NCBI RefSeq assembly: GCF_000373965.1
Contig: NZ_KB892834.1
Coordinates: 402,190 to 466,189, forward strand
Direction: 5' to 3'
DNA: 64,000 nt
From: Uliginosibacterium gangwonense DSM 18521
GTDB lineage: Bacteria; Pseudomonadota; Gammaproteobacteria; Burkholderiales; Rhodocyclaceae
The notes under the pieces were generated by a model, which was not told where the DNA came from, did not search any database, and saw nothing but the letters and a program-made list of their open reading frames with translations. Position numbers and translations under genes: made by a program. Positions 1 to 64,000 of the stretch are shown here, piece after piece. How positions within the stretch are numbered: the stretch's first letter is position 1; each line of letters begins with the position of its first letter.

Positions 1-2
1 CG

Positions 3-695
3 CGCAAGCTGGTCAGTGGCCTGGGCGTGCGGCTGCCGGAGCACGTGGACGATATCCCCACCAGGGCGCTCATTGTGAGCAACCACGTCTCCTGGCTGGA
101 TATCTATGTGATCAATGCCCTGGCGCCGACCCATTTCGTCAGCAAAGACGATGTGCGGAGCTGGCCGGTGATCGGTTGGCTGGTTGAACACACCGACACC
201 CTTTTCCTTGAGCGTGGCAGCCGCCTTGCTGCCGCACGCACTGCGCAGTCGATTGCCGAACGCCTGCGTGGCAACGAACGCGTCACGGTATTCCCCGAAG
301 GCACCACCACGCTGGGCGATACGCTGCTGCCTTTCCGCCCTGCCCTATTTCAAGCCGGGATTGATGCCGCAGCCGAGGTTCAGCCCGTGGCCCTGCGCTA
401 TGTGGATCAATCAGGCCAGACCGCATCGGCTCCGGTCTACGCGGGGGAGACCACGTTCTGGGAATGTCTGCGTGCCATCGTGCTGTCCTCGGGCTTGCAC
501 GTGGAACTGAGCATCCTGCCCGCCATCCCTAGCGCCCAGGCAGATCGCCGGGATCTTGCCCGGCAGAGTCAGGCCGCGATTGCCAACGCGCTGGGGCTAC
601 TCGCCTTGCATGCCGAAAACTATGACACGGCCCCTGCGTCGGCGCCGGATGAAGCGAGCATCGACGGGGAACTTGCCTGCTCTCAAAGCGAGTAA
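3..695 (+). CDS. PlsC-like 1-acylglycerol-3-phosphate acyltransferase, 5' end outside window
   Basis: Lysophospholipid acyltransferase of the PlsC/LPLAT family, expected to transfer an acyl chain to lysophosphatidic acid or a related lyso-lipid at the inner membrane. The H-x4-D catalytic motif is seen as NHVSWLD and the substrate/CoA motif as FPEGTTT. The reading frame stays open to the first base with residues typical of this family ahead of the first GTG (position 27), so the gene is cut by the window edge and that GTG is internal. The C-terminal 60 residues are low in conserved features. Its 3' end overlaps the convergent binding-protein gene by 13 bases. The exact substrate cannot be decided from sequence. 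Confidence 0.85.
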   Translation, partial: RKLVSGLGVRLPEHVDDIPTRALIVSNHVSWLDIYVINALAPTHFVSKDDVRSWPVIGWLVEHTDTLFLERGSRLAAARTAQSIAERLRGNERVTVFPEGTTTLGDTLLPFRPALFQAGIDAAAEVQPVALRYVDQSGQTASAPVYAGETTFWECLRAIVLSSGLHVELSILPAIPSAQADRRDLARQSQAAIANALGLLALHAENYDTAPASAPDEASIDGELACSQSE

Positions 696-1618
696 CCCAC
701 CCCGAGGGCAACCCCTGGCTCACGGCTAGGCCGGGTGATGCAATCCTTGAGCATCAGGGACATGGGCACCTTCAAAGTATTGGTGAGGAACCATTTGTTG
801 TAGATGCCGGTGATCTCGCCACTGGCGAACAGGGCGGCTACGGTTTTATCCACCAAGGCACGGAACGCGGGGTCGCCCTTGCGCACCATCACCGCCATGG
901 GTTCAACTGAGAAGGTGTCTGCGGTCAGCATGTAGCGGTTGGGATTGCCTGATTGTGCACGCATGCTCTCCAGCAGGATGTCCGGCTGGGCCATGGCGGG
1001 AATCTTGCCCGCTTCCAGTGCGGCAAAGGCTTCCGGGCCGGTTGTGAAAAATTCGAGCTTGAGATTTTTCACCTGATTTTTCAACTGGTTGAAGATGGTC
1101 TCCGCCGTACTGCCCTTGACCACGCCCAGACTCTTGCCTGCCAGCCCGGACAAATCCTGCACCCCGCTGTCTTGCCGGACCAGGATACGTTCCCCCGCTA
1201 CGAAGAAGGTGTAAGAAAAATCCACTTCGGCCTGGCGAACCTTGGTATTGACGGTGTTGCCACACTCAATATCGACCGAACCGTCTTTAAGCTTGGCCAT
1301 GCGGTTAGCCGCCGTCACGGTGACGTACTGGTTTTTCAGCTCTGGCAGCTTGAGTTCCTTGCGCAATTGCTCTGCCACCTTGTTGCAGACCTCGACAGAA
1401 TATCCGCTCGCCCCCTCTGCCGTGAGCGTTGAGAACGGCAAGGACTTATCGCGCACCCCAACCAGCAGCACCTTGGTCTTGCGCAGCTTATCCAGGGTAT
1501 CCATAGGCTGTGCAGACACCACGCCCGGCAGCAGACTCAAGCCCAGCAGCACCAAGCAGGCGCGGGCTAGAGAAACGGCTGTTTGAAAGGGAAATACCGA
1601 TTTTTGCGCGGCCTTCAT
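683..1618 (-). CDS. Periplasmic amino-acid-type ABC transporter substrate-binding protein (SBP family 3)
   Basis: About 311 residues. The N-terminus has a basic start and a hydrophobic stretch ending near VVSAQP, a good signal peptide, followed by a bacterial extracellular solute-binding protein family 3 fold resembling GltI-type glutamate/aspartate binders (segments YSVEVCNKVA, DIECGNTV, NKWF). The start at 1618 was chosen because GGAGG lies 5 to 9 bases upstream and the signal peptide begins there; a longer frame to 1798 lacks both. No permease or ATPase gene is adjacent, so it is an orphan binding protein within this window. Ligand is inferred only as a polar amino acid. Confidence 0.85.
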   Translation of the reverse strand: MKAAQKSVFPFQTAVSLARACLVLLGLSLLPGVVSAQPMDTLDKLRKTKVLLVGVRDKSLPFSTLTAEGASGYSVEVCNKVAEQLRKELKLPELKNQYVTVTAANRMAKLKDGSVDIECGNTVNTKVRQAEVDFSYTFFVAGERILVRQDSGVQDLSGLAGKSLGVVKGSTAETIFNQLKNQVKNLKLEFFTTGPEAFAALEAGKIPAMAQPDILLESMRAQSGNPNRYMLTADTFSVEPMAVMVRKGDPAFRALVDKTVAALFASGEITGIYNKWFLTNTLKVPMSLMLKDCITRPSREPGVALGVGYSL

Positions 1619-1882
1619 CTTTGCCTCCAGGATCAGGATGCTGACCCAAACGTATTGCATAAAATTTTGTGAAAATCGCCCGCTGACTTCACACGGGGCA
1701 GTATCAACCAAAGTTGTATATCTTTTGGAATAGCCAATTGGTGCAACAAAAACAAGGGGTGGCATACTTTGTTGCATTTGGCCGGTTGCAGTGCACAAAA
1801 TTCATGCACACAGACCGCGAAAGATGACTGGCATGGCATCTGTATAGTACATCCGGATGGGCATCAAAATTCTGTGGATTTT

Positions 1883-1924
1883 TGCAATGAAGAAGGGGCA
1901 CTTACGTGCCCCTTCTTCATTGCA
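1883..1924. terminator. Long perfect hairpin between bglX and the binding-protein gene
   Basis: A 19-bp perfect inverted repeat (arms 1883-1901 and 1906-1924) with a TTAC loop. It sits 17 bases after the beta-glucosidase stop on the minus strand, the right place for its terminator, but neither strand has a clear U-run after the stem. The rest of the 323-base gap (1619-1941) shows nothing else I can name apart from the Shine-Dalgarno of the binding-protein gene. Confidence 0.55.
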
Positions 1925-1941
1925 GTGTGAATAAGTCTCCA

Positions 1942-4200
1942 TTACTCCACTCTGAAACGCGCCCGCAGCAAATCCTGATCCCGGGAGGATGCCCCCACCA
2001 GCATCTGGAATTCCCCCGGCTCGACCACCCATTCGGCATTTTCGTCACACAGTGCCATGGCCTCGTACGGCAGACTGAAGCGCACGGTGCGCACCTCGCC
2101 CGGTTGCAGCGATACACGCTGCCAGAGCTTGAGCTTCTTGCGTGCCCACATCACCGAGGTATAGCAGTCATCCAGATAACATTGCACCGTCTCTTCCATG
2201 GCGCGGTTACCACGGTTGTTGACCTGCACTTCGAATTCCAGCGCCTCGCCCTTTGCCAGCGCTGTCTTGGCAAGCCTGAGACCCTGGTAGCGGACATGGG
2301 AATATGACAGGCCGAAACCAAAGGGGAAGAGTGCGTCATAGCCCGCATCGGGTAGATCCGGGTAGCCCACGTGGTGCGCACCTTGCGACAGATCGTAGCG
2401 CACCGGGCATTGGCCGACGTGGTGCGGCCAGGACAGGGTGAGCCGCCCGCTGGGGTTGAACTGCCCGAACAAGGCTTCAGCAATGGCCCGCCCGCCTTCC
2501 ATGCCGGGGCTGTGCGCCAACAGGATGGCGTCAGCGCGGCGTGCCACCTCGGGGATCGCCAGAGGTTTGCTGGTGAGCAGCACCACAATCACCGGCGTAC
2601 CGGTTTCGACGACGGCATCGAAGAGCGCTTGCTGGTCTCCCGGCAAATCCAGGGTGGCAGTGGATTTCATCTCCCCTACGTAGCTGATGCGGTCGCCCAG
2701 CACCAGCACGGCCACATCGGCGTCTTCGGCCAGGCGCACGGCGCGGTGGATTTTCTCCGGTGCAGATTCATTGATGCCGTTGCCAAACGGATCTTTGGCA
2801 TGGAAGCAGCCGATCAGGCCGGTATGCTTGCGTAATGTATCAGGTACGCCACAGCCCACACTGTGGGTCACTTCGATCTCTTCACCCAGCAGGGTACGCA
2901 GGCCTTCGAGCACGGTCACCGTCTCATTGCCAGCGGCATACATGTCGCAGGTGCTTTGACTCTGGCCAGAGCCCAATTGCCAGTCACCAATGGTATTGGC
3001 CCAATCATCGGCATTGGGGCCGATCACGGCGATCTTGCGCAGGTTTTCCGCACGCAGGGGCAGCACATTGCGATTTTTCAGCAGCACCAGCGAGCGCCGT
3101 GCAGATTCCAGGGCCAGCTCACGCTGCGCAGGCTCGGCGGCAACCGTGCGGGCCTTGGGGATATCGGGCAGACGCGGATTTTCAAACAGGCCCAGGCGGA
3201 ACTTCAGGCGCAGCACATTGCGGCAGGCGGCATCCACATCGGCCATGTCGGCTTCACCTGCTGCCAGCGCGGCAAGGATGTCTGCATAGAAGCTCTCCGT
3301 CGTCATGATCATGTCATTGCCTGCACGCAGGCCGCGCTGGGCACTCTCGACCATGGTGGCGCAGATGCGATGCAGCTTGTGCATGTGGCCGAGGATGTCC
3401 CAGTCGGTCACCAGCAGGCCATCAAACCCCCAGGCCGTGCGCAGTTCATCGACGAGCAGCTTGCGGTTAAAGGCCACCGGCACACCATCGGTGGAATGGT
3501 AGGCGCTCATAAAACTGGCACAGCCTGCTTTGGCTGCGGCCTCAAATGGCGGCAGATACACGCTGCGCAGCGTGCGCCAGGAGTGTGGCGATTCCGAAGC
3601 ATCGCGCCCGCCCTCGCTCTCGCCGTAGCCCACATAGTGTTTGGCGCAGGCAGCAATCGATTCGGGATCGCGCAGATCCTCGCCCTGGTAGCCCTTGATC
3701 ATGGCCACGCCAAGGCGGCTGATGATCAGATTGTCTTCACCAAAGGTTTCATTCACACGCCCCCAGCGCAGATCACGCGGCAGGCACAGCACCGGGCTGA
3801 AGGTCCAGTGGATGCCGGTATAGGCCACCTGCCGCGCCGTGGCACGGGCAACGTCTTCACACAGCTTCTCGTCCCAAGCCTGGGAGAGGGCGAGCTGGCT
3901 GGGGAACATGGTGGCGTGTTCCCACATGCTGTGGCCGTGGATGGCGTCGATACCTACCAGCAGCGGAATCCCCAGGCGCGAGCGCAGGGCGGCTTCAGCA
4001 AAGGGACGGACCTGCTCACCCACGGCAGCGAGGATGGAACCGACCTCGCCCCGCTCACAGCCTTCCGGGGTGGCGAGCATGATCTGCGGATGCACCGGTA
4101 GCTGCATCATCTGGCCGACCTTCTCTTCCGGCGTCATGCGGGCGAGCAGGTCTTCAACACGGGCTTCAACAGGTAACTTGGGGTCTTGGTATGGATGCAC
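1942..4200 (-). CDS. bglX: Glycoside hydrolase family 3 beta-glucosidase
   Basis: About 752 residues with the GH3 layout: N-terminal TIM-barrel domain, alpha/beta sandwich domain and C-terminal fibronectin-III-like domain (ending region GFGLSYSHVRY). The KHYVGYG motif and the nucleophile segment LLVTDWD (about residue 270) are visible; the Asp of TDW is the expected catalytic nucleophile. No signal peptide, so a cytoplasmic enzyme acting on imported oligosaccharides is likely, unlike periplasmic E. coli BglX. The start is set at GTG 4200 because GAGGAAG lies just upstream; an ATG at 4242 would add 14 residues not typical of the family. Exact glycoside preference is unknown. Confidence 0.88.
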   Translation of the reverse strand: MHPYQDPKLPVEARVEDLLARMTPEEKVGQMMQLPVHPQIMLATPEGCERGEVGSILAAVGEQVRPFAEAALRSRLGIPLLVGIDAIHGHSMWEHATMFPSQLALSQAWDEKLCEDVARATARQVAYTGIHWTFSPVLCLPRDLRWGRVNETFGEDNLIISRLGVAMIKGYQGEDLRDPESIAACAKHYVGYGESEGGRDASESPHSWRTLRSVYLPPFEAAAKAGCASFMSAYHSTDGVPVAFNRKLLVDELRTAWGFDGLLVTDWDILGHMHKLHRICATMVESAQRGLRAGNDMIMTTESFYADILAALAAGEADMADVDAACRNVLRLKFRLGLFENPRLPDIPKARTVAAEPAQRELALESARRSLVLLKNRNVLPLRAENLRKIAVIGPNADDWANTIGDWQLGSGQSQSTCDMYAAGNETVTVLEGLRTLLGEEIEVTHSVGCGVPDTLRKHTGLIGCFHAKDPFGNGINESAPEKIHRAVRLAEDADVAVLVLGDRISYVGEMKSTATLDLPGDQQALFDAVVETGTPVIVVLLTSKPLAIPEVARRADAILLAHSPGMEGGRAIAEALFGQFNPSGRLTLSWPHHVGQCPVRYDLSQGAHHVGYPDLPDAGYDALFPFGFGLSYSHVRYQGLRLAKTALAKGEALEFEVQVNNRGNRAMEETVQCYLDDCYTSVMWARKKLKLWQRVSLQPGEVRTVRFSLPYEAMALCDENAEWVVEPGEFQMLVGASSRDQDLLRARFRVE

Positions 4201-4323
4201 GTTGTTCTTCCTCAAAGGAGTTATGCACCCAATGCTAAGCACAATCGCGCCCCTGCCCGATGCCCCAAGCCTAGGTGCACTTGCCCATATCCCTGATCAC
4301 TGTTTGCTTGCCGGGGGGCGAGG

Positions 4324-4752
4324 CTATTTTGTGGACAAGGGGCTGCCCACCACGCCCGCATAAAATACCAGGATGGTGGCAGGCTCATCGCCCGGATTGG
4401 TGCCACGGTGGACGGTGCCGACCAGCTCGGGCAGCGGGTCGCCCGCGTGGAGGGTCTTGGTGCTGCCATCCACCTGATTCTCCACCACCAGGGTGCCCGC
4501 CAGCATGTAGCCCACATTGATGATGGGGTGCTGGTGCCAATCCAGCGCGGTATGTGGAGGAATGGTGATACGCAACAAAGTCACTTCCGGCTGACCTGCC
4601 GGGTAGGCGGGGTAGGTTTTGCCGTCCCAGGATTGCTGGGTTTTGAGTAGCAATTCGGATTGCACCCCCGCCGCATCCGCCGACCATGCCAAGCTGCTCA
4701 GGCTCATCAGGCTGGCAAGCAGCAGGCAACGCATCATGCACATCTTCCTCAT
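4324..4752 (-). CDS. Secreted cupin-domain protein
   Basis: About 142 residues: a signal peptide (MRKMCMMRCLLLASLMSL, cleavage likely after AWSA) followed by a single small cupin barrel with the metal-ligand motif WHQHP. Small periplasmic cupins of this sort have no settled reaction. The start at ATG 4752 is favoured by AGGGAG five bases upstream; a GTG at 4758 is too close to that site. The gap downstream of its promoter side contains a perfect DnaA box at 4770-4778. It is transcribed alone as far as can be seen. Confidence 0.7.
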   Translation of the reverse strand: MRKMCMMRCLLLASLMSLSSLAWSADAAGVQSELLLKTQQSWDGKTYPAYPAGQPEVTLLRITIPPHTALDWHQHPIINVGYMLAGTLVVENQVDGSTKTLHAGDPLPELVGTVHRGTNPGDEPATILVFYAGVVGSPLSTK

Positions 4753-4863
4753 GGTCACTCCCTTTGTGCTGTGGATAAGCTGAAGAGATTACTGGAGTTC
4801 AGGGCACAACAGACTGCATGTGCCCGTTATGCAGGGCGTGGAAGCTATCTTCGCTCTCAAATC

Positions 4864-5319
4864 TTAAAGTGTGCGGCTCAGATAAACGCTGTGAGGATCA
4901 AGCACATAGTCGGCAAACGGCTCGCAGGAGGTGAAGCCAAAGCGGGCATACAGCCTGCGGGCCGGGGCGAAGAAATCTGGCGAACCGGTTTCCAGACTGA
5001 GTTTCTGATACCCCCGGCGGCGGGCCTCAGCCAGAAGATGCTCCATCAATAGTGCGCCCACACCACGGCGACGGTAGGCGCGCGCCGTGCGCATGGATTT
5101 GATCTCACCATGCCCGGCCTCCAGCGCCTTCAAGGCACAGCAGCCCGCAAGCATCTCTCCCTCCCAGATCGTCCAGAAGGTGATTTCCGGACGGCGCAGG
5201 CCGTCCAGGTCCAGCGCATGCACGCTCTCGGCAGGCGTGGTGGCATGCATGTCATCCAGATGCTCTTGCAGCAGGGCGATAACGGCTTCGCCGCTCAGAT
5301 TATCCTGTCTGATGTCCAT
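4864..5319 (-). CDS. GNAT-family N-acetyltransferase
   Basis: 151 residues with a complete GNAT fold. The acetyl-CoA-binding segment is RRRGVGALLMEHLL (Q/R-x-x-G-x-G/A), preceded by the EIKSMRT strand typical of YsnE/PapA-type small acetyltransferases and followed by RLYARFGF near the C-terminus. The acceptor is not predictable: members of this subgroup acetylate small amines or are uncharacterised. It sits between the cupin and the metal-sensor gene on the same strand but with gaps of about 80 to 110 bases, so an operon is uncertain. Confidence 0.8.
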   Translation of the reverse strand: MDIRQDNLSGEAVIALLQEHLDDMHATTPAESVHALDLDGLRRPEITFWTIWEGEMLAGCCALKALEAGHGEIKSMRTARAYRRRGVGALLMEHLLAEARRRGYQKLSLETGSPDFFAPARRLYARFGFTSCEPFADYVLDPHSVYLSRTL

Positions 5320-5402
5320 GGCATGGGCTCTTACAAAATCCGGTGGAAATCCAAATTTAACACGTCATAGCTCAGCCGGGAGGATTCCGCATTCAGGGCA
5401 TT

Positions 5403-5678
5403 TCACCGCAGGTAAGAGCGCAGCACCGATAGCACGCGATCCACATCCTCGGCGCGTTGTTCCGGACTGGCGTCTTCCGCCCCCAGGTGTTCGCGGATGT
5501 GGCCTTCAAGCACCTCTGTCATCAGGCCCGCCACCGCGCCCCGCACGGCGGCAATCTGCTGGAGGACGGCGGCGCATTCGCCCCCTTCTTCGAGAAGACT
5601 TTCCAATGCCTGCATTTGACCCTTGATGCGGCGCACGCGGGTCAAAAGTGGCTTTTTGTTGTGGAGGGTGTGGGACAT
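5403..5678 (-). CDS. dmeR: RcnR/FrmR-family (DUF156) metal-responsive repressor, DmeR-like
   Basis: 91 residues, all-helical CsoR/RcnR/FrmR family. The four residues that define Ni/Co-type sensors are present at the expected places: His3, Cys35, His60 and His64, the RcnR fingerprint; FrmR has Glu at 64 and CsoR a different Cys-His-Cys set. In the family, apo-protein binds DNA and metal releases it. It is divergent from a cation diffusion facilitator gene with an RcnR-type operator between them, the dmeR-dmeF arrangement described in Rhizobiales. I infer Ni(II)/Co(II) sensing. The start at 5678 gives the family length and the MSH N-terminus. Confidence 0.88.
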   Translation of the reverse strand: MSHTLHNKKPLLTRVRRIKGQMQALESLLEEGGECAAVLQQIAAVRGAVAGLMTEVLEGHIREHLGAEDASPEQRAEDVDRVLSVLRSYLR

Positions 5679-5703
5679 GGCGCTCGTTTCATGAATCCGT
5701 ATA

Positions 5704-5718
5704 TACTGGGGGGGAGTA
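5704..5718. promoter_or_regulatory. RcnR/DmeR-type operator in the divergent dmeR-dmeF promoter
   Basis: TACTGGGGGGGAGTA matches the known RcnR site pattern TACT-G6-N-AGTA exactly, and is further flanked by TA on each side (tata...tata). It lies 20 bases before the dmeF start and 26 bases before the dmeR start, so one bound repressor could control both genes. Confidence 0.85.
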
Positions 5719-5738
5719 TAGCAAACACTGTGTTGATC

Positions 5739-6677
5739 ATGATGAATACCGCCCTGCCCCCGCACCACTGTGCCTATCACACCCGTTTTGACGCGGGCAA
5801 TCCGCTGGCCGAGCGCAACACACGCTATGCAGTGGTGCTGACGGCAATCATGATGGTCGCGGAGATCATCGCCGGCTGGTACTACAACTCGATGGCGCTG
5901 CTGGCCGATGGCTGGCACATGAGTTCTCACGCGCTGGCGCTGGGCTTGTCGATCATGGCCTATGCCCTGGCGCGGCGCTATGTACGGGATGTGCGCTTTT
6001 CCTTTGGCGCCTGGAGGTTCGAGGTATTGGGCAGTTACACCAGCGCTCTGTTGCTGCTGGGCGTGGCGGGCGTGATGCTATGGGAGTCGGTCGACCGCCT
6101 GTTCGCCCCCCGCCCCATCCACTATGACGAAGCAATTTTCGTGGCCGTCATCGGCCTGTTGGTAAATTTCATCTGTGCCTGGCTGCTGCGTGACGATCAT
6201 CATCACGACCACCACCATGAACACGGGCATGAACATGCCCACCACCACGGGCAGGACCTGAACCTGCGCGCCGCCTACATCCATGTGCTGGCAGATGCCG
6301 CCACCTCGGTACTAGCGATTGTCGCCCTAATCGCGGGCCGCCAGTGGGGTGCGAACTGGCTCGACCCGGTAATGGGGGTGGCAGGTGGCATCCTGGTGGC
6401 GGTGTGGTCGATGGGGCTGCTCAAGCAGTCCGGGCGTATTCTGCTGGATGCGGAAATGGACGCGCCCGTGGTGGAAGAGATCCGCGAGGTGATCGCCGCC
6501 AGCCCGATTCCGGCCAAGATTCAGGACCTGCACGTCTGGCGCATCGGCAAGGGCAGCTATGCCTGCATGCTGAGCCTGGAGGCAGCCCAGGCGGCCAGCG
6601 CTGACTACTTCCGTCAACAGTTGCAGATTCATGAGGAACTGGTGCACATCACCGTGGAAGTCAGCGTGGCGGGCTGA
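5739..6677 (+). CDS. dmeF: Cation diffusion facilitator, DmeF-like Co/Ni exporter
   Basis: About 312 residues, CDF family inner-membrane proton/metal antiporter. Six transmembrane segments are readable, with the metal-site motifs LLADGWHMSSH (TM2, about 54-64) and HVLADAATS (TM5, about 182-190). A histidine-rich cytoplasmic loop lies between TM4 and TM5 (about 154-170) and a C-terminal cytoplasmic ferredoxin-like domain follows (LHVWRIG). The LADGWHMSSH version and the divergent RcnR-type repressor point to the DmeF branch. Starts at 5739 or 5742 (adjacent ATGs) fit the family; Shine-Dalgarno is weak. Metal preference (Co/Ni) is inferred from the regulator. Confidence 0.88.
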   Translation: MMNTALPPHHCAYHTRFDAGNPLAERNTRYAVVLTAIMMVAEIIAGWYYNSMALLADGWHMSSHALALGLSIMAYALARRYVRDVRFSFGAWRFEVLGSYTSALLLLGVAGVMLWESVDRLFAPRPIHYDEAIFVAVIGLLVNFICAWLLRDDHHHDHHHEHGHEHAHHHGQDLNLRAAYIHVLADAATSVLAIVALIAGRQWGANWLDPVMGVAGGILVAVWSMGLLKQSGRILLDAEMDAPVVEEIREVIAASPIPAKIQDLHVWRIGKGSYACMLSLEAAQAASADYFRQQLQIHEELVHITVEVSVAG

Positions 6678-6815
6678 GACGGCAGGCAAAAGGACGGGGG
6701 CGTATTCCTTTTCGCACTTTGAATATGTACGACAGGATGTCACTTTTGCAGGCTGAAGCCTCTAAAATGGTGGCAATCCCTTCCGTCCTCTCGCCCCCCA
6801 AGGTGCCCCGCCATC

Positions 6816-8045
6816 ATGAAGAACAAAGGTTTCACCACAGAGATTCTCCACAGCGACCGTCAATCTGCCATTGAGCACGGCGCACTCATCAAGCCGATCC
6901 ACACCTCGGTCGCCTTCGGCTACAAGACTGCAGAAGAAATCTGCGCCGTCTTCCAGGGCCGCCAACCCGGTTTCTCCTACGGGCGGCAGAACAACCCGAC
7001 CGTGGGCGCACTGGAGCAGAAAATCAGCAAGATGGAAGGAGGACTCGCTTCCATCTGTTTTGCTACCGGCATGGCCGCCATCACCACCACCCTGCTGACC
7101 CTGCTGCGCGCGGGTGACCATCTGGTCTCCAGCGCCTTTCTGTTCGGCAACACCAACAGCCTCTTCAACACCCTGACCACGCTAGGCATCGAAGTCACTT
7201 TCGTTGATGCCACCGATGCGGCCAATGTGAAAGCCGCCATCCGCCCGAACACCCGCATCGTGTTCGTGGAAACCATTGCCAACCCCTGTACGCAGATTGC
7301 CGACATGGAAGGCATTGGCGAGCTGTGCGCTGAACACGGCCTGCTGTTCGTTGTGGATAACACCATGACCTCACCCTGGGTGTTCCGCCCAGCGAAAACC
7401 AAGGCTGGGCTGGTCATCAATTCACTCACCAAGTACGTGGGCGGGCATGGCAACGCCTTGGGCGGCGCAGTGACCGAAACCGGGGTGTTCGACTGGAGCA
7501 CCTACCCGAACATTTATGACAGCTACAAAACCGGCAAACCGAGTAGCTGGGGGCTGCTGCAAATCCGCAAGAAAGGGCTGCGTGACACGGGCGCCTCGAT
7601 GACCGCAGAAACCGCCCACCATCTGTCGATGGGGGCCGAGACCATCGCGCTGCGCCAGGAACGGGAAGCCAGCAACGCACTCGCGCTGGCCCGCTTCTTC
7701 GCCAGCCACCCAGCCATCAAGAAGGTGTTCTACCCCGGGCTGGAGAGCCACCCGGAGCACGAACACGCCAAGCGCCTGTTCCGCACCTTTGGCTCGCTGA
7801 TGAGCATCGAACTCAAGCCCGAAGTGGACTGTTTCCAGTTCCTCAACAAGCTGGAGCTGGTGATCCTGTCGACCAACCTCGGAGACAACCGCACCCTGGC
7901 CATCCCCGTCGCCCATACGATTTTCTACGAAATGGGCGCAGAACGCCGCGCATCAATGGGGATTGCAGACAACACCATCCGCCTTTCGATTGGCATTGAA
8001 GACGTGGAAGACCTGCTGGCGGATTTTGAACAAGCGCTGGCTTGA
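6816..8045 (+). CDS. Cystathionine gamma-synthase family PLP enzyme (MetZ/MGL-like)
   Basis: 409 residues of the Cys/Met metabolism PLP-dependent family. The PLP lysine is in SLTKYVGGH (about residue 206); the canonical family motif is SATKYxxGH, so Ser-Leu replaces Ser-Ala. YGRQNNPT (about 55-62) is the active-site arginine/tyrosine loop contributed to the neighbouring subunit. Members include O-succinyl/acetylhomoserine sulfhydrylase, cystathionine gamma-synthase and methionine gamma-lyase; the sequence does not separate these. Monocistronic, with a 138-base upstream gap and no recognisable riboswitch. Confidence 0.82.
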   Translation: MKNKGFTTEILHSDRQSAIEHGALIKPIHTSVAFGYKTAEEICAVFQGRQPGFSYGRQNNPTVGALEQKISKMEGGLASICFATGMAAITTTLLTLLRAGDHLVSSAFLFGNTNSLFNTLTTLGIEVTFVDATDAANVKAAIRPNTRIVFVETIANPCTQIADMEGIGELCAEHGLLFVVDNTMTSPWVFRPAKTKAGLVINSLTKYVGGHGNALGGAVTETGVFDWSTYPNIYDSYKTGKPSSWGLLQIRKKGLRDTGASMTAETAHHLSMGAETIALRQEREASNALALARFFASHPAIKKVFYPGLESHPEHEHAKRLFRTFGSLMSIELKPEVDCFQFLNKLELVILSTNLGDNRTLAIPVAHTIFYEMGAERRASMGIADNTIRLSIGIEDVEDLLADFEQALA

Positions 8046-8071
8046 TATGGATTGTTGTTGAACGCTCACGC

Positions 8072-8097
8072 GTGGGTTACGGCTTCGCCTAACCCAC
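8072..8097. repeat. REP-like hairpin
   Basis: GTGGGTTA (8072-8079) pairs with TAACCCAC (8090-8097) and the loop itself pairs GGC-TTC-GCC. This is the form of repetitive extragenic palindromes common in Betaproteobacteria. It follows the PLP-enzyme gene and could also act as a stem at its 3' end. Confidence 0.6.
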
Positions 8098-8132
8098 CCT
8101 TGTATCTTGTTTCCTGCAGTGGTTACGGCCTT

Positions 8133-8357
8133 GAGCACAGCGAACTGCGCCGAATGAAAACAGATCAATACCGTTCCGCATCACAGTCAAGAGCAACGCC
8201 TCCTAAACCCGTAACGCCTTCATGTGGGCCGATGAAGGCTTGAATCGTCAGGATCATGTGTGTGATCCTATCGTGCACGTGAGGCGAAAGCGCATTGACA
8301 ACAAACTGCACGAACACGTGCATTCAACCGATTCATACGGCGCAGTTCGCTGCGCTC
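8133..8357. repeat. Inverted pair of REP-like 25-mers in a gene-free stretch
   Basis: Segment 8133-8157 and the reverse complement of 8332-8357 share GGCGCAGTTCGCTG and flanking bases with few differences. Between and around them (8046-8441, about 400 bases) I see no supportable gene. The same core (GCGCA-x-TTCGCTGCGCTC) recurs at 8791-8827 and 9095-9131, so these belong to one repeat family. Confidence 0.55.
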
Positions 8358-8441
8358 AGTGCGCCCTACATCTATGATTTTATGCACTACTACGCCGTAC
8401 GAGGTAGCAAGGCAGATTCTCTAAACAATCCGCATTACGAG

Positions 8442-8675
8442 TCAAATAGCTTTGCCATCAACCGTTACCCTCGCGATAGCGTCTGTTTCGTTGGGAATGG
8501 AAATTTCTACTAACTTTCCAGACTCTGTTTTAACGGTAATTAAAACGCTTTGTGGTGGTGGTCCACAATCATCACTACAAACGAATGAAACAATTTCTTC
8601 GCATGAATGGTTTTCACCGATGTATGGCATTAATGAACCATCTACCAATGGTGCCGAAAGAGTAATGTTTGCCAT
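8442..8675 (-). CDS. Small hypothetical protein
   Basis: 77 residues, acidic, with beta-rich composition (repeated short hydrophobic/polar alternation) and three cysteines grouped at C-EEIVSFVC-SDDC. No family recognised. Support for translation: a purine-rich AAAAGGG upstream of the ATG and a codon pattern that gives a plausible soluble protein. It lies in a decayed repeat region, is lower in GC than the core genes, and could be a remnant. No neighbouring gene suggests a role. Confidence 0.4.
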   Translation of the reverse strand: MANITLSAPLVDGSLMPYIGENHSCEEIVSFVCSDDCGPPPQSVLITVKTESGKLVEISIPNETDAIARVTVDGKAI

Positions 8676-8790
8676 AAAAACCCTTTTCTCTTCGTGAATA
8701 GGTTTGCAAAATCCTTACAAGGGTATACCTCGTACCCCGCACTCCCCTATGGCACGTAACCATAGCACGTGCCGAAAACGTACGGCGCTG

Positions 8791-9131
8791 AAGGGAACAA
8801 TGGAGCGCAGCGAAATTGCGCCGCATGTCAAAATTCCCTGTCTTCAACCCTCAGCGGCATTGCCCCCCAATCCTGCAGCTAGACGCCTGCCCGCACGAGG
8901 CGGTGATATGTCGAGTACGGCCAATCGACAACCTTGTTCACCAAGCCGTTCAAGCTCCAGCGTAAAGCAAAGTCTGCGTCCCCCTGCGGCAATTCGAGGA
9001 TGCAATGCATGTGTTCATGCCAATACAACCCAAGCGTGAATCTTGAACGAATGCTCCCTGCGCGTCCGACGAATGGCTTCGCGCAGCACATCGATATGCG
9101 ACGCAATTCCGCTGCGCTCCATTGTTCCCTT
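8791..9131. repeat. 36-bp inverted repeats flanking the RAYT remnant
   Basis: 8791-8827 and 9095-9131 are near-perfect inverted copies (shared core CTCCATTGTTCCCTT plus a GCGCAA-TTC-GCTGCG arm). REP-associated tyrosine transposases mobilise REP/BIME hairpins, and remnants of both are expected to lie together as here. Confidence 0.6.
8862..9094 (-). pseudogene. Degenerate REP-associated tyrosine transposase (RAYT, Y1 family)
   Basis: Reading leftwards, fragments of a Y1 REP-associated transposase are visible: VLREAIRRTRREHSFKIHAWVVL in one frame, then EHMHCILELPQGDADFALRW in another, then DWPYSTYHRLVRAGV, a stop where the family has Tyr, and DWG. The HxH catalytic pair (EHMHC) remains but the middle, including the nucleophile tyrosine region, is deleted and the N-terminal third is missing. 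At least one frameshift and one nonsense change make it nonfunctional. Confidence 0.7.
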
Positions 9132-9240
9132 TGGCGGCCTACTCCAGGACAGTAGATATAGGTGTGCGCCGTACGCGGTATTTTATATACGCGACTTTTT
9201 AATATGATATATAAATAACACAACAAAAATCTATGAGGCA

Positions 9241-9477
9241 TTATTTAATATGAAGAAACATAAGAACTAAGAATACAAAGGCTAGAAATGAAATTACATA
9301 ATGCAAAACAAGCAATATTTTTGAAACTAATATTCCATTACTTGCTTGGTATTTAACGTTAGACAAGTAACCACCACGCACCGTTTTTCCTGATTTAAAT
9401 AGGTTAAATATAAAAAATATATTAAACACCATATAAAACAGCCCAATAGGAATATAGATATACATGAGATTTTTCAT
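9241..9477 (-). CDS. Small two-helix membrane protein, tandem paralogue B
   Basis: 78 residues with two transmembrane segments (about 7-27 and 52-75) separated by a short basic/polar loop beginning FKSGK. ATG preceded by GGAG at proper distance. The C-terminal half NG-LVSKILLVLHYV ... VLMFLHIK is nearly identical in pattern to the protein encoded just upstream at 9576-9815. The DNA is strikingly AT-rich against the GC-rich surroundings, a sign of recent acquisition. No known family recognised; function unknown. Confidence 0.65.
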   Translation of the reverse strand: MKNLMYIYIPIGLFYMVFNIFFIFNLFKSGKTVRGGYLSNVKYQASNGILVSKILLVLHYVISFLAFVFLVLMFLHIK

Positions 9478-9575
9478 AAATACTCCTATTGATTTGCATA
9501 AACCACAAACGTTTTTTGGTGAGCAATATCTTGCATTTATGTGTAGCAACAATCTGAAAATAAATAAATAAGATA

Positions 9576-9815
9576 TTATTTAATATGCAGAAACATAAAA
9601 ACTACTACTATAAAACCAAGAACAACGCCAACATAGTTCAAAACAAGCAATATTTTAGAAATTAACGAACCATTTCGTGCTGAAATTTTAATATCATCAA
9701 TAACATTTAGACTAAAGTTTTTCTTGCCAGATTTAAATACATTGATCAAGTATAAAACTCCAAACAAGAAATAAAATAAAAGAACAGGAACATAACAATA
9801 AAATAAATATTTCAT
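9576..9815 (-). CDS. Small two-helix membrane protein, tandem paralogue A
   Basis: 79 residues, two transmembrane segments (about 5-27 and 53-76), loop FKSGKKN, closing residues VFMFLHIK. Alignable end to end with the 78-residue protein at 9241-9477, so the two arose by tandem duplication. GGAG lies seven bases before the ATG. AT-rich like its partner. Both carry the ARNG/ASNG-SLISKILLVL signature between the loop and the second helix. Function unknown; small paired membrane proteins could be toxins, immunity proteins or assembly factors, but nothing in the sequence decides this. Confidence 0.65.
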   Translation of the reverse strand: MKYLFYCYVPVLLFYFLFGVLYLINVFKSGKKNFSLNVIDDIKISARNGSLISKILLVLNYVGVVLGFIVVVFMFLHIK

Positions 9816-9918
9816 AACAGCTCCGGTTTATACACCTCATACCCCCCCACTCGCCCATCCTGGACAACCATCCAAAATGTCCTAGGCATAGGGCGTTCCG
9901 AGTTAGGGCCTTGCGGCT

Positions 9919-10731
9919 TTAGAAACCCGCAGTAATCCCCGTAAAAAACACGGTATCCGAGTGAGCGTTCTGGTCGATCACCTTTTCACGGTATTTTTGC
10001 AAGACGGCTAGTTGCAGGCCGAAGTGGGCATTGATGCGGGTGTTAAGCTCGCCCTGGAAGGCAAAACGTGCGCCGCCGTTAATCGAGTCCGGGTAGGCCA
10101 CAACGCGCTGTGAGAAACGGCTGGTGGGGGAGATCTGGTAGTGCAGCTCGGAGCCGATCAGCGCTTCCACGCCCCGGGCGTCGTCATTAGTGCGGTACTG
10201 CTCCACGCTATAGGCCAGACCGCCGTAGAGGTTGACGCTGAATTCATCGTCGTTGAACCAGCGATAGCCCAAGCCACTGCTTACGCTGCTGCGCAGGGTC
10301 ATGTCTTGCAGGCCATCGCGTTCCAGGCCGATGCCGGCAAAACCAAAGGTATTTTCGTCCAGCTTGCGCTCACCCCGAAAATCCGCCGTGGCGGTATCTG
10401 AACTACGGGTTCCGTTCTCCGAACTGCGCACGGCGAGCACATTGGCGGTCAGGCGGCTCTCGCGCATATTGCGCTCGGCATCCAGCGACAGGCTGCCCTG
10501 GTTGGAACTGGTGCCTCCGCGTCTGAGGGTCAGCCCCAGGCCCAGCGAGCCTTCCCACTTGCCAGAGCTTTCGTCCTTGATGTCCGGCTCCTGCGCGAGT
10601 TTGTTGAACATGGAATCTTTGATCGCCTTGGGCGTGCTGGGCAGCGCATCGTCTGCGCGGGCTGTGGATAAGCCTGCAAGCAGGCATAGCAAGGGCAAGA
10701 AGCGGAGCGCTCTGGAGGCGTTTTTCAACAT
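9919..10731 (-). CDS. DUF481-family outer-membrane beta-barrel protein (YdiY-like)
   Basis: About 270 residues with a signal peptide (MLKNASRALRF, cleavage near TARADD) and then alternating short amphipathic strands with the motifs WEGSLGLGLTLRRG, GFAGIGLERDGLQD and GLGYRWF, typical of the DUF481 'salt-induced outer membrane protein' group. It ends in aromatic Phe as outer-membrane barrels do. The start at 10731 matches the signal peptide although no convincing Shine-Dalgarno precedes it. Contains a perfect DnaA box (10663-10671). Role in the cell unknown beyond envelope location. Confidence 0.75.
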   Translation of the reverse strand: MLKNASRALRFLPLLCLLAGLSTARADDALPSTPKAIKDSMFNKLAQEPDIKDESSGKWEGSLGLGLTLRRGGTSSNQGSLSLDAERNMRESRLTANVLAVRSSENGTRSSDTATADFRGERKLDENTFGFAGIGLERDGLQDMTLRSSVSSGLGYRWFNDDEFSVNLYGGLAYSVEQYRTNDDARGVEALIGSELHYQISPTSRFSQRVVAYPDSINGGARFAFQGELNTRINAHFGLQLAVLQKYREKVIDQNAHSDTVFFTGITAGF

Positions 10732-10943
10732 GGGAGGTACAGCATGGGCAAGTAGATGATGTAAAAAGCGGAACGCCACACCAACAGTCAGCAAAACTCG
10801 TGGTGGGGTTTATTCGAGAGCAGAATTGTACACTGCCTTGATTACGCTCGGCAGCCCGCACTTGCCTTGGCGAATCGGTGCGAAGCATACTGGGGAGATG
10901 GGGGCCAGGACAAGATCCAAACCATCCGGGAGGAGACAGGCAC

Positions 10944-11339
10944 ATGCAGCACAACAGGATTCTTGTATTTTCCGCTGTTCTCGCGTTCATGCTAACGGCA
11001 TGCGCCAGCCATCCACCGGCAACAGGCCCTGCGCCCACCCCGGTGAAAGCAGCAGATGGCTCGTTTGATGGTGAAGTCTATGGCACGCCGCAACAGGGCA
11101 GCAGACTGAGCCCGATCAGGATCGGGATGAGCGAGGCAGAGGTTCAGAAGCTCGCGGGCCTCCCTGATATTACCCGTCGCTATGCCACCGGCAAAGCCTT
11201 CATCCCCTTTTACTTTGGCAGCGATTCACGACGCAGAGAATGGGTCTATACCGGCTCAGGCAGCGTGGCGTTCAACGCCGGGCGCGGGGCAGGCAGCAGC
11301 GTCGTGGTGATGATTCATCATGATCCGCAGATCAAGTGA
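10944..11339 (+). CDS. Lipoprotein with BamE/SmpA-like domain
   Basis: 131 residues. Type II signal peptide with lipobox LTAC (Cys about 19), then a mature domain with RIGMSEAEVQKLAGLPDITRR and REWVYTGS, which follows the SmpA/OmlA/BamE-like fold pattern (G-M-x3-V-x3-LG-x-P ... W-x-Y). BamE itself is encoded elsewhere in Proteobacteria, so this is more likely a paralogue with an unassigned envelope role. GGAGGAG upstream of the ATG supports the start. Ends three bases before the convergent gldA-like stop. Confidence 0.7.
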   Translation: MQHNRILVFSAVLAFMLTACASHPPATGPAPTPVKAADGSFDGEVYGTPQQGSRLSPIRIGMSEAEVQKLAGLPDITRRYATGKAFIPFYFGSDSRRREWVYTGSGSVAFNAGRGAGSSVVVMIHHDPQIK

Positions 11340-11342
11340 TTT

Positions 11343-12413
11343 TTATCCACAGGCTCGGAGCGCGGCCACAATATCCACAGGCTTCACGCCCGCCGCCACG
11401 CGATTCATCGGCGCGGAGTTGCAGGCCAGGGTAGCGGCCTGAAGCAGCATTTCATCGCTGGCATCGGCCAGCCCTACATCAGCCAGACTCACCGGCAGGC
11501 CCAGTTGCTGGGCGAATCTGCGCACCTGTGGATAAGTATCCGCCTGTGCCAGATTCAGCATGGCCAGCAGCCCCAACGTAACCAACTCGCCATGCAGTAT
11601 GCCCCGGCAGGCTGGCAAGGCAGTCAGCCCATTCTGGATGGCGTGGGCGGTGCCCAAACCGCCGCTTTCAAACCCGAGGCCGGAGAGCAGGATATTGGCT
11701 TCCACAATCCGCTCAAACGCTTCGCCGGGCTGCCTGTTGCGCAACTGCGCTACGGCCTCCAGTGCGCAATCCATCACCGTGTCATAGCATTGGCGGGCAA
11801 TCGCCAAGGCGAGGGCCGAGGGCGGCGTGCCCGCAATATTCAGCCAGCCCTGCTGGCGGGATTCCTCTGCCTCGAACCAAGTGCTGAGGGCGTCCCCAAT
11901 ACCGGCGACTAGCATGCGTAGTGGTGCAGAGGCGATCACGCTGGTGTCGACCAGCACACAGGCAGGGTTATGACGCAGGAAGCGATAGTGGGAGAAGGCG
12001 CCCTCCCCGGTCTGCATCACCGCCACCGAACTGCAGGGCGCATCGGTGGACGCGGCACTGGGGATCAGGATCAGGGCCACCCCGGCCAACTCGGCCGCTG
12101 CCTTGGCCGCATCCAGGACCTTGCCGCCGCCAACGCCCAGCAACACTTGTGCGCCACAGCGCTGAATCGCCTGGGCATTGACGCTAGCATTGGCCTCGCT
12201 GTTGGGGCCACTCAATACCGCCTCGCCCGCCAGCAGCCCCGCTTCGGTCAGTTGCGCCGCCAGCCTCGGCCCCAGTGACTTGGCGGCGAAATCATCCTGC
12301 AGCAACATCGCGCGGCCGCCCAGGCGGACAAGCTCGGTGTTCAAGGCCTGCAAAGCAGTCGGCCCCTGTATGTAGCGGCCTGGAAACTGGCAGGTGGTAT
12401 GCATGATGCTCAT
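11343..12413 (-). CDS. GldA-like iron/zinc-containing polyol dehydrogenase
   Basis: 356 residues of the iron-containing alcohol dehydrogenase superfamily, glycerol dehydrogenase branch. NAD-binding glycine loop GVGGGKVLDAAK (about 93-104), IPSAASTDAPCSS and the metal ligands in GIGDALSTW, GTAHAIQNG and HGELVTLG are present. In E. coli GldA oxidises glycerol to dihydroxyacetone with NAD; substrate here is inferred. Its ATG overlaps the stop of the rhomboid-propeller gene by four bases, so the two are translationally coupled. Its stop codon lies inside a perfect DnaA box. Confidence 0.82.
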   Translation of the reverse strand: MSIMHTTCQFPGRYIQGPTALQALNTELVRLGGRAMLLQDDFAAKSLGPRLAAQLTEAGLLAGEAVLSGPNSEANASVNAQAIQRCGAQVLLGVGGGKVLDAAKAAAELAGVALILIPSAASTDAPCSSVAVMQTGEGAFSHYRFLRHNPACVLVDTSVIASAPLRMLVAGIGDALSTWFEAEESRQQGWLNIAGTPPSALALAIARQCYDTVMDCALEAVAQLRNRQPGEAFERIVEANILLSGLGFESGGLGTAHAIQNGLTALPACRGILHGELVTLGLLAMLNLAQADTYPQVRRFAQQLGLPVSLADVGLADASDEMLLQAATLACNSAPMNRVAAGVKPVDIVAALRACG

Positions 12414-14371
12414 TGCTTATCGGCGGTGCACAACAGCTCACCATTTTCCTGTACGTAAGCCTGTGCATCCATTGATTTGGTGATGTCGAGAATGGAAAGG
12501 CTGCGCTGTTCGGGCGATGCCCCGTTGCTGATGGCATAAACATGGTGGCCATCCGGTGCAAACAAAACCGGCCCCGGCCAGCCCTGGAGCGGAAATACCC
12601 CGACAGTCTGCATGGTGGCAAGCTTGACCCGCCGCAAGGTGGAGCGACGCTGATCCGCCACCATGACAAAAGTGTTATCCGGGCTTGAATCAATTGCGAA
12701 ACTGTCCAGTCTTTCCCCACAAGCAGGCAAGCCCTGCGTGACCGTGCCCTTGTCCAGATCCACGCCCTCCAGCCCCAGGCTGCCCATGATCCACAAGGGC
12801 TTTTTCTGGCTGGACGAAATAGCACCAAAAAATACATTGCCTTCGGTGAGCGGGATACTTTTCAAGAGCTTGAGACTGCTTGCATCCAGTACATCCAGAA
12901 CATCCTTCGGGTTGTCATAGACCAGAATCTGGCTGTCGGCATTGGCCAGCCACAGACTCACAGGATGACCAAATGGTAAGTTGGCCGCCGAGCCACCAGA
13001 CAATTCAAAGGGCTTGCCCAAGGCCTGCCGGGTCTGCAGGTCCAGCGCGCTGACGCTGTTGTCCACGATATTGAGCACGTAGGCCCGGCGCCCATCTGCG
13101 CTTACCCTTAACGGCCCCGGATAACTCCCAGTGTGGATTTGCCCTACCAGCTTCTTTGTGCTGAGGTCAATAATCGCCACACCATCTTCAACCATTGAGC
13201 TGACATATGCAAAACGCTCATCCGGGCTCAGGGCCACACCTTTTGCCCCACGCCCCCGGCAGACGTTGCCACACGCCGGTTTCTTACCAGCAAAGGCCGG
13301 GCCTGCAATCTTATCCACAAGCTGCTGTGTGGTCAGATCAACAATCCACAGGGCATTGGCCTCACCCAGGCTCATATACAGGTGCTTGCCGTCCTTGCCC
13401 AACACCATGCTCGAAACAGTTTCGCCAAGTGGAATCACCAGCCCCCGTGCTGTTTTCTCATCAACCGGCGTCGGCGCATTCTTGCGGTCCGCCTCAATCA
13501 TGGCGGCAAGCTGCTTCTTTTCCAGAGCCTGGGCCTGCTCCTTTGCCTGATCATTGAGTTCAGTCTGCACCTGATCATGAAGTTCCTGCAGGGCAGCAGA
13601 AGCAGGTTGATTCACCAGCGGGTAGAGCATGCCCAGGCTGGCAAACACCACCAGCGCTGACGCCAAGACACGGCGAGCCACGGAGCCATCCACCCAGGAC
13701 ATGGAGAGCACAGCCCCTGCAATCATGCCCGCAATCAGGCCACCAACGTGGCAGGCATTGTCGATACCACGCCCGGCAAAGCCCATGACCAGCGTCAGTG
13801 CAACAGTCTGAGTCAGCGCCCCGGCCATGCCATTGTCCGCACCTTCCCCACCGCGAGCAGTACGCAGAAAATGCCGCGCCAGACATGCACCCGCCATACC
13901 AAGGAGTGCTCCCGAAGCCCCCACGCTGACCACCAGTTCCAACTGCGGCCCAATAGGCAGGCCCATGGGCAAGGCCGGAAAGTTGGCCACGGCGTTCGTG
14001 GCAGATTCAACGCGATTGGCATTCCACCAAGCGCTGGCAAAACTGCCAAACAGCCCCGCCACCAGATATACCGTTGCAAAGCGGATCGAACCGAAAACCC
14101 GCTCGGCGAAGGTGCCGCATATAAACAGCATGTACATGTTCATGGCCAGATGCACGATACCGCCATGCACAAACATGCTGGAAGCCAGCCGCCAGGGCTG
14201 CCCCATCAGGGTAAAGGGCGCGGCGTTGCCGCCATGTGACAAAAGGTCGCCCACCGTGGGTTCTTTCCAATCCACACCGCCATACACCTGAATGGCATAC
14301 ACAGCGATATTGGCAATGAGCAGAAGAAGAGTGACCTTGCCAATGGACAAGCGAAAAGACAGTTTCGGCAT
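12410..14371 (-). CDS. Rhomboid intramembrane protease fused to a beta-propeller domain
   Basis: About 653 residues. Residues 1-250 are a rhomboid: multiple transmembrane helices, HLAMNMYML (oxyanion Asn about 79), nucleophile Ser in GASGALLG (about 153) and His in DNACHVGGLIAG (about 208). A coiled-coil-like stretch (about 270-305, rich in Gln/Glu/Lys/Ala) follows, then a YVTN/WD-like propeller (about 310-640) with repeated 'LSPDERFAYVSS' and 'VSADGRRAYVLN' type units and a CGNVC pair. The start at ATG 14371 removes a TTG-initiated extension. The kinase of the Ter locus lies 86 bases upstream on the same strand, so co-expression is possible. The fusion suggests propeller-mediated recognition of a substrate; unproven. 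Confidence 0.85.
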   Translation of the reverse strand: MPKLSFRLSIGKVTLLLLIANIAVYAIQVYGGVDWKEPTVGDLLSHGGNAAPFTLMGQPWRLASSMFVHGGIVHLAMNMYMLFICGTFAERVFGSIRFATVYLVAGLFGSFASAWWNANRVESATNAVANFPALPMGLPIGPQLELVVSVGASGALLGMAGACLARHFLRTARGGEGADNGMAGALTQTVALTLVMGFAGRGIDNACHVGGLIAGMIAGAVLSMSWVDGSVARRVLASALVVFASLGMLYPLVNQPASAALQELHDQVQTELNDQAKEQAQALEKKQLAAMIEADRKNAPTPVDEKTARGLVIPLGETVSSMVLGKDGKHLYMSLGEANALWIVDLTTQQLVDKIAGPAFAGKKPACGNVCRGRGAKGVALSPDERFAYVSSMVEDGVAIIDLSTKKLVGQIHTGSYPGPLRVSADGRRAYVLNIVDNSVSALDLQTRQALGKPFELSGGSAANLPFGHPVSLWLANADSQILVYDNPKDVLDVLDASSLKLLKSIPLTEGNVFFGAISSSQKKPLWIMGSLGLEGVDLDKGTVTQGLPACGERLDSFAIDSSPDNTFVMVADQRRSTLRRVKLATMQTVGVFPLQGWPGPVLFAPDGHHVYAISNGASPEQRSLSILDITKSMDAQAYVQENGELLCTADKQ

Positions 14372-14457
14372 GAAATATTCCAAAAAAACCAAAGTTATGC
14401 ACAGGCCCGCAGCGCGGGTGATCCGCCAGATTATCCATCCCCTGGCGCAAGGCGAAT

Positions 14458-15960
14458 CTATGACCCCGACATCTGCACCACCAGTAGCCGCCCGCCTGTC
14501 TCTTGCGAGAGCAGGATCTGCGCGCCGTCTTCAAGCGCGATCTTGCCACCTATGGGGATATCCTGATTGGTGCGCACGTCACGCATCTGGGGCAGGTGTT
14601 CATTGACGAGATACCAGTTGCCCTGATGCTCGACAAAATAGCCTACGCGGCGTGCATCTTCTGCGGAGATTTTTTCATTCGGGAAGATGAAGCGGTTTTC
14701 GTGCCAGCGGAAAACCGATTGCCCACTGTAGACCATCACGCGGTGGTTGTCCGGCAGGAACTTGCCTTTGGCATGCGATGAGTAGAGGTTGAGCACCGGT
14801 AGCTTGCCACGATGCACGCTGCCACAGAAGGGGCATTTGGGTGACAGGGTGTTGTCAAAGGCATACCATTTCTGCTCGCAGTTGACGTTCGAACAGGGTT
14901 GGAGCAGGTCGACCGTCTTGACCAGTGCGGTTTCCCATTCATCGGCGGTGGGGCGTTTGGCCGGGTCATGCAGGCCTTCGATAAAGGCGCGCTCAAACAG
15001 GGCCGAAAGATAGGGGCCGGTAATACGATAGGGCAGTTTGCTGGTGTCTTTCCAGGGCAATTCACTGGCCTTGGCGTTGGCAGCCTTGATGCGGTTGGAA
15101 GCATCCGTCGGGTGCTCCACAAACAGGGCCTTTTCGCCCATCATCAATTCTTCGTCAAGCTGGGGGTCATTCACGTCATGCACCTTGTCGCCCCTCAAGG
15201 GGTGGCGGTAGAGCAGGTACATGTAGATCAGCACGGCCAAGGCATGCAGGTCGGTGGTGCGTGAAGGCAGCTTGCGCTGAGGGTCATCCTTGGGCAAGTG
15301 GCTGGTCATCACCACTTCGGGGGCGATGAAATCCGGCGTGCCAATCACGGCAGGGGGATGCTTTCCGGGTACGACCAAGCCGTCGATATCGATCAGGCAG
15401 GCTTGCCCGGTGGTAGGGTCGATCAGGCAGTTGTTGTAGCCAAGGTCGGAGTGGCTCAGGCCCGCCATATGCATACGGCGTACTGCACGCGCAAGCATCA
15501 GGCATACCTTGAGGTGGCGCATCCAGTCGCCCAACTCGCGGGAGTCGAGGAACTTGGCGCGATGGTTGGGGGTGGCGAACCACTTGCCGACTTTCTCCTT
15601 CTTGCGGATGCCGAGCATGTCATTGTTTTTCGAACCGTACTCGAAAAAGAAGCAATCCCGGTAGAAAGGCACCACCACGCCCAGGCGCCCTTCGTGTTCG
15701 ACTACGGCGGTCGGCCAGCAGTACAGTTTTTGCAGGTAGTCGCCACCTTCCTGGCCGAAGATTTTCTCCCTATAGCGTCCGGTGATCTCCAGCAGACGTT
15801 CCTTGGCGGCGGGTTCGGCCTTGTCACGGAAGAAGGCAACCACGTATTGACCATCCGGGCTGAACATCACGTCCTTGACCCCGCCCTGCGCCCGGACTTC
15901 GTTGATGAACCGCACGGTGCCGCCATCGCTGGCGGTCAGGGTGATGATTTCAGCAGACAT
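14458..15960 (-). CDS. Ter-associated protein kinase (TerY-P type) with zinc ribbon
   Basis: 500 residues. Kinase-like core with catalytic loop HSDLGYNN (about 170-177; HRD replaced by HSD), metal-binding DIDG in place of DFG (about 191-194) and GTPDFIAPE (about 207-215). C-terminal to it are a CxxxxC...CPFC zinc ribbon and a beta-rich, FHA-like tail. N-terminal 60 residues resemble a propeller blade. It ends the run terY-terY-PP2C-kinase known from comparative genomics (Anantharaman and colleagues) as the TerY-phosphorylation triad. GAGG upstream of the ATG supports the start. I infer phosphorylation of a Ter component opposed by the neighbouring phosphatase. Confidence 0.82.
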   Translation of the reverse strand: MSAEIITLTASDGGTVRFINEVRAQGGVKDVMFSPDGQYVVAFFRDKAEPAAKERLLEITGRYREKIFGQEGGDYLQKLYCWPTAVVEHEGRLGVVVPFYRDCFFFEYGSKNNDMLGIRKKEKVGKWFATPNHRAKFLDSRELGDWMRHLKVCLMLARAVRRMHMAGLSHSDLGYNNCLIDPTTGQACLIDIDGLVVPGKHPPAVIGTPDFIAPEVVMTSHLPKDDPQRKLPSRTTDLHALAVLIYMYLLYRHPLRGDKVHDVNDPQLDEELMMGEKALFVEHPTDASNRIKAANAKASELPWKDTSKLPYRITGPYLSALFERAFIEGLHDPAKRPTADEWETALVKTVDLLQPCSNVNCEQKWYAFDNTLSPKCPFCGSVHRGKLPVLNLYSSHAKGKFLPDNHRVMVYSGQSVFRWHENRFIFPNEKISAEDARRVGYFVEHQGNWYLVNEHLPQMRDVRTNQDIPIGGKIALEDGAQILLSQETGGRLLVVQMSGS

Positions 15961-15968
15961 GCAAAACC

Positions 15969-17636
15969 TCAGTAGATGATTGCGAGCGTACGGTCGTCGT
16001 GATTGCCCTGTGACCAGAAATCCAGCCAGCTCAATACCCGCTGGGCCTGTTGACCATCGCGCTGGCTGAGGCTGGCACCGGCCTCCAGATCGGCCCACAG
16101 GGCATCCCAGGCTTCGGGGCTGGCCAAGCGGGCTTCGGTTTCGAATTTCGGGTCGGAGACCCCATCGGTCATAAGCAGGAAGGCAGTGAAGTCCTCACAC
16201 AGGGTAAAGCGCGTGCGCTTGAGCAGCGCCTCCTGGGAAACTTCGGCTGCATCCAGGAAGCGGGTCTGGCCGGAATACTCACCGGCATCCACGTCCCCGA
16301 GCAGTTCAATGCCCTGCCCTTGCCGGTACACACCCACGGCACCGTCACCCACCCAATACGCGGCGCATAGCCATTTGGAGCCGAACTTGCGGGCCGCGCC
16401 TATCAAGAGCGTTGTGGATAAGTCCTTGAGCGAGCCGACCACTTCGGCACGAGTCTGGGCCTCATCGGTGAGCACTTTCATGGCACGGTAGGCGGCGTGG
16501 CCCACCGTGACGTAGAGCGCATTGCGCAGAAGCAGCCGATTGGTCTCACTCCCCCCCTCAGGGGCCGACTGGAGAGCGGTTACAGCGGCGGCAACCTTGT
16601 CGCCCCCCTCCCCTGCGAGGGCTTCCTTCAGATAGCTGCCTGCGGCCTGCACGGCCAGTTGCGAACCGCGCCGGGAGGATTTGGCACTGCCCGCCCCATC
16701 GGCGACGATGGCAATGTACCAGCCCGTATCCGGGTTGTGGTGGAGGAAGAAGTCGTCGTCGCAACAGCTACCCACATGCGCATGCGAGCGACCGCGTTTG
16801 CGCGCCGCCACAATCTGACGAGTCTGCCCGGCAAGCTGCTGGCTGGCTTCGTCTTCTTTCCACAAGGGGTCATTGCGGTCGGAAGGCAGGTTTTTCCACA
16901 GTAGTTTGGGGTCAGGATTCACGTACAGACTCAGCTTGCCGGTGCGTTCCGCGAGCGGGGAATCGTCGCCAAAGCGGTAGCGCAGCGGGATGGAGAAATC
17001 CCCGCTCAACGCCGGGGTGCCTTGGACCACGCCAGTGCTCAAATCGCAGCTCAGGCCTAATTCTGGCGGAAACAGGATGTCGATAAAACGCAGTTGTGCA
17101 TTGGCTGGGTCAAAAACAATCGTCTCCTGGAAGGCTTCACTTTGCCGCGCATTGCGCAGGCGGAAGCTGACCGGGGGGCGTTCCCTGGGCACAGGGGGCT
17201 GAGGGGCAGGAGCGGGCAAAATGCTCACGGCAGGCTCCGTAACAGGTTGGGGGGAAGATCCTGCAGCACCCGCCTCGGCAACCGGGGCGGGCATTGTGGC
17301 GGGAGCAGTCTCCTCGTCTGGTTCAGTGTCTGCCGGAGCGGCAGACACTATGGATTCCACCTCAGCCGGTACGTCGGGCACGGCCACGGGCAAGGTCGAC
17401 TCGGTCAATGGCTCCGCCGGGGTAGGTAGCACAGGCGTGGCATCAAAGGCCGGTGGCTCCCATTTGGTGACTTCCGGCGGATGATCCGCAGTGAAGCGTT
17501 TCCACTCCTTGTGGATAAAACTTTCAAACCCTGCAAAAGTCTTGGCGACCTTGGGATCATCCAGAAATCTGGCGAAATCCTTGGCGCCGTCGCTGCCCAA
17601 CACGGAAATCAGGAACTGCATGCGTGCGTCTCGCAT
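15969..17636 (-). CDS. PP2C-type Ser/Thr phosphatase with Pro/Ala-rich linker and Ig-like domain
   Basis: 555 residues: a short helical N-terminus (1-60), a long Pro/Ala/Glu-rich linker (about 62-155), an Ig-like segment (about 156-240, 'STGVVQGTPALSGDFS'), then a PP2C domain from about 285 with the metal motif VADGAGS (about 311-317) and LLMTDGVSD near the C-terminus. The first Asp pair is in CDDDFF. It starts three bases after the stop of the upstream vWA gene and ends eight bases before the kinase ATG, so the triad is one transcription unit. Expected role: reverse the kinase's action on Ter proteins. Confidence 0.85.
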   Translation of the reverse strand: MRDARMQFLISVLGSDGAKDFARFLDDPKVAKTFAGFESFIHKEWKRFTADHPPEVTKWEPPAFDATPVLPTPAEPLTESTLPVAVPDVPAEVESIVSAAPADTEPDEETAPATMPAPVAEAGAAGSSPQPVTEPAVSILPAPAPQPPVPRERPPVSFRLRNARQSEAFQETIVFDPANAQLRFIDILFPPELGLSCDLSTGVVQGTPALSGDFSIPLRYRFGDDSPLAERTGKLSLYVNPDPKLLWKNLPSDRNDPLWKEDEASQQLAGQTRQIVAARKRGRSHAHVGSCCDDDFFLHHNPDTGWYIAIVADGAGSAKSSRRGSQLAVQAAGSYLKEALAGEGGDKVAAAVTALQSAPEGGSETNRLLLRNALYVTVGHAAYRAMKVLTDEAQTRAEVVGSLKDLSTTLLIGAARKFGSKWLCAAYWVGDGAVGVYRQGQGIELLGDVDAGEYSGQTRFLDAAEVSQEALLKRTRFTLCEDFTAFLLMTDGVSDPKFETEARLASPEAWDALWADLEAGASLSQRDGQQAQRVLSWLDFWSQGNHDDRTLAIIY

Positions 17637-17639
17637 GCC

Positions 17640-18686
17640 TTAACCTCTTGAGCGTGTTACGTCAAAATCGCCTTCAGCCATGCTCATGTTCAGTTGTTTC
17701 TGGCAGCCTGGGCAGGTGGCTTGGCCTTCGCCCTGCACACAGAAAATCTGGCCGCAACTGCATGCAGCAAACGCGTAAGCCGCGCCGCAATGTGGGCAGC
17801 CGGGCGAGCCGATCAGCGATTCGGTGCTGATGGTGCGTGCGCTGGCGCGGGGGTCGGAGAGTTCGTCAAAATCCCGCTCGGCCGCAAACACGCCGACCAG
17901 GTTGTAGTGCACGGCATCCATGCGGAAGTCGCGGGTTGCCAGGGCTTGTTTGGCGCGCTCGTACTTGAGGAGGTAGGGCAGCTTGGTGGTCTGGCAACGC
18001 CCCTGGATCACCACAAAATCTTCATCCACGGCGGTGGCCTGGGCGATGGTTTCGATTTTCTTCATCACCGAATCATCAAACTTGGCCAAGGAAACTGCGG
18101 CGGGTTCGCCCGAGCCGATGCTGCGGCTCTGGGTGCTGACGCTGGCGCTGATCCAGTCGATGAACTTCTTGAAGTCCTGCTCGGTGGCGCTTTCGATGCG
18201 CAACACATTGGGCGTAATGGTGGATAGCGCCTCCAGCGAGGCATACGGCCCGATACCGATGGCCACCAGATTGACCCGGGAGGCGTAATGATTCTTCCAG
18301 CGTGTGAGCACGGCCGTGGGGTCGTCCGTGCTCTTGCCATCGGTCATCAGGAAGACGAGGGGCTTGAAGTCCCCCTTCTGTTCCGGGGTGGAGCGCTTGA
18401 CGTTGCGGTCGATCTCGCCCATCAGGTGCTCAAGCGCCGCGCCCATCGAAGTGCCGGAACCCAGGGGCAGGCGTGGCGAGTAGAAGGCGACCAGTTCAAC
18501 CAGCGGGGTCAAGGTCTTGGCCCGCCCGGCAAAGGCGATCACCGAAAGGTAGGCGGTTTCCAGCGCATAGGGGTCGGTGCGCAGGGTCTTGATCAGGCGT
18601 TCCATCCCTTCCTGCAGGCTGCGCAGATTTTCACCCGCCATGCTTTCGGAGACATCTACAACCAGGAATACAGGTAGGCGACGCAT
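17640..18686 (-). CDS. terY: TerY-like vWA protein with C-terminal zinc ribbon
   Basis: 348 residues. vWA domain with full MIDAS (Asp11-x-Ser13-x-Ser15 in DVSES; GTSMG; LMTDGKS). After the vWA domain (about 1-195) comes an extra domain (about 200-290) and a zinc ribbon CPHC ... CSC ... C ... CPGC (about 298-333), the arrangement of the TerY variant that accompanies the phosphatase and kinase. MIDAS-type vWA domains bind partners through a divalent metal; here the likely partners are the neighbouring TerD-family and signalling proteins. Lies 11 bases after the terY stop upstream. Confidence 0.85.
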   Translation of the reverse strand: MRRLPVFLVVDVSESMAGENLRSLQEGMERLIKTLRTDPYALETAYLSVIAFAGRAKTLTPLVELVAFYSPRLPLGSGTSMGAALEHLMGEIDRNVKRSTPEQKGDFKPLVFLMTDGKSTDDPTAVLTRWKNHYASRVNLVAIGIGPYASLEALSTITPNVLRIESATEQDFKKFIDWISASVSTQSRSIGSGEPAAVSLAKFDDSVMKKIETIAQATAVDEDFVVIQGRCQTTKLPYLLKYERAKQALATRDFRMDAVHYNLVGVFAAERDFDELSDPRASARTISTESLIGSPGCPHCGAAYAFAACSCGQIFCVQGEGQATCPGCQKQLNMSMAEGDFDVTRSRG

Positions 18687-18697
18687 ACAACCTCTGC

Positions 18698-19342
18698 TTA
18701 GAGCACGATGTTGAGTTCGGGTGGCGGGGGTGGCAGTTCGGTCGCGGCCGAGCGGGTCGCCCCCAGGCTCTGGCTATCCTTGGAGAAGGTGGCCGACACC
18801 CATTCGAAGAACTTGCTGAAACTGGCCGCATCCATGGTGTCCAGGCTCACCACATGGTCAGTCAGGCGCTTGAGCTGCCCGGGGTCGGCCTTGGGGCCTG
18901 CGGCACAGGCCACGATCTTGGCAAACCCGCAGGACTGGATACGCGGAATCACTTCGGTGTACGCCAGGGTATCCGTCGGCTTGCCATCGGTAAGGATGAC
19001 CAGGATCGGCTTCCAGTCGCCCTTCTCGGTCGCCGTGGATTTGTGCACATCCCGCTGCACCTGTGCATAAATGTGTTCCAGTGCCTCCCCCAGGAGGGTG
19101 GCACCGGAGCGCGGGCAGGTGATTTCGGGCAGGCGCACATCGGCCACCGAGGTCATCGGCAGCACTTCCTTGATGTCCGAGTCAAAGGTGGTGATCGACA
19201 GGTGCACACTCTCAAGCGCATACGGATTGCTGCGTAGCGAAGTCAGCAGTGCCTGCAAACCGGCATTGACGGCAACGATGGGTTCTCCATTCATCGACCC
19301 GGACGTATCGATGCACAGGTAGGTCAGCAAGCGACGGCTCAT
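18698..19342 (-). CDS. terY: TerY vWA-domain protein
   Basis: 214 residues, essentially a single vWA domain: MIDAS DTSGS at residues 12-16, Thr in SGATLLG, Asp in ILTDGKPTD. The C-terminus is a proline run ending ELPPPPPELNIVL, shared in pattern with the other short TerY at 20127-20765 but not with the zinc-ribbon version. AGGAAAC precedes the ATG. Cytoplasmic, no signal peptide. Expected to be an adaptor/scaffold in the Ter stress system; the precise partner is unknown. Confidence 0.88.
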   Translation of the reverse strand: MSRRLLTYLCIDTSGSMNGEPIVAVNAGLQALLTSLRSNPYALESVHLSITTFDSDIKEVLPMTSVADVRLPEITCPRSGATLLGEALEHIYAQVQRDVHKSTATEKGDWKPILVILTDGKPTDTLAYTEVIPRIQSCGFAKIVACAAGPKADPGQLKRLTDHVVSLDTMDAASFSKFFEWVSATFSKDSQSLGATRSAATELPPPPPELNIVL

Positions 19343-19351
19343 GAATGTTTC

Positions 19352-20002
19352 CTACAGATAGGTTTGTTGGAGCAGGCTGACGAAACTGTCGGTTTCGTGC
19401 GGTATGCCAATGGCACGGAACTGCCAGCCATCGCCCTGGCGGGTGACTTCGGCAAAGGTCATCGAGCAATAGCGCGCATAGGCGGCATCCCCACTGACAT
19501 CAAAACGGCAGATTTCCTTGCCCTTGGCATCCACGGCGCGGATAAAGGTATTCTTGATCTGGCCGAAAGATTGCTTTTTCTGCTTGCCTTCGTAAATCGC
19601 CACCAGAAAAATGATGCTCTCATATTGCGCAGGCATCTGGTCGAGCTTGACGATGATCTGCTCGTCGTCCCCATCACCGGCGCCAGTGCGGTTATCCCCG
19701 GTCAGGTAGATGGCGCCAGAGGGGTGGCGTTGTGAATTGAAGAAAACCACGTCCCCGTTGATCAGCGTGGGCGAGCCCGATGCGCTGGCATCCCCAAGAC
19801 TGTGGACCTTGCCATCCTTGCCCAGCAAAAAGGCGATGGCGTCCAGGTCATGATCTTCAGCTTCGCCGCCGAACAGGGAGCTGAGAAAACCCTTCTTCTG
19901 TTCTGCCACATCCCAACCCAGGCCGATGGTGACCGAGGACAGATCGAATTCTCCGTCTTTGCGCAGGCTTACGCCCTCGCCCTTCTTCAAACTCACGCCC
20001 AT
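19352..20002 (-). CDS. terX: TerD-family protein, TerX-like
   Basis: 216 residues with the TerD Ca-binding beta-sandwich: SLKKGEGVSL start, [35 protein letters not shown] acidic loop (here [15 protein letters not shown]) and a long insertion FLSSLFGG after the first strands, found in the TerX/TerZ branch. The clustered Asp residues are the known Ca2+ sites of the family. Good Shine-Dalgarno (AAGGGGG). It is flanked by two terY genes on the same strand. The 124-base gap upstream may contain its own promoter; I see no definite boxes. Confidence 0.85.
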   Translation of the reverse strand: MGVSLKKGEGVSLRKDGEFDLSSVTIGLGWDVAEQKKGFLSSLFGGEAEDHDLDAIAFLLGKDGKVHSLGDASASGSPTLINGDVVFFNSQRHPSGAIYLTGDNRTGAGDGDDEQIIVKLDQMPAQYESIIFLVAIYEGKQKKQSFGQIKNTFIRAVDAKGKEICRFDVSGDAAYARYCSMTFAEVTRQGDGWQFRAIGIPHETDSFVSLLQQTYL

Positions 20003-20126
20003 CTTTTACCCCCTTGTTGCAATAGCAATGAAAACAAGCATTCAGGAATCACACCCAATCAAGTATTTTGCATAATCATTATAGATATCGCAAATTCATA
20101 GAGACTGAGCGCGTGCGCCACACATT

Positions 20127-20765
20127 TCACATCACCACATTGACTTCAGGTGGCGGTGGCGGAAGGTCATCCAGACCGGCCACATCTTTCTTGGCCAACT
20201 CCACCTTCTGGCTGGACACGGAAATGGACGAGGACACCCACTTGAAGAAGCTCTTGATCGAATTGCTGTCGGCAGTATCCAGATTGACCACGATCTCGGA
20301 AATCCGCTTCAGCGAACTGGTATCGGCAGACTGCCCGGCAGCACAGCACACGAAGGTGCCAGTCTTGACGGTGGCCAGCGCCTTGATGCCGGGGTTCAGA
20401 TCATCGGTTGGGGCGCCATCACTGAGCAGGAACACCACCGGCTTCCAGTCCCCCTTCTGCTCGGCGGTGCCTTTCTGCACTTCACGCTTGATGCAATCAG
20501 CCAGCAGCACCAGGGCTTCACCCATGGCGGTGGTGCCCGAAGCGGTCAGTTCGGGGCTTTGGAACTGGGAAAGCTCGGTCAGCGGCACGAGTTGGCGGGC
20601 TTCACTGGCGAAGGTCAGCACGGAAACGTAGGCGGTTTCCAGCGCGTAGGGGTCTTGACGCAAGCTGGTGATCAGCATCTGCAAACCGTTCTTGACGGCT
20701 TCAATCGGCTCACCAAACATCGACCCCGAGGTGTCGATCACAAGGTAGACAGGTAGACGTCGCAT
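20127..20765 (-). CDS. terY: TerY vWA-domain protein
   Basis: 212 residues, single vWA domain. MIDAS residues DTSGS (11-15), SGTTAMG and LLSDGAPTD are intact. The first ten residues MRRLPVYLVI are almost those of the zinc-ribbon TerY, and the tail DLPPPPPEVNVVM matches the 18698-19342 protein, so three TerY paralogues lie in one run. AAGGG precedes the ATG. Starts 35 bases after the pgpA stop, possibly sharing its transcript. Confidence 0.88.
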   Translation of the reverse strand: MRRLPVYLVIDTSGSMFGEPIEAVKNGLQMLITSLRQDPYALETAYVSVLTFASEARQLVPLTELSQFQSPELTASGTTAMGEALVLLADCIKREVQKGTAEQKGDWKPVVFLLSDGAPTDDLNPGIKALATVKTGTFVCCAAGQSADTSSLKRISEIVVNLDTADSNSIKSFFKWVSSSISVSSQKVELAKKDVAGLDDLPPPPPEVNVVM

Positions 20766-20800
20766 CGCTCAACCCTTCAAGAAAAAATCAAGAATAAATG

Positions 20801-21289
20801 TCACTTCCCTGCCCAATGCCAGAGTGCCAACCCGCCCAGCATCACGGCAATGGCGTAGATGGCGGCCAGAAAATCGTCAAACATGACACCAAAGCCGTTC
20901 TTGAACCGGGCATCGGCCAGATGGATCGGCCAGGGCTTGAGCACATCAAAAAAGCGGAACAGCAGAAAAGCAGCAATCCATGCCCACCAGGTAAACGGGG
21001 CGCATAACAACACCCAGGCAAAGGCGACGATTTCATCCCACACGATTGAGCCATGATCGGGTACGCCAAGCGCGCGGCCCGCCTCATCGCAGATCCAGCA
21101 GCCCAGCGCAAAACACAGCACCAGCACCACCGACCACGCCCACACGGGAAGCCCGAGCAGTGCCCAGGCCAATACAAAACCGCCCAGCGTGCCAAAAGTC
21201 CCTGGCGCCACAGGCGCGAGACCCAGGCCGCATCCCAGCGCGAAAAAACGATGGGGACGGGAAACTAGAAATTGAAAAGTCGGCTTAAT
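20801..21289 (-). CDS. pgpA: Phosphatidylglycerophosphatase A, probable AUU start
   Basis: 162 residues if begun at ATT 21289. PgpA removes phosphate from phosphatidylglycerophosphate in the inner membrane. Diagnostic features: N-terminal GCGLGLAPVAPGTFGTL, WDEIVAF with the catalytic acidic pair, FDVLKPWPI and GVMFDDF, plus four hydrophobic helices. The only usual start codon (GTG 21211) falls inside the conserved LAPVAPGT motif. Upstream, in frame back to a stop at 21302, there is no ATG, GTG or TTG, but ATT-AAG-CCG-ACT gives the family-type beginning (M)KPTF and is preceded by AGGAG nine bases away. Confidence 0.85.
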   Translation of the reverse strand: MKPTFQFLVSRPHRFFALGCGLGLAPVAPGTFGTLGGFVLAWALLGLPVWAWSVVLVLCFALGCWICDEAGRALGVPDHGSIVWDEIVAFAWVLLCAPFTWWAWIAAFLLFRFFDVLKPWPIHLADARFKNGFGVMFDDFLAAIYAIAVMLGGLALWHWAGK

Positions 21290-21538
21290 TTTGGTGCGCT
21301 CCTATCAGCAATCATTACGGAAATAAGTCCTGGCTTGAAACTTGCGCAACCCATACAGGTCAAAACACGCCGCCTCATATCAAACTATGTAATATTTAGG
21401 CGCAATACTGCACCGCCGAACGCATCTAGGCAACCCTCCACCAATCGGACGGTTGCTGGCGCCCGATCGTCATGTGCGGGGATGCGCTTGTCTTTTACAG
21501 GTGGGCATGCAATATTGCACTTTTAGGAGATTAATTTC

Positions 21539-22561
21539 ATGCAGCATTTCGGCTTTCCACTTGAAGCCCTTGTGATTTTCTTTGCGGTGATTGCCCTGTC
21601 TGTCTATCTGGATCTGGTGGCCCACCGCAAAGCCACCGAGATCACGATGGCGGATGCCGCCAAATGGTCGGCTTTCTGGATCACCCTTGCCCTTTTGTTC
21701 TATGGCTACCTGTGGGTTCGCTTCAGCAAAGGTTGGGCGGATCTGTATCTGGCAGGTTACGCGCTGGAAAAGAGTTTGTCTGTGGATAACCTGATGGTAT
21801 TCATGGCCATCTTTGCCTCGTTCAGCATCAAGGACGTGTTGCAACACCGCATCCTGTACTGGGGGATCATCGGCGCATTGATCTTCCGCGCCATTTTCGT
21901 CTCCATCGGCACGGGCCTCTTCATGGCCAGCCCCTGGGTCGGCTTTGTGTTTGCCGCCTTCGTGCTGTGGAGTGCCGTCAAAATGCTGCAATCCGGTGGA
22001 GATGATGATGATGAAGTGGAAGATTATTCCGACCACTGGAGCGTGCGCGTAACCGGCAAGCTCATGCCCATCTACACCCGTTTGCACCTGCACCGCTTCT
22101 TTATCCGCCACGATGAAGTGATCTCCAACGGGATGACGTCAGCCGTCACCCGCAACGGCTTGCTGTATGCCACCCCAGCCTTCCTGTGCCTGATGGCGAT
22201 TGAAACCTCGGATATCGCCTTCGCCTTCGACTCCGTGCCCGCCGTCATCGCGGTCACCCAGGAGCCCTTGCTGGTGTACGCTGCCATGATCTTCGCCATC
22301 CTGGGGCTGCGTAGCCTGTACTTTGTGCTGGCTGCATTGACCAAGTATCTCGCCTACTTGGAAAAGGCCGTGATCGTGCTGCTGTTTTTCATCGGCTCCA
22401 AGATGGCGCTGCAATCCTGGAACCACGCCGTCTCGGATACCGGCATCGATATCTCTCCGGGGGTAAGCCTGGGGATCGTGCTAGGAACCCTGGCAGTCGG
22501 GATCGTGGCTTCACTGCTGTTCCCGCCCAAGGAAGAGGCGGAAGAGCAAAGCAAAAAATAA
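21539..22561 (+). CDS. terC: TerC-family integral membrane protein
   Basis: 340 residues, about nine transmembrane helices. TerC hallmarks are EKSLSVDNLMVF and ETSDIAFAFDSVPA, acidic residues in membrane helices linked to metal ion (Mn/other) export in related Alx/TerC proteins. A charged loop with a DDDDEVEDY run follows helix 4. AGGAG seven bases before the ATG. First gene of the rightward Ter run, divergent from pgpA across 249 bases in which I looked for, but did not find, a yybP-ykoY Mn riboswitch. Contains a perfect DnaA box at 21781-21789. Confidence 0.92.
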   Translation: MQHFGFPLEALVIFFAVIALSVYLDLVAHRKATEITMADAAKWSAFWITLALLFYGYLWVRFSKGWADLYLAGYALEKSLSVDNLMVFMAIFASFSIKDVLQHRILYWGIIGALIFRAIFVSIGTGLFMASPWVGFVFAAFVLWSAVKMLQSGGDDDDEVEDYSDHWSVRVTGKLMPIYTRLHLHRFFIRHDEVISNGMTSAVTRNGLLYATPAFLCLMAIETSDIAFAFDSVPAVIAVTQEPLLVYAAMIFAILGLRSLYFVLAALTKYLAYLEKAVIVLLFFIGSKMALQSWNHAVSDTGIDISPGVSLGIVLGTLAVGIVASLLFPPKEEAEEQSKK

Positions 22562-22672
22562 GTCTGGGCTTGCAAGCCTGGACACGCGCAGGCCAGACGG
22601 CGTGATCAACACCCCGTTTGGCTGTAAAAACAACTGCGCAGATCGAACTAGATTGAATGGGAGTTGTCTGAA

Positions 22673-23251
22673 ATGGCCTTGTCACTCAAAAAGGGCGAAA
22701 ACGTTTCTCTGTCGAAAGCCGATGTCAGCCTGAGCAATGTGCTCATTGGCTTGGGCTGGGAAGCGCGCACGACCAATGGCTTGGATTTTGACCTGGACGC
22801 GAGTCTGTTCATGGTGGGCGAAAATGGCAAAGTGCAAAGTGACGACTGGTTCATTTTCTACAACCAGCTCAGCTCACCTTGCCGCTCTGTTGAACACACC
22901 GGAGACAACCGGACTGGCGCGGGTGAAGGGGATGATGAAGCCATCAAGGTAGCCCTGAACAAGGTACCCGAGCATGTCAGCCGACTGGTCATTGCCGTGA
23001 CCATCCACGAAGCCGAGGCACGCAACCAGAACTTCGGCATGGTGCATGATGCCTTTGTGCGGCTGGTCAATTCGGATACGAACCAGGAAATCCTGCGTTT
23101 TGATCTTTCAGAAGACTATTCCACCGAGACCGCTATGGTATTCGGTGAAATCTACCGCCGGGGTTCGGAGTGGAAATTCCGCGCCGTCGGACAAGGCTAC
23201 TCAGGCGGCCTGTACGCACTGTGCATGCAGTACGGCGTGAATGTCACCTGA
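22673..23251 (+). CDS. terD: TerD-family tellurium-resistance protein, TerD-like
   Basis: 192 residues, one TerD domain: [51 protein letters not shown] and [12 protein letters not shown]. The acidic loops bind Ca2+ in studied members. Closest by eye to E. coli TerD (ending QYGVNVT). ATG at 22673 has GGGAG at a good distance; a TTG nine bases earlier is less likely. Lies 111 bases after terC and 43 before terE. Confidence 0.88.
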
Positions 23252-23294
23252 GCAACTACTTTTCATCTCATATATCGAGAAGGAGCGTTAAAAC

Positions 23295-23870
23295 ATGGCA
23301 ATCAGTCTGCAAAAAGGCGGTAATGTCAACCTGAGCAAAGAAGCTCCAACCATGACGAAGATGATCGTCGGCCTGGGTTGGGATGTGCGCGCTACCGATG
23401 GCGCCGGCTTTGACCTGGATGCTAGCGCCTTCATGCTGAATGCATCGGGCAAAGTTCGCAGCGATGCAGATTTCATTTTCTACAACCAGCCCAAGTCCTC
23501 CGATGGTTCGATTACGCACTCGGGCGACAATCGTACTGGTGCGGGTGAAGGGGACGACGAATCGATCGTCATCGAACTGGGCAAGGTTCCTGCCGAGGTG
23601 GAACGCATCGCCGTTTCCGTCACGATTCACGACGCCGAAGCCCGCAAGCAGAATTTCGGCATGGTCGCCAAGGCCTACATCCGCTGCGTCAATGCAGCGG
23701 GAGACGTTGAAATCGCCAAGTACGACCTGTCTGAAGATGCTTCCGTCGAAACGGCGATGATCTTCGGCGAAATCTATCGCAATGGCGCTGACTGGAAGTT
23801 CAAGGCTGTCGGCCAAGGCTTCCAAGGCGGGCTGGGCCCCCTGGCCAAGAATTTTGGCGTAAACGTCTAA
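23295..23870 (+). CDS. terE: TerD-family tellurium-resistance protein, TerE-like
   Basis: 191 residues. Closely follows E. coli Ter[66 protein letters not shown] and [12 protein letters not shown] ending FGVNV. AAGGAG upstream of ATG. A strong intrinsic terminator begins 13 bases after its stop, so most transcripts from upstream probably end here. Confidence 0.9.
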
Positions 23871-23882
23871 ATTCCACTCCCG

Positions 23883-23913
23883 GCACGGCGCGTGGCGCGC
23901 CGTGCTTTTTTTT
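23883..23913 (+). terminator. Rho-independent terminator between terE and terF
   Basis: Ten-bp perfect GC-rich stem (GCACGGCGCG, loop TGG, CGCGCCGTGC) immediately followed by eight T. It lies between terE and the terF ATG at 23926, only 12 bases before the latter. Confidence 0.92.
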
Positions 23914-23925
23914 GGTCTTTTGCCC

Positions 23926-25260
23926 ATGCAAACCCTATCCCGTGGCCAGCGCCTGAAGCTTGCCGATCTTGGCTTACCCAACGGTAATTTCAGTATCAAG
24001 CTGGAATGCAACAACGCCGGGCTTACCATCGACAGCGCCTGTTTCGGCCTGGATGCGGCACGTAAGCTCTCTGATGAACGTTACATGACGTTTTTCAACC
24101 AGCCGGCAAGCCCCTGTGGCGGTGTTCGGCTGGCGGATGCCAACCGCTTCGAATTCCGGCTTGCCGCCCTGCCCGGCTCGATTCATGCACTTGTCCTGAC
24201 CCTGGCCATTGACGGTAACGGGGTGCTGGGCAGCCTGGGCAACAGCCGCGCACAAATCGTAGATGATGCCGGGCAGGTGGTGGCGAGTTTCGATTTTTCC
24301 GGTGCCCTGTTCAAGGATGAGCGGGCGGTGATGCTCATCGAGGTGTACCGCAAGGATGACCATTGGCGCCTGAGCCCCGTTGGCCAAGGCTTCAATGGAG
24401 GGCTGGATGCGCTGGTGACCCATTTTGGTGGAGAAGTGGCCTCCTCTGCGCCAACTTCGGCCCCGGCAGCGCCCAGCGCGCAGACTGCGGCCAGGGTATC
24501 GCTGGACAAGCGTATCGAAAAAGAAGCGCCGCATCTGGTCTCACTGGTCAAAAAAGCCAGCGTGAGTCTGGAAAAGGCCGGACTGGGTGCCCACCGCGCA
24601 CGGGTATGCCTGTGCCTCGATATCTCCGGCTCCATGCATTCGCTCTACAAGAGTGGCGCAGTACAGAAGTTTGCCGAGCGCATTCTGGCTCTGGGCTGCC
24701 GCTTTGATGACGATGGCGAGATTGATGTCTTCCTGTTTGGCGCCAATGTACATCAGCCCGACCCACTGGGGATCGGCAACAACCGCAATTACATTGAGTC
24801 CCTGATCAAAAAGTATCCACTGGAAGGCGATACCCGCTATGGGCGCGCCATGCAGGCCATCCGTGAATACTATTTCCACAAGACCCCTGCCACCGGGCCG
24901 CAGCAGATCAAGAAGGCCGACACGCCGGTGTATGTGATGTTCGTCACCGATGGTGGCACGGCTGATCAGCCGCTGACTGAGCGCCTGTTGCGCGAATCCA
25001 GCCACGAACCGATCTTCTGGCAGTTCATGGGCATTGGCAAAGGGCGCAAGTCCAAGAGCAAGGCATTGAGCTTCTTTTCAGACTCGAATTTCCCCTTCCT
25101 GGAGAAGCTCGACGAACTCAGTGGCCGCCTTGTGGATAACGCGGCGTTCTTCAGTGTTGAACATCCTGAGGAACACCCGGATGAAGCGCTGTTTGACCTG
25201 TTGATGGACGAGTATCCCGAGTGGGTCAAGCTGGTTCGCGGCCACGGCATGATTCCCTGA
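23926..25260 (+). CDS. terF: TerF: TerD domain plus vWA domain
   Basis: 444 residues. N-terminal TerD-like domain (about 1-165) lacks the acidic DNRTG-x-GDGDD loop, so calcium binding by this copy is doubtful. After an Ala/Pro linker (170-195) comes a vWA domain with MIDAS DISGS (232-236) and VTDGGTAD. This two-domain order corresponds to TerF. The ATG at 23926 has no clear Shine-Dalgarno and follows the terminator by 12 bases. Gene context suggests a scaffold uniting TerD-type and vWA-type partners. Confidence 0.88.
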   Translation: MQTLSRGQRLKLADLGLPNGNFSIKLECNNAGLTIDSACFGLDAARKLSDERYMTFFNQPASPCGGVRLADANRFEFRLAALPGSIHALVLTLAIDGNGVLGSLGNSRAQIVDDAGQVVASFDFSGALFKDERAVMLIEVYRKDDHWRLSPVGQGFNGGLDALVTHFGGEVASSAPTSAPAAPSAQTAARVSLDKRIEKEAPHLVSLVKKASVSLEKAGLGAHRARVCLCLDISGSMHSLYKSGAVQKFAERILALGCRFDDDGEIDVFLFGANVHQPDPLGIGNNRNYIESLIKKYPLEGDTRYGRAMQAIREYYFHKTPATGPQQIKKADTPVYVMFVTDGGTADQPLTERLLRESSHEPIFWQFMGIGKGRKSKSKALSFFSDSNFPFLEKLDELSGRLVDNAAFFSVEHPEEHPDEALFDLLMDEYPEWVKLVRGHGMIP

Positions 25261-25298
25261 CCGCTCCCCCCACATTCTGCAATCAAAGAGGTGCCCAG

Positions 25299-26003
25299 AT
25301 GCCTGTATTTACCGTCACCGGTGATGTAGATCCCTTCCTCCACGTATCACTGCGCAAGGGGGAATCCATCTATTGCGAAAGCGATGCCATGGTCATGATG
25401 GAAGACGCCCTTGACCTTGCCGGCAAGATGCAAGGTGGCATCCTGCAAGCTGTGATGCGGCGCTTTACCAATGGTGAAAGCTTCTTCCAGCAGCACATCA
25501 CCGCCACCCGTGGCGATGGTGACTGTCTGCTCTCACCACGCTTGCCGGGCGGCCTGGAAGTGCTGGATGTGGGTAATGTGCAATACTGCATCTCCGACGA
25601 TGCCTATGTTGCGGCGACCGATGGTGTGCAGGTGGTGGCCCAATCACAAGGCATTGGCAACGCCTTGTTTGGCGGTACAGGCGGCTTTTTCATCGGTCGC
25701 TCCAGTGGCACGGGCAAGCTGGTTGTCTCCGGCTTCGGCTCGATTTTCACCCTGGATGTCACCCCCGAAAAGGGCATGACCATCGACAATGGCCACGTGG
25801 TGGCCTGGGACGCGAACCTGCGTTATGAGATATCCACATCCACCTCGCAAAACAAGGGCCTGCTTGGCAATCTGGTCAACAGCGTGACCAGTGGCGAGGG
25901 GCTGGTTTTGAAGTTCTCGGGGCGCGGACGTGTCGTCGTATGCTCACGGAATCGCGGCACCTTCATTTCATGGCTGAACTCTCAAATGGGTTCAAAGAGC
26001 TGA
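25299..26003 (+). CDS. AIM24 family (TIGR00266) protein
   Basis: 234 residues, beta-rich, of the AIM24/TIGR00266 family: glycine-rich repeats GNALFGGTGGFFIGRSSGTGKL and GFGSIFTLDV, and an N-terminal VSLRKGESIYCE. These trimeric beta-prism proteins have no assigned reaction; they are frequent neighbours of TerD-family genes. AGAGG precedes the ATG at 25299. It sits 38 bases after terF and 28 before terZ, in one run. Confidence 0.85.
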   Translation: MPVFTVTGDVDPFLHVSLRKGESIYCESDAMVMMEDALDLAGKMQGGILQAVMRRFTNGESFFQQHITATRGDGDCLLSPRLPGGLEVLDVGNVQYCISDDAYVAATDGVQVVAQSQGIGNALFGGTGGFFIGRSSGTGKLVVSGFGSIFTLDVTPEKGMTIDNGHVVAWDANLRYEISTSTSQNKGLLGNLVNSVTSGEGLVLKFSGRGRVVVCSRNRGTFISWLNSQMGSKS

Positions 26004-26031
26004 TCACACCACGGTTACATAAGGAGCACAC

Positions 26032-26613
26032 ATGTCAGTCGATCTGCAAAAAGGCCAGAAAATCAGCCTTGCCAAGGAAAACGGCGGCGCCCTGTCTGTT
26101 GTTGTGATGGGTTTGGGTTGGGATGTTGCCGAAAAGAAGAGCTTTTTCGGCTTTGGCGGTGGCAGCCAGAGCATTGACCTAGATGCCTCCTGCCTGATGT
26201 TTGACGAAAACCGCAACCTGCTCGATACCGTATGGTTTTGCCAGCTTGAGAGTGAAGACGGCAGCATTGAGCATACCGGGGACAACCTGACAGGCGCTGG
26301 TGACGGGGACGATGAACAGATCATCGTCAATCTCGATAAAGTGCCAGCCAATGTGAAATCCCTGGTATTTACCGTCAACAGCTTTCGCGGGCAGACCTTT
26401 GCTGAGGTCAAGAACGCGTTCTGCCGGATTGTGGATCAAGCCACCAACAAGGAAGTCGCCCGCTACAACCTGAGTGCGCAAGGCACGCATTCTGCACAGA
26501 TCATGGCAAAATTGTATCGTCATAACGGTGAATGGAAGATGCATGCCATTGGCGAGAACGGCAACGGCAGAACGTTTGAAGACCTGATGCCGCAAATCCT
26601 TCCACACCTATAA
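26032..26613 (+). CDS. terZ: TerD-family protein, TerZ-like
   Basis: 193 residues. TerZ traits are the glycine insertion FFGFGGGSQSIDLDASC, VWFCQLESEDGSIEHTGDNLTG (with DNLTG rather than DNRTG), acidic GDGDDEQ, NSFRGQTFAEVKNAFCRIVDQ and a GRTFEDL tail, all found in E. coli TerZ. AAGGAG nine bases before the ATG. It closes the TerD-family block and is 13 bases before the ATP-grasp gene, linking the structural and enzymatic modules. Confidence 0.88.
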   Translation: MSVDLQKGQKISLAKENGGALSVVVMGLGWDVAEKKSFFGFGGGSQSIDLDASCLMFDENRNLLDTVWFCQLESEDGSIEHTGDNLTGAGDGDDEQIIVNLDKVPANVKSLVFTVNSFRGQTFAEVKNAFCRIVDQATNKEVARYNLSAQGTHSAQIMAKLYRHNGEWKMHAIGENGNGRTFEDLMPQILPHL

Positions 26614-26626
26614 TCAAGGCAAGTAC

Positions 26627-27646
26627 ATGCGAGTCTGGTTCAACAAGACATTTTCTTCCATTCATTCTGCATTACGTCTTATCCGCGAGGCTGATGTCGA
26701 GGGGCGTTACGAACTGCTGGCGTCCAGCCCGAACCCGCATGCACTGGTCAAGCTGGTGGCTCATCAGTTCTTTGATGAGCCCTCCAAGCTCACAGGCGCC
26801 GACTATGTGGATTGGTGCGAGCGCTTTTGCGTCGAGCACAATATCGGCATCTTCGTTCCCGGCAAGGAAGCTGCGCTGCTGGCCGAGTCGCACGAGCGCT
26901 TTGCGCGCATCGGCACCCGGATCATGAGTTGCGCGAGCCACGCCAACCTGGAACTTATCCACAACAAGGGGCAGTTTTACGCCACCGTAAATTGTCCACA
27001 GGCCCCTTCGGCTGAATATCTGCCCTGCACGAACATCGACGAGTTCGACCACGCCTACGCGGAGTTGGGCAAACGCCACGAAGCCCTGTGCCTCAAGCCT
27101 GCGGTGTCGGTGTACGGCATCGGTTTCCGCCGGATTCGTGAAGATCGCACCGCATTCGACATCTTTGCCGGTGGGCACGAATACCAGATTGACCTCGCTT
27201 CGCTGCGCACCATGCTGGCTGCCCAAGGCAGCTTCCCGACCCTGCTGGTCATGGAATATCTGGCCGGGCATGAATTCAGCGTGGATTGCGTGGCTGACCA
27301 CGGCAGCCTCAAGTGCGCGGTGGCCCGGCGCAAGCCTCTGGGGCTGAATGTCGGGCAGATCATTGATACCCGTGAGGATATCCAGATCGCCTGCCAACAG
27401 ATCACCACTCAATTTGGCCTGAACGGTTACGCCAATATCCAGTTCAAGGAAGGGCGCGATGGCCTGCGCATCCTGGAGATCAACCCGCGCATGTCCGGCG
27501 GGGTCGCCATGGCCTGTCTGGCAGGGCCGAACCTGCCTTATCTGGGTCTGGCAGGCTTTGATCAGGGCTACGGCATGCTTTCCATTCCACCGATTGCCGA
27601 AGGCATGCGGGTAGGTGAATACAATCAGGCAACGGTGTTCTCGTGA
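26627..27646 (+). CDS. ATP-grasp enzyme of the Ter biosynthetic module
   Basis: 339 residues. ATP-grasp ligase pattern: LCLKPAVSVYGIGF (ATP-binding lysine strand), LLVMEYLAGHEFSVD and the metal-binding end LEINPRMSGG. ATP-grasp enzymes join a carboxylate to an amine or thiol through an acyl phosphate; substrate unknown. Comparative genomics of Ter loci describes an ATP-grasp, PRTase, HAD and CitE-like enzyme set, as seen here. Its TGA overlaps the GTG of the next gene. The gene contains a perfect DnaA box at 26955-26963. Confidence 0.82.
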   Translation: MRVWFNKTFSSIHSALRLIREADVEGRYELLASSPNPHALVKLVAHQFFDEPSKLTGADYVDWCERFCVEHNIGIFVPGKEAALLAESHERFARIGTRIMSCASHANLELIHNKGQFYATVNCPQAPSAEYLPCTNIDEFDHAYAELGKRHEALCLKPAVSVYGIGFRRIREDRTAFDIFAGGHEYQIDLASLRTMLAAQGSFPTLLVMEYLAGHEFSVDCVADHGSLKCAVARRKPLGLNVGQIIDTREDIQIACQQITTQFGLNGYANIQFKEGRDGLRILEINPRMSGGVAMACLAGPNLPYLGLAGFDQGYGMLSIPPIAEGMRVGEYNQATVFS

Positions 27647-28836
27647 TAGCGCTTTCGACTCCTTCGCACACCGAGACGCGGATAGTGGGCGACCTACCCC
27701 TGGGGCGCCTGGAAGTAGCTGTGGATAACTCGGAGCTGGCGCCGCAGGATCTGTTCAGCCTTGCCACCCGGAACAATCCCAAGCGTGCCTTCCTGTTCGT
27801 CTCCCACGTGCTGGGCAAGCATCTGGCCGTTACCCCCGCAGCCATGGCCGATGTGCATGTGCGCATCGCCCGGCGCATCCCGACGCTGCCGCAGCCCATC
27901 GTCTTTATTGGCATGGCGGAAACGGCCACCTGCCTCGGGCAAGGTGTATTTGAAGCGTGGCGGCGTGAGCACCCTGAAGTAGATGCACTCTACCTGCACA
28001 CCACCCGTTATGAGGTACCGGGCAACACCCCCATCCACTTTGAGGAAGCCCATAGCCACGCCCCGCTGCTGTGGCTGTACGAACCCAAGGATGCGGCCAT
28101 CCGCGCAAAATTCCAGCAGGCGCGTTCCCTGGTACTCATTGATGATGAGATCAGCACCGGCAACACCTTTGTGAACCTCACCCACGCCTGCCGCAGTCAT
28201 GCACCGGCCATATCGCATGTGCATTTCGCCGCGATTACAGATTTCACTGGTGCGGCCCGCCGCGCTGCGCTGCACGAGCGGATTCCGGCGCAATTGAGCG
28301 AAGGTGCGCTGCTCTACGGGCAATGGCAGTTCGAGCCCAATGGCAAAATTATCCACAACGCGCCTGCCGCCCAATCGGGTGCCGCCAACGTCCCCCATTT
28401 GCAGGACAACGGTTTTGCCCGCCTGGGCCGCACCAGCTGCGTGAGCTTGCCGCCCCAGGCTGTGGATAAGATTGCCCAGGGCATCCGGGCTGGCGACAAG
28501 GTGCTGGTGCTGGGCAGCGGTGAATTCATGCACGCCGCCTTCGTGCTCGCGCGCGCCTTGCAGCAGGCCACCGGGGCAGAGGTGAAGATGCATGCCACCA
28601 CGCGTTCGCCGATTGTGCCCTGGGGGCCGATTCATACTGTCATGAGCTTCCCGGACAATTACGGCGAGGGGATCACCAATTACCTCTACAACTACCACGC
28701 AGGCCAGTACGATCACTGCTTCCTGTGCCACGAAACCGGCCCCAACCCGGCCTTGACTGAAACCGCCCGCCTGCTGGGCGCCCGCTTGCTGCATTTCCGT
28801 TCGGAGTTCGAGATTGAAGAAAATCCTGTTTGCTGA
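27643..28836 (+). CDS. Phosphoribosyltransferase with TRSP domain (Ter biosynthetic module)
   Basis: 397 residues, GTG start overlapping the ATP-grasp stop by four bases. Residues about 1-220 are a type I phosphoribosyltransferase with the PRPP loop LVLIDDEISTGNT (about 164-176). The C-terminal part (about 250-390) with RTSCVSLP and VLVLGSGEFMHAAF is the TRSP domain that accompanies this PRTase in Ter clusters. Probably transfers or removes a ribose-5-phosphate in the synthesis of an unknown nucleotide-like compound. Holds three perfect DnaA boxes. Confidence 0.82.
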   Translation: MIALSTPSHTETRIVGDLPLGRLEVAVDNSELAPQDLFSLATRNNPKRAFLFVSHVLGKHLAVTPAAMADVHVRIARRIPTLPQPIVFIGMAETATCLGQGVFEAWRREHPEVDALYLHTTRYEVPGNTPIHFEEAHSHAPLLWLYEPKDAAIRAKFQQARSLVLIDDEISTGNTFVNLTHACRSHAPAISHVHFAAITDFTGAARRAALHERIPAQLSEGALLYGQWQFEPNGKIIHNAPAAQSGAANVPHLQDNGFARLGRTSCVSLPPQAVDKIAQGIRAGDKVLVLGSGEFMHAAFVLARALQQATGAEVKMHATTRSPIVPWGPIHTVMSFPDNYGEGITNYLYNYHAGQYDHCFLCHETGPNPALTETARLLGARLLHFRSEFEIEENPVC

Positions 28837-29569
28837 TCTGGACGACACGCTCTTCCAGAGCCATCGCAAGATGAGCCCGGCACAGGATTGGCGCCCGCTG
28901 GCTTTTCTTTCTGATGGCTCGGCCATCTCCTACGCCAACCCGCAGCAGCAGGCGATGCTGGAGCTGTTCATGCGTGAGATGACGGTGATCCCCGTCACCG
29001 CCCGCAATCACGATGCCTATCGGCGTGTGGATATCTCTTTCCAGGCTGAAGCCATCATCAACTACGGTGGCATCATCCTGAATGCCGATGGCCAACCCGA
29101 CCCCATCTGGCAAGCAGCCAGCGCGGCAAAAGCCGAAGCCAGCCAGGCCGATCTGCAGCGCTGGACAGACGCCCTGCTCGCTGAAAGCGAACGCCTGGGG
29201 CTGGATCTGCGGATTCGCCTAATTCGGGACTTCGACATCCCCTTCTACGTGGTCGCCAAGTCCAGCTCCGGCAACGATGCTGCTGTGGCCGTTGCGGCTG
29301 AATTCTGCCTGCGCGAACGCGAAGCGGGCCACCTGCCTGACCTCTACATCCATATCAACAGCAACAATCTGGCGCTGATCCCGCGCTGGCTGGACAAACG
29401 CCATGCTGTGGATAACTTGCGCCAGCGCTATGCGGAGGCAGGCCATCAGGTACTCAGTTTCGGGATGGGTGACAGCCTTGTGGACCTGAACTTCATTGGT
29501 GCCTGTGATTACATGATCGTCCCCGCCGCCAGCCAGATTGCGGCCCTGCGCCTGAGGGGAGAGGCATGA
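28814..29569 (+). CDS. HAD-superfamily phosphatase (Ter biosynthetic module)
   Basis: 251 residues from a TTG start at 28814 that overlaps the PRTase gene; GGAG lies just upstream. HAD motif I DLDDT (8-12) with both aspartates, motif II Thr in VIPVTARN, Lys about 200 and motif IV GMGDSLVDL are all readable. Likely dephosphorylates the product of the PRTase. Coupled to StiP by a four-base overlap. Contains a DnaA box at 29407-29415. Confidence 0.82.
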   Translation: MKKILFADLDDTLFQSHRKMSPAQDWRPLAFLSDGSAISYANPQQQAMLELFMREMTVIPVTARNHDAYRRVDISFQAEAIINYGGIILNADGQPDPIWQAASAAKAEASQADLQRWTDALLAESERLGLDLRIRLIRDFDIPFYVVAKSSSGNDAAVAVAAEFCLREREAGHLPDLYIHINSNNLALIPRWLDKRHAVDNLRQRYAEAGHQVLSFGMGDSLVDLNFIGACDYMIVPAASQIAALRLRGEA

Positions 29570-30660
29570 GCTTCCACGGTAGCTACCGCCCGCAAGACGT
29601 TGAATTCCTGCTCAAGCCGATCCCGGTCACGATGATCGAGGATACGCGGGAGAAGGAACGCCTCATCCAGTCCGGCCAACGCCATTACAGCGAGATGCTC
29701 TCGCCCGAGCGGCTGCCTTCGGAGCGCTACCGCCAGCTCTTCCTGCAGGCGCACGCGATGAACCGCACGCGCATGGCCCGAGATTGCCTCACCCTGGCCC
29801 AACTCATCCGCCAAGAGGTCAGAGACGCGCCCACGCTCGTCTCACTGGCCCGCGCAGGCACGCCGGTGGGTGCCATCCTGGCCCATCTGCTGCGCCAGCT
29901 CACCGGCCAGCCCATCGCCCACTATTCGGTGTCGATCATCCGGGATCGCGGCATTGACGCCAACGCCCTCAATACCATTCTGGCGCGCGGCGCCAAGCCC
30001 GAATCCATCGTCTTCATCGACGGCTGGACGGGCAAAGGCGTCATCACCGCCGAACTTGAGCATGCAGTGGGTGCATACAACCGCAAGATGGGTGCGGCGA
30101 TCCGGCCTGATCTCTACGTGCTCGCGGACCTCGCAGGCAAGGCCCATTGTGCGGCCACAGTGGAGGATTACCTGATCCCCTCCTCGATCCTGAACGCCAC
30201 CGTCTCTGGCCTCGTCAGCCGTTCGGTGCTCAACCATGCGATTGGCCCCCAGGATTACCACGGCTGCGTGTATTTCTCCGAATTTGCCGACGACGACCTC
30301 TCGGTGTGGTTTGTGGATGAAATTGTGCAGGCTGCGCAAACTTTGCTGCTTGAACCCCAGGCTGTGGATAAGTCTGCCCCCATCGACAAGCAGGCCCAGT
30401 CACGGCAAAGCGACGCCTTTATCGCCACTGAAATGGCCCGCTACGGCATTACCGACCACAACCTCATCAAGCCCGGGATTGGCGAAGCCACGCGCGTGCT
30501 GCTGCGCCGCCTGCCAGACCGCCTGATCGTGCGCGACCGCCAGTTCCCGGCTGTGCAACATTTGATCGCCCTGGCGCAGGAAAAGAACGTCCCCATCGAA
30601 GAACGCCCCGATCTGCTGCTTAACGCCATATCCCTCATCAGGAGTGCTTCCGATGCGTAA
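29566..30660 (+). CDS. StiP-family PRTase-like protein with PELOTA RNA-binding domain
   Basis: 364 residues. N-terminal 1-260 resembles the StiP family (named a cysteine protease in databases but with a PRTase-like core; SLARAGTPVGAIL and VFIDGWTGKG stand for PRPP-type loops). The C-terminal part (about 290-360) carries PGIGEATRVLLRR and a PELOTA-type RNA-binding fold. Known from Ter operons; the reaction is not established. Overlaps the CitE-like gene start by eight bases. Confidence 0.8.
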   Translation: MSFHGSYRPQDVEFLLKPIPVTMIEDTREKERLIQSGQRHYSEMLSPERLPSERYRQLFLQAHAMNRTRMARDCLTLAQLIRQEVRDAPTLVSLARAGTPVGAILAHLLRQLTGQPIAHYSVSIIRDRGIDANALNTILARGAKPESIVFIDGWTGKGVITAELEHAVGAYNRKMGAAIRPDLYVLADLAGKAHCAATVEDYLIPSSILNATVSGLVSRSVLNHAIGPQDYHGCVYFSEFADDDLSVWFVDEIVQAAQTLLLEPQAVDKSAPIDKQAQSRQSDAFIATEMARYGITDHNLIKPGIGEATRVLLRRLPDRLIVRDRQFPAVQHLIALAQEKNVPIEERPDLLLNAISLIRSASDA

Positions 30661-31573
30661 TCAACCCATGCTCGGCGCGAGCCTGTACGTTCCGGCCACC
30701 CACCCTGATCTGGCCCAGATCGCCAGCGCGCAAAAGCTCGCCAACGTGCGCTCGCTCATCTTCTGCACCGAAGACTCCGTCGCCCCGGCTGACTTATCCA
30801 CAGCGCTGGCCCAACTCGCTGAGGCACTCCCCCAACTGCAAGCCCTTGAAGGGCGCCTGCGCTTTGTACGCGCACGCAATCTTGAAGTACTCAGGCAGAT
30901 ATTGGCCATGCCCGGCATCGAACGCATTGACGGCTTCGTGCTGCCCAAAGTAACTGCCGACAACATCGACCACTACATGGCGCTGATTGCCGCCGCAGAC
31001 AAGCCCCAATACTGGGTGATGCCCACGCTGGAAACCCGCGAAGTCTTCAACGACCACGATCTGCAACAACTCCTGCGTCGCATGGACGGCGCACAATGGC
31101 GCGAGCATATCCTCAGCCTACGCATTGGCGGCAACGACCTGCTCTCGCTACTGCGCATGCGCCGCCCGCGTGGACACACCATCTACGCCACCCCCATCGG
31201 ACAGGTGATCTCAAGGCTCGCCACCACCTTTATCCCCTACGGATTCTCACTCACCGCCCCGGTCTTCGAGCATCTGGACGACACGCAGACCCTGTACCAG
31301 GAAATCGAGCAAGACCTCAACCACGGGCTCGTCGGCAAAACCGCCATCCACCCCAGCCAGGTTCCGCTCATCGAGCAATGCTACCGCGTGCGTCCGCAAG
31401 ACGTGGAGGCCGCCACCCGCATCCTCCAACAAGATGCCCCCGGCGTATTCCAGATGCACCAATCCATGTGCGAACCCGCCACCCACCGCCCCTGGGCCCA
31501 CTCAATCCTCGCCGCCGAACGCTGCTTTGGTCGCGTGGAAAACAAGCACACACCGCCCCAGGTGCCCAACTAG
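30653..31573 (+). CDS. HpcH/HpaI aldolase / citrate-lyase beta-like protein (Ter biosynthetic module)
   Basis: 306 residues. CitE/HpcH-type TIM barrel with TEDSVAP (metal site), RFVRARN, DGFVLPKV and GLVGKTAIHPSQVP near the C-terminus. Such enzymes cleave or form C-C bonds on acyl compounds using Mg2+. ATG at 30653 with AGGAG eight bases upstream is preferred to a GTG at 30644. Last of the five overlapping enzyme genes. Has a DnaA box at 30794-30802 that uses a rare Leu TTA codon. Confidence 0.82.
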   Translation: MRNQPMLGASLYVPATHPDLAQIASAQKLANVRSLIFCTEDSVAPADLSTALAQLAEALPQLQALEGRLRFVRARNLEVLRQILAMPGIERIDGFVLPKVTADNIDHYMALIAAADKPQYWVMPTLETREVFNDHDLQQLLRRMDGAQWREHILSLRIGGNDLLSLLRMRRPRGHTIYATPIGQVISRLATTFIPYGFSLTAPVFEHLDDTQTLYQEIEQDLNHGLVGKTAIHPSQVPLIEQCYRVRPQDVEAATRILQQDAPGVFQMHQSMCEPATHRPWAHSILAAERCFGRVENKHTPPQVPN

Positions 31574-31606
31574 GGCAGCACACATCAGGGACTGCACAAA
31601 ACCGAA

Positions 31607-32071
31607 ATGCGTTACAAGGCTTACTACATCGTTACAGCCAAGCCGGAACTCATCGAACAGCTCAACGGCCACGCGGATCGCGGGTTCGCTGCTGTCCTCA
31701 CGGAAACAGTCCTTCTTGAAAATGAAGAAGGAGGGCGCACCGCCTGGGGCGCAAACGAACATACGCTGCAGATGAAACTCCTGTGGCTGGCCAGTCTTCG
31801 GGAATACACCCCATTGTCAAACGACGAAGACGCCTTGGCGCTACTGGGCAGCGCCTCGATCAGCACCCAAATGTTTGATCGCTGGTGGATCATGCAGCGC
31901 CTAGGTGTGGAAGACACAGCAAGTGCGCTGGCCGAATACCTCCCTGCCGTTGCCCAAAAAATCGAACAGACCGGCAACATTCTTGTTGATGAATGGCTGA
32001 ACAGCTCATTTCATAGCCTTGAACCCAAGAATCAAGCCGATTGTGGCCCAAATCCACCGCTGCACAAGTAA
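31607..32071 (+). CDS. Hypothetical protein after the Ter operon
   Basis: 154 residues, acidic, mostly alpha-helical in appearance, with a repeated small-residue pattern and no signal peptide or membrane segment. No family recognised. No Shine-Dalgarno is evident before the ATG (33 bases after the CitE-like stop). Codon use and GC are close to the Ter genes, which is the main support for it being real. It may be translated from the Ter transcript. Confidence 0.5.
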   Translation: MRYKAYYIVTAKPELIEQLNGHADRGFAAVLTETVLLENEEGGRTAWGANEHTLQMKLLWLASLREYTPLSNDEDALALLGSASISTQMFDRWWIMQRLGVEDTASALAEYLPAVAQKIEQTGNILVDEWLNSSFHSLEPKNQADCGPNPPLHK

Positions 32072-32098
32072 TTTCAACCCAGGTGCCAGAGTTCTGAC

Positions 32099-32626
32099 AT
32101 GAACACCAAAGTACATGAACATTCCTTGCTGCTCATACTCTGTGTTTGTGCAGAAACAGAATTTCTTGGCTTTGACTACATCCAACAATGGGTTGAAGAA
32201 GTTTCAAACGACATTCCTGTGCTCCCTCATTGGCTCATTGATCTGGCTATGTGTATCGACTCGAGCGAGATTTCATCAACCCTGCACAAAAAAATGTTTG
32301 AAGATGGAATTGCTGATGGTGTCGCGTACACCGAGCTTTCTATTGGATTTCTAAGTTGGAAATATGAGCGGAAGGAAATATCCTTTTCAGAGCTTGAACA
32401 TCATTTGATAGATATGGCTGATGGATCTTTCTATCTAGATATTGACATTGAAGCTTGCTCGGAGGCGTTTGCAAGAGGCCCATGCATGCTTGATTCAGAT
32501 ACTGATGTTGCTCTGCTGCTACGGCGTTGTTGCAGCTTGGCAAAACGTCAATTTGAATATTTTTCAAGTAAAGAAATTCTGAAAAATGAACAGAACCTAT
32601 TTGAGCCACCCGCATTGTGCTTCTGA
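32099..32626 (+). CDS. Hypothetical protein, possible immunity-type gene
   Basis: 175 residues, strongly acidic, rich in Cys, Ser, Glu and Leu, no transmembrane segment beyond a hydrophobic first 20 residues (LLLILCVCA). The base composition is visibly more AT-rich than the Ter genes, a sign of separate acquisition. No family recognised. Lying next to an NTF2-fold immunity gene it could belong to a decayed polymorphic-toxin immunity patch; that is inference from position only. Confidence 0.5.
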   Translation: MNTKVHEHSLLLILCVCAETEFLGFDYIQQWVEEVSNDIPVLPHWLIDLAMCIDSSEISSTLHKKMFEDGIADGVAYTELSIGFLSWKYERKEISFSELEHHLIDMADGSFYLDIDIEACSEAFARGPCMLDSDTDVALLLRRCCSLAKRQFEYFSSKEILKNEQNLFEPPALCF

Positions 32627-32753
32627 ACAGGCTATGGGAGAAATGAAATGTCAGCAAAGGAGATGCATGACGCATTGGTAAGCACCGACATGCCCAGCAG
32701 CAGAGTAAGACGTGATAAGGTGTTTCTCGTCATGGATCAGCCTGTGGATAATT

Positions 32754-33092
32754 ATGAAAAGAAATACGCTGAAGAAGCTTCTGATACTTGCTGCACTCGC
32801 CTGTTTTTCCGGGCTGATGATCCCTCCCGCCTATTCAGAGCAAGCAGGCGGGTATCATCCATCAGCAGGAGTGGTACCGAACGAATATATCGCCATTGGC
32901 ATAGCGGAGGCTGTGCTATTTGCAATATACGGCAAAGAGAACATTGAACGCCAAAAACCCTACAAAGTAACCTTGCTAGAAGGAGTATGGACTATCGAAG
33001 GATGTTTGCCTCAATCACATGCAGGAGGAACTTTCTTCATTCAAATCGACAAAAAGGACGGAGCAATAAGAAGAGTAATGCACGGAAAATAG
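32754..33092 (+). CDS. NTF2-fold immunity-type protein with signal peptide
   Basis: 112 residues. A basic start and hydrophobic core (KKLLILAALACFSGLMIPPAYSEQ) form a signal peptide. The mature part YIAIGIAEAVLFAIYGKENIERQKPYKVTL, EGVWTIEGCLP, GGTFFIQIDKKDG matches the pattern of the NTF2-fold immunity protein family (PF15631). No Shine-Dalgarno before the ATG; a DnaA box overlaps the upstream bases (32743-32751). No toxin gene is adjacent, so it is an orphan. A different short frame at 32648 precedes it and may be a remnant. Confidence 0.65.
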   Translation: MKRNTLKKLLILAALACFSGLMIPPAYSEQAGGYHPSAGVVPNEYIAIGIAEAVLFAIYGKENIERQKPYKVTLLEGVWTIEGCLPQSHAGGTFFIQIDKKDGAIRRVMHGK

Positions 33093-33105
33093 CTCTTAAC
33101 ATTAG

Positions 33106-33522
33106 TCATCGTGCATTGTGCATCTTTCGCAAGCTGTGGATAACTTTCTGGCGGTTGTGACGCAGGATCATCCATTGTGGGAGTGTTTCCAGCATGGCCT
33201 GGGTATCGGGGTTGAATTGCATCCGCTCACCAGCAAGGTATGCGATCAGCAATTCCAGATGAGCCCTGTTGTTTGCCCACAGGGCTTTGCCACGGTAGCT
33301 GGTGAGGAACCATAGCTGGTAGGGTATTGGCTGATCGGAAATCTGCTGGTGTGCGCAATGGGTGCAGATGATCCGCTTGGCAGCGAGGCGCTGCAAAACC
33401 TCATGATAGCTGCCTTTGAAGCCATCCGGGTACATATGGGCCACGGCGTGCTGGCCGCATCTGGGGCATTTGATGTCAAATAAGCGGGGATGTGGCGGGG
33501 CACAGTCACGAGGTGCCCCCAA
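33106..33522 (-). CDS. Hypothetical zinc-ribbon protein
   Basis: Up to 138 residues, with two CxxC pairs (CPRC near residue 19 and CTHC near 53) spaced like a zinc ribbon, followed by a helical tail rich in Arg, Leu and Gln. The only in-frame start is TTG 33522, ten bases after the stop of the lipoprotein gene, with no clear Shine-Dalgarno. No family recognised. The C-terminus overlaps a perfect DnaA box (33135-33143). Confidence 0.6.
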   Translation of the reverse strand: MGAPRDCAPPHPRLFDIKCPRCGQHAVAHMYPDGFKGSYHEVLQRLAAKRIICTHCAHQQISDQPIPYQLWFLTSYRGKALWANNRAHLELLIAYLAGERMQFNPDTQAMLETLPQWMILRHNRQKVIHSLRKMHNAR

Positions 33523-33531
33523 TCGCGAGTC

Positions 33532-33861
33532 TTACAGGTTTTTGGCCTTGGCCGCGCGGGCCAGTGAGTTGTCATCAGGATTGGAGCTGGAGCCGTTACC
33601 TGACGAGCAGATGGCGTCTGATACCACACGGCCCATGAAGCTATAGGTGCCGGTGACATAGCAGTAGTAGATCTTGTTGCTCTTGGTTTTGACGACGTAG
33701 TCGGTACGCACACCTTCATTGACGCGGCTGGTGATCACGAAATTGCTTGGCGCGAGCCCCAAGGCGTTGGAGGTGCGCTTTTCCAGAATATCCCCGTTGA
33801 CTGCGACGGATGCGCATCCGGCCATCAGCAGCACAGCAATCGCTTCGAACGTGAATTTCAT
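33532..33861 (-). CDS. Small lipoprotein
   Basis: 109 residues. Type II signal peptide with lipobox LMAGC (Cys about 16), mature domain with alternating strands (FVITSRVNEGVRTDYVVKTK, KIYYCYVTGTYS) and a Gly/Ser/Asn-rich acidic end. GAAGAGG lies upstream of ATG 33861. Family not recognised; expected to be anchored in the outer or inner membrane leaflet facing the periplasm. Confidence 0.7.
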   Translation of the reverse strand: MKFTFEAIAVLLMAGCASVAVNGDILEKRTSNALGLAPSNFVITSRVNEGVRTDYVVKTKSNKIYYCYVTGTYSFMGRVVSDAICSSGNGSSSNPDDNSLARAAKAKNL

Positions 33862-34101
33862 AGCCTCTTCCCGTATTTGGGGTGGCGAATCCGTGTATGC
33901 AACTCCGCACCCCGCCAAGTGTGCTTCCTCTGTTGATATCGCGCCCAAAACCGATGGGCACGCTGGTATTGTTGTATCGAATTGTATCTGAGCTTGAGAT
34001 ACAGGGCCCGGACGCTCATCCGATGATGCCCCTCTGGCCCTTGAAATTCCGCTGTGCGGTCGCATTTATGGGAAATTGCCGCAGATAGAAAGCAGTTGCG
34101 C

Positions 34102-34605
34102 ATGAAGCAGAACTATTCGCGTTGGCGCCGTACCCTGGGATTTCCGTTTGTTCTGCTGTTGGCTTTGTTGTTGTGGCTGGAAGAATGGCTGTGGGAGCCG
34201 CTGGGCGAGTTGATGCGCCTGCTGGGCTCCTTGCCGGTCATCCGCCAGCTTGAAGCCCTGTTGCGGCGTGCGCCGCCCTGGCTGGCGCTGGCCTGCTACG
34301 CAGTGCCGGTGCTGACGCTGCTGCCCTTCAAGATTGTGGGGATCTGGTTGCTGAGCAAGGGCCATTTTGTGATGGGCACAGGGGTCTTTCTGGGCGCCAA
34401 GGTGGTAGGTACGGCAATATGTGCGCGGATTTTCGCCCTGACGCGCGATACCCTGATGCGGCTGGCGTGGTTTGCGCAGCTGTGGCAGTGGTTTGTGAAT
34501 CTGCGTACTGCGGTCTATAACCGGGTGAAAAGCCATCCGGCCTGGATTTTGGCGCACCAGTGGGCGGCGCAGATCAGGGAACAGTTACGCAAGTTGCGGC
34601 GCTGA
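34102..34605 (+). CDS. Conserved membrane protein
   Basis: 167 residues with two or three hydrophobic helices (about 10-26, 62-80 and 86-110) and a basic C-terminal tail (KSHPAWILAHQWAAQIREQLRKLRR). Starts MKQNYSRWRR; the Shine-Dalgarno is weak. Proteins of this appearance are common in Betaproteobacteria and have no assigned role. Its 3' end overlaps the convergent cupin gene by 21 bases. Confidence 0.65.
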   Translation: MKQNYSRWRRTLGFPFVLLLALLLWLEEWLWEPLGELMRLLGSLPVIRQLEALLRRAPPWLALACYAVPVLTLLPFKIVGIWLLSKGHFVMGTGVFLGAKVVGTAICARIFALTRDTLMRLAWFAQLWQWFVNLRTAVYNRVKSHPAWILAHQWAAQIREQLRKLRR

Positions 34606-34926
34606 ATCTGGCGCGTCAAAATGCAGCGCCAGCCATACGGTGCGTGGTTCGGTGTAGGCCACTCGGTGGCGGCGGCCTGCTGGAATCAATACGGCATCTC
34701 CTGGGGCCAGGATATCGATGTTTCCATTGTCATATTCAAGATGGCCCGCACCCTGTAGTACAACAACCCATTCATCATAATTCTGCTGATACCAGAATCC
34801 AGGCGGGCTGACCTGACCGTCTGAAACGATGCGCTCAAGGCGCACGCCTGGGCGTTTCAGGATCTCCTCAAAGTGCTCTTCCGGCCCTGGGGCCGGAAGG
34901 TTCTGCAGGAGGTGCAGGCTGGGCAT
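34585..34926 (-). CDS. Small cupin-domain protein
   Basis: 113 residues, single cupin barrel without signal peptide: DEWVVVLQGAGHLEYD, APGDAVLIPAGRRHRV. The usual His-x-His metal pair of motif 1 is replaced (NYDEWVVV), while the motif-2 His is kept, so metal binding is uncertain. ATG 34926 is preferred over TTG 34947. Lies downstream of parB on the same strand, 62 bases away. Confidence 0.72.
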   Translation of the reverse strand: MPSLHLLQNLPAPGPEEHFEEILKRPGVRLERIVSDGQVSPPGFWYQQNYDEWVVVLQGAGHLEYDNGNIDILAPGDAVLIPAGRRHRVAYTEPRTVWLALHFDAPDSAPQLA

Positions 34927-34988
34927 CGCGTTTGATTCCGTTTCCAAATCGATACGATCACGAAAACAAGGCGCGTTCAGGCATGAAA

Positions 34989-35843
34989 TTACTTTTTGAG
35001 CTTGGCCAAAATGCCATCCAACTGGTCCAGGCTACCGAATTCCACAGTCAAAGCACCTGCCCCTTTCTTGTTGGCTTTGATCTTGACCACAGCGCCTAAC
35101 TGATCGGCCAGTTCCTCTTCCAGACGCTGCACATCCCGGCTGGGTTCGGGGGCGGCTTTGAGGCTTTTTTCCTTGGGGTCGAGCTGGGCGTGTACCAGCT
35201 TTTCCACATCGCGCACCGACAGGCGCTTGGCCACCACCTGATTAGCGAGCAATACCTGTTGTGCGGGGTCGACCGCCAACAGGGCGCGGGCATGACCCAT
35301 CTCGATATCGCCCGCCATCAGCAGTTCACGCACAGGCTCTGGTAGGTGGAGCAGACGCAGCAGATTGGAGGTGGCCGGGCGGGAGCGCCCCACTGCGTCG
35401 GCTGCCTGCTGGTGGGTCATGCCGAATTCGTCGATGAGGCGCTGGATACCGAGTGCCTCTTCGAGCGGATTGAGGTTTTCGCGCTGGATGTTTTCGATCA
35501 GCGACATCGCCAGTGCGGCTTCATCCGGAATCTCGCGGATGATGACCGGTACTTCATCCAGCTCGGCAATCTGGGCAGCGCGCCAGCGACGTTCCCCAGC
35601 GATGATTTCGTGGCGGTTTTCACCGACGGGACGCACGATGATAGGTTGCATCACGCCCTGGGCGCGGATGGATGCGGCGAGTTCTTCCAGCGAACCTGCG
35701 TCCATGCGCGTACGTGGCTGATACTTGCCGGGCTGGAGTTTATCCACAGCCAGGGTGGTGAGGTTGCCGTTTTCAGCAGGAAGCGTGTCGCCGCCCAACA
35801 GGGCTTCGAGGCCGCGACCCAGGCCTTTCATTTTGGGTTTCAT
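34989..35843 (-). CDS. parB: Chromosome-partitioning protein ParB
   Basis: 284 residues. ParB/Spo0J: N-terminal KGLGRGLEALLGG, CTP-binding motif GENRHEIIAGERRWRAAQ (about 95-112), helix-turn-helix with MTHQQAADAVGRSRPATSNLLRLL, and a C-terminal leucine-rich dimer domain. Binds the parS palindromes seen at 39259 and 39904 and spreads as a CTP-dependent clamp. Follows parA by 16 bases. Confidence 0.95.
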   Translation of the reverse strand: MKPKMKGLGRGLEALLGGDTLPAENGNLTTLAVDKLQPGKYQPRTRMDAGSLEELAASIRAQGVMQPIIVRPVGENRHEIIAGERRWRAAQIAELDEVPVIIREIPDEAALAMSLIENIQRENLNPLEEALGIQRLIDEFGMTHQQAADAVGRSRPATSNLLRLLHLPEPVRELLMAGDIEMGHARALLAVDPAQQVLLANQVVAKRLSVRDVEKLVHAQLDPKEKSLKAAPEPSRDVQRLEEELADQLGAVVKIKANKKGAGALTVEFGSLDQLDGILAKLKK

Positions 35844-35859
35844 AGTGGCTATACGGATA

Positions 35860-36630
35860 TTAGATGGATTTGATGCGCTCGATCATCTCAGTAGCAAATG
35901 CGAGATAAGCCTGAGAGCCCTTGGCGGCCTTGTCGAACACCACGCCGGGCAAGCCGTGGGAAGGGGCTTCTGCGAGCCGCACATTGCGCGGTATCACAGC
36001 CTTGAAGACTTTGTCGCCAAAGTGTGCTTCCAGCTGGTCTGACACCTGTTGTGAGAGCGTGGAGCGCGGATCGAACATCACCCGCAGCAGGCCGATGATC
36101 TTTAGATCGCGGTTGAGCTTGGCATGTACCTGCTTGATGGTGTTGACCAGATCAGAGAGACCTTCAAGCGCGTAGTATTCGCACTGCATCGGGATGATCA
36201 CCCCATGCGCGCCACACAGGCCATTGAGGGTAAGCATGGAGAGCGAGGGCGGGCAATCGATGAGGATGAAATCGTAATCGGCATCCACGGTGGCCATCTC
36301 GTCCTTGAGACGCTTTTCGCGGTTATCCAACCCCACCAATTCAACCTCGGCGCCCGCCAAATCGCGGTTGGCCGCCAGTACGTCGTAACCGCCGTGTTCA
36401 GAGCGCACACGCGCATCCTTCAGGGGTTTGAGGCCGAGCAGTACGTGGTAGACCGTGGCTTCCACCGCCCGCTTATCCACACCTGAGCCCATGGTGGCAT
36501 TCCCCTGTGGATCAAGATCGACAAGAAGGACACGTTGTTCATGTGCAGCCAGGGCAGCGGCGAGGTTGACGGTTGTAGTGGTCTTGCCAACGCCACCCTT
36601 CTGGTTGGCAACAGCGAATATGCGGGCCAT
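35860..36630 (-). CDS. parA: Chromosome-partitioning ATPase ParA
   Basis: 256 residues, ParA/Soj. Deviant Walker A KGGVGKTTT (about 11-19), DLDPQGNAT and IDCPPSLSMLT are all present. No N-terminal helix-turn-helix, as in chromosomal ParA. Acts with ParB to segregate the origin region. Starts three bases after the rsmG stop. Confidence 0.96.
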   Translation of the reverse strand: MARIFAVANQKGGVGKTTTTVNLAAALAAHEQRVLLVDLDPQGNATMGSGVDKRAVEATVYHVLLGLKPLKDARVRSEHGGYDVLAANRDLAGAEVELVGLDNREKRLKDEMATVDADYDFILIDCPPSLSMLTLNGLCGAHGVIIPMQCEYYALEGLSDLVNTIKQVHAKLNRDLKIIGLLRVMFDPRSTLSQQVSDQLEAHFGDKVFKAVIPRNVRLAEAPSHGLPGVVFDKAAKGSQAYLAFATEMIERIKSI

Positions 36631-36633
36631 AGA

Positions 36634-37257
36634 TCAGTTCCGGGAAATGGTCAGGAGATGTCTTTCTGCATCCACGCCGGGCACGTGCAGGCGGCGGGAT
36701 TCACGCAGCACAAAGCCAGGGGGCAGTTGTGTGAGTTCGTCGTCAGGATAAACGCCCTTCATGGCAAACCAAAGACCATCGGGCGCCACCATGTGATCGG
36801 TAAGGCTGACAAAATCTCGCAAGCTGGAGAACGCACGCGAAATCACTGCAGGGAAAAGTTGGGCAGGCTTGAGCAGCTCGACGCGCATGTTATGCACAGT
36901 CAGTTTGCCCAGTTTGAGTTCGATCTTGGCCTGCTGCAGAAAACTGGCTTTTTTATTCACAGTCTCGACCAGGGCCACTTCCATCTGTGGATAACAAATG
37001 GCCAGAGGGATGCCGGGCAGGCCGCCGCCAGTGCCGATGTCGGCAATCCGGCTGACCTGGATATGCGGCAGGATAGCGAGGGAATCAAGCAGATGGAGGT
37101 CTACCATCGCCTCTTCATCACGGATGGCGGTGAGGTTATAGACCTTGTTCCACTTCATGAGCAGGCTGCCATAGGCCAGCAGACGTTGCTGGGTGGCGGA
37201 ATCAATCTCCAGACCCAGGGCAGCGATGCCGTCAGCCAAGCGCTGGGGCGTCGTCAT
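36634..37257 (-). CDS. rsmG: 16S rRNA m7G527 methyltransferase RsmG
   Basis: 207 residues, SAM-dependent methyltransferase with [15 protein letters not shown] (SAM-binding loop), KKASFLQQA and ISRAFSSL, all typical of RsmG/GidB, which methylates G527 of 16S rRNA. Overlaps mnmG by four bases. Holds a perfect DnaA box (36986-36994) and two TTATNCACA variants (36890-36898, 36953-36961). Confidence 0.95.
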
Positions 37258-39161
37258 GCTTGCTCCTTATGGGCGGCACGCTCGGCCAATTCACGCTTTT
37301 TCAGATGCACCATCAGCAGGGCAATGGCGGCTGGAGTGATGCCCTGGATGCGTGAGGCTTGCCCGAGGGTTTCCGGCTTGTGTAGAGCGAGCTTCTGCTG
37401 CACTTCGCGTGACAGGCCGGACACGGTGGCGTAATCCAGATCGACGGGCAACTGTGTGTTCTCTTGCGTGGATGCACGGGCCACTTCGTCGAGCTGACGC
37501 TCGATGTAGCCTTGGTATTTGACCGAGATTTCAATCTGCTCGACCACCAGCGGATCGGTTTCCGGGTCTGCCGGGGCGGTGGAGAGCTTCATCAGATCAG
37601 CATATTGGACATTCGGGCGACGCAGCAGGTCGGTGAAGCGATATTCACGCTCCAGTTCCTGGCCCAATATGGCTTCGGCCTCCCCTTGGGCAAGCTTATG
37701 CGGTACGGCCCAGGTGGCGCGTAGGCGGGCGGTTTCGCGTTCAATGGCTTCACGCTTGCGGTTGAAGGCTTCCCAGCGCACATCATCAACCAGACCCAGC
37801 GCCCTACCCTGCTCGGTGAGGCGCAGATCGGCATTGTCTTCGCGCAGGGAAAGACGGTATTCGGCACGCGAGGTGAACATCCGATATGGCTCGGTCACCC
37901 CACGGGTGATCAAGTCATCGACCATCACGCCGATATAGGCTTCATCACGACGGGGGCACCATGCCTCCTTGTCTTGTGCCTGCAGCGCTGCGTTGATCCC
38001 GGCGAGTAGCCCCTGGGCAGCGGCTTCTTCGTAGCCGGTCGTACCATTGATCTGGCCGGCGAAGAACAGCCCGTGAATAGACTTGGTCTCGAAGCTGCTT
38101 TTGAGGTTGCGCGGATCGAAAAAGTCGTATTCGATGGCGTAACCCGGACGCAGGATGTGGGCGTTCTCCAGCCCCTTCATCGAGCGCACCACGGTGAGCT
38201 GCACATCAAAAGGCAGCGAGGTGGAGATCCCGTTCGGATAGATTTCGTGGGTAGTTAACCCTTCAGGTTCCAGGAAAACATTGTGCCCATCCTTGTCGGC
38301 AAAGCGATGGATTTTGTCTTCAATCGACGGGCAATAGCGCGGCCCCACCCCTTCAATCACGCCAGTGTACATGGGGGAGCGATCAAGGTTGGCACGGATG
38401 ATTTCGTGGGTGTGCTCGTTAGTGCGTGTCACCCAGCAAGGCATCTGCTTGGGATGCTGCGCGGCATTGCCGAGGAAGGAGAACACGGGCAAGGGCTTGT
38501 CCGAGTGTTGTTCCTGCATCACGGAAAAATCGATGGTTTTGCCATCGATACGGGGAGGCGTTCCTGTTTTGAGGCGCCCCACAGGCAAAGCCAATTCCCG
38601 CAAGCGGTGAGAAAGATTGATCGCAGGAGGATCACCTGCACGACCGCCCGCGTAGTGTTCCAGACCAACATGGATCAGACCATTCAGAAAAGTTCCGGCA
38701 GTCAGCACCACTGTAGGTGCCTCAAAGCGCAAGCCAATCTGAGTGACCACGCCCGTCACGCGGTCGCCTTCAACAGTGATGTCATCCACAGCCTGTTGGA
38801 ACAAGGTGAGATTGGGCTGATTTTCCAGGCGACGACGGATCGCTGCCTTGTAGAGAATCCGGTCAGCTTGTGCCCGCGTGGCACGAACGGCTGGGCCCTT
38901 GCTGCTGTTGAGAATGCGAAACTGGATGCCACCTTCGTCAGTGGCCTGGGCCATTGCACCGCCCAAGGCATCCACCTCTTTGACCAAATGCCCCTTGCCG
39001 ATACCACCGATGGAGGGGTTGCAGCTCATCTGCCCAAGCGTCTCGATGTTATGACTCAGCAGCAGGGTCTTACAGCCTGCACGCGCTGCAGCCAAAGCAG
39101 CTTCAGTACCTGCGTGACCACCACCAACGACAATGACTTCGAAACATTCTGGATACAACAT
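37254..39161 (-). CDS. mnmG: tRNA uridine 5-carboxymethylaminomethyl modification enzyme MnmG
   Basis: 635 residues, FAD-dependent MnmG/GidA. FAD dinucleotide loop [10 protein letters not shown] (12-21), [22 protein letters not shown], the redox-active CysProSerIleGluAsp segment ([11 protein letters not shown]) and the C-terminal helical domain. Works with MnmE at wobble U34. Preceded by the parS/IS region. Confidence 0.97.
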
Positions 39162-39258
39162 GGGGATTTGGTAAAAACAGAAGACGGCCCTAGATGATAC
39201 GCCACAGTGTTAAATGGGCCTAGTGGATAGGTCTGTGGAAAACCTGTGGGGAATAATA

Positions 39259-39274
39259 TGTTTCACGTGGAACA
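39259..39274. promoter_or_regulatory. parS site 1 (ParB-binding palindrome)
   Basis: TGTTTCACGTGGAACA: one arm mismatch from the perfect 16-bp parS palindrome; matches the TGTTYCACGTGRAACA consensus. Located between mnmG and the IS element. Confidence 0.9.
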
Positions 39275-39293
39275 AGTTTGGAGACTTTCCAAA

Positions 39294-39890
39294 GGCGCTG
39301 TCTGAATTAGTTGTTGAGCTACCATCGCCCAAGCGCCTCGTTGAGACAGAGCGTGGGAGAAATGGCGTCCCGATAGCGCTCAAGGAGGCGGCGCCAGCCC
39401 AGATAGTTGTCGAGGTATTTGGTCGCAACGCCGTTGAATCTGCGCATCCACGTTTTCAGTCGACTGTCGTAGGCATTGACGTTCTGGATGTGGAAGACGC
39501 CGTCGATGACACAAATGCCTTGCTGTACGTTCAAAGCGCGATGCGCAACGCCGGTTAGGCGTGCAAAGGTTTTATAGACATTGGCCCCATCGGTACAGAG
39601 CACGGCGTCAGGCGCAATGATCGGGCGCAGGGCGGCGATGACGTAGAGCGCATCCAACTTGGCCAGACGGAAGTTGGCCGTCGCTCCACTGCGGTCGCGC
39701 ACGACCAGCACAGCGATCTGATTAGGACTGGTGCCCCGGGTTCGCCCGACCCCGCCACGCCGACGAGCCAGCCTGGGCAAGTGACGTTGCTGCAGATACT
39801 CTGAAAATGCTTGTTCAAGCATGATGGACATCCAATCGACCCATTCATGCTTTCAGTTTAGTACCTGCTACAGCTAATTCCGACAGCGCC
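39294..39890. mobile_element. Internally deleted IS1595-family element (597 bp) with target duplication
   Basis: Terminal inverted repeats start GGCGCTGTC-x-GAATTAG-x-TGT at both ends (left from 39294, right end at 39890). The 8-bp TTTCCAAA occurs directly outside each end (39286-39293 and 39891-39898), the 8-bp target duplication expected for IS1595-type elements. The transposase gene inside is truncated. Confidence 0.88.
39319..39831 (-). pseudogene. Truncated ISXO2-like DDE transposase
   Basis: 170 residues. The last 150 are the C-terminal two-thirds of an IS1595 (ISXO2-like) transposase: LPRLARRRGG, SPNQIAVLVVRDRSGAT, VLCTDGANVYKTF (catalytic Asp region), VFHIQNVNAYDSRLKTWMRRFNGVATKYLDNYLGW. 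The first 15 residues look like the true N-terminus, joined in frame to QRHLPR. The zinc-ribbon and first catalytic Asp region are missing, so it should be inactive although the frame is open. Confidence 0.85.
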
Positions 39891-39903
39891 TTTCCAAAAA
39901 CAA

Positions 39904-39919
39904 TGTTCCACGTGGAACA
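39904..39919. promoter_or_regulatory. parS site 2 (ParB-binding palindrome)
   Basis: TGTTCCACGTGGAACA, a perfect 16-bp palindrome identical to well-known Pseudomonas-type parS. Six bases right of the IS element's right target duplication. Confidence 0.93.
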
Positions 39920-39927
39920 TTTACACA

Positions 39928-40254
39928 TTACTTGATATTGTCAGTTCTACCCGTCTTCTCTTCCCACAATGCCCGAGCCATCGCTTTCCACACATCATTA
40001 CCATGGATGAGGCGATGAAACTCAGCCCCTTCTTCCATGGTTTTGAGCATCAAGCCAATGAGGCCAAACAATTCCAGCTTTGTACGGGGTAGAGGAGCAG
40101 AGGGTTTGCCATGAGTGTGATAGGCAAGAGCTTCCCGTGCAATCGCCCGCATTTCCTTGGCATCGTTCCAGTCGATACGCAAGGCTATCAACATACGGCC
40201 AATTTCATGGGCAATTTGCAGTGCATCGCCTTGTTGATCTTCGAACTGAGCCAT
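39928..40254 (-). CDS. Conserved hypothetical protein between mnmE and mnmG
   Basis: 108 residues, mostly helical, with no signal peptide or membrane segment. Contains KLELFGLIGLMLKTMEEGAEFHRLIHG in its second half, an amphipathic pattern. Starts 11 bases after the mnmE stop, so probably in the rpmH-to-mnmE operon. I do not recognise a family. Confidence 0.68.
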   Translation of the reverse strand: MAQFEDQQGDALQIAHEIGRMLIALRIDWNDAKEMRAIAREALAYHTHGKPSAPLPRTKLELFGLIGLMLKTMEEGAEFHRLIHGNDVWKAMARALWEEKTGRTDNIK

Positions 40255-40264
40255 GATGTCCGAA

Positions 40265-41611
40265 TCACTTTCCGATACAGAAACGTGAAAAAATCACCCC
40301 CAGTAAATCGTCTGCACCAAACTCACCGGTAATGGTATTAACGGCTTCCTGGGCCAAGCGCAGTTCTTCTGCCATCAACTCCAATTGTTGCAACCAGCCC
40401 AAGGCCGTTGCAATGTGAGACTGAGCTGAACGCAAAGCCTGCAAATGGCGCTCACGTGCAAGAAACACATCCTCGCCGCGAGACTCCCACCCTGCAATTG
40501 TAAGCAGGGTTTGCCGGAGTAGATCGATACCCTGCCCGTTAGCCGCAGATAGCCAGATGGCCTTGCCACCCGCAAAATTTTCCACACGTGCAGAGGTATC
40601 CGACAGATCAATCTTGTTGAACACCCACACCACGGGCACGCCTTCTGGCAGGCGTGAATCAATAGCGTGATCTTCTTCACTCACCCCATGGTTGGCGTCG
40701 ACCATACGCAGAATCACATCGGCCTTGGCAATCTCGCCCCAGGTTCGGGCAATGCCGATTTTCTCGACGGTATCTTCAGTCTCCCGCAATCCTGCGGTAT
40801 CCACGATATGGAGAGGAATACCTTCAATCTGTACCGTCTCCCGCAACACATCACGGGTAGTCCCCGCCACATCGGTGACAATGGCACGATCCTCACCCGA
40901 GAGCTGATTGAGCAGACTGGATTTGCCCACGTTCGGCTGGCCTGCCAATACCACATGCAAACCCGAACGCAGCAAACTGCCCTGCTGGGCTTTGGCAAGA
41001 ATCTCGGTAATCTGGCTCTGCAAAGCATGCAACCTGGGCACAGCCCGTGCGGCTTCCAGAAAATCGATTTCCTCATCGGGAAAATCCAGCGTCGCTTCCA
41101 CCAGCATGCGCAGATCAACCAACTTGTCGCGCCAAGTATGGATCGCCTCAGAAAACCGCCCGGACAGAGAAAGCAGTGCAGAGCGCGCTGCCATGCTGGT
41201 CGAGGCATCAATCAGATCCGCCACGCCTTCGGCTTGGGCCAAATCGAGTTTGCCATTCAGAAAAGCGCGCTGGGTGAATTCACCGGGGTTGGCAAGCCGC
41301 GCTCCCAATTCCAGGCAACGCCCCAGCAGCAATTGCATCACCACCGGCCCACCGTGACCCTGAAGTTCGATCACGTCTTCGCCCGTATAGGAATGCGGGC
41401 CGAGGAAGAAAAGAACAAGCCCCTCGTCCAACGCTGAACCATGCGCGTCTTTGAAACGCGCCAGCGTTGCCACGCGGGGCTTGGGTTGAGTGCCGGTCAG
41501 CGTCTGCGCAAAACCGGCAAGATTTTTACCTGAAACGCGCACCACCCCAACCCCCCCTCTTCCGGGAGGGGTTGCGATGGCGGCTATGGTGTCAGCATCA
41601 CGAATTGGCAG
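40265..41611 (-). CDS. mnmE: tRNA modification GTPase MnmE, start codon non-standard
   Basis: About 448 residues. MnmE: N-terminal folate-binding domain ([20 protein letters not shown]), G-domain loop [12 protein letters not shown], switch [19 protein letters not shown] and the C-terminal CIGK motif. Works with MnmG on U34. All GTG/ATG codons in frame lie after the conserved N-terminus; between it and the upstream stop (41630) the only candidates are CTG 41611 (five bases after GGAGG) and ATT 41605 (eleven bases after). I give CTG, with ATT as alternative. Overlaps the yidC stop. Confidence 0.9.
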
Positions 41612-43346
41612 CTTTGCCTCCCGCTTGAATCATCCGAGTGATGTACCACTGCTGCGCAATCGACAAGACGTTGTTGACCACGTAATACACAACCAAGCCA
41701 GAGGGGAAGAACAGGAACATGGCCGTAAAGACGATCGGCATGGCCATCATCACTTTGGCTTGAACCGGATCAGGCGAGCTGGGATTCAAACGGGTCTGGA
41801 TCAGCATCGTTGCCCCCATGATCAGCGGCAGAATGTAGTACGGATCTTTCACCGACAAATCCACAATCCAACCCAACCACGGTGCCTGACGCATTTCCAC
41901 CACGCCCAGCAACACCCAGTACAGCGCGAAGAAAACCGGAATCTGGATCACCATCGGCAGGCAACCCCCCATCGGGTTGACCTTCTCGCGCTTGTACAGC
42001 TCCATCATCTCCTGGTTCTGGCGCATCTTGTCGTTGGCAAAGCGTTCCTGAATCTGCTTCATGCGCGGCATCAGGGTCTTCATCTTCGCCATCGAACGAT
42101 ACGAGGCGGCGGACAAGGGGAAGAACAACAGCTTGATCACCACCGTCACCAGAATGATCGACCAGCCCCAGTTCCCCACCAGTGCGTGAATCTTGGAGAG
42201 CAGCCAGAACACCGGCTCGGCAAAGATCGTCACCCAGCCATAGTCAACCACACGGTCAAACCCGGGGGCGAGTTCCTTGATCTTGTCCTGCTCCTGTGGC
42301 CCGGCGTATAGAGGCATTTCCACACTGGCGCTCTTGCCCGGTTCCACCACCACAGGCAGCGTTACACCTGCACCAAAGAAGTTGTCACTGATCTTGCGGG
42401 TAAAGAATTCACGCTGCACATCACCTTGCGGCAGGTAACCCGCCACAAAATAATGCTGCACCATCGCCACCCAGCCATCCTTGGCCTGGGTGACATACTT
42501 GGCCTTATCCTTGGCAATATCCTCAAAATTGATTTTCTGGAACTTGCCTTCCTGCGTAAATACCGCAGGGCCGGTAAAGGTGCTCACCCCACCGAACATG
42601 CCCGTGCTGTGTTCAACGGGCTTGCCATCACGACGGAACTCAAAATATGCTGTTGTCTTAACCTGAGAGCCGCTGGCGTTATCGATCTCGTGCCGCACAT
42701 CAATGACATAGGAATTACGGTGGAAGGTCAGCACCTTGGTCACCGTCACGCCGTTTACAGCGGGCGCCTTCATGCGCACTTCAAGCTTATCCTCGCCATC
42801 CTTGAGCTTGTAATCCCCAGGAATCAGCTCGTATACAGGGCGATTCGGGTTCGGCAGATAACCGCCAAACACACCTGAATCGGCTACATAGGTATGCTCA
42901 CCAGATTCCTGGAACAGCACATAGTTCTTGTCCACATCCTGCGCAGCTTCCTGCTTGGCCACCTCAGGGTGAAGAATTCCCTGGATCACCGCATCAAGGC
43001 CCGTGGCCTTCTTGTTGGTCGCCTTATGCTTGGTCAGCTCCAGATGGATGATGTCACCACCTTGTGCCGACACCGTGGCAATCATGTTGTCAGTTCTGAT
43101 GATCGCCTTGGGCACTGCCTCATAATTGAGCGCCACTGCACCCGCCGCAGGTGTTCCAGCGGCTATTGCAGGTGCCTTGCCATCAGGAGTAGCCACCGGC
43201 TGGGGAATGCCAGAAGCATCAGACTGCGTAGCTGTTGTCGCGGCCACCCTGGCTGGGGCGTGCTTCAAGCTCCAGTTGTTCCACAGCATCGCGAGCGAAA
43301 ACGCAAACACGCCTGTGAGAATTAAACGCCTAGTATCCATCTGCAT
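41598..43346 (-). CDS. yidC: Membrane protein insertase YidC
   Basis: 582 residues: N-terminal transmembrane anchor ([12 protein letters not shown]), large periplasmic beta-supersandwich domain (about 60-350), then five transmembrane helices with the conserved [21 protein letters not shown] and [16 protein letters not shown] segments, and a basic C-terminus. Inserts proteins into the inner membrane with or without Sec. Starts 63 bases after yidD. Confidence 0.96.
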
Positions 43347-43409
43347 GAATTGATTCCGGAGGAATGGTTTTACTGAATGGTTTTACAGAAAATGGGAGAT
43401 TTGTATGGC

Positions 43410-43631
43410 TCAGGGGACGGGGTCGTGCCCACCAGCACACCATGGATTACAGCGCAAAACCCGCCAGATTGTAAGCCTAAGCCCCGTCAACAGACCATGC
43501 TTGCGCAGAGCCCCCATAGCGTAGACCGAACAACTGGGATAAAAGCGGCAGTTACTGCCAAGAAGCGGGCTGATCACATAGCGATACAGCGTCAGAAGAC
43601 CGATCAACGGGGCAATCAGCAAGCGTTTCAT
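43410..43631 (-). CDS. yidD: Membrane protein insertion efficiency factor YidD
   Basis: 73 residues, YidD/UPF0161: RYVISPLLGSNCRFYPSCSVYA, ALRKHG, RCNPWCAGGHDPVP with four conserved cysteines. Overlaps rnpA by four bases; aids YidC-mediated insertion. Confidence 0.95.
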   Translation of the reverse strand: MKRLLIAPLIGLLTLYRYVISPLLGSNCRFYPSCSVYAMGALRKHGLLTGLRLTIWRVLRCNPWCAGGHDPVP

Positions 43632-44035
43632 CGACTCAGCCTCCTGAACAGCGACAGAATATCTTCGTTCAATTGCGCCCGTGTAGCCTCTTTGGCTGGC
43701 GCAGCCAGACGCAGAACAATATCGTAGTGCGGCAGCGTTTCACGCAGGTGGCGAAACCGGCTACGCGCAATCCGCTTGATCAGATTGCGAAGCACGGCCT
43801 GGCGAGCCATCTTCTTGCCAATCACCAGACCCAACCGCGCCCCATCACCCGCCGGGCGATAGTGCACTACAAAGTATCTGCCACGAATCGACTTCCGAAA
43901 AGAAAAAACGGATGAATATTCATCCGTTTTTCGCAATCGGTAGACAGCCTTGAAAGACTGGTCCTTAACAGAAGCCTTCACACCAGCAACCGGTGTGCTC
44001 GACACCATATCAGAACCTGTTTTCAGCTGGCTCAC
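43628..44035 (-). CDS. rnpA: Ribonuclease P protein component
   Basis: 135 residues. Rnp[37 protein letters not shown] (RNR motif as RNLIKR) and helical end. Binds the RNase P RNA to process tRNA 5' ends. GTG start at 44035 overlaps the rpmH TGA, giving tight coupling; the N-terminal 25 residues are longer than usual and ATG 44008 is an alternative. Confidence 0.94.
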
Positions 44036-44166
44036 ACAGCCAGGCGATGACGGCCCTTGGCACGACGGGCTGCGATAACCTTACGACCGCCCTTGGTTGC
44101 CATGCGAACCAGGAAGCCGTGTGTGCGCTTACGGCGAACCACCGAAGGTTGATACGTGCGTTTCAT
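44032..44166 (-). CDS. rpmH: 50S ribosomal protein L34
   Basis: 44 residues: [18 protein letters not shown] through KGRHRLAV, the standard L34. Its TGA overlaps the rnpA GTG. First gene of the leftward operon; the promoter must lie in 44167-44518. Confidence 0.97.
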
Positions 44167-44518
44167 GTTTAATCCCTAACAGACAAAGGCGCAGAAACGC
44201 GTGATTTAATAGGAAGAATCCTTTTCTGTCAAGCACTTCACTCATCAAATGCTCATCCTTCCTGTGGATAAACCTGGGATAAGTGGTAGAATAAGTTCAA
44301 TCAGCCAGGCAGCGCACAAATGAGTCTAGACCCGGTTGCATGACTGATTCCACACGCAGTCGGCAGCCTGTAGACCTCATGGCGGCTGACACCCGGAGGG
44401 GGCCGGGGCAGAACGCATCAGCAGGCGCTAAATTTTGGGCGCAATTGATCCGTTTTTCCCATTCCTTCCCTGTCGCCCGTGCACACCCCTGGATTCTAGC
44501 TACAAACCTGAGCACAAC
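44167..44518. promoter_or_regulatory. rpmH/dnaA divergent promoter region with a DnaA box
   Basis: 352 bases without a gene separating leftward rpmH from rightward dnaA. A perfect DnaA box (TGTGGATAA, 44263-44271) lies within it, fitting autoregulation of dnaA. I could not assign promoter boxes with confidence. Confidence 0.65.
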
Positions 44519-45958
44519 GTGACAAACGCTTTCTGGACAACCTGCCTCGAACGCCTGGAACAAGAACTGCCACCACAGCAGTTCAACACCTGGATTCGTG
44601 CCCTCGATCTTCAGCCTGACGCCGCTACTGGCGTCCTGCAGCTTTTCGCCCCCAACCGCTTTGTTCTCCAATGGGTGCGAGAGCGCTACATGGAGCGCAT
44701 CCAGCAACTGTCAGACGAATTCTTTGGTGAACCCAAAGAAATCAAACTCGAACTTGGCCAGAACACCAAACGCCCACCAGCCCGCACTGCGCCCGCCACA
44801 GCCAAACCTGTAGCGGCGGCGCCTGTGAGCGCCCCCACCCTGGAAGAATCCGTACCCGCTACGGCCCAGCAGAGCATTCCGACCAACATCTCGGTCAGCC
44901 CTGCCCACCCGGCCGCCAGCTCGCAGTACGAAAAAACCCGGCTGAACCCGGCGTTTACCTTCGACACCCTGGTCACCGGCCGCGCCAACGATCTGGCCCG
45001 GGCCGCCGCCATGCAGGTTGCCAACAACCCCGGCATCTCCTACAACCCCCTGTTCGTCTACGGCGGGGTCGGCCTGGGGAAAACCCACTTGGTGCACGCC
45101 ATCGGGAACGAAGTGCTGCGCCACAAACCGAACACGGTGGTGCGCTACGTTCACGTTGAAGACTATTTTGCCGACGTGCTGCGTGCCTATCAGCAGAAAA
45201 GTTTTGACCAGTTCCAGCGCTACTACCGTGGCCTGGATCTGCTGCTCATCGACGACATCCAGTTCCTCGGCGTGGGCAACAAGGAACGCACGCGAGACGA
45301 ATTCTTCCATGCTTTCAATGCCTTGACCGAGGCCAAGAAGCAAATCGTCATCACCTGCGATACCTATCCGAAAGATATCCAGGGTCTGGAAGACCGCCTG
45401 ATCTCCCGCTTTGACTGGGGGTTGACGGTACAGATCGAACCGCCAGAACTTGAAATGCGCGTGGCAATTCTGCAGAAGAAAGCGGAAATCGACCACATTC
45501 CTCTACCTGACGATGTGGCCTTCCTGATCGCCAAGAATCTACGCTCCAACGTCCGTGAGCTTGAAGGTGCGCTCAAAAAGGTCGTGGCCTACGCCCGTTT
45601 CCACAACCGCGAGATCTCGCTAGAACTGGCCCGCGAAGCCCTGCGCGACCTGCTGGCCGCCTTCAACCGCCAGATCACCTTCGAGCTGGTGCAAAAAACC
45701 GTCTCGGACTACTACAAAATCAAGTTGGCCGAGCTACTTTCCAAAAAGCGCACTCGCAATATCGCCCGCCCTCGTCAGGTAGCCATGTACCTCACCAAAG
45801 AACTCACCCCGGCCTCTTTGCCAGCCATTGGGGATGCCTTTGGCGGGCGTGACCACACCACCGTATTGCACGCATGCCGCACAATTGCTGAACTTCGCCT
45901 TGGAGATCAACAACTTAACCACGATCTACACGTTTTGATCCAGGTTCTCAAGGGCTAA
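44519..45958 (+). CDS. dnaA: Chromosomal replication initiator DnaA
   Basis: 479 residues from GTG 44519, which begins the family sequence (M)[21 protein letters not shown]. Domain I 1-80, variable Ala/Pro-rich domain II about 85-137, AAA+ domain III with Walker [10 protein letters not shown] (182-190) and Walker [11 protein letters not shown], and DNA-binding domain IV with the signature [18 protein letters not shown] 28-residue upstream extension of the frame is unlike DnaA. Confidence 0.97.
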
Positions 45959-46575
45959 AGGGCTGTTGGTAAACTGGCTGGAAACTGTTTGAGGAAATGT
46001 GCACAACATGGCCAAAAACAGTTTTCCCAAAAACCATCCCCAATTGTTCACAGCGCGATACAAGCTCTTTCAACAAAGCTTATTTGTCTATATTCGATTG
46101 AATTTAAAAGGTTTTAGGTACTTATCCACAGAAACGTCTTCGCTGTATTATTAGTATTAGGTATATATAGAAGATCTTGTTAACAACAAGCACATGGAAC
46201 AGTTGAGACGTTAACCGACGGGAAACATACCGTTTGCCAAACTGCTCTGTTACCCTTGTTGCGTATATTTTGTTTCACGGAAAATGTTTCACGACCGTGC
46301 AGACGAAAATCTTGAAAGTGTTTGAATTGGATTTGCGTCCAAAAAACCGTCGCCCATCATTGGTTTTGTGGACAAACAGGCTGTATTGCAGGTGATGTTT
46401 TGTGAACAAGTACACTTTTTGGCTGAAGCCCAAAAATTGTCCACTTTTGTTCACAGCGTTGTACAGGGTGTGCCCCACAGTGTCATGAACAGGGTTAAGT
46501 TGTTGATAGTAGACGATAAAATCTAGTTATCCACAGAAACGTGCTAGGTATATTAGTATTAGGAGATATATATAA
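45959..46575. other. oriC: Origin of replication oriC (dnaA-dnaN intergenic)
   Basis: 617 AT-rich gene-free bases with two perfect DnaA boxes (46122-46130, 46528-46536) and five with one mismatch (45998-46006, 46044-46052, 46367-46375, 46401-46409, 46447-46455, all TTGTNCACA type). TA-rich tracts at 46147-46169 and 46550-46575 could be unwinding elements. Two partial TGTTTCACG half-sites (about 46271 and 46285) are not full parS. Confidence 0.88.
46122..46189. repeat. oriC direct repeat, copy 1
   Basis: Imperfect copy of 46528-46594: both start TTATCCACAGAAACGT, continue ATTAGTATTAGG, a TATATA tract, and end TTGTTAACAACAA. Confidence 0.85.
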
Positions 46576-46594
46576 ATGCTTTTGTTAACAACAA
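46528..46594. repeat. oriC direct repeat, copy 2, covering the dnaN start
   Basis: Second copy of the 46122-46189 segment. It includes the dnaN ATG (46576) and its first six codons; copy 1 lacks the ATG. Confidence 0.85.
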
Positions 46595-47679
46595 CACGGG
46601 ATGCTTTGCTGGCTCCCCTACAGTCAGTTGCAGGCATTGTTGAAAAACGGCATACCCTGCCCATCCTCTCCAATGTGTTGATCGAAAAGCATGGTGACGC
46701 CCTGACGCTGCTCGCCACGGATATCGAAATCCAGATCACCACCCACAACGTGGTGGAAGGTGGTACGGGGGATGCATCGATTACTTTGGGCGCCCGCAAG
46801 CTGCAAGACATTCTGCGTGCACTGCCTGAAGGCGAAATCAGCCTGGTGCTGGACGACAAGCGCGTGACCCTCAAAGCCGGCAAAAGCCGCTACGCCCTGC
46901 AAACCCTGCCTGCAACAGACTATCCGCGCATGCAGCTCAACGAAGGCGACAGCCTGAATGTGCGCCTGAGCCAGCGCGAATTCCGCCGTCAGCTCGCCCA
47001 GGTGGCCTACGCCATGGCCGCGCAAGATATCCGCTACTACCTCAACGGCCTGCTCATGCAAGTGCTGGGGAACGAATTGCGCATGGTCGCCACCGACGGT
47101 CACCGTCTTGCGCTGGCCTCCACCAACCTGGAAGTCGAACATCCGCGCACCGAAGTCATCCTGCCGCGCAAAACGGTGCTGGAACTCTCGCGCCAGCTCT
47201 CCGACTCCGACGAGCCTGTGGATATCACCATCACCGGCAATCAGGCATTGTTCCGTTTTGGCCCGATCGAACTCATCACCAAGCTCATCGATGGCAAGTT
47301 CCCGGACTATGAACGCGTTGTGCCGCAAGGCAATCCGCGTCTCGTGAAGGTGCGCCGCACGGCCTTCCTGGCAGCCTTGCAACGAGCCGCGATTCTGACC
47401 AACGAAAAATTTAGGGGGCTGCGCGTTGTGCTGGAAGCTGGTAGCATGAAGATCATCAGTTCCAACGCCGAGCAGGAAGAAGCACAGGAAGAACTCGAAA
47501 TCGATTACAGTGGCGACAGTCTGGAACTTGGCTTTAACGTTACCTACCTCCTCGATGTGCTCAACAACGTCTCTGTGGACGAAATTGAGATTCATCTGAA
47601 TGAGCCCATGTCCTCTGCCCTGTTCACCATTCCGGGCAATGACCAGTTCAAGGCCGTAGTGATGCCCATGCGTATCTGA
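46576..47679 (+). CDS. dnaN: DNA polymerase III sliding clamp (beta)
   Basis: 367 residues with three repeated clamp domains; LPILSNVLIEKHGDALTLLATDIEI, ATDGHRLAL and the C-terminal VVMPMRI are diagnostic. Encircles DNA and tethers polymerases. The start ATG is inside the oriC repeat copy 2. A GC-rich hairpin without U-run lies after the stop (47690-47711). Confidence 0.97.
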   Translation: MLLLTTTRDALLAPLQSVAGIVEKRHTLPILSNVLIEKHGDALTLLATDIEIQITTHNVVEGGTGDASITLGARKLQDILRALPEGEISLVLDDKRVTLKAGKSRYALQTLPATDYPRMQLNEGDSLNVRLSQREFRRQLAQVAYAMAAQDIRYYLNGLLMQVLGNELRMVATDGHRLALASTNLEVEHPRTEVILPRKTVLELSRQLSDSDEPVDITITGNQALFRFGPIELITKLIDGKFPDYERVVPQGNPRLVKVRRTAFLAALQRAAILTNEKFRGLRVVLEAGSMKIISSNAEQEEAQEELEIDYSGDSLELGFNVTYLLDVLNNVSVDEIEIHLNEPMSSALFTIPGNDQFKAVVMPMRI

Positions 47680-47703
47680 TTGGCGCCGTGGGGCGGGTAT
47701 TGA

Positions 47704-50247
<2,544 letters not shown>

Positions 50248-50277
50248 ACGTGTCTGTAGTGCGCGTAACCCGAAATA

Positions 50278-50327
50278 GTGAGACAAAATCCCGTTTCGTG
50301 AGACTAAAAATCCCGAATTGGTGAGAC
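50278..50327 (+). repeat. Three GTGAGAC direct repeats after gyrB, candidate transposon end
   Basis: GTGAGAC at 50278, 50298 and 50321 (spacing 20 and 23), the first two continued by AAAA/TAAAA-TCCCG. Multiple 20-22-bp repeats are how TnsB-binding sites look at Tn7-like ends. The remaining bases of the 302-base gap 50248-50549 hold two hairpins and no gene. Confidence 0.5.
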
Positions 50328-50405
50328 AAACGTGGATGTTGGAAAAAAACAGTGTCGGGTGATACGGAAAGTGAAATCCGTACCAGGTCGGTGAAAAAAT
50401 CCGAC

Positions 50406-50431
50406 AAAAAGAGGCCGAGAGGCCTCTTTTT
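50406..50431 (+). terminator. Rho-independent terminator downstream of gyrB
   Basis: AAAAAGAGGCC (50406-50416), loop GAGA, GGCCTCTTTTT (50421-50431): 11-bp perfect stem with a T tail and A-tract on the other side, so it may work in both directions. A second stem GTAAGGC...GCCTTAC follows at about 50437-50460. Confidence 0.85.
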
Positions 50432-50549
50432 AGTTGGTAAGGCGGAAATTGAAGCCTTACAGAAATTGCGATGTTAGCGTGCCGCTTTGGTATCCTTCTT
50501 TGCTGCGACAAGCATCTGAAACAAACAAAGTAACAAATCTGCTTCTTCG

Positions 50550-52658
50550 ATGACTAGAGACCAACTCAAGAAACTTGAAAACGATCTTTGGAGCGCTGCA
50601 GACAAGCTACGCGCCAACTCTGATCTCAAGGCCAGTGAATACAGCACGCCCGTACTGGGGCTGATCTTCCTGAAATTCGCCGATAACAAGTATCGCCAGC
50701 ACGAAGCTGCCATCGAGCAGGAATACCAGCGGCGCAAAGGTAAGCGCACCGAACGTAGCCTGGAAGAAATTGCCATCGAGAAATGCGGTTTCTATCTCGA
50801 TACCAAGGCACGCTATGACTATCTGCTGAATCTTCCCGAGAAGGAAAATATCGCCAAAGCCATCCGCGCCGCGATGGCCAGCATCGAGAAGACCAAGCCA
50901 GAGTTGCTGGGCGTGTTGCCGCAGGAGGAATACGACCGTTTCACCCGCAGCGATAAAAACAAAGGGATTCCAAAGGATCTGCTCAAGCTCTTCTCTGACA
51001 TCCCGGTCGATGCCTCGGGCGATGTTTTTGGTCAGATTTACGAGTACTTCCTTGCCAACTTTGCGCTGAGTGAAGGCCAGGGTGGTGGCGAGTTCTTCAC
51101 GCCACGTTCTGTCGTCAAGCTGATGACCGAAATCATCGAGCCGCACGGCGGCAAGGTCTTTGACCCTGCCTGCGGCTCGGGTGGCATGTTCGTGCAGTCC
51201 GCTGAGTTCATCCAGCAGCACCAGACCGACAAGGCCGCCGATCTGGACGTGTTTGTCTGCGGGACTGAAAAGACACTGGAAACCGTCAAACTCGCCAAGA
51301 TGAACCTCGCGGTGAACAACCTGCGCGGTGAAATCCGGCAGGCCAACACCTACTACGAAGACCCCTTTAAATCCTTCGGTGCCTTCGACTACGTGATGGC
51401 CAATCCGCCCTTCAACGTGGATGACGTAACGCTGGACGCCGTCGAGAAGGACCGCCGTTTCAACACCTACGGTGTGCCGCGCAACAAGACCAAGGTAAAA
51501 AAATCAGAGGGCAAGGAAAAAGCTGTCGAGACCGTGCCCAACGCCAACTACCTGTGGATCAACCTGTTTGCCACATCGTTGAAAGAGGGCGGCCGTGCTG
51601 CGCTGGTGATGGCTAACTCAGCCTCGGATGCCCGCCATTCCGAGGCTGACATCCGCCGCTCGCTGATTGAGCAGAACCTCATCTACGGCATGCTCACCCT
51701 GCCGTCCAATCTGTTCTACACCGTCACCCTGCCCGCCACGTTGTGGTTCTTCGACAAGGGTAAGACAGATGACAAAGTGTTGTTCATCGACGCCCGCAAC
51801 ATTTTCACGCAGATTGACCGCGCCCACCGCGAATTGAGCGATGCGCAGATCCAGAATATCGCCCTCATCCCCCGCCTGCACAAGGGTCGCCGTCAGGAGT
51901 TTGTGGATCAGGTGGATAATTATCTGCATCAGGGAATGGCTCAGCTCAAGGACGCCGCAGAGCACCTGCCAGCCCTGAGTGAACGCCTGCTGGCGGTGCT
52001 GGACGAGGAGGCGGAAGAAGACTCCGCCTCTAACCAAGCCGCGCGAGACGCCATTGCCGCGCTGCAGGCGCAATGGGGCCAGCTTGCTACGCTGCAGCAG
52101 GCTCAGGCCCAGCATGAACGCACGCGCGGTCAGAAGCACAGCATCGACCAAAGCAACACTAAACAGCATGCCTTGCGTGCCCGCTTCACCCCCTTCTTCA
52201 GTGGCCTGCACGTAGCCGTGAAAACGCTGGACAAGGCCATCCGCGAGATGGATAAGCGCAAGGCCGAGGCCGCCAAGGCGGAAGGAAAGCGCACTACCGC
52301 CAACCGCCAGACCAAGGGTGTAAAGGTGGAGATGCAGGCCCTGCACGACGAACTCAAAGCTGCCGAGCTGTATTACCAACATGTGAGCTGGTTGCAGGAG
52401 CGTTTCCCCAAGGCCGCCTACGAGGACGTTACTGGCCTGTGCAAGTTGGCTAGCCGGGAGGAGATCGCCGAACAGGACTGGTCGCTGAACCCGGGGCGCT
52501 ATGTGGGCGTGGTGATTGAGGAGGATGGGAAGACGGCAGAGGAGTTTCTCTCGGATCTAGCCATTTCCCAGGAGATTCTTGTGGCTCTATCCGAAGAGGC
52601 AGCCGTACTGACCGCCAATATCAACGGCAACCTACAGCAGATAATGGACGCACCATGA
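50550..52658 (+). CDS. hsdM: Type I restriction-modification DNA methyltransferase subunit HsdM
   Basis: 702 residues. N-terminal HsdM helical domain, SAM-binding VFDPACGSGGMFV (about 205-217) and catalytic NPPF (about 287-290) of an N6-adenine methylase, and a long charged coiled-coil tail (about 470-640) for pairing with HsdS. Overlaps hsdS by four bases. No clear Shine-Dalgarno before ATG 50550. Confidence 0.94.
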   Translation: MTRDQLKKLENDLWSAADKLRANSDLKASEYSTPVLGLIFLKFADNKYRQHEAAIEQEYQRRKGKRTERSLEEIAIEKCGFYLDTKARYDYLLNLPEKENIAKAIRAAMASIEKTKPELLGVLPQEEYDRFTRSDKNKGIPKDLLKLFSDIPVDASGDVFGQIYEYFLANFALSEGQGGGEFFTPRSVVKLMTEIIEPHGGKVFDPACGSGGMFVQSAEFIQQHQTDKAADLDVFVCGTEKTLETVKLAKMNLAVNNLRGEIRQANTYYEDPFKSFGAFDYVMANPPFNVDDVTLDAVEKDRRFNTYGVPRNKTKVKKSEGKEKAVETVPNANYLWINLFATSLKEGGRAALVMANSASDARHSEADIRRSLIEQNLIYGMLTLPSNLFYTVTLPATLWFFDKGKTDDKVLFIDARNIFTQIDRAHRELSDAQIQNIALIPRLHKGRRQEFVDQVDNYLHQGMAQLKDAAEHLPALSERLLAVLDEEAEEDSASNQAARDAIAALQAQWGQLATLQQAQAQHERTRGQKHSIDQSNTKQHALRARFTPFFSGLHVAVKTLDKAIREMDKRKAEAAKAEGKRTTANRQTKGVKVEMQALHDELKAAELYYQHVSWLQERFPKAAYEDVTGLCKLASREEIAEQDWSLNPGRYVGVVIEEDGKTAEEFLSDLAISQEILVALSEEAAVLTANINGNLQQIMDAP

Positions 52659-54001
52659 GTTGGTCAGCATCCTCTTTCCCTATGCGGCCGCTTGGGGAGC
52701 TTGCAACCATCCAAGCTGGATATGCGTTTGAGAGTGCCCGATTTACGGACGTGCCAACGGATCTGCCTCTGGTAAAGGGGGAGAACGTTCAGCAGGGCTA
52801 TGTAGATTGGTCAATTGCTAAACGTTGGCCTGAAGCTGAGATAGATGCGCTTGAACAATTCCTCTTAAGGCCCGGCGATATTGTGGTTGCAATGGATCGG
52901 CCTTGGGTTGAAGCAGGATTGAAGTGGGCTTACATTAAGCCGGAAGATCCACCTTCGCTTCTGGTGCAACGGGTCGCGAGGCTGCGGGCTGGGGCTGAAA
53001 TTGATCAAACTTATCTGCGCGCAATCATTTCAAGTTCGTACTTCTCCGCTTACATCCAACCAATCGTCACTGGCGTTAACGTTCCGCATATCAGTGGAAA
53101 GCAAATTGCTGCATTCAAGGTGCCAGTTCCATCGATGGATGTACAGCGAAAGATTGCAGCCTTAATTTGTGCCTACGATGACCTGATCGCCAATAATCAG
53201 CGCCGCATCGCCTTGCTGGAGTCCATGGCCGAGGAAATATACCGCGAGTGGTTTGTGAGGATGCGCTTTCCAGGTGCGGGTCATAAGCCCTTGTCGAACG
53301 GAATACCCTCAGGATGGGTAAGCAGACCGCTTCGGAAATTAATTACGCATTACATCGGCGGAGGTTGGGGTGAGGATCAGGCCACGACTATCTGCCCCGA
53401 TGGTGCATTTGTCTTTAGAGGAACTGATCTCCCAGCAATCCAAGACGGGGATTGGGACAATTTTGTTTATCGCTTCCACAAGCCGTCAGCCCTTGCTTTC
53501 AGAACATTGGCGGTTGGTGATTTTGTGTTTGAAGTTTCTGGGGGGAGCACTAATCAACTGCTTGGCAGAAACCTGATGGTGTCAACCCAGCTTTTGGAAC
53601 ACCTTGACGCGCCTGCCATTTGCGCCAGTTTTTGCAAGCTGATTCGATTCGACCAAGCCGCTATCGCGCCGCTGTGGATGAAGTACTTCTTGAAGTTGTA
53701 TTACGACAGTGGTCTCGTCGGTTTATACCAAGTTCAATCAACTGGCATCAGCAATTACCAGTTCGAGGCGTTTATCACGAGGCAGACAGTGCTTGTGCCA
53801 GATGCGAGTCTACAAGCCGAGTTCTGCAAGCTGGTCGAACCACTGAACGAGCAACGCGACTCGCTTGCTAGAGCAAACTTGCATTTGAAGAGGACGCGCT
53901 ACGCCCTCCTCCCCCGCCTAATCTCTGGCAAACTACGGGTTGATGCCTTGGACATAAAGTTTCCGCCCAGCATGCAACAGCCCGAGGAGACAGCACCGTA
54001 G
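52655..54001 (+). CDS. hsdS: Type I restriction-modification specificity subunit HsdS
   Basis: 448 residues with two target-recognition domains (about 1-185 and 215-400), each followed by a conserved helix (RRIALLESMAEEIYREWFVRMRFPG after the first; the second ends LKRTRYALLPRLISGKLRV). Determines the bipartite target of the methylase/nuclease. The two recognition halves differ from each other, as expected. GC is lower than in hsdM/hsdR, a pattern common for exchangeable specificity genes. Confidence 0.92.
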   Translation: MSWSASSFPMRPLGELATIQAGYAFESARFTDVPTDLPLVKGENVQQGYVDWSIAKRWPEAEIDALEQFLLRPGDIVVAMDRPWVEAGLKWAYIKPEDPPSLLVQRVARLRAGAEIDQTYLRAIISSSYFSAYIQPIVTGVNVPHISGKQIAAFKVPVPSMDVQRKIAALICAYDDLIANNQRRIALLESMAEEIYREWFVRMRFPGAGHKPLSNGIPSGWVSRPLRKLITHYIGGGWGEDQATTICPDGAFVFRGTDLPAIQDGDWDNFVYRFHKPSALAFRTLAVGDFVFEVSGGSTNQLLGRNLMVSTQLLEHLDAPAICASFCKLIRFDQAAIAPLWMKYFLKLYYDSGLVGLYQVQSTGISNYQFEAFITRQTVLVPDASLQAEFCKLVEPLNEQRDSLARANLHLKRTRYALLPRLISGKLRVDALDIKFPPSMQQPEETAP

Positions 54002-54055
54002 GCAAGCATCAAGCAGGGTCTTGTTCATTCCGGCGCATAACACCAGGGAGGGGCC

Positions 54056-57000
54056 ATGGCAGCGAAGAACTTCATCAGCGAAGACGACATCGAACAGGCT
54101 CTGTTGCAGCGACTGCAGCACCTGTGCGGCTTCGATGTACTGAATTGCTTCACGGCCCAGCCCGAAGACCTGAACGACGGCTCCGGTCGTAGCGATAAAC
54201 GCGAGGTAATTTTGGCCGACCGACTACGCGCGGCGCTGGAGCGCCTGAACCCGCAGGCCCCGGCCCATGCGGTGGAGCAGGCTTTGGCCCAGCTGCTGCA
54301 GCCACGTACGGCGATGAGCTTGGTGGCGGCCAACCACGAGATGGACGGCCTCATCCGCGATGGGGTGCCGGTGACCTACAAGCCCGAGAGCGGGCCGCAG
54401 GCCGGGCAGATGGTGACCGAGCGGCTGCGCGTGATCGATTTCGATGCACCAGACCCGCGCACCGGTCGCAATCACTATCTGGCCGTGAGCCAGTTGTGGG
54501 TGCGCGGTGAGCATGGGTATCGGCGGCCCGATGTGCTGCTCTACGTGAACGGCCTGCCGCTGGTGTTCATCGAGTTGAAGAACAGCAAGGTCAAGTTGCG
54601 TGCGGCTTTCGACGACAACCTTATCACCTACAAGGCCGAGATTCCGCAGCTTTTTGTAGCCAATGCGCTGTGCCTGCTGAGTAATGGCATCGAAACCCGG
54701 CTGGGCAGCCTGACGGCGCAGTGGGAGCACTTCTTCACCTGGCTGCGGGTGGATGATGAGAAAGAGCAGCTCGACCGCAAGGCGATTGCCGCTCAGGGCT
54801 TGAGTGTGGAACGAGTGGTGCAGGGGCTGCTGCGGCCTGAGCGCCTGTTGGATTATGTGGAGAACTTCTGTGTGTTCTACCGCGAGACGCAGAAGGTGAT
54901 TGCGCAGAACCACCAGTTCATCGGCGTGAACAACGCCTTTGGGCAGTTCCAGCGCCGCCGCGAGTTGGGTGGGCGGCTGGGTGTGTTCTGGCACACCCAG
55001 GGCTCGGGCAAGAGCTTCTCGATGGTGTTTTACACCCGCAAGATCTTCCGTAAGCTCACTGGCAATTTTACGTTTGTGGTGGTGACGGACCGTGACGATC
55101 TGGACGGCCAAATCTACCGTAACTTTCTGCACACCGGCGTGGTGGCGGCCAAGGACGATGTGCGCCCGCGCGACAGCGCCCAGTTGCGTGACATGCTGGG
55201 CAAGAACAAGCGCGTGGTGTTTACGCTGATCCAGAAATTTCGCTACGACAAGGGCAAGGACTATCCGTTGCTCTCGGACCGCGACGACATCGTCGTGATC
55301 GTGGATGAAGCGCACCGCACGCAGTACGCGGGCTTGGCCGAGAACATGCGTGCCGGTTTGCCGCGCGCCAATTTTCTCGCTTTCACCGGTACGCCCCTGC
55401 TGGGCAGTGAGCGCAAGACCAATGTTTGGTTTGGCGATTACGTATCGGAGTACAACTTCCAGCAGAGTGTGGAAGACGGCGCCACGGTGCCGCTGTTCTA
55501 TGAGAAGCGCGTGCCCGAGGTGCTGATCCAGAACGATGATCTGAGTGCGGAGTTCGCCGAGATTCTGGAAGACGAGAATCTCGATGCGCAGGCACAGGAG
55601 AAACTGGAAAGGCGCTTCGCGCAGGAGATGGAGGTGGTCAAGCGCGATGACCGGCTGGACATCATTGCGCGTGACATCGTCTACCACTTCCCCCGCCGTG
55701 GCTATCTGGGCAAGGGCATTGTGATCTCGGTGGACAAATTCACCGCCGTGACCATGTTCGACAAGGTGCAGACGCTGTGGAAAGCTGAGATCAAGGATTT
55801 GAACGGCCGCATCATTGCCACCAAGAACGACGTGGAGCGGCAGCGTCTGAAGCAGCTCAAGGCCTGGATGAGCAAGGTTGAGATGGCGGTAATCGTCAGT
55901 GAAGAAGCTGGAGAGGAGGAGAAGTTCGCCAAGAAAAAGCTCGACATCAAGCCGCATCGCCAGCGCATGAACGCGCTGGATGAACATGGCCATGACATCG
56001 AATTCAACTTCAAGGACCCTGAACATCCTCTGCAGCTAGTGTTCGTCTGCGCAATGTGGCTGACGGGCTTCGATGCGCCGACAGTCAGCACGTTGTATCT
56101 GGACAAGCCCATGCAGGGCCATACGCTGATGCAGACCATCGCACGAGCTAACCGGGTGAGTGGCTACGAGATCTTGGGGGTGACCAAGCGGAACGGCGAG
56201 ATCGTGGACTACTACAACGTTTTCCGTCGTATGAAGAAGGCCTTGCGTGACTACGCCGCCGGCCCCGCAGATGACGAACTGCCTGTGCGGGAAAAGCAAG
56301 AACTCTTTGCTCTGTTGGACGAAGCCATCGAGCAGGGCTTTGCTTTTTGCAATGCACAGGATGTGCCCTTGCAGGAGGCGCTGGAACGGGGGGATGTGTT
56401 CACCAAGCTCGGCCAGTTCAATGTCTTTGCCGATACGCTGCTGGCCAGCGAGGAGCTACGCAAATCCTTCAACGTGTACGAGAACACTATCTCGGCACTA
56501 TACGAAGCCTGCAAGCCCGAGGTCTTGAGCCAGAAAAAAGGCCGTGTGGTGTCGGCTTTCCAGTACCTGCGCGGGGTAATGGATGCCATCGTGGAGCAGA
56601 CGGACATCGACAGCGCGGTGCAGCGCATTGAGGCGCTACTGGATGCCAGCGTGGTGGTGGACAACGCTGAGGCCTTTTCCGCCAAAGAATTTGAAGCGCA
56701 GTACAAGATTGTGCAGCGGGGTAAGGCCTGGGACCTCAGCAAGGTTAATGTCGATAAGCTGCGCGAGGAGTTCAAGCAAGCGCCGTTCAGGAACATCGAG
56801 ATTGCTGACCTGCAGGCCTTCTTGCAGCGCAAGCTCACCGAGATGCTGGCGCAGAACAGCACGCGAGTGGCTTTTTTGCAGCGCTTGCAGAAGGTAATCG
56901 ATGCCTACAACTCGGGCGCGACCTCTACCGAAAATTACTACGATGAGCTGACAGCTTACGCTGAGGAGTTGAAGGAAGAAGCCGAGCGTCACATCCGGGA

Positions 57001-57313
57001 AGGATTGACCGAGGATGAGCTGGAGTTGTTCGATCTACTGCAGAAGGAATCACTCACGCAGGACGAGACTCAGCGCGTGAAGCTCGCGGCCAAGCACCTG
57101 CTCAAGCGCCTGGTAGAAGAGCAGCCCAAGGTGTTGATCCAGAACTGGCACCAGAGTGCGCAGACGCAGAAGCAAGTGCGGGCAGAAATCGAGCGCGTGC
57201 TCGACACAGACTTGCCGGAGAGCTACGACCGCACAACCTTCAAGCAAAAGTGTGACAACGTGTACGACCTGGCTGTGGAGTACGCGATCAGGGGCAAGAA
57301 GTGGGCTGCTTGA
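54056..57313 (+). CDS. hsdR: Type I restriction endonuclease subunit HsdR
   Basis: 1085 residues. N-terminal PD-(D/E)xK nuclease (PDVLLYVNGLPLVFIELKN, about 158-178), SF2 translocase with Walker A TQGSGKSFSM (about 315), DEAHRTQY (about 416), and motif VI in TIARANRV. The C-terminal helical domain extends to the end. Frame is intact. ATG 54056 after GGGAGG-type Shine-Dalgarno; 54 bases after hsdS. Confidence 0.95.
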   Translation: MAAKNFISEDDIEQALLQRLQHLCGFDVLNCFTAQPEDLNDGSGRSDKREVILADRLRAALERLNPQAPAHAVEQALAQLLQPRTAMSLVAANHEMDGLIRDGVPVTYKPESGPQAGQMVTERLRVIDFDAPDPRTGRNHYLAVSQLWVRGEHGYRRPDVLLYVNGLPLVFIELKNSKVKLRAAFDDNLITYKAEIPQLFVANALCLLSNGIETRLGSLTAQWEHFFTWLRVDDEKEQLDRKAIAAQGLSVERVVQGLLRPERLLDYVENFCVFYRETQKVIAQNHQFIGVNNAFGQFQRRRELGGRLGVFWHTQGSGKSFSMVFYTRKIFRKLTGNFTFVVVTDRDDLDGQIYRNFLHTGVVAAKDDVRPRDSAQLRDMLGKNKRVVFTLIQKFRYDKGKDYPLLSDRDDIVVIVDEAHRTQYAGLAENMRAGLPRANFLAFTGTPLLGSERKTNVWFGDYVSEYNFQQSVEDGATVPLFYEKRVPEVLIQNDDLSAEFAEILEDENLDAQAQEKLERRFAQEMEVVKRDDRLDIIARDIVYHFPRRGYLGKGIVISVDKFTAVTMFDKVQTLWKAEIKDLNGRIIATKNDVERQRLKQLKAWMSKVEMAVIVSEEAGEEEKFAKKKLDIKPHRQRMNALDEHGHDIEFNFKDPEHPLQLVFVCAMWLTGFDAPTVSTLYLDKPMQGHTLMQTIARANRVSGYEILGVTKRNGEIVDYYNVFRRMKKALRDYAAGPADDELPVREKQELFALLDEAIEQGFAFCNAQDVPLQEALERGDVFTKLGQFNVFADTLLASEELRKSFNVYENTISALYEACKPEVLSQKKGRVVSAFQYLRGVMDAIVEQTDIDSAVQRIEALLDASVVVDNAEAFSAKEFEAQYKIVQRGKAWDLSKVNVDKLREEFKQAPFRNIEIADLQAFLQRKLTEMLAQNSTRVAFLQRLQKVIDAYNSGATSTENYYDELTAYAEELKEEAERHIREGLTEDELELFDLLQKESLTQDETQRVKLAAKHLLKRLVEEQPKVLIQNWHQSAQTQKQVRAEIERVLDTDLPESYDRTTFKQKCDNVYDLAVEYAIRGKKWAA

Positions 57314-57368
57314 TAGGGAAGCAATCGTTCTGCCATGGCGTACAAGTGGCGATCGGGAGAGAGAGTGC

Positions 57369-58427
57369 ATGAGTGATCAGCCAAGCGGGGAGTTCCTGCT
57401 CTACGAAACTGAAGACGGTAGAACGCGCGTTGAATGCCGTTTCGCCGAGGATACCCTGTGGTTGAGCCAAGCCTTGATGGCTGACTTGTTCCAGACCACG
57501 CCGCAGAACATCACCCTGCATCTGAAGTCTCTGTACGCAGAGGGTGAAATTGATCCGGTAGCAACTTGTAAGCCGTACTTACAAGTTCGCACGGAGGGTG
57601 GCAGGCAGGTCAAGCGTGAGCTCAGTTTCTACAACCTCGATGCCATCCTGGCTGTGGGCTATCGTGTGCGCTCGGTGCGCGGCACGCAGTTCCGGCGCTG
57701 GGCGACAGATAGGCTGCGGGAGTACCTCGTCAAAGGTTTCACGATGGATGACGAGCGACTGAAAAATCCGCCAGTGGGGCAGTCACTGGCGCCGGATTAT
57801 TTCGATGAGCTGCTCGGTCGCATACGCGATATCCGCGCCAGTGAACGGCGGATGTACTTGCGGGTGCGCGAGATTTTCGCGATGGCTGCGGACTATTCGC
57901 CAAGCTTGGCGGAGACAACACAGTTCTTCCAGACTATCCAGAACAAGCTGCATTTTGCCGTGACAGGTAAGACTGCAGCCGAGTTGATCCATGAGCGGGC
58001 GGATGCTTCGGCGCCGAACATGGGGCTAACAAGCTGGAAGTCTGACCGTGTAAACAAAACCGATGTGCGTGTGGCGAAGAACTACTTGCGTGAAGGTGAA
58101 ATCGACGAGCTAAATCGCATCGTAACGATGTGGTTGGATTTTGCCGAGGACCAAGCGAAACGTCGCAAGGAGGTCTTCCTAAAGGACTGGGAAGCGAAAC
58201 TGAACGACTTCCTTAGGTTCAACGAACGCGAAGTGCTGCCTGATGCGGGGAGTCGCTCGCACAAGCAGGCCGTGGCGTACGCGGAGGCCGAGTACGAGCG
58301 CTTCGCTGCCCAGCGCCGTACGCTGCTGGAAGCAGAGGGCGAAACGCATAACGTTCAGATGCTGGAAGCGGCTGCCAAGGCCCTATCCCCAGCCAAAAAC
58401 AAAACCCGCCCGCGAGGCCGCAAATGA
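57369..58427 (+). CDS. RhuM-family protein associated with type I RM locus
   Basis: 352 residues from ATG 57369. Virulence RhuM family: LWLSQALMADLFQTTPQNITLHLKSLYAEGE in the N-terminal winged-helix-like part and YNLDAILAVGYRVRSVRGTQFRRWATD, which is the family signature; C-terminal helical part rich in Arg/Glu. RhuM homologues recur in defence islands and type I loci; reaction unknown. Overlaps the next gene by four bases. Confidence 0.85.
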   Translation: MSDQPSGEFLLYETEDGRTRVECRFAEDTLWLSQALMADLFQTTPQNITLHLKSLYAEGEIDPVATCKPYLQVRTEGGRQVKRELSFYNLDAILAVGYRVRSVRGTQFRRWATDRLREYLVKGFTMDDERLKNPPVGQSLAPDYFDELLGRIRDIRASERRMYLRVREIFAMAADYSPSLAETTQFFQTIQNKLHFAVTGKTAAELIHERADASAPNMGLTSWKSDRVNKTDVRVAKNYLREGEIDELNRIVTMWLDFAEDQAKRRKEVFLKDWEAKLNDFLRFNEREVLPDAGSRSHKQAVAYAEAEYERFAAQRRTLLEAEGETHNVQMLEAAAKALSPAKNKTRPRGRK

Positions 58428-59377
58428 GCGACATCAAACTCTTCCGTTACGCCAATAACGGTGCCAGCGAGCTGGCCGGCAAGTCTGCTGCCATCGAGCG
58501 CACGCTTCAGCGGCTGATCGAATCGCAGATGGACACCTTTCTCGGTGTGCGCTTCCTCGCCACCGAGTACAACACCGGCGCCAAACATCGCGGGCGTATT
58601 GATTCATTGGGGCTGGACGAGAATGGCTGCCCGGTGATCATCGAGTACAAGCGCCACAGCAATGAAAACGTGATGAACCAGGGCCTGTTCTACCTGGACT
58701 GGTTGCTCGATCACAAGGCGGATTTCCAACTGCTGGTGATGAAGCAGTTGGGCAAGGAGGAAGCGGACAAGATCGAGTGGGGTGGCACGCGTCTGCTATG
58801 CATTGCGGCGGACTTCACGCGTTACGATGAACACGCTGTTGCGCAGATCAACCGCAATATCGAGCTCATTCGCTACAAGCTGTTTGGTGATGATTTATTG
58901 TTGTTTGAGTTGGTAAATGGGGTAAGTGCAACGTCTACCACGCCGCAAGTGGTGGTAGAGGATGAGCCCGTGTTTGAGGGGAAGCCTGCCAAGGTGCTCG
59001 CGGCTTCTACGCAAGCAATGAAAACCCATGCCGATCAAATCTCCACAGCTTCCCCTGACCTGCTGAGCTTATTTGAGCAGACGCGCAGTTTCATTCTTGC
59101 GCAGGGGGATGACATAATCGAGAAGCCACTCAAACTCTATGTGGCTTTCCGTCGTTTGAAGAATTTTGTGTGCATGTCGCTGATCTCGAAGGTCGATCCG
59201 CATGTGTTCATGACCCTCAAGCTTGATCCGGCAACTGTGATGCTGGAAGAAGGCTTCTCGCGCGACGTGACCAATATTGGTCACTGGGGTACAGGCGATC
59301 TGGAGCTGACCCTGCGTACACCCGCCGACTTCGAGAAGGCCAAGGCGCTGATCGAGCGGGCGTATTCAGAAAACTGA
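58424..59377 (+). CDS. DUF5655 / PD-(D/E)xK nuclease-like protein
   Basis: 317 residues. Residues about 1-160 carry GRIDSLGLDENGCPVIIEYKR, the D...(E)xK arrangement of a restriction-like nuclease core as in NucS/DUF91 proteins; the C-terminal about 200-317 is DUF5655 (LSLFEQTRSFIL ... LTLRTPADFEKAKALI). Often placed next to type I RM genes; function not established. Overlaps RhuM by four bases, so part of the same transcript. Confidence 0.82.
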   Translation: MSDIKLFRYANNGASELAGKSAAIERTLQRLIESQMDTFLGVRFLATEYNTGAKHRGRIDSLGLDENGCPVIIEYKRHSNENVMNQGLFYLDWLLDHKADFQLLVMKQLGKEEADKIEWGGTRLLCIAADFTRYDEHAVAQINRNIELIRYKLFGDDLLLFELVNGVSATSTTPQVVVEDEPVFEGKPAKVLAASTQAMKTHADQISTASPDLLSLFEQTRSFILAQGDDIIEKPLKLYVAFRRLKNFVCMSLISKVDPHVFMTLKLDPATVMLEEGFSRDVTNIGHWGTGDLELTLRTPADFEKAKALIERAYSEN

Positions 59378-59535
59378 GCGCATCCATTGATGCTTGGGAA
59401 GAACACAAAACCCCTGAATTTCCAACGTTGGAAAGTACTTTAAATATAGTATTATTCTTTGTAATCAATAACTTAGTTGTTGACGGCTTTCGAAAATCTG
59501 ATAGTCTTGTAGGTACTGTCCTATTGAGTATTTTC

Positions 59536-59961
59536 GTGAGCAGCCCCTTTTCTGACTTCCTCCGATCTCAACGTTTGCGAAGTGGCCTGCGCCAAGCTGA
59601 GCTGGCGCATCTGCTTGGCTACGAACAGGCCTACATCTCGGCACTTGAGCTTGGCGAAAAACCTCCGAGTGAAGAGTTTCTGAAGCGGCTTGGGGCTGAG
59701 CTGCGCTTTACTGCGAAGGACTTCGCAGAGATGAATGAAGCCGTTCTGGAGTCTCAGCGGCGCTATGTCCTGCCCCGCGATCTGCCTACCGACATCTACC
59801 GCATGTACCGAGAGCTCTGGCTGAAGCTGGAAAAGCTCCACCCGGCTCAGATCGGGGCGATTCGTCACATCCTTAAACTGGATGAGCAAATGAAGTCAGA
59901 ACCTGTCTTTCAGCCCGCTCGCATCAAGCGACGCACACAGGAACAGGAGGCCACAATGTAA
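59536..59961 (+). CDS. XRE-family helix-turn-helix regulator
   Basis: 141 residues from GTG 59536 (SSPFSDFLRSQRLRSGLRQAELAHLLGYEQAYISALELGEKPPS), an N-terminal XRE domain followed by a helical part. The frame continues upstream but without homology. A TTGACG/TAGTCT pair with 16-base spacing lies about 60 bases before it and could be its promoter. It sits between the defence genes and tnsA and may control either. Confidence 0.78.
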   Translation: MSSPFSDFLRSQRLRSGLRQAELAHLLGYEQAYISALELGEKPPSEEFLKRLGAELRFTAKDFAEMNEAVLESQRRYVLPRDLPTDIYRMYRELWLKLEKLHPAQIGAIRHILKLDEQMKSEPVFQPARIKRRTQEQEATM

Positions 59962-60222
59962 AACGGACCAAACCCAGAGGGCCTGATCCGTTCGACAACC
60001 GGCCGATGACCGGGTACTGTAAGTTAGCGCCTCCAGTATCCCGATAGACCGGCTCACGGTCAAGACCTCCCAAGACTTTTCCACTGGCCCACTTGGCTAG
60101 AACTGTTGGTTTTACAGCCAACAGCGGGTGGTTGTACGCCCCGAAATCCGGTGTTCCAGCCGTGCGTCGCCTACAGCGGCCGCGTCGGGTCAGTGTTGCC
60201 CAAACATTCTGAGGATACTGAA
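59962..60222. other. Gap upstream of tnsA
   Basis: 261 bases with no gene. A stem CTGTTGG/CCAACAG (60103-60109 and 60118-60124, loop TTTTACAG) is visible; no GTGAGAC repeats occur here. No promoter is assigned. Confidence 0.4.
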
Positions 60223-60933
60223 ATGACATATATGTACATACCCCACGTTCCGGCGATCGGGCGGAGTTATCCACACCTTCCTTTTCATCAGACGCGTAAC
60301 CCGGTACGGCATACTGGGCGCGGATTCCGGGTCAAGTTCGCCTCCCAGAAAATGCGCCGGATGATCCGCTGCGAAAGTCTGTTGGAGATGCAGGCTGTGC
60401 AGCTTGCTGAGTTCGCACGAGACATTCTGACTATTGAAGAGCAACCCTTCAGGCTGCGTTACAGGGTAAGTGGCAAGCTGCGCCGCTATACCCCCGACTT
60501 TCGGTTTTGCTGGAGGGACGGTCGGGAATGGATTGTCGAGGTCAAACCACAGGAACGACTGGCCCTTCCGAAGAATCAATCCCGGTTCGCCAGAATCGCC
60601 GAAGTGGTTGCGGCGTCTGGCGCAACATTCGTTGTGCTGACTGAAGCGCAGCTTCACCGCGATGCGCTGAATGATCAGATCAATCAATGGCTTCGCCGTC
60701 GTCAGATATCCTTCCCTTCCACTTCGGAAGCACCACTGCAGAAGCTTTGGGCGGATCGAATCGGAAAGCTGCAGTGCTCACTGGAAGAGGCAGAGCAGGC
60801 CTTGGGCGGCAAGGACGTCGTTCAGCAGCTTTTCGCTCATCGTGACTTGGTGTGTGAGCTTGATGCGATAGGTTCTTCTCGCATGACCGTTCGTTTGTTC
60901 AGGGAGGGAGACGATGATGCCCTCTTTGTTTAG
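60223..60933 (+). CDS. tnsA: TnsA endonuclease of a Tn7-like transposon
   Basis: 236 residues from ATG 60223 (GAGG upstream). Heteromeric-transposase TnsA: catalytic residues readable as Glu55 (RCESLLE), Asp92 (YTPDF) and the EVK pair 106-108 (WIVEVKPQ), matching E-D-(Q/E)xK of TnsA. Cuts the 5' ends of the element. A DnaA box sits at 60267-60275. Overlaps tnsB by 20 bases. Confidence 0.93.
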   Translation: MTYMYIPHVPAIGRSYPHLPFHQTRNPVRHTGRGFRVKFASQKMRRMIRCESLLEMQAVQLAEFARDILTIEEQPFRLRYRVSGKLRRYTPDFRFCWRDGREWIVEVKPQERLALPKNQSRFARIAEVVAASGATFVVLTEAQLHRDALNDQINQWLRRRQISFPSTSEAPLQKLWADRIGKLQCSLEEAEQALGGKDVVQQLFAHRDLVCELDAIGSSRMTVRLFREGDDDALFV

Positions 60934-62947
60934 TCCGGATCAGATTCTCCTGGTCGCTTCGGACTACTGTCGGGTTGTGGAAGTCAATGCCAGTGGCGTC
61001 ATGCTGCGTTCAGCCAAGCACGGCAATCTGCGCGAGGAAAGTGAGGCTGCGCTCCTGGATCTCTACACCAAGGGCGAATTAGTTTTCACGAACCTCGAGG
61101 CTTTGCCAGAGCAGGTTAGCGAGCAACTCAATCCGCCCAGGCCTGGACGGAGTCTGGATGACTACGCGGAGCCGTTGAGGAAGGAAGCGTATCTGCGCTG
61201 GAAGTATCTCAGCGAGCTAGCCCCTGGCGGCGTACCGGCCTGTCCCAAGGCGCAGCTGCCTGAACGGCTCAAATGCCTTACCGAGAAGCTCAACCCAGGT
61301 GGCCGGGTGCCTTCGGTGCAGAGCTTTTACCGCTGGCGGTGTCGATACAGAGCTTCTGGTGAGGATATCCGTAGCCTGGTGCCGAGAACAGCGCTGCGTG
61401 GTCAGCAGCCAAAATCTGACTACCCAGAGCGTCTGATTGAGATCATCAACGAAGGCATCCAGCGGGTCTACCTCAACCGCCAGGCTGAAACCAAAGTTGC
61501 CCTGCGCGACTGGATCCATGCCGAAATCAAGCGCGAGAACCTGAAGCGAGCCAAGGAAGAAGCCTTGCCGCTGGTGACGATGAAAGTCATTCAGCGCATT
61601 CTGGATCAGCGTGATCAGTATGTGATCCTGAAACGCCGCTACGGTGATCGTATTGCACGGCAGCGCTTGGCCATGTTCAGTCGCGGTCCCCAGTGTGACC
61701 GGGTCCTGCAACGCGTCGAGGTGGATAACTCTCCGCTTGATATCGTGGTGATCGATGAGATCACCCGGTTGGTTCTGGGTCGGCCGTGGATCACAGCCAT
61801 GGTTGATCGCTACTCACGCATGCTGGTTGGCTTTCACATCAGCTTTCGAAAACCCAGTGTGGAATCCGTGCTGCGTTGCTTGAGGCATGCATTGCTACCC
61901 AAGACCTACGTCAGGGAGAAATTTCCCGCGATCAAGCAGGAGTGGCCGTGCTTTGGGCGCATCGAGCAACTGGTCTGCGACAACGGACTGGAATTTCACG
62001 CCCTGGATCTTGAGACCGCTTGTGCGGATCTGGGCATCCATCTGATTTACTGTGAGCCGCGAGCGCCGTTCCTGAAGGGCGTTATTGAGCGTTTTCTCAA
62101 AACGCTCAACTATTCTCTGACCCACAGCTTGCCTGGAACGACCTTCGCGAAGTACGACAAGCGCGGGGACTACAAGACAGAAGCGAATGCGGTACTCACG
62201 CTGGCGGAGTTCAACGAGGTGTTGCACCGCTGGATTGTGGATATCTATGCGCAGGAGTTCCACCGGGGTATTGACTGTGCTCCGCTGACGCGTTGGCAGG
62301 AAAGCGTTCAAGAGCATCCCCCTGCCCTGGTGCCAGACCCCAACCAGCTACGCGTCTATCTGAGCTGCGTCGAAACGCGCCAGTTGGACAAGGACGGCAT
62401 TCAGCTCAAAAACCTGAACTACAGCTCCCCTGAGCTTGAGTCGATTCGTGGCACACGCAAGTCAGTGGAAGTGACCTGCCGCTACGACCCGAACGACCTT
62501 GGGACAATCCATGTCCTGGATTCTTGCAGTGACGAGTACATCGAGGTTCCCTGTACCCAGTTCGAGTACGCCTCGGGGTTGCGAGTCGAGCAGCATGAGC
62601 TTATCAACAAGCGGGCGCGCATGAACTACGCCTCGATGCCGTTGCGCGACGCTCTGTTGGTGGCAAAGCAGGATCTGCGGGAATTCACAGAGGCCTTGCT
62701 GGCAGGACGGCTGAGCAAGACCAAGAAGCAACGTCGGGAAAAAGATCGTGAGGTGCTGCAAAACCATGCAGATAACACGCTCCACACAAGTTGTTCCTCT
62801 GTGCAGAACAAAGCCAAGCCAGCGAAGGCCCCTGAAAAGGATGCTTTTGATATCGATGATTGGCTCGGTGATATGAGTGCCCCCATCTACAGCGTGAATC
62901 AGCATGCATCGCATGATGCCAATAATGACAAAGGAATTGCACGATGA
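60914..62947 (+). CDS. tnsB: TnsB DDE transposase of a Tn7-like transposon
   Basis: 677 residues. N-terminal DNA-binding helices, rve/DDE core with Asp271 (VEVDNSP), Asp356 (VCDNGLEF) and Glu392 (VIERFLKTL), and a Mu-type C-terminal barrel and tail for TnsC contact. AGGGAGG precedes ATG. Joins the 3' transposon ends to target DNA. Overlaps tnsC by four bases. Confidence 0.95.
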   Translation: MMPSLFSPDQILLVASDYCRVVEVNASGVMLRSAKHGNLREESEAALLDLYTKGELVFTNLEALPEQVSEQLNPPRPGRSLDDYAEPLRKEAYLRWKYLSELAPGGVPACPKAQLPERLKCLTEKLNPGGRVPSVQSFYRWRCRYRASGEDIRSLVPRTALRGQQPKSDYPERLIEIINEGIQRVYLNRQAETKVALRDWIHAEIKRENLKRAKEEALPLVTMKVIQRILDQRDQYVILKRRYGDRIARQRLAMFSRGPQCDRVLQRVEVDNSPLDIVVIDEITRLVLGRPWITAMVDRYSRMLVGFHISFRKPSVESVLRCLRHALLPKTYVREKFPAIKQEWPCFGRIEQLVCDNGLEFHALDLETACADLGIHLIYCEPRAPFLKGVIERFLKTLNYSLTHSLPGTTFAKYDKRGDYKTEANAVLTLAEFNEVLHRWIVDIYAQEFHRGIDCAPLTRWQESVQEHPPALVPDPNQLRVYLSCVETRQLDKDGIQLKNLNYSSPELESIRGTRKSVEVTCRYDPNDLGTIHVLDSCSDEYIEVPCTQFEYASGLRVEQHELINKRARMNYASMPLRDALLVAKQDLREFTEALLAGRLSKTKKQRREKDREVLQNHADNTLHTSCSSVQNKAKPAKAPEKDAFDIDDWLGDMSAPIYSVNQHASHDANNDKGIAR

Positions 62948-63969
62948 AACCCGAACATGCCTTGAGCAGCCCGCCCAGCCTTTTTCCTCAAGTGACTGAC
63001 TTTCCTCGCAACTTTCTGGATCTCCCCCAGGCGGACGAGAAACCCTCCCCACTGGAGCTTGCGGCCTCCTTCCGGAAACAGATTGTCAATTACCCGGCCT
63101 ACGCACACGCCATCAGGGCGGTGGAGCGGTGCCACAAGATGGGGAAAGCGGGCTTGGACGAGCCCGATTGCCTCCTGATTACTGGCGTATCGGGTGCAGG
63201 GAAATCTACCATCCGCAAGCAATACGCAGCCCGCTTCCCTCGATACGAGGATCCGGACCGAACGCGCATCCCTGTGCTTCATCTGCAGCTTCCATCCCAG
63301 CCGACTATCAAGAACGTGGCCGAGCGAATGCTCCTGGAAATGGGTGATCCCTTTGCCGACCGTTCCACGGCAGAAAGCAAGACGGCGCGAATCATCACGC
63401 TGTTACGAGAGTGCCGAACCGAACTCATCATCCTTGATGAGTTCCAGCACTTTGTCGATTCTGCGCGCGGGAAAGTGGATTACGTTGTCGCCGACTGGCT
63501 CAAGCAGATCATCAATGCGACGCGTATTCCCTTCGTCCTGATGGGGCTTCCGCGCTGTGAGCAGATCCTTGTTGTCAATGAACAGTTGAGGCGGCGGTTC
63601 AACCGAAAAATCATCATCCGCCCGTTCGGCATCAAAACCAAACGGGAAGCGGAGCAGTTCATTGGTCTGCTCAAAACGCTCGAATCGACGGTTCCCTTGC
63701 CGAAACCCTCCTGTCTTTCGAGCTCGAACCTGATCAAACCCATTTACTACGCCACGGCGGGGCTGATTGATTTTCTGATCAAGCTTGTGGGAACGGCCAC
63801 TGAGCTCGCCGCAGAGGACGGAGCGCAATGCCTTGACACTGACTATCTCTCCAAGGCTTTCGAGACCGTCATCCTGCCGGGATGCTCCGACGAGATGAAT
63901 CCATTTTGTGAAGATTTTGTTCAAAGAATCCTGAATCGGGAAGGGGAGCCGTTTCATGGGTACCGCTAA
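62944..63969 (+). CDS. tnsC: TnsC/TniB-type AAA+ ATPase of a Tn7-like transposon
   Basis: 341 residues. AAA+ domain with Walker A GVSGAGKST (81-89), Walker B LIILDEFQH (about 157-165) and Arg-rich sensor segment. Links target choice to TnsA/TnsB. The length is closer to the TniB/short TnsC type than to the 555-residue Tn7 TnsC. Overlaps the start of the next gene by 14 bases. Confidence 0.92.
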   Translation: MKPEHALSSPPSLFPQVTDFPRNFLDLPQADEKPSPLELAASFRKQIVNYPAYAHAIRAVERCHKMGKAGLDEPDCLLITGVSGAGKSTIRKQYAARFPRYEDPDRTRIPVLHLQLPSQPTIKNVAERMLLEMGDPFADRSTAESKTARIITLLRECRTELIILDEFQHFVDSARGKVDYVVADWLKQIINATRIPFVLMGLPRCEQILVVNEQLRRRFNRKIIIRPFGIKTKREAEQFIGLLKTLESTVPLPKPSCLSSSNLIKPIYYATAGLIDFLIKLVGTATELAAEDGAQCLDTDYLSKAFETVILPGCSDEMNPFCEDFVQRILNREGEPFHGYR

Positions 63970-64000
63970 GCACGCAAAGACCAAGCTTCTTGTTCATAGC
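63956..64000 (+). CDS. Partial tniQ-like gene cut by the window edge
   Basis: ATG 63956 within the 3' end of tnsC, preceded by GGGGAG. Only 15 codons are visible (MGTAKHAKTKLLVHS). The LLV segment resembles TniQ/TnsD beginnings and the position after tnsC is where tniQ lies, but identification rests on order more than sequence. Confidence 0.55.
   Translation, partial: MGTAKHAKTKLLVHS

Follow-up and report, generated by a model that had tools for sequence, protein, structure and literature searches.

Perfect DnaA boxes clustered around dnaA in Uliginosibacterium gangwonense and their probable role in DnaA titration

The window, i.e., the whole 64-kb stretch of Uliginosibacterium gangwonense DNA that was analysed, carries dnaA (44435–45958, plus strand) and, next to it, the dnaA-dnaN intergenic region (45959–46575), which is 61% AT, contains two perfect DnaA boxes as well as TTGTCCACA at 46367, and is presumably oriC. 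The window also includes a Ter stress operon region (14458–31573), parB, parA and rsmG, two parS-like sites at 39259 and 39904, and part of a box-poor stretch (50550–64000) with type I restriction genes, RhuM, TnsA, a Mu/rve transposase and TniB. The perfect DnaA box TTATCCACA has 27 exact matches in the window, counting both strands. A previous sequence-only reading had listed 26 positions, 25 of which are exact; the one given as 46528 should read 46527, and the box at 7352 had been overlooked.

Twenty of the 27 boxes are within called genes, and one more is in a TnsA-like ORF. A box that is intergenic by the gene call used (4770–4778, minus) is followed by boxes in a Cys/Met-metabolism PLP enzyme gene (7352–7360, minus), in a DUF481 gene (10663–10671, minus) and in Fe-ADH-like coding sequence, where one box shares the stop codon (TGT GGA TAA; 11343–11351, plus) and another is at 11527–11535 (minus). 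Further boxes occur in a rhomboid/beta-propeller gene (13311–13319, plus), in PP2C phosphatase coding sequence (16413–16421 and 17510–17518, both minus), in terC (21781–21789, minus), in a TerD/TerF-like gene (25131–25139, minus), in an ATP-grasp_Ter gene (26955–26963, plus), in PRTase_2/TRSP coding sequence (27720–27728, minus; 28349–28357, plus; 28461–28469, minus), in a Ter-operon gene without a Pfam match (gene 28814–29569; box 29407–29415, minus), in a StiP/PELOTA_1 gene (30363–30371, minus) and in a C-C bond lyase gene (30794–30802, plus). Two boxes that are intergenic by the same gene call (32743–32751 and 33135–33143, both minus) precede those in parB (35740–35748, plus; 4–6 mismatches in six relatives), parA (36473–36481, plus; 1–4 mismatches in six relatives) and rsmG (36986–36994, minus). 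In rsmG the site reads Cys-Tyr-Pro-Gln here and Cys-Arg-Pro-(Asp/Gly/Gln) in the six of six relatives compared. Three boxes flank dnaA, one upstream (44263–44271, minus) and two in the dnaA-dnaN intergenic region (46122–46130 and 46527–46535, both plus), and the last two are in gyrB (47913–47921, minus) and, within the box-poor stretch, in the TnsA-like ORF (60267–60275, plus).

Extreme enrichment of the box, as had been claimed, is borne out, since in 100 dinucleotide-preserving shuffles the chance level in the window was 0.25 and the largest count 3; TTATCCACA is also the top 9-mer of the window, at 124.7 times its trinucleotide expectation. An exact count likewise agrees with the earlier observation of ten boxes between 25.1 and 33.2 kb. 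The gene-embedded boxes occur in five strand and frame combinations, and the listed flanks have no long sequence in common. The 11-mer GCTGTGGATAA occurs nine times, and its Ala-Val-Asp-(Asn/Lys) reading is found at five of the 27 boxes (27720, 28461, 29407, 30363 and 35740).

The whole 5.02-Mb genome contains 87 boxes, counting the perfect 9-mer only and leaving out weaker boxes, and 39 of these are at most 75 kb from dnaA. Beyond this distance the rate falls to 0.099 per 10 kb. Two dense stretches, both within about 70 kb of dnaA, stand out against this outside rate: C1:395–452.7k (57.7 kb) with 28 boxes versus 0.57 expected (49-fold), and C1:496–517k with nine versus 0.21 (43-fold); nominal P values for such stretches are optimistic because their limits were picked after the data were viewed. 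Between them (452.7–496k) there are only two boxes, and type I restriction and Tn7-like genes are located at the start of this interval. The sequence-only reading had proposed to compare the density across the genome and with unrelated 9-mers of similar composition. The density proved uneven, with its peak at dnaA and the presumed oriC region (placed from dnaA-dnaN), and 1,680 permuted 9-mers, identical in composition to the box, had a mean of 0.22 occurrences in C1:395–452.7k, the next best reaching 7. Shuffling synonymous codons in this segment (n = 300) gave a mean of 7.6 and a maximum of 12, versus the real 28, and 6 of the mean 7.6 are intergenic boxes untouched by the shuffling. A uniform genome-wide density, of the type of uptake sequences or HIP1, was not found, and the outside rate also speaks against the earlier suggestion of a genome-wide motif under selection.

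The enrichment survives removal of the boxes at 44263, 46122 and 46527, which leaves 25 of the 28 in C1:395–452.7k. The phrase 'outside oriC' used earlier for the window boxes is misleading: given the position of dnaA, the span of boxes includes the presumed origin and the field is centred there. Even so, apart from these three, the window boxes (24 of 27) are not of the oriC type beside dnaA. Among 80 named relatives, most have a box upstream of dnaA, at a place similar to 44263, and many have one or more downstream. The DNA-binding domain of the DnaA protein shares an identical 13-residue recognition segment with E. coli DnaA (chain 1j1v). There is one GATC in the dnaA-dnaN gap, which we infer to be oriC, and none in the 0.4 kb that precede dnaA; the presumed oriC is not rich in GATC, and therefore sequestration of the SeqA type is not suggested. 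A candidate Hda is present in the genome (C32), which suggests that further controls of DnaA exist.

The 39 boxes of C1:395–517k are spread over about 121 kb and are mostly single, with only three of 38 gaps of 200 bp or less, so no compact single-locus cluster like datA was found. None of the 39 has a tandem second box 2–3 bp away that matches in at least seven of nine positions; three have a neighbour matching in at least six (1.3 expected). Twenty-six of 38 boxes read in the direction of the fork, a weak bias (P 0.034). Regarding one-letter variants in C1:395–452.7k, 14 were seen versus 1.6 expected at positions 3 and 5, where the E. coli consensus TTWTNCACA is loose, and positions 4 and 6–9 showed no excess (3 versus 2.6). 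As support for a DnaA-binding field this pattern is weak, and the trinucleotide expectation runs low, because variants are in excess elsewhere as well: the core has 29 versus 6.8 over all positions, with enrichment also at positions 1 and 2 where the consensus is strict, the box-poor stretch has 18 versus 4.0, not confined to positions 3 and 5, and in G003, a second species of the genus, position 9 shows an excess.

Comparison with relatives separates the boxes from the genes that carry them. In the Ter operon near dnaA, 11 boxes fall within genes that have homologs in five family genomes, whereas none was found in the 48,055 orthologous coding bases of these five operons, and 39 ungapped site comparisons showed 2–8 mismatches; place, not gene, thus appears to go with the boxes, judging from the sequences compared. 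In G003 the 92.8-kb dnaA contig contains 15 boxes versus 0.24 expected, and TTATCCACA is again the top 9-mer (62 times). Nine of these 15 are in called genes and seven of the nine have an ungapped comparison to some relative; six of the seven show 2–7 mismatches in every relative compared, and the seventh, in gyrB, is the sole coding box found at the same site in both species. Otherwise, the box sites of the two species are mostly different. The other six genus members have 2–5 boxes in the dnaA stretches compared (17–120 kb), and in the stretches compared six of the seven other genus genomes have 0–2 boxes beyond those beside dnaA; therefore, close kin manage without a dense field. Among the genus members compared, a dense field is found only in the window genome and in G003.

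The simplest reading of these sequence patterns is that DnaA binding close to the origin has been selected for, and the likeliest function is that early-duplicated sites titrate DnaA, in line with the 'DnaA-titration landscape' proposed earlier. We consider it probable that this field around dnaA and the presumed oriC, embedded mostly within genes, acts as a titration sponge that delays re-initiation. DnaA would bind the boxes of the field, which selection for this binding would have produced, and this binding would lower free DnaA after initiation. According to this model, the high-affinity sites would fill with DnaA first; once they were saturated, free DnaA would climb and oriC would fire. 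The forks would then duplicate 39 of the 87 perfect boxes almost at once, before replication is more than about 3% complete (75 kb out of a ~2.5-Mb replichore, assuming symmetric replichores), and the new boxes would soak up free DnaA, so that no second firing would follow. Modelling indicated that, where titration acts alone, only sites near the origin stop premature re-initiation in fast growth (PMC9640692). Against the titration reading, ChIP-seq in E. coli was reported to find DnaA at just 13 of the 32 single boxes with a perfect sequence, pairs spaced 2–3 bp being preferred (PMC11317965). Judged by E. coli, with ~300 copies of DnaA per origin (PMC10977104), the 39–87 perfect sites may be few relative to cellular DnaA.

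Other explanations account for part of these observations. A DnaA-bound field could serve to organise or segregate the origin domain, e.g., as DnaA-covered DNA that interacts with adjoining ParA/ParB; parA and parB do lie within the field, both with boxes, two parS-like sites are present, and the boxes tend to read with the fork. However, G003 has parAB without boxes at these parA and parB sites, a limited literature search found no such DnaA organiser, and the orientation bias is weak, a strand bias in E. coli having been tied by its authors to titration and RIDA (PMC12371093); we regard this explanation as unlikely. The boxes are of the strong R1/R4 type, and proximity to the origin would time any effect to the start of replication, as would suit a dispersed counterpart of datA or DARS that alters the nucleotide state of DnaA by ATP hydrolysis or exchange. 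DARS loci are compact. The boxes of datA are closely spaced (PMC5835720), while those of the field are mostly single and far apart, which makes such a counterpart improbable. Slightly less credit can be given to transcriptional control by DnaA of origin-proximal genes, the Ter stress operon among them: three boxes flank dnaA and some are intergenic, but the majority are inside genes and the other five Ter operons have none.

The motif alone leaves its reader unnamed, and the one-letter variants fit the E. coli consensus poorly, so a different DNA-binding protein sharing the 9-bp site might be invoked; yet dnaA lies at the centre of the field, the box is the exact R1/R4 box, and the recognition segment of DnaA is the same as in E. 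coli, all of which render this very improbable. Least credible is the absence of any function, with the boxes produced by the local base composition, by biased mutation or by a small mobile repeat. The limits picked after viewing the data lend it something, but it is already contradicted by the permuted 9-mers, by flanks without a long common sequence, by the neighbouring stretch with only two boxes, and by two species with boxes mostly at different sites.

Returning to titration, the nearest known case is the accumulation of DnaA boxes near the origin in E. coli and Salmonella, described by Olivi et al. 2025 (PMC12371093). There, as here, boxes are denser around oriC and the enrichment holds without the oriC boxes, and the authors proposed that it favours DnaA titration. 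The E. coli accumulation is a broad and weaker version, with a region from centisomes 98 to 5, degenerate motifs counted in, ~902 boxes per genome and a density ~2 standard deviations above the mean (PMC12371093). In U. gangwonense it is a single exact 9-mer, enriched 43–49-fold in two stretches and variable within the genus; being sharp, built from one motif and embedded in genes, the field is an extreme variant of the E. coli type of accumulation. The initiator-titration model likewise proposes that high-affinity chromosomal boxes soak up DnaA (Hansen and Atlung, PMC5835720; PMC9640692; Fu et al., PMC10977104). Its original simulations usually had more boxes near the origin, whereas the 2022 model of Berger and ten Wolde took the E. 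coli sites as homogeneous and called origin placement inconsistent with experiments (PMC9640692); here, a strong origin placement is visible in the sequence. In E. coli, datA (PMC5835720, PMC11317965), DARS1 and DARS2 are also DnaA boxes outside oriC, and they affect initiation. The earlier likening to datA does not hold, however: datA and DARS are single loci with closely spaced boxes, datA being one compact locus, and here dozens of mostly single, mostly genic boxes extend over ~120 kb. The matS sites of MatP in the Ter macrodomain, KOPS, DNA uptake sequences and HIP1 are also short motifs that selection has distributed across genes, and matS is likewise confined to one chromosome domain. 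Their readers or roles are other than those of DnaA, while the motif described here is the DnaA box and is dense in the origin region only.

Ever since the initiator-titration model was put forward, it has been debated whether chromosomal DnaA boxes time replication. E. coli does not offer a clean test, because its boxes are widely distributed and SeqA, datA and DARS come into play as well. The field described here offers a natural experiment, i.e., a sharp, single-motif, origin-centred field, close relatives that lack such density, and another species with boxes at mostly other sites, and it gives a simple signature to seek in other genomes. It also suggests that where a coding gene lies on the chromosome can by itself constrain its sequence. 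A wider proposal, which we advance tentatively and at somewhat less than even chances, is that some bacteria control replication mainly by geometry: the genes beside oriC, even accessory operons, would be rewritten by selection, at times at the cost of an altered amino acid, so that top-affinity DnaA boxes form a dense sponge which is copied immediately after firing. If this were true, the field would be a naturally occurring case of titration by sites placed at the origin, which theory called for and which was thought missing in E. coli, and between species the sites would turn over while their density is kept.

The perfect DnaA box, i.e., the 9-letter site TTATCCACA (R1/R4 type) counted on both strands, occurs 27 times in the window versus 0.25 expected from dinucleotide shuffles (n=100; largest shuffle 3), and by ratio it is the top 9-mer of the window, at 124.7 times the trinucleotide expectation. 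The sequence-only reading had listed 26 of these boxes with correct coordinates, except that the box at 7352 was omitted and one start was off by one (true position 46527). The genome of U. gangwonense (G000; 5,021,710 bases, 35 contigs) carries 87 boxes, 53 of them on C1, the contig that bears dnaA (601,747 bases), and 34 on the other contigs. A search for DnaA domains placed dnaA at C1:446.6-448.1 kb (window 44435-45958), with dnaN and gyrB next to it; since dnaA lies within the window, the box field extends on both sides of the dnaA region. The presumed oriC is the gap between dnaA and dnaN, which is 617 bp long and 61% AT and contains two perfect boxes. Measured from C1:447400, a point within dnaA, 7, 20, 29, 39 and 43 boxes are found within 10, 25, 50, 75 and 100 kb, respectively, and the rate falls to 0.099 boxes per 10 kb beyond 75 kb, values that do not bear out the earlier idea of a genome-wide motif. 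The box field is real, strong and local.

When the contig is divided into segments and compared with the rate outside 75 kb, the core of the field (C1:395-452.7 kb) shows 28 boxes versus 0.57 expected (49-fold), and C1:496-517 kb shows 9 versus 0.21 (43-fold); the intervening stretch, C1:452.7-496 kb, has 2 versus 0.43, the remainder from 517 kb to the contig end 3 versus 0.83, and C1:0-395 kb, a mild shoulder, 11 versus 3.9. The limits of these segments were chosen post hoc, so that their P values are nominal. Box orientation follows the fork direction in 26 of 38 cases (P 0.034). Regular spacing was ruled out, given that the 27 gaps of the core vary nearly as random ones would (coefficient of variation 1.17); likewise, no second tandem box was found beside the field boxes, which are single. 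On a contig without dnaA, three same-strand perfect boxes lie within 0.65 kb (L166:2668-3314, i.e., C13:337168-337814 of G000).

Base composition does not account for the density of the core. Among 1,680 distinct permuted 9-mers the mean was 0.22 copies in the core, and the next best, ACTTATCCA, which overlaps the box, reached 7 copies versus 28 for the box. Shuffling of synonymous codons in the core (n=300) left 7.6 boxes on average and never more than 12, versus the 28 seen; this shuffle was confined to genes and left intergenic DNA unchanged, so that 6 of the 28 boxes were immovable. In the other segments the shuffle means were 4.3 versus 9 seen (496-517 kb), 1.5 versus 6 (302-395 kb) and 2.3 versus 3 (517-586 kb). 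One-letter variants of the box are also in excess in the core (29 versus 6.8 expected), with 12 versus 2.4 at positions 1 and 2, 14 versus 1.6 at positions 3 and 5, and 3 versus 2.6 at positions 4 and 6-9. This pattern lends weak support to a DnaA-type tolerance, weak because variants are also in excess in the box-poor stretch (18 versus 4.0, largely at position 2 with some at 6 and 9) and in G003, another member of the genus (50 versus 9.0, position 9 too).

Another aspect to be considered is whether the boxes owe their number to the genes in which they lie. According to a simple codon-usage gene call, 33 of the 48 boxes of C1:302-586 kb fall entirely within genes and use five strand/frame combinations, the commonest reading being Val-Asp-(Asn/Lys); for the window the figure is 20 of 27, while the box at 60267 lies in a TnsA-like ORF overlooked by the caller and that at 11343 takes in a stop codon. 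The five strand/frame combinations and the differing residues rule out a repeated protein motif. An inserted repeat is ruled out by the lack of any long sequence shared among the flanks listed for the 27 boxes, and also by the comparisons of sites in the Ter operon, a stress operon near dnaA, where 39 of 41 were ungapped, with 2-8 mismatches. This operon (window 14458-31573) encodes a kinase, PP2C, TerY/TerD/TerF/TerC, AIM24, ATP-grasp, PRTase, StiP and C-C lyase proteins. It lies about 13-30 kb from dnaA, and 11 boxes fall in those of its genes that have homologs elsewhere. The possibility that the boxes were imported with the operon was examined through its marker StiP, found in 7 of 101 family genomes including G000 (6 over the cut-off); the five other strong StiP genomes were compared, and the weak G015 was left out. 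It was not supported, as these five operons are box-free, with 0 boxes in 97,853 bases fetched and 0 in 48,055 bases orthologous to G000 genes. In G121, G057 and G106 the operon and dnaA are on separate contigs (for G106 the dnaA match found being only a fragment), and G114 gave no full-strength dnaA match. Box density in the Ter operon thus appears to track place and not gene, separation from the dnaA contig being seen in three of the five operons.

The individual sites are poorly kept within the genus. The parB box site shows 4-6 mismatches in six relatives, that of parA 1-4 in six, and that of rsmG 5-6 in six, with Tyr in G000 and Arg in 6/6; the gyrB site shows 0-3 mismatches in seven relatives (0 in G003). 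Sites in a PLP-enzyme gene (1 and 3 mismatches) and in DUF481 (7 and 7) were compared in two relatives each, and an efflux-pump site showed 5 mismatches in one distant match. Near dnaA, between mnmG and mnmE, two palindromes TGTTNCACGTGNAACA (window 39259 and 39904) were observed, which we take to be parS-like by consensus.

In a second species, G003, the dnaA contig (92,803 bases) carries 15 boxes, where trinucleotide frequencies predict 0.24, and the remaining 5.4 Mb or so carry 23. Nine of the 15 are in called genes and six are intergenic. Seven of the nine could be aligned without gaps to one or more relatives; for six of these, every compared relative has 2-7 mismatches, and the seventh, in gyrB, is identical in G000. 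The three sites comparable with G000 showed 3, 0 and 3 mismatches, the third being in a protein of 30% identity. In the six other members, the stretch around dnaA contains 3 boxes in 120 kb (G002), 4 in 120 kb (G007), 5 in 59 kb (G004), 2 in 40 kb (G006), 2 in 20 kb (G005) and 2 in 17 kb (G001); every genome has 2-3 of its boxes next to dnaA, which leaves 0-2 further out over stretches of 17-120 kb. Among 80 named dnaA loci, covering up to 10 kb per side, the largest count was 5 (L051, from G003), with two loci at 4, and G000 has 7 in the equal span. In a six-protein tree the six genus members besides G000 and G006 group apart from G000 (support 100), the same group minus G003 (five members) has support 62, and G006 lies outside the rest of the genus. 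There may have been one ancestral field, later lost, or two separate gains, in G000 and in G003.

By raw count G000 is the highest of 395 family genomes, the next having 39 and 38 boxes. Of 369 class genomes, G442, G587 and G711 are above it and G694 equals it, in whole-genome counts that do not refer to position; the control counts of these four are 17-54 versus 21 for G000. Among other box-rich family genomes the layout was compared in three (G330, fragmented, G192, with places for 22 of its 28 boxes, and G076, with none, were left out): no sharp field is present in G121 (2 boxes in the 60 kb or so around dnaA) or G147 (4), and in G396 10 boxes are distributed along about 183 kb of the dnaA contig. 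Within the class, G478 has an unusually box-rich compact origin, with twelve perfect boxes within 0.46 kb beside dnaA (C30:6012-6473), the boxes of G727 are scattered among many contigs, with several pairs separated by 76-84 bp, and 7 of the 27 boxes of G682 lie to one side of dnaA, in a stretch of about 113 kb (C1:1.17-1.28 Mb). The order member G031 has a single contig (C1); if this is circular, 10 of its 29 boxes, partly in tight clusters, occupy the final 93 kb ahead of dnaA, with one further box just past it, and it would represent a one-sided partial case of an origin field.

A different arrangement, the exact inverted pair TTATCCACA-N5-TGTGGATAA, was observed at L158:2266-2288 (contig C35 of G000) and in L159, L160, L161, L162, L163, L164, L165 and L167, from genus to class; these nine loci were picked for showing the pair. 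In L158, L159 and L163 the pair adjoins hemE (uroporphyrinogen decarboxylase), and the neighbouring ORFs checked for L160 and L162 are not hemE. It is a candidate DARS/datA-like or regulatory site.

The box-poor stretch (C1:452.7-496 kb) opens with type I restriction, RhuM-family, TnsA-like, Mu/rve transposase and TniB genes; in the window, 50550-63969, immediately past gyrB, holds type I restriction, RhuM-family and Tn7-like TnsA/transposase/TniB genes. Efflux, ABC-transporter and signalling genes make up the gene content noted in the far half of the box-poor stretch, for which mobility is not implied. The low density would fit recent arrivals that are yet to gain boxes.

The DNA-binding domain of the G000 DnaA aligns with E. 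coli DnaA (chain 1j1v) over 92 residues, and a 13-residue segment is identical, so the protein is expected to read TTATCCACA. For E. coli DnaA the dissociation constant at this site, given oriC-like neighbours, is near 1 nM (PMC5835720), and in one titration model re-initiation at high growth rates is prevented only by origin-near sites (PMC9640692). If the replichores are symmetric, 75 kb would be 3% of one, and 39 of the 87 perfect boxes would be copied by the time replication is 3% complete, versus 2.6 if evenly spread. Judged from sequence, this layout is as expected of an initiator-titration field. Nevertheless, the field boxes are single, like those often unbound in E. coli ChIP-seq, where 13 of 32 were bound (PMC11317965).

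In two papers, DnaA-box enrichment was used just to locate oriC (PMC13386857, PMC6699656). We found no report of a sharp origin-centred box field, and no paper treating both Uliginosibacterium and DnaA; subscription journals were thinly covered, which makes this weak evidence of absence. A broad accumulation of boxes near oriC has been described for E. coli and Salmonella (Olivi et al., PMC12371093). Set against the E. coli-type accumulation, the G000 field holds in the density tests but not in the conservation test. Origin-centred accumulation is already known, and the sharp field is a new form of it. It seems somewhat probable that in U. gangwonense it acts as a DnaA titration sponge, with predicted binding of DnaA to its boxes, that would hold back re-initiation.
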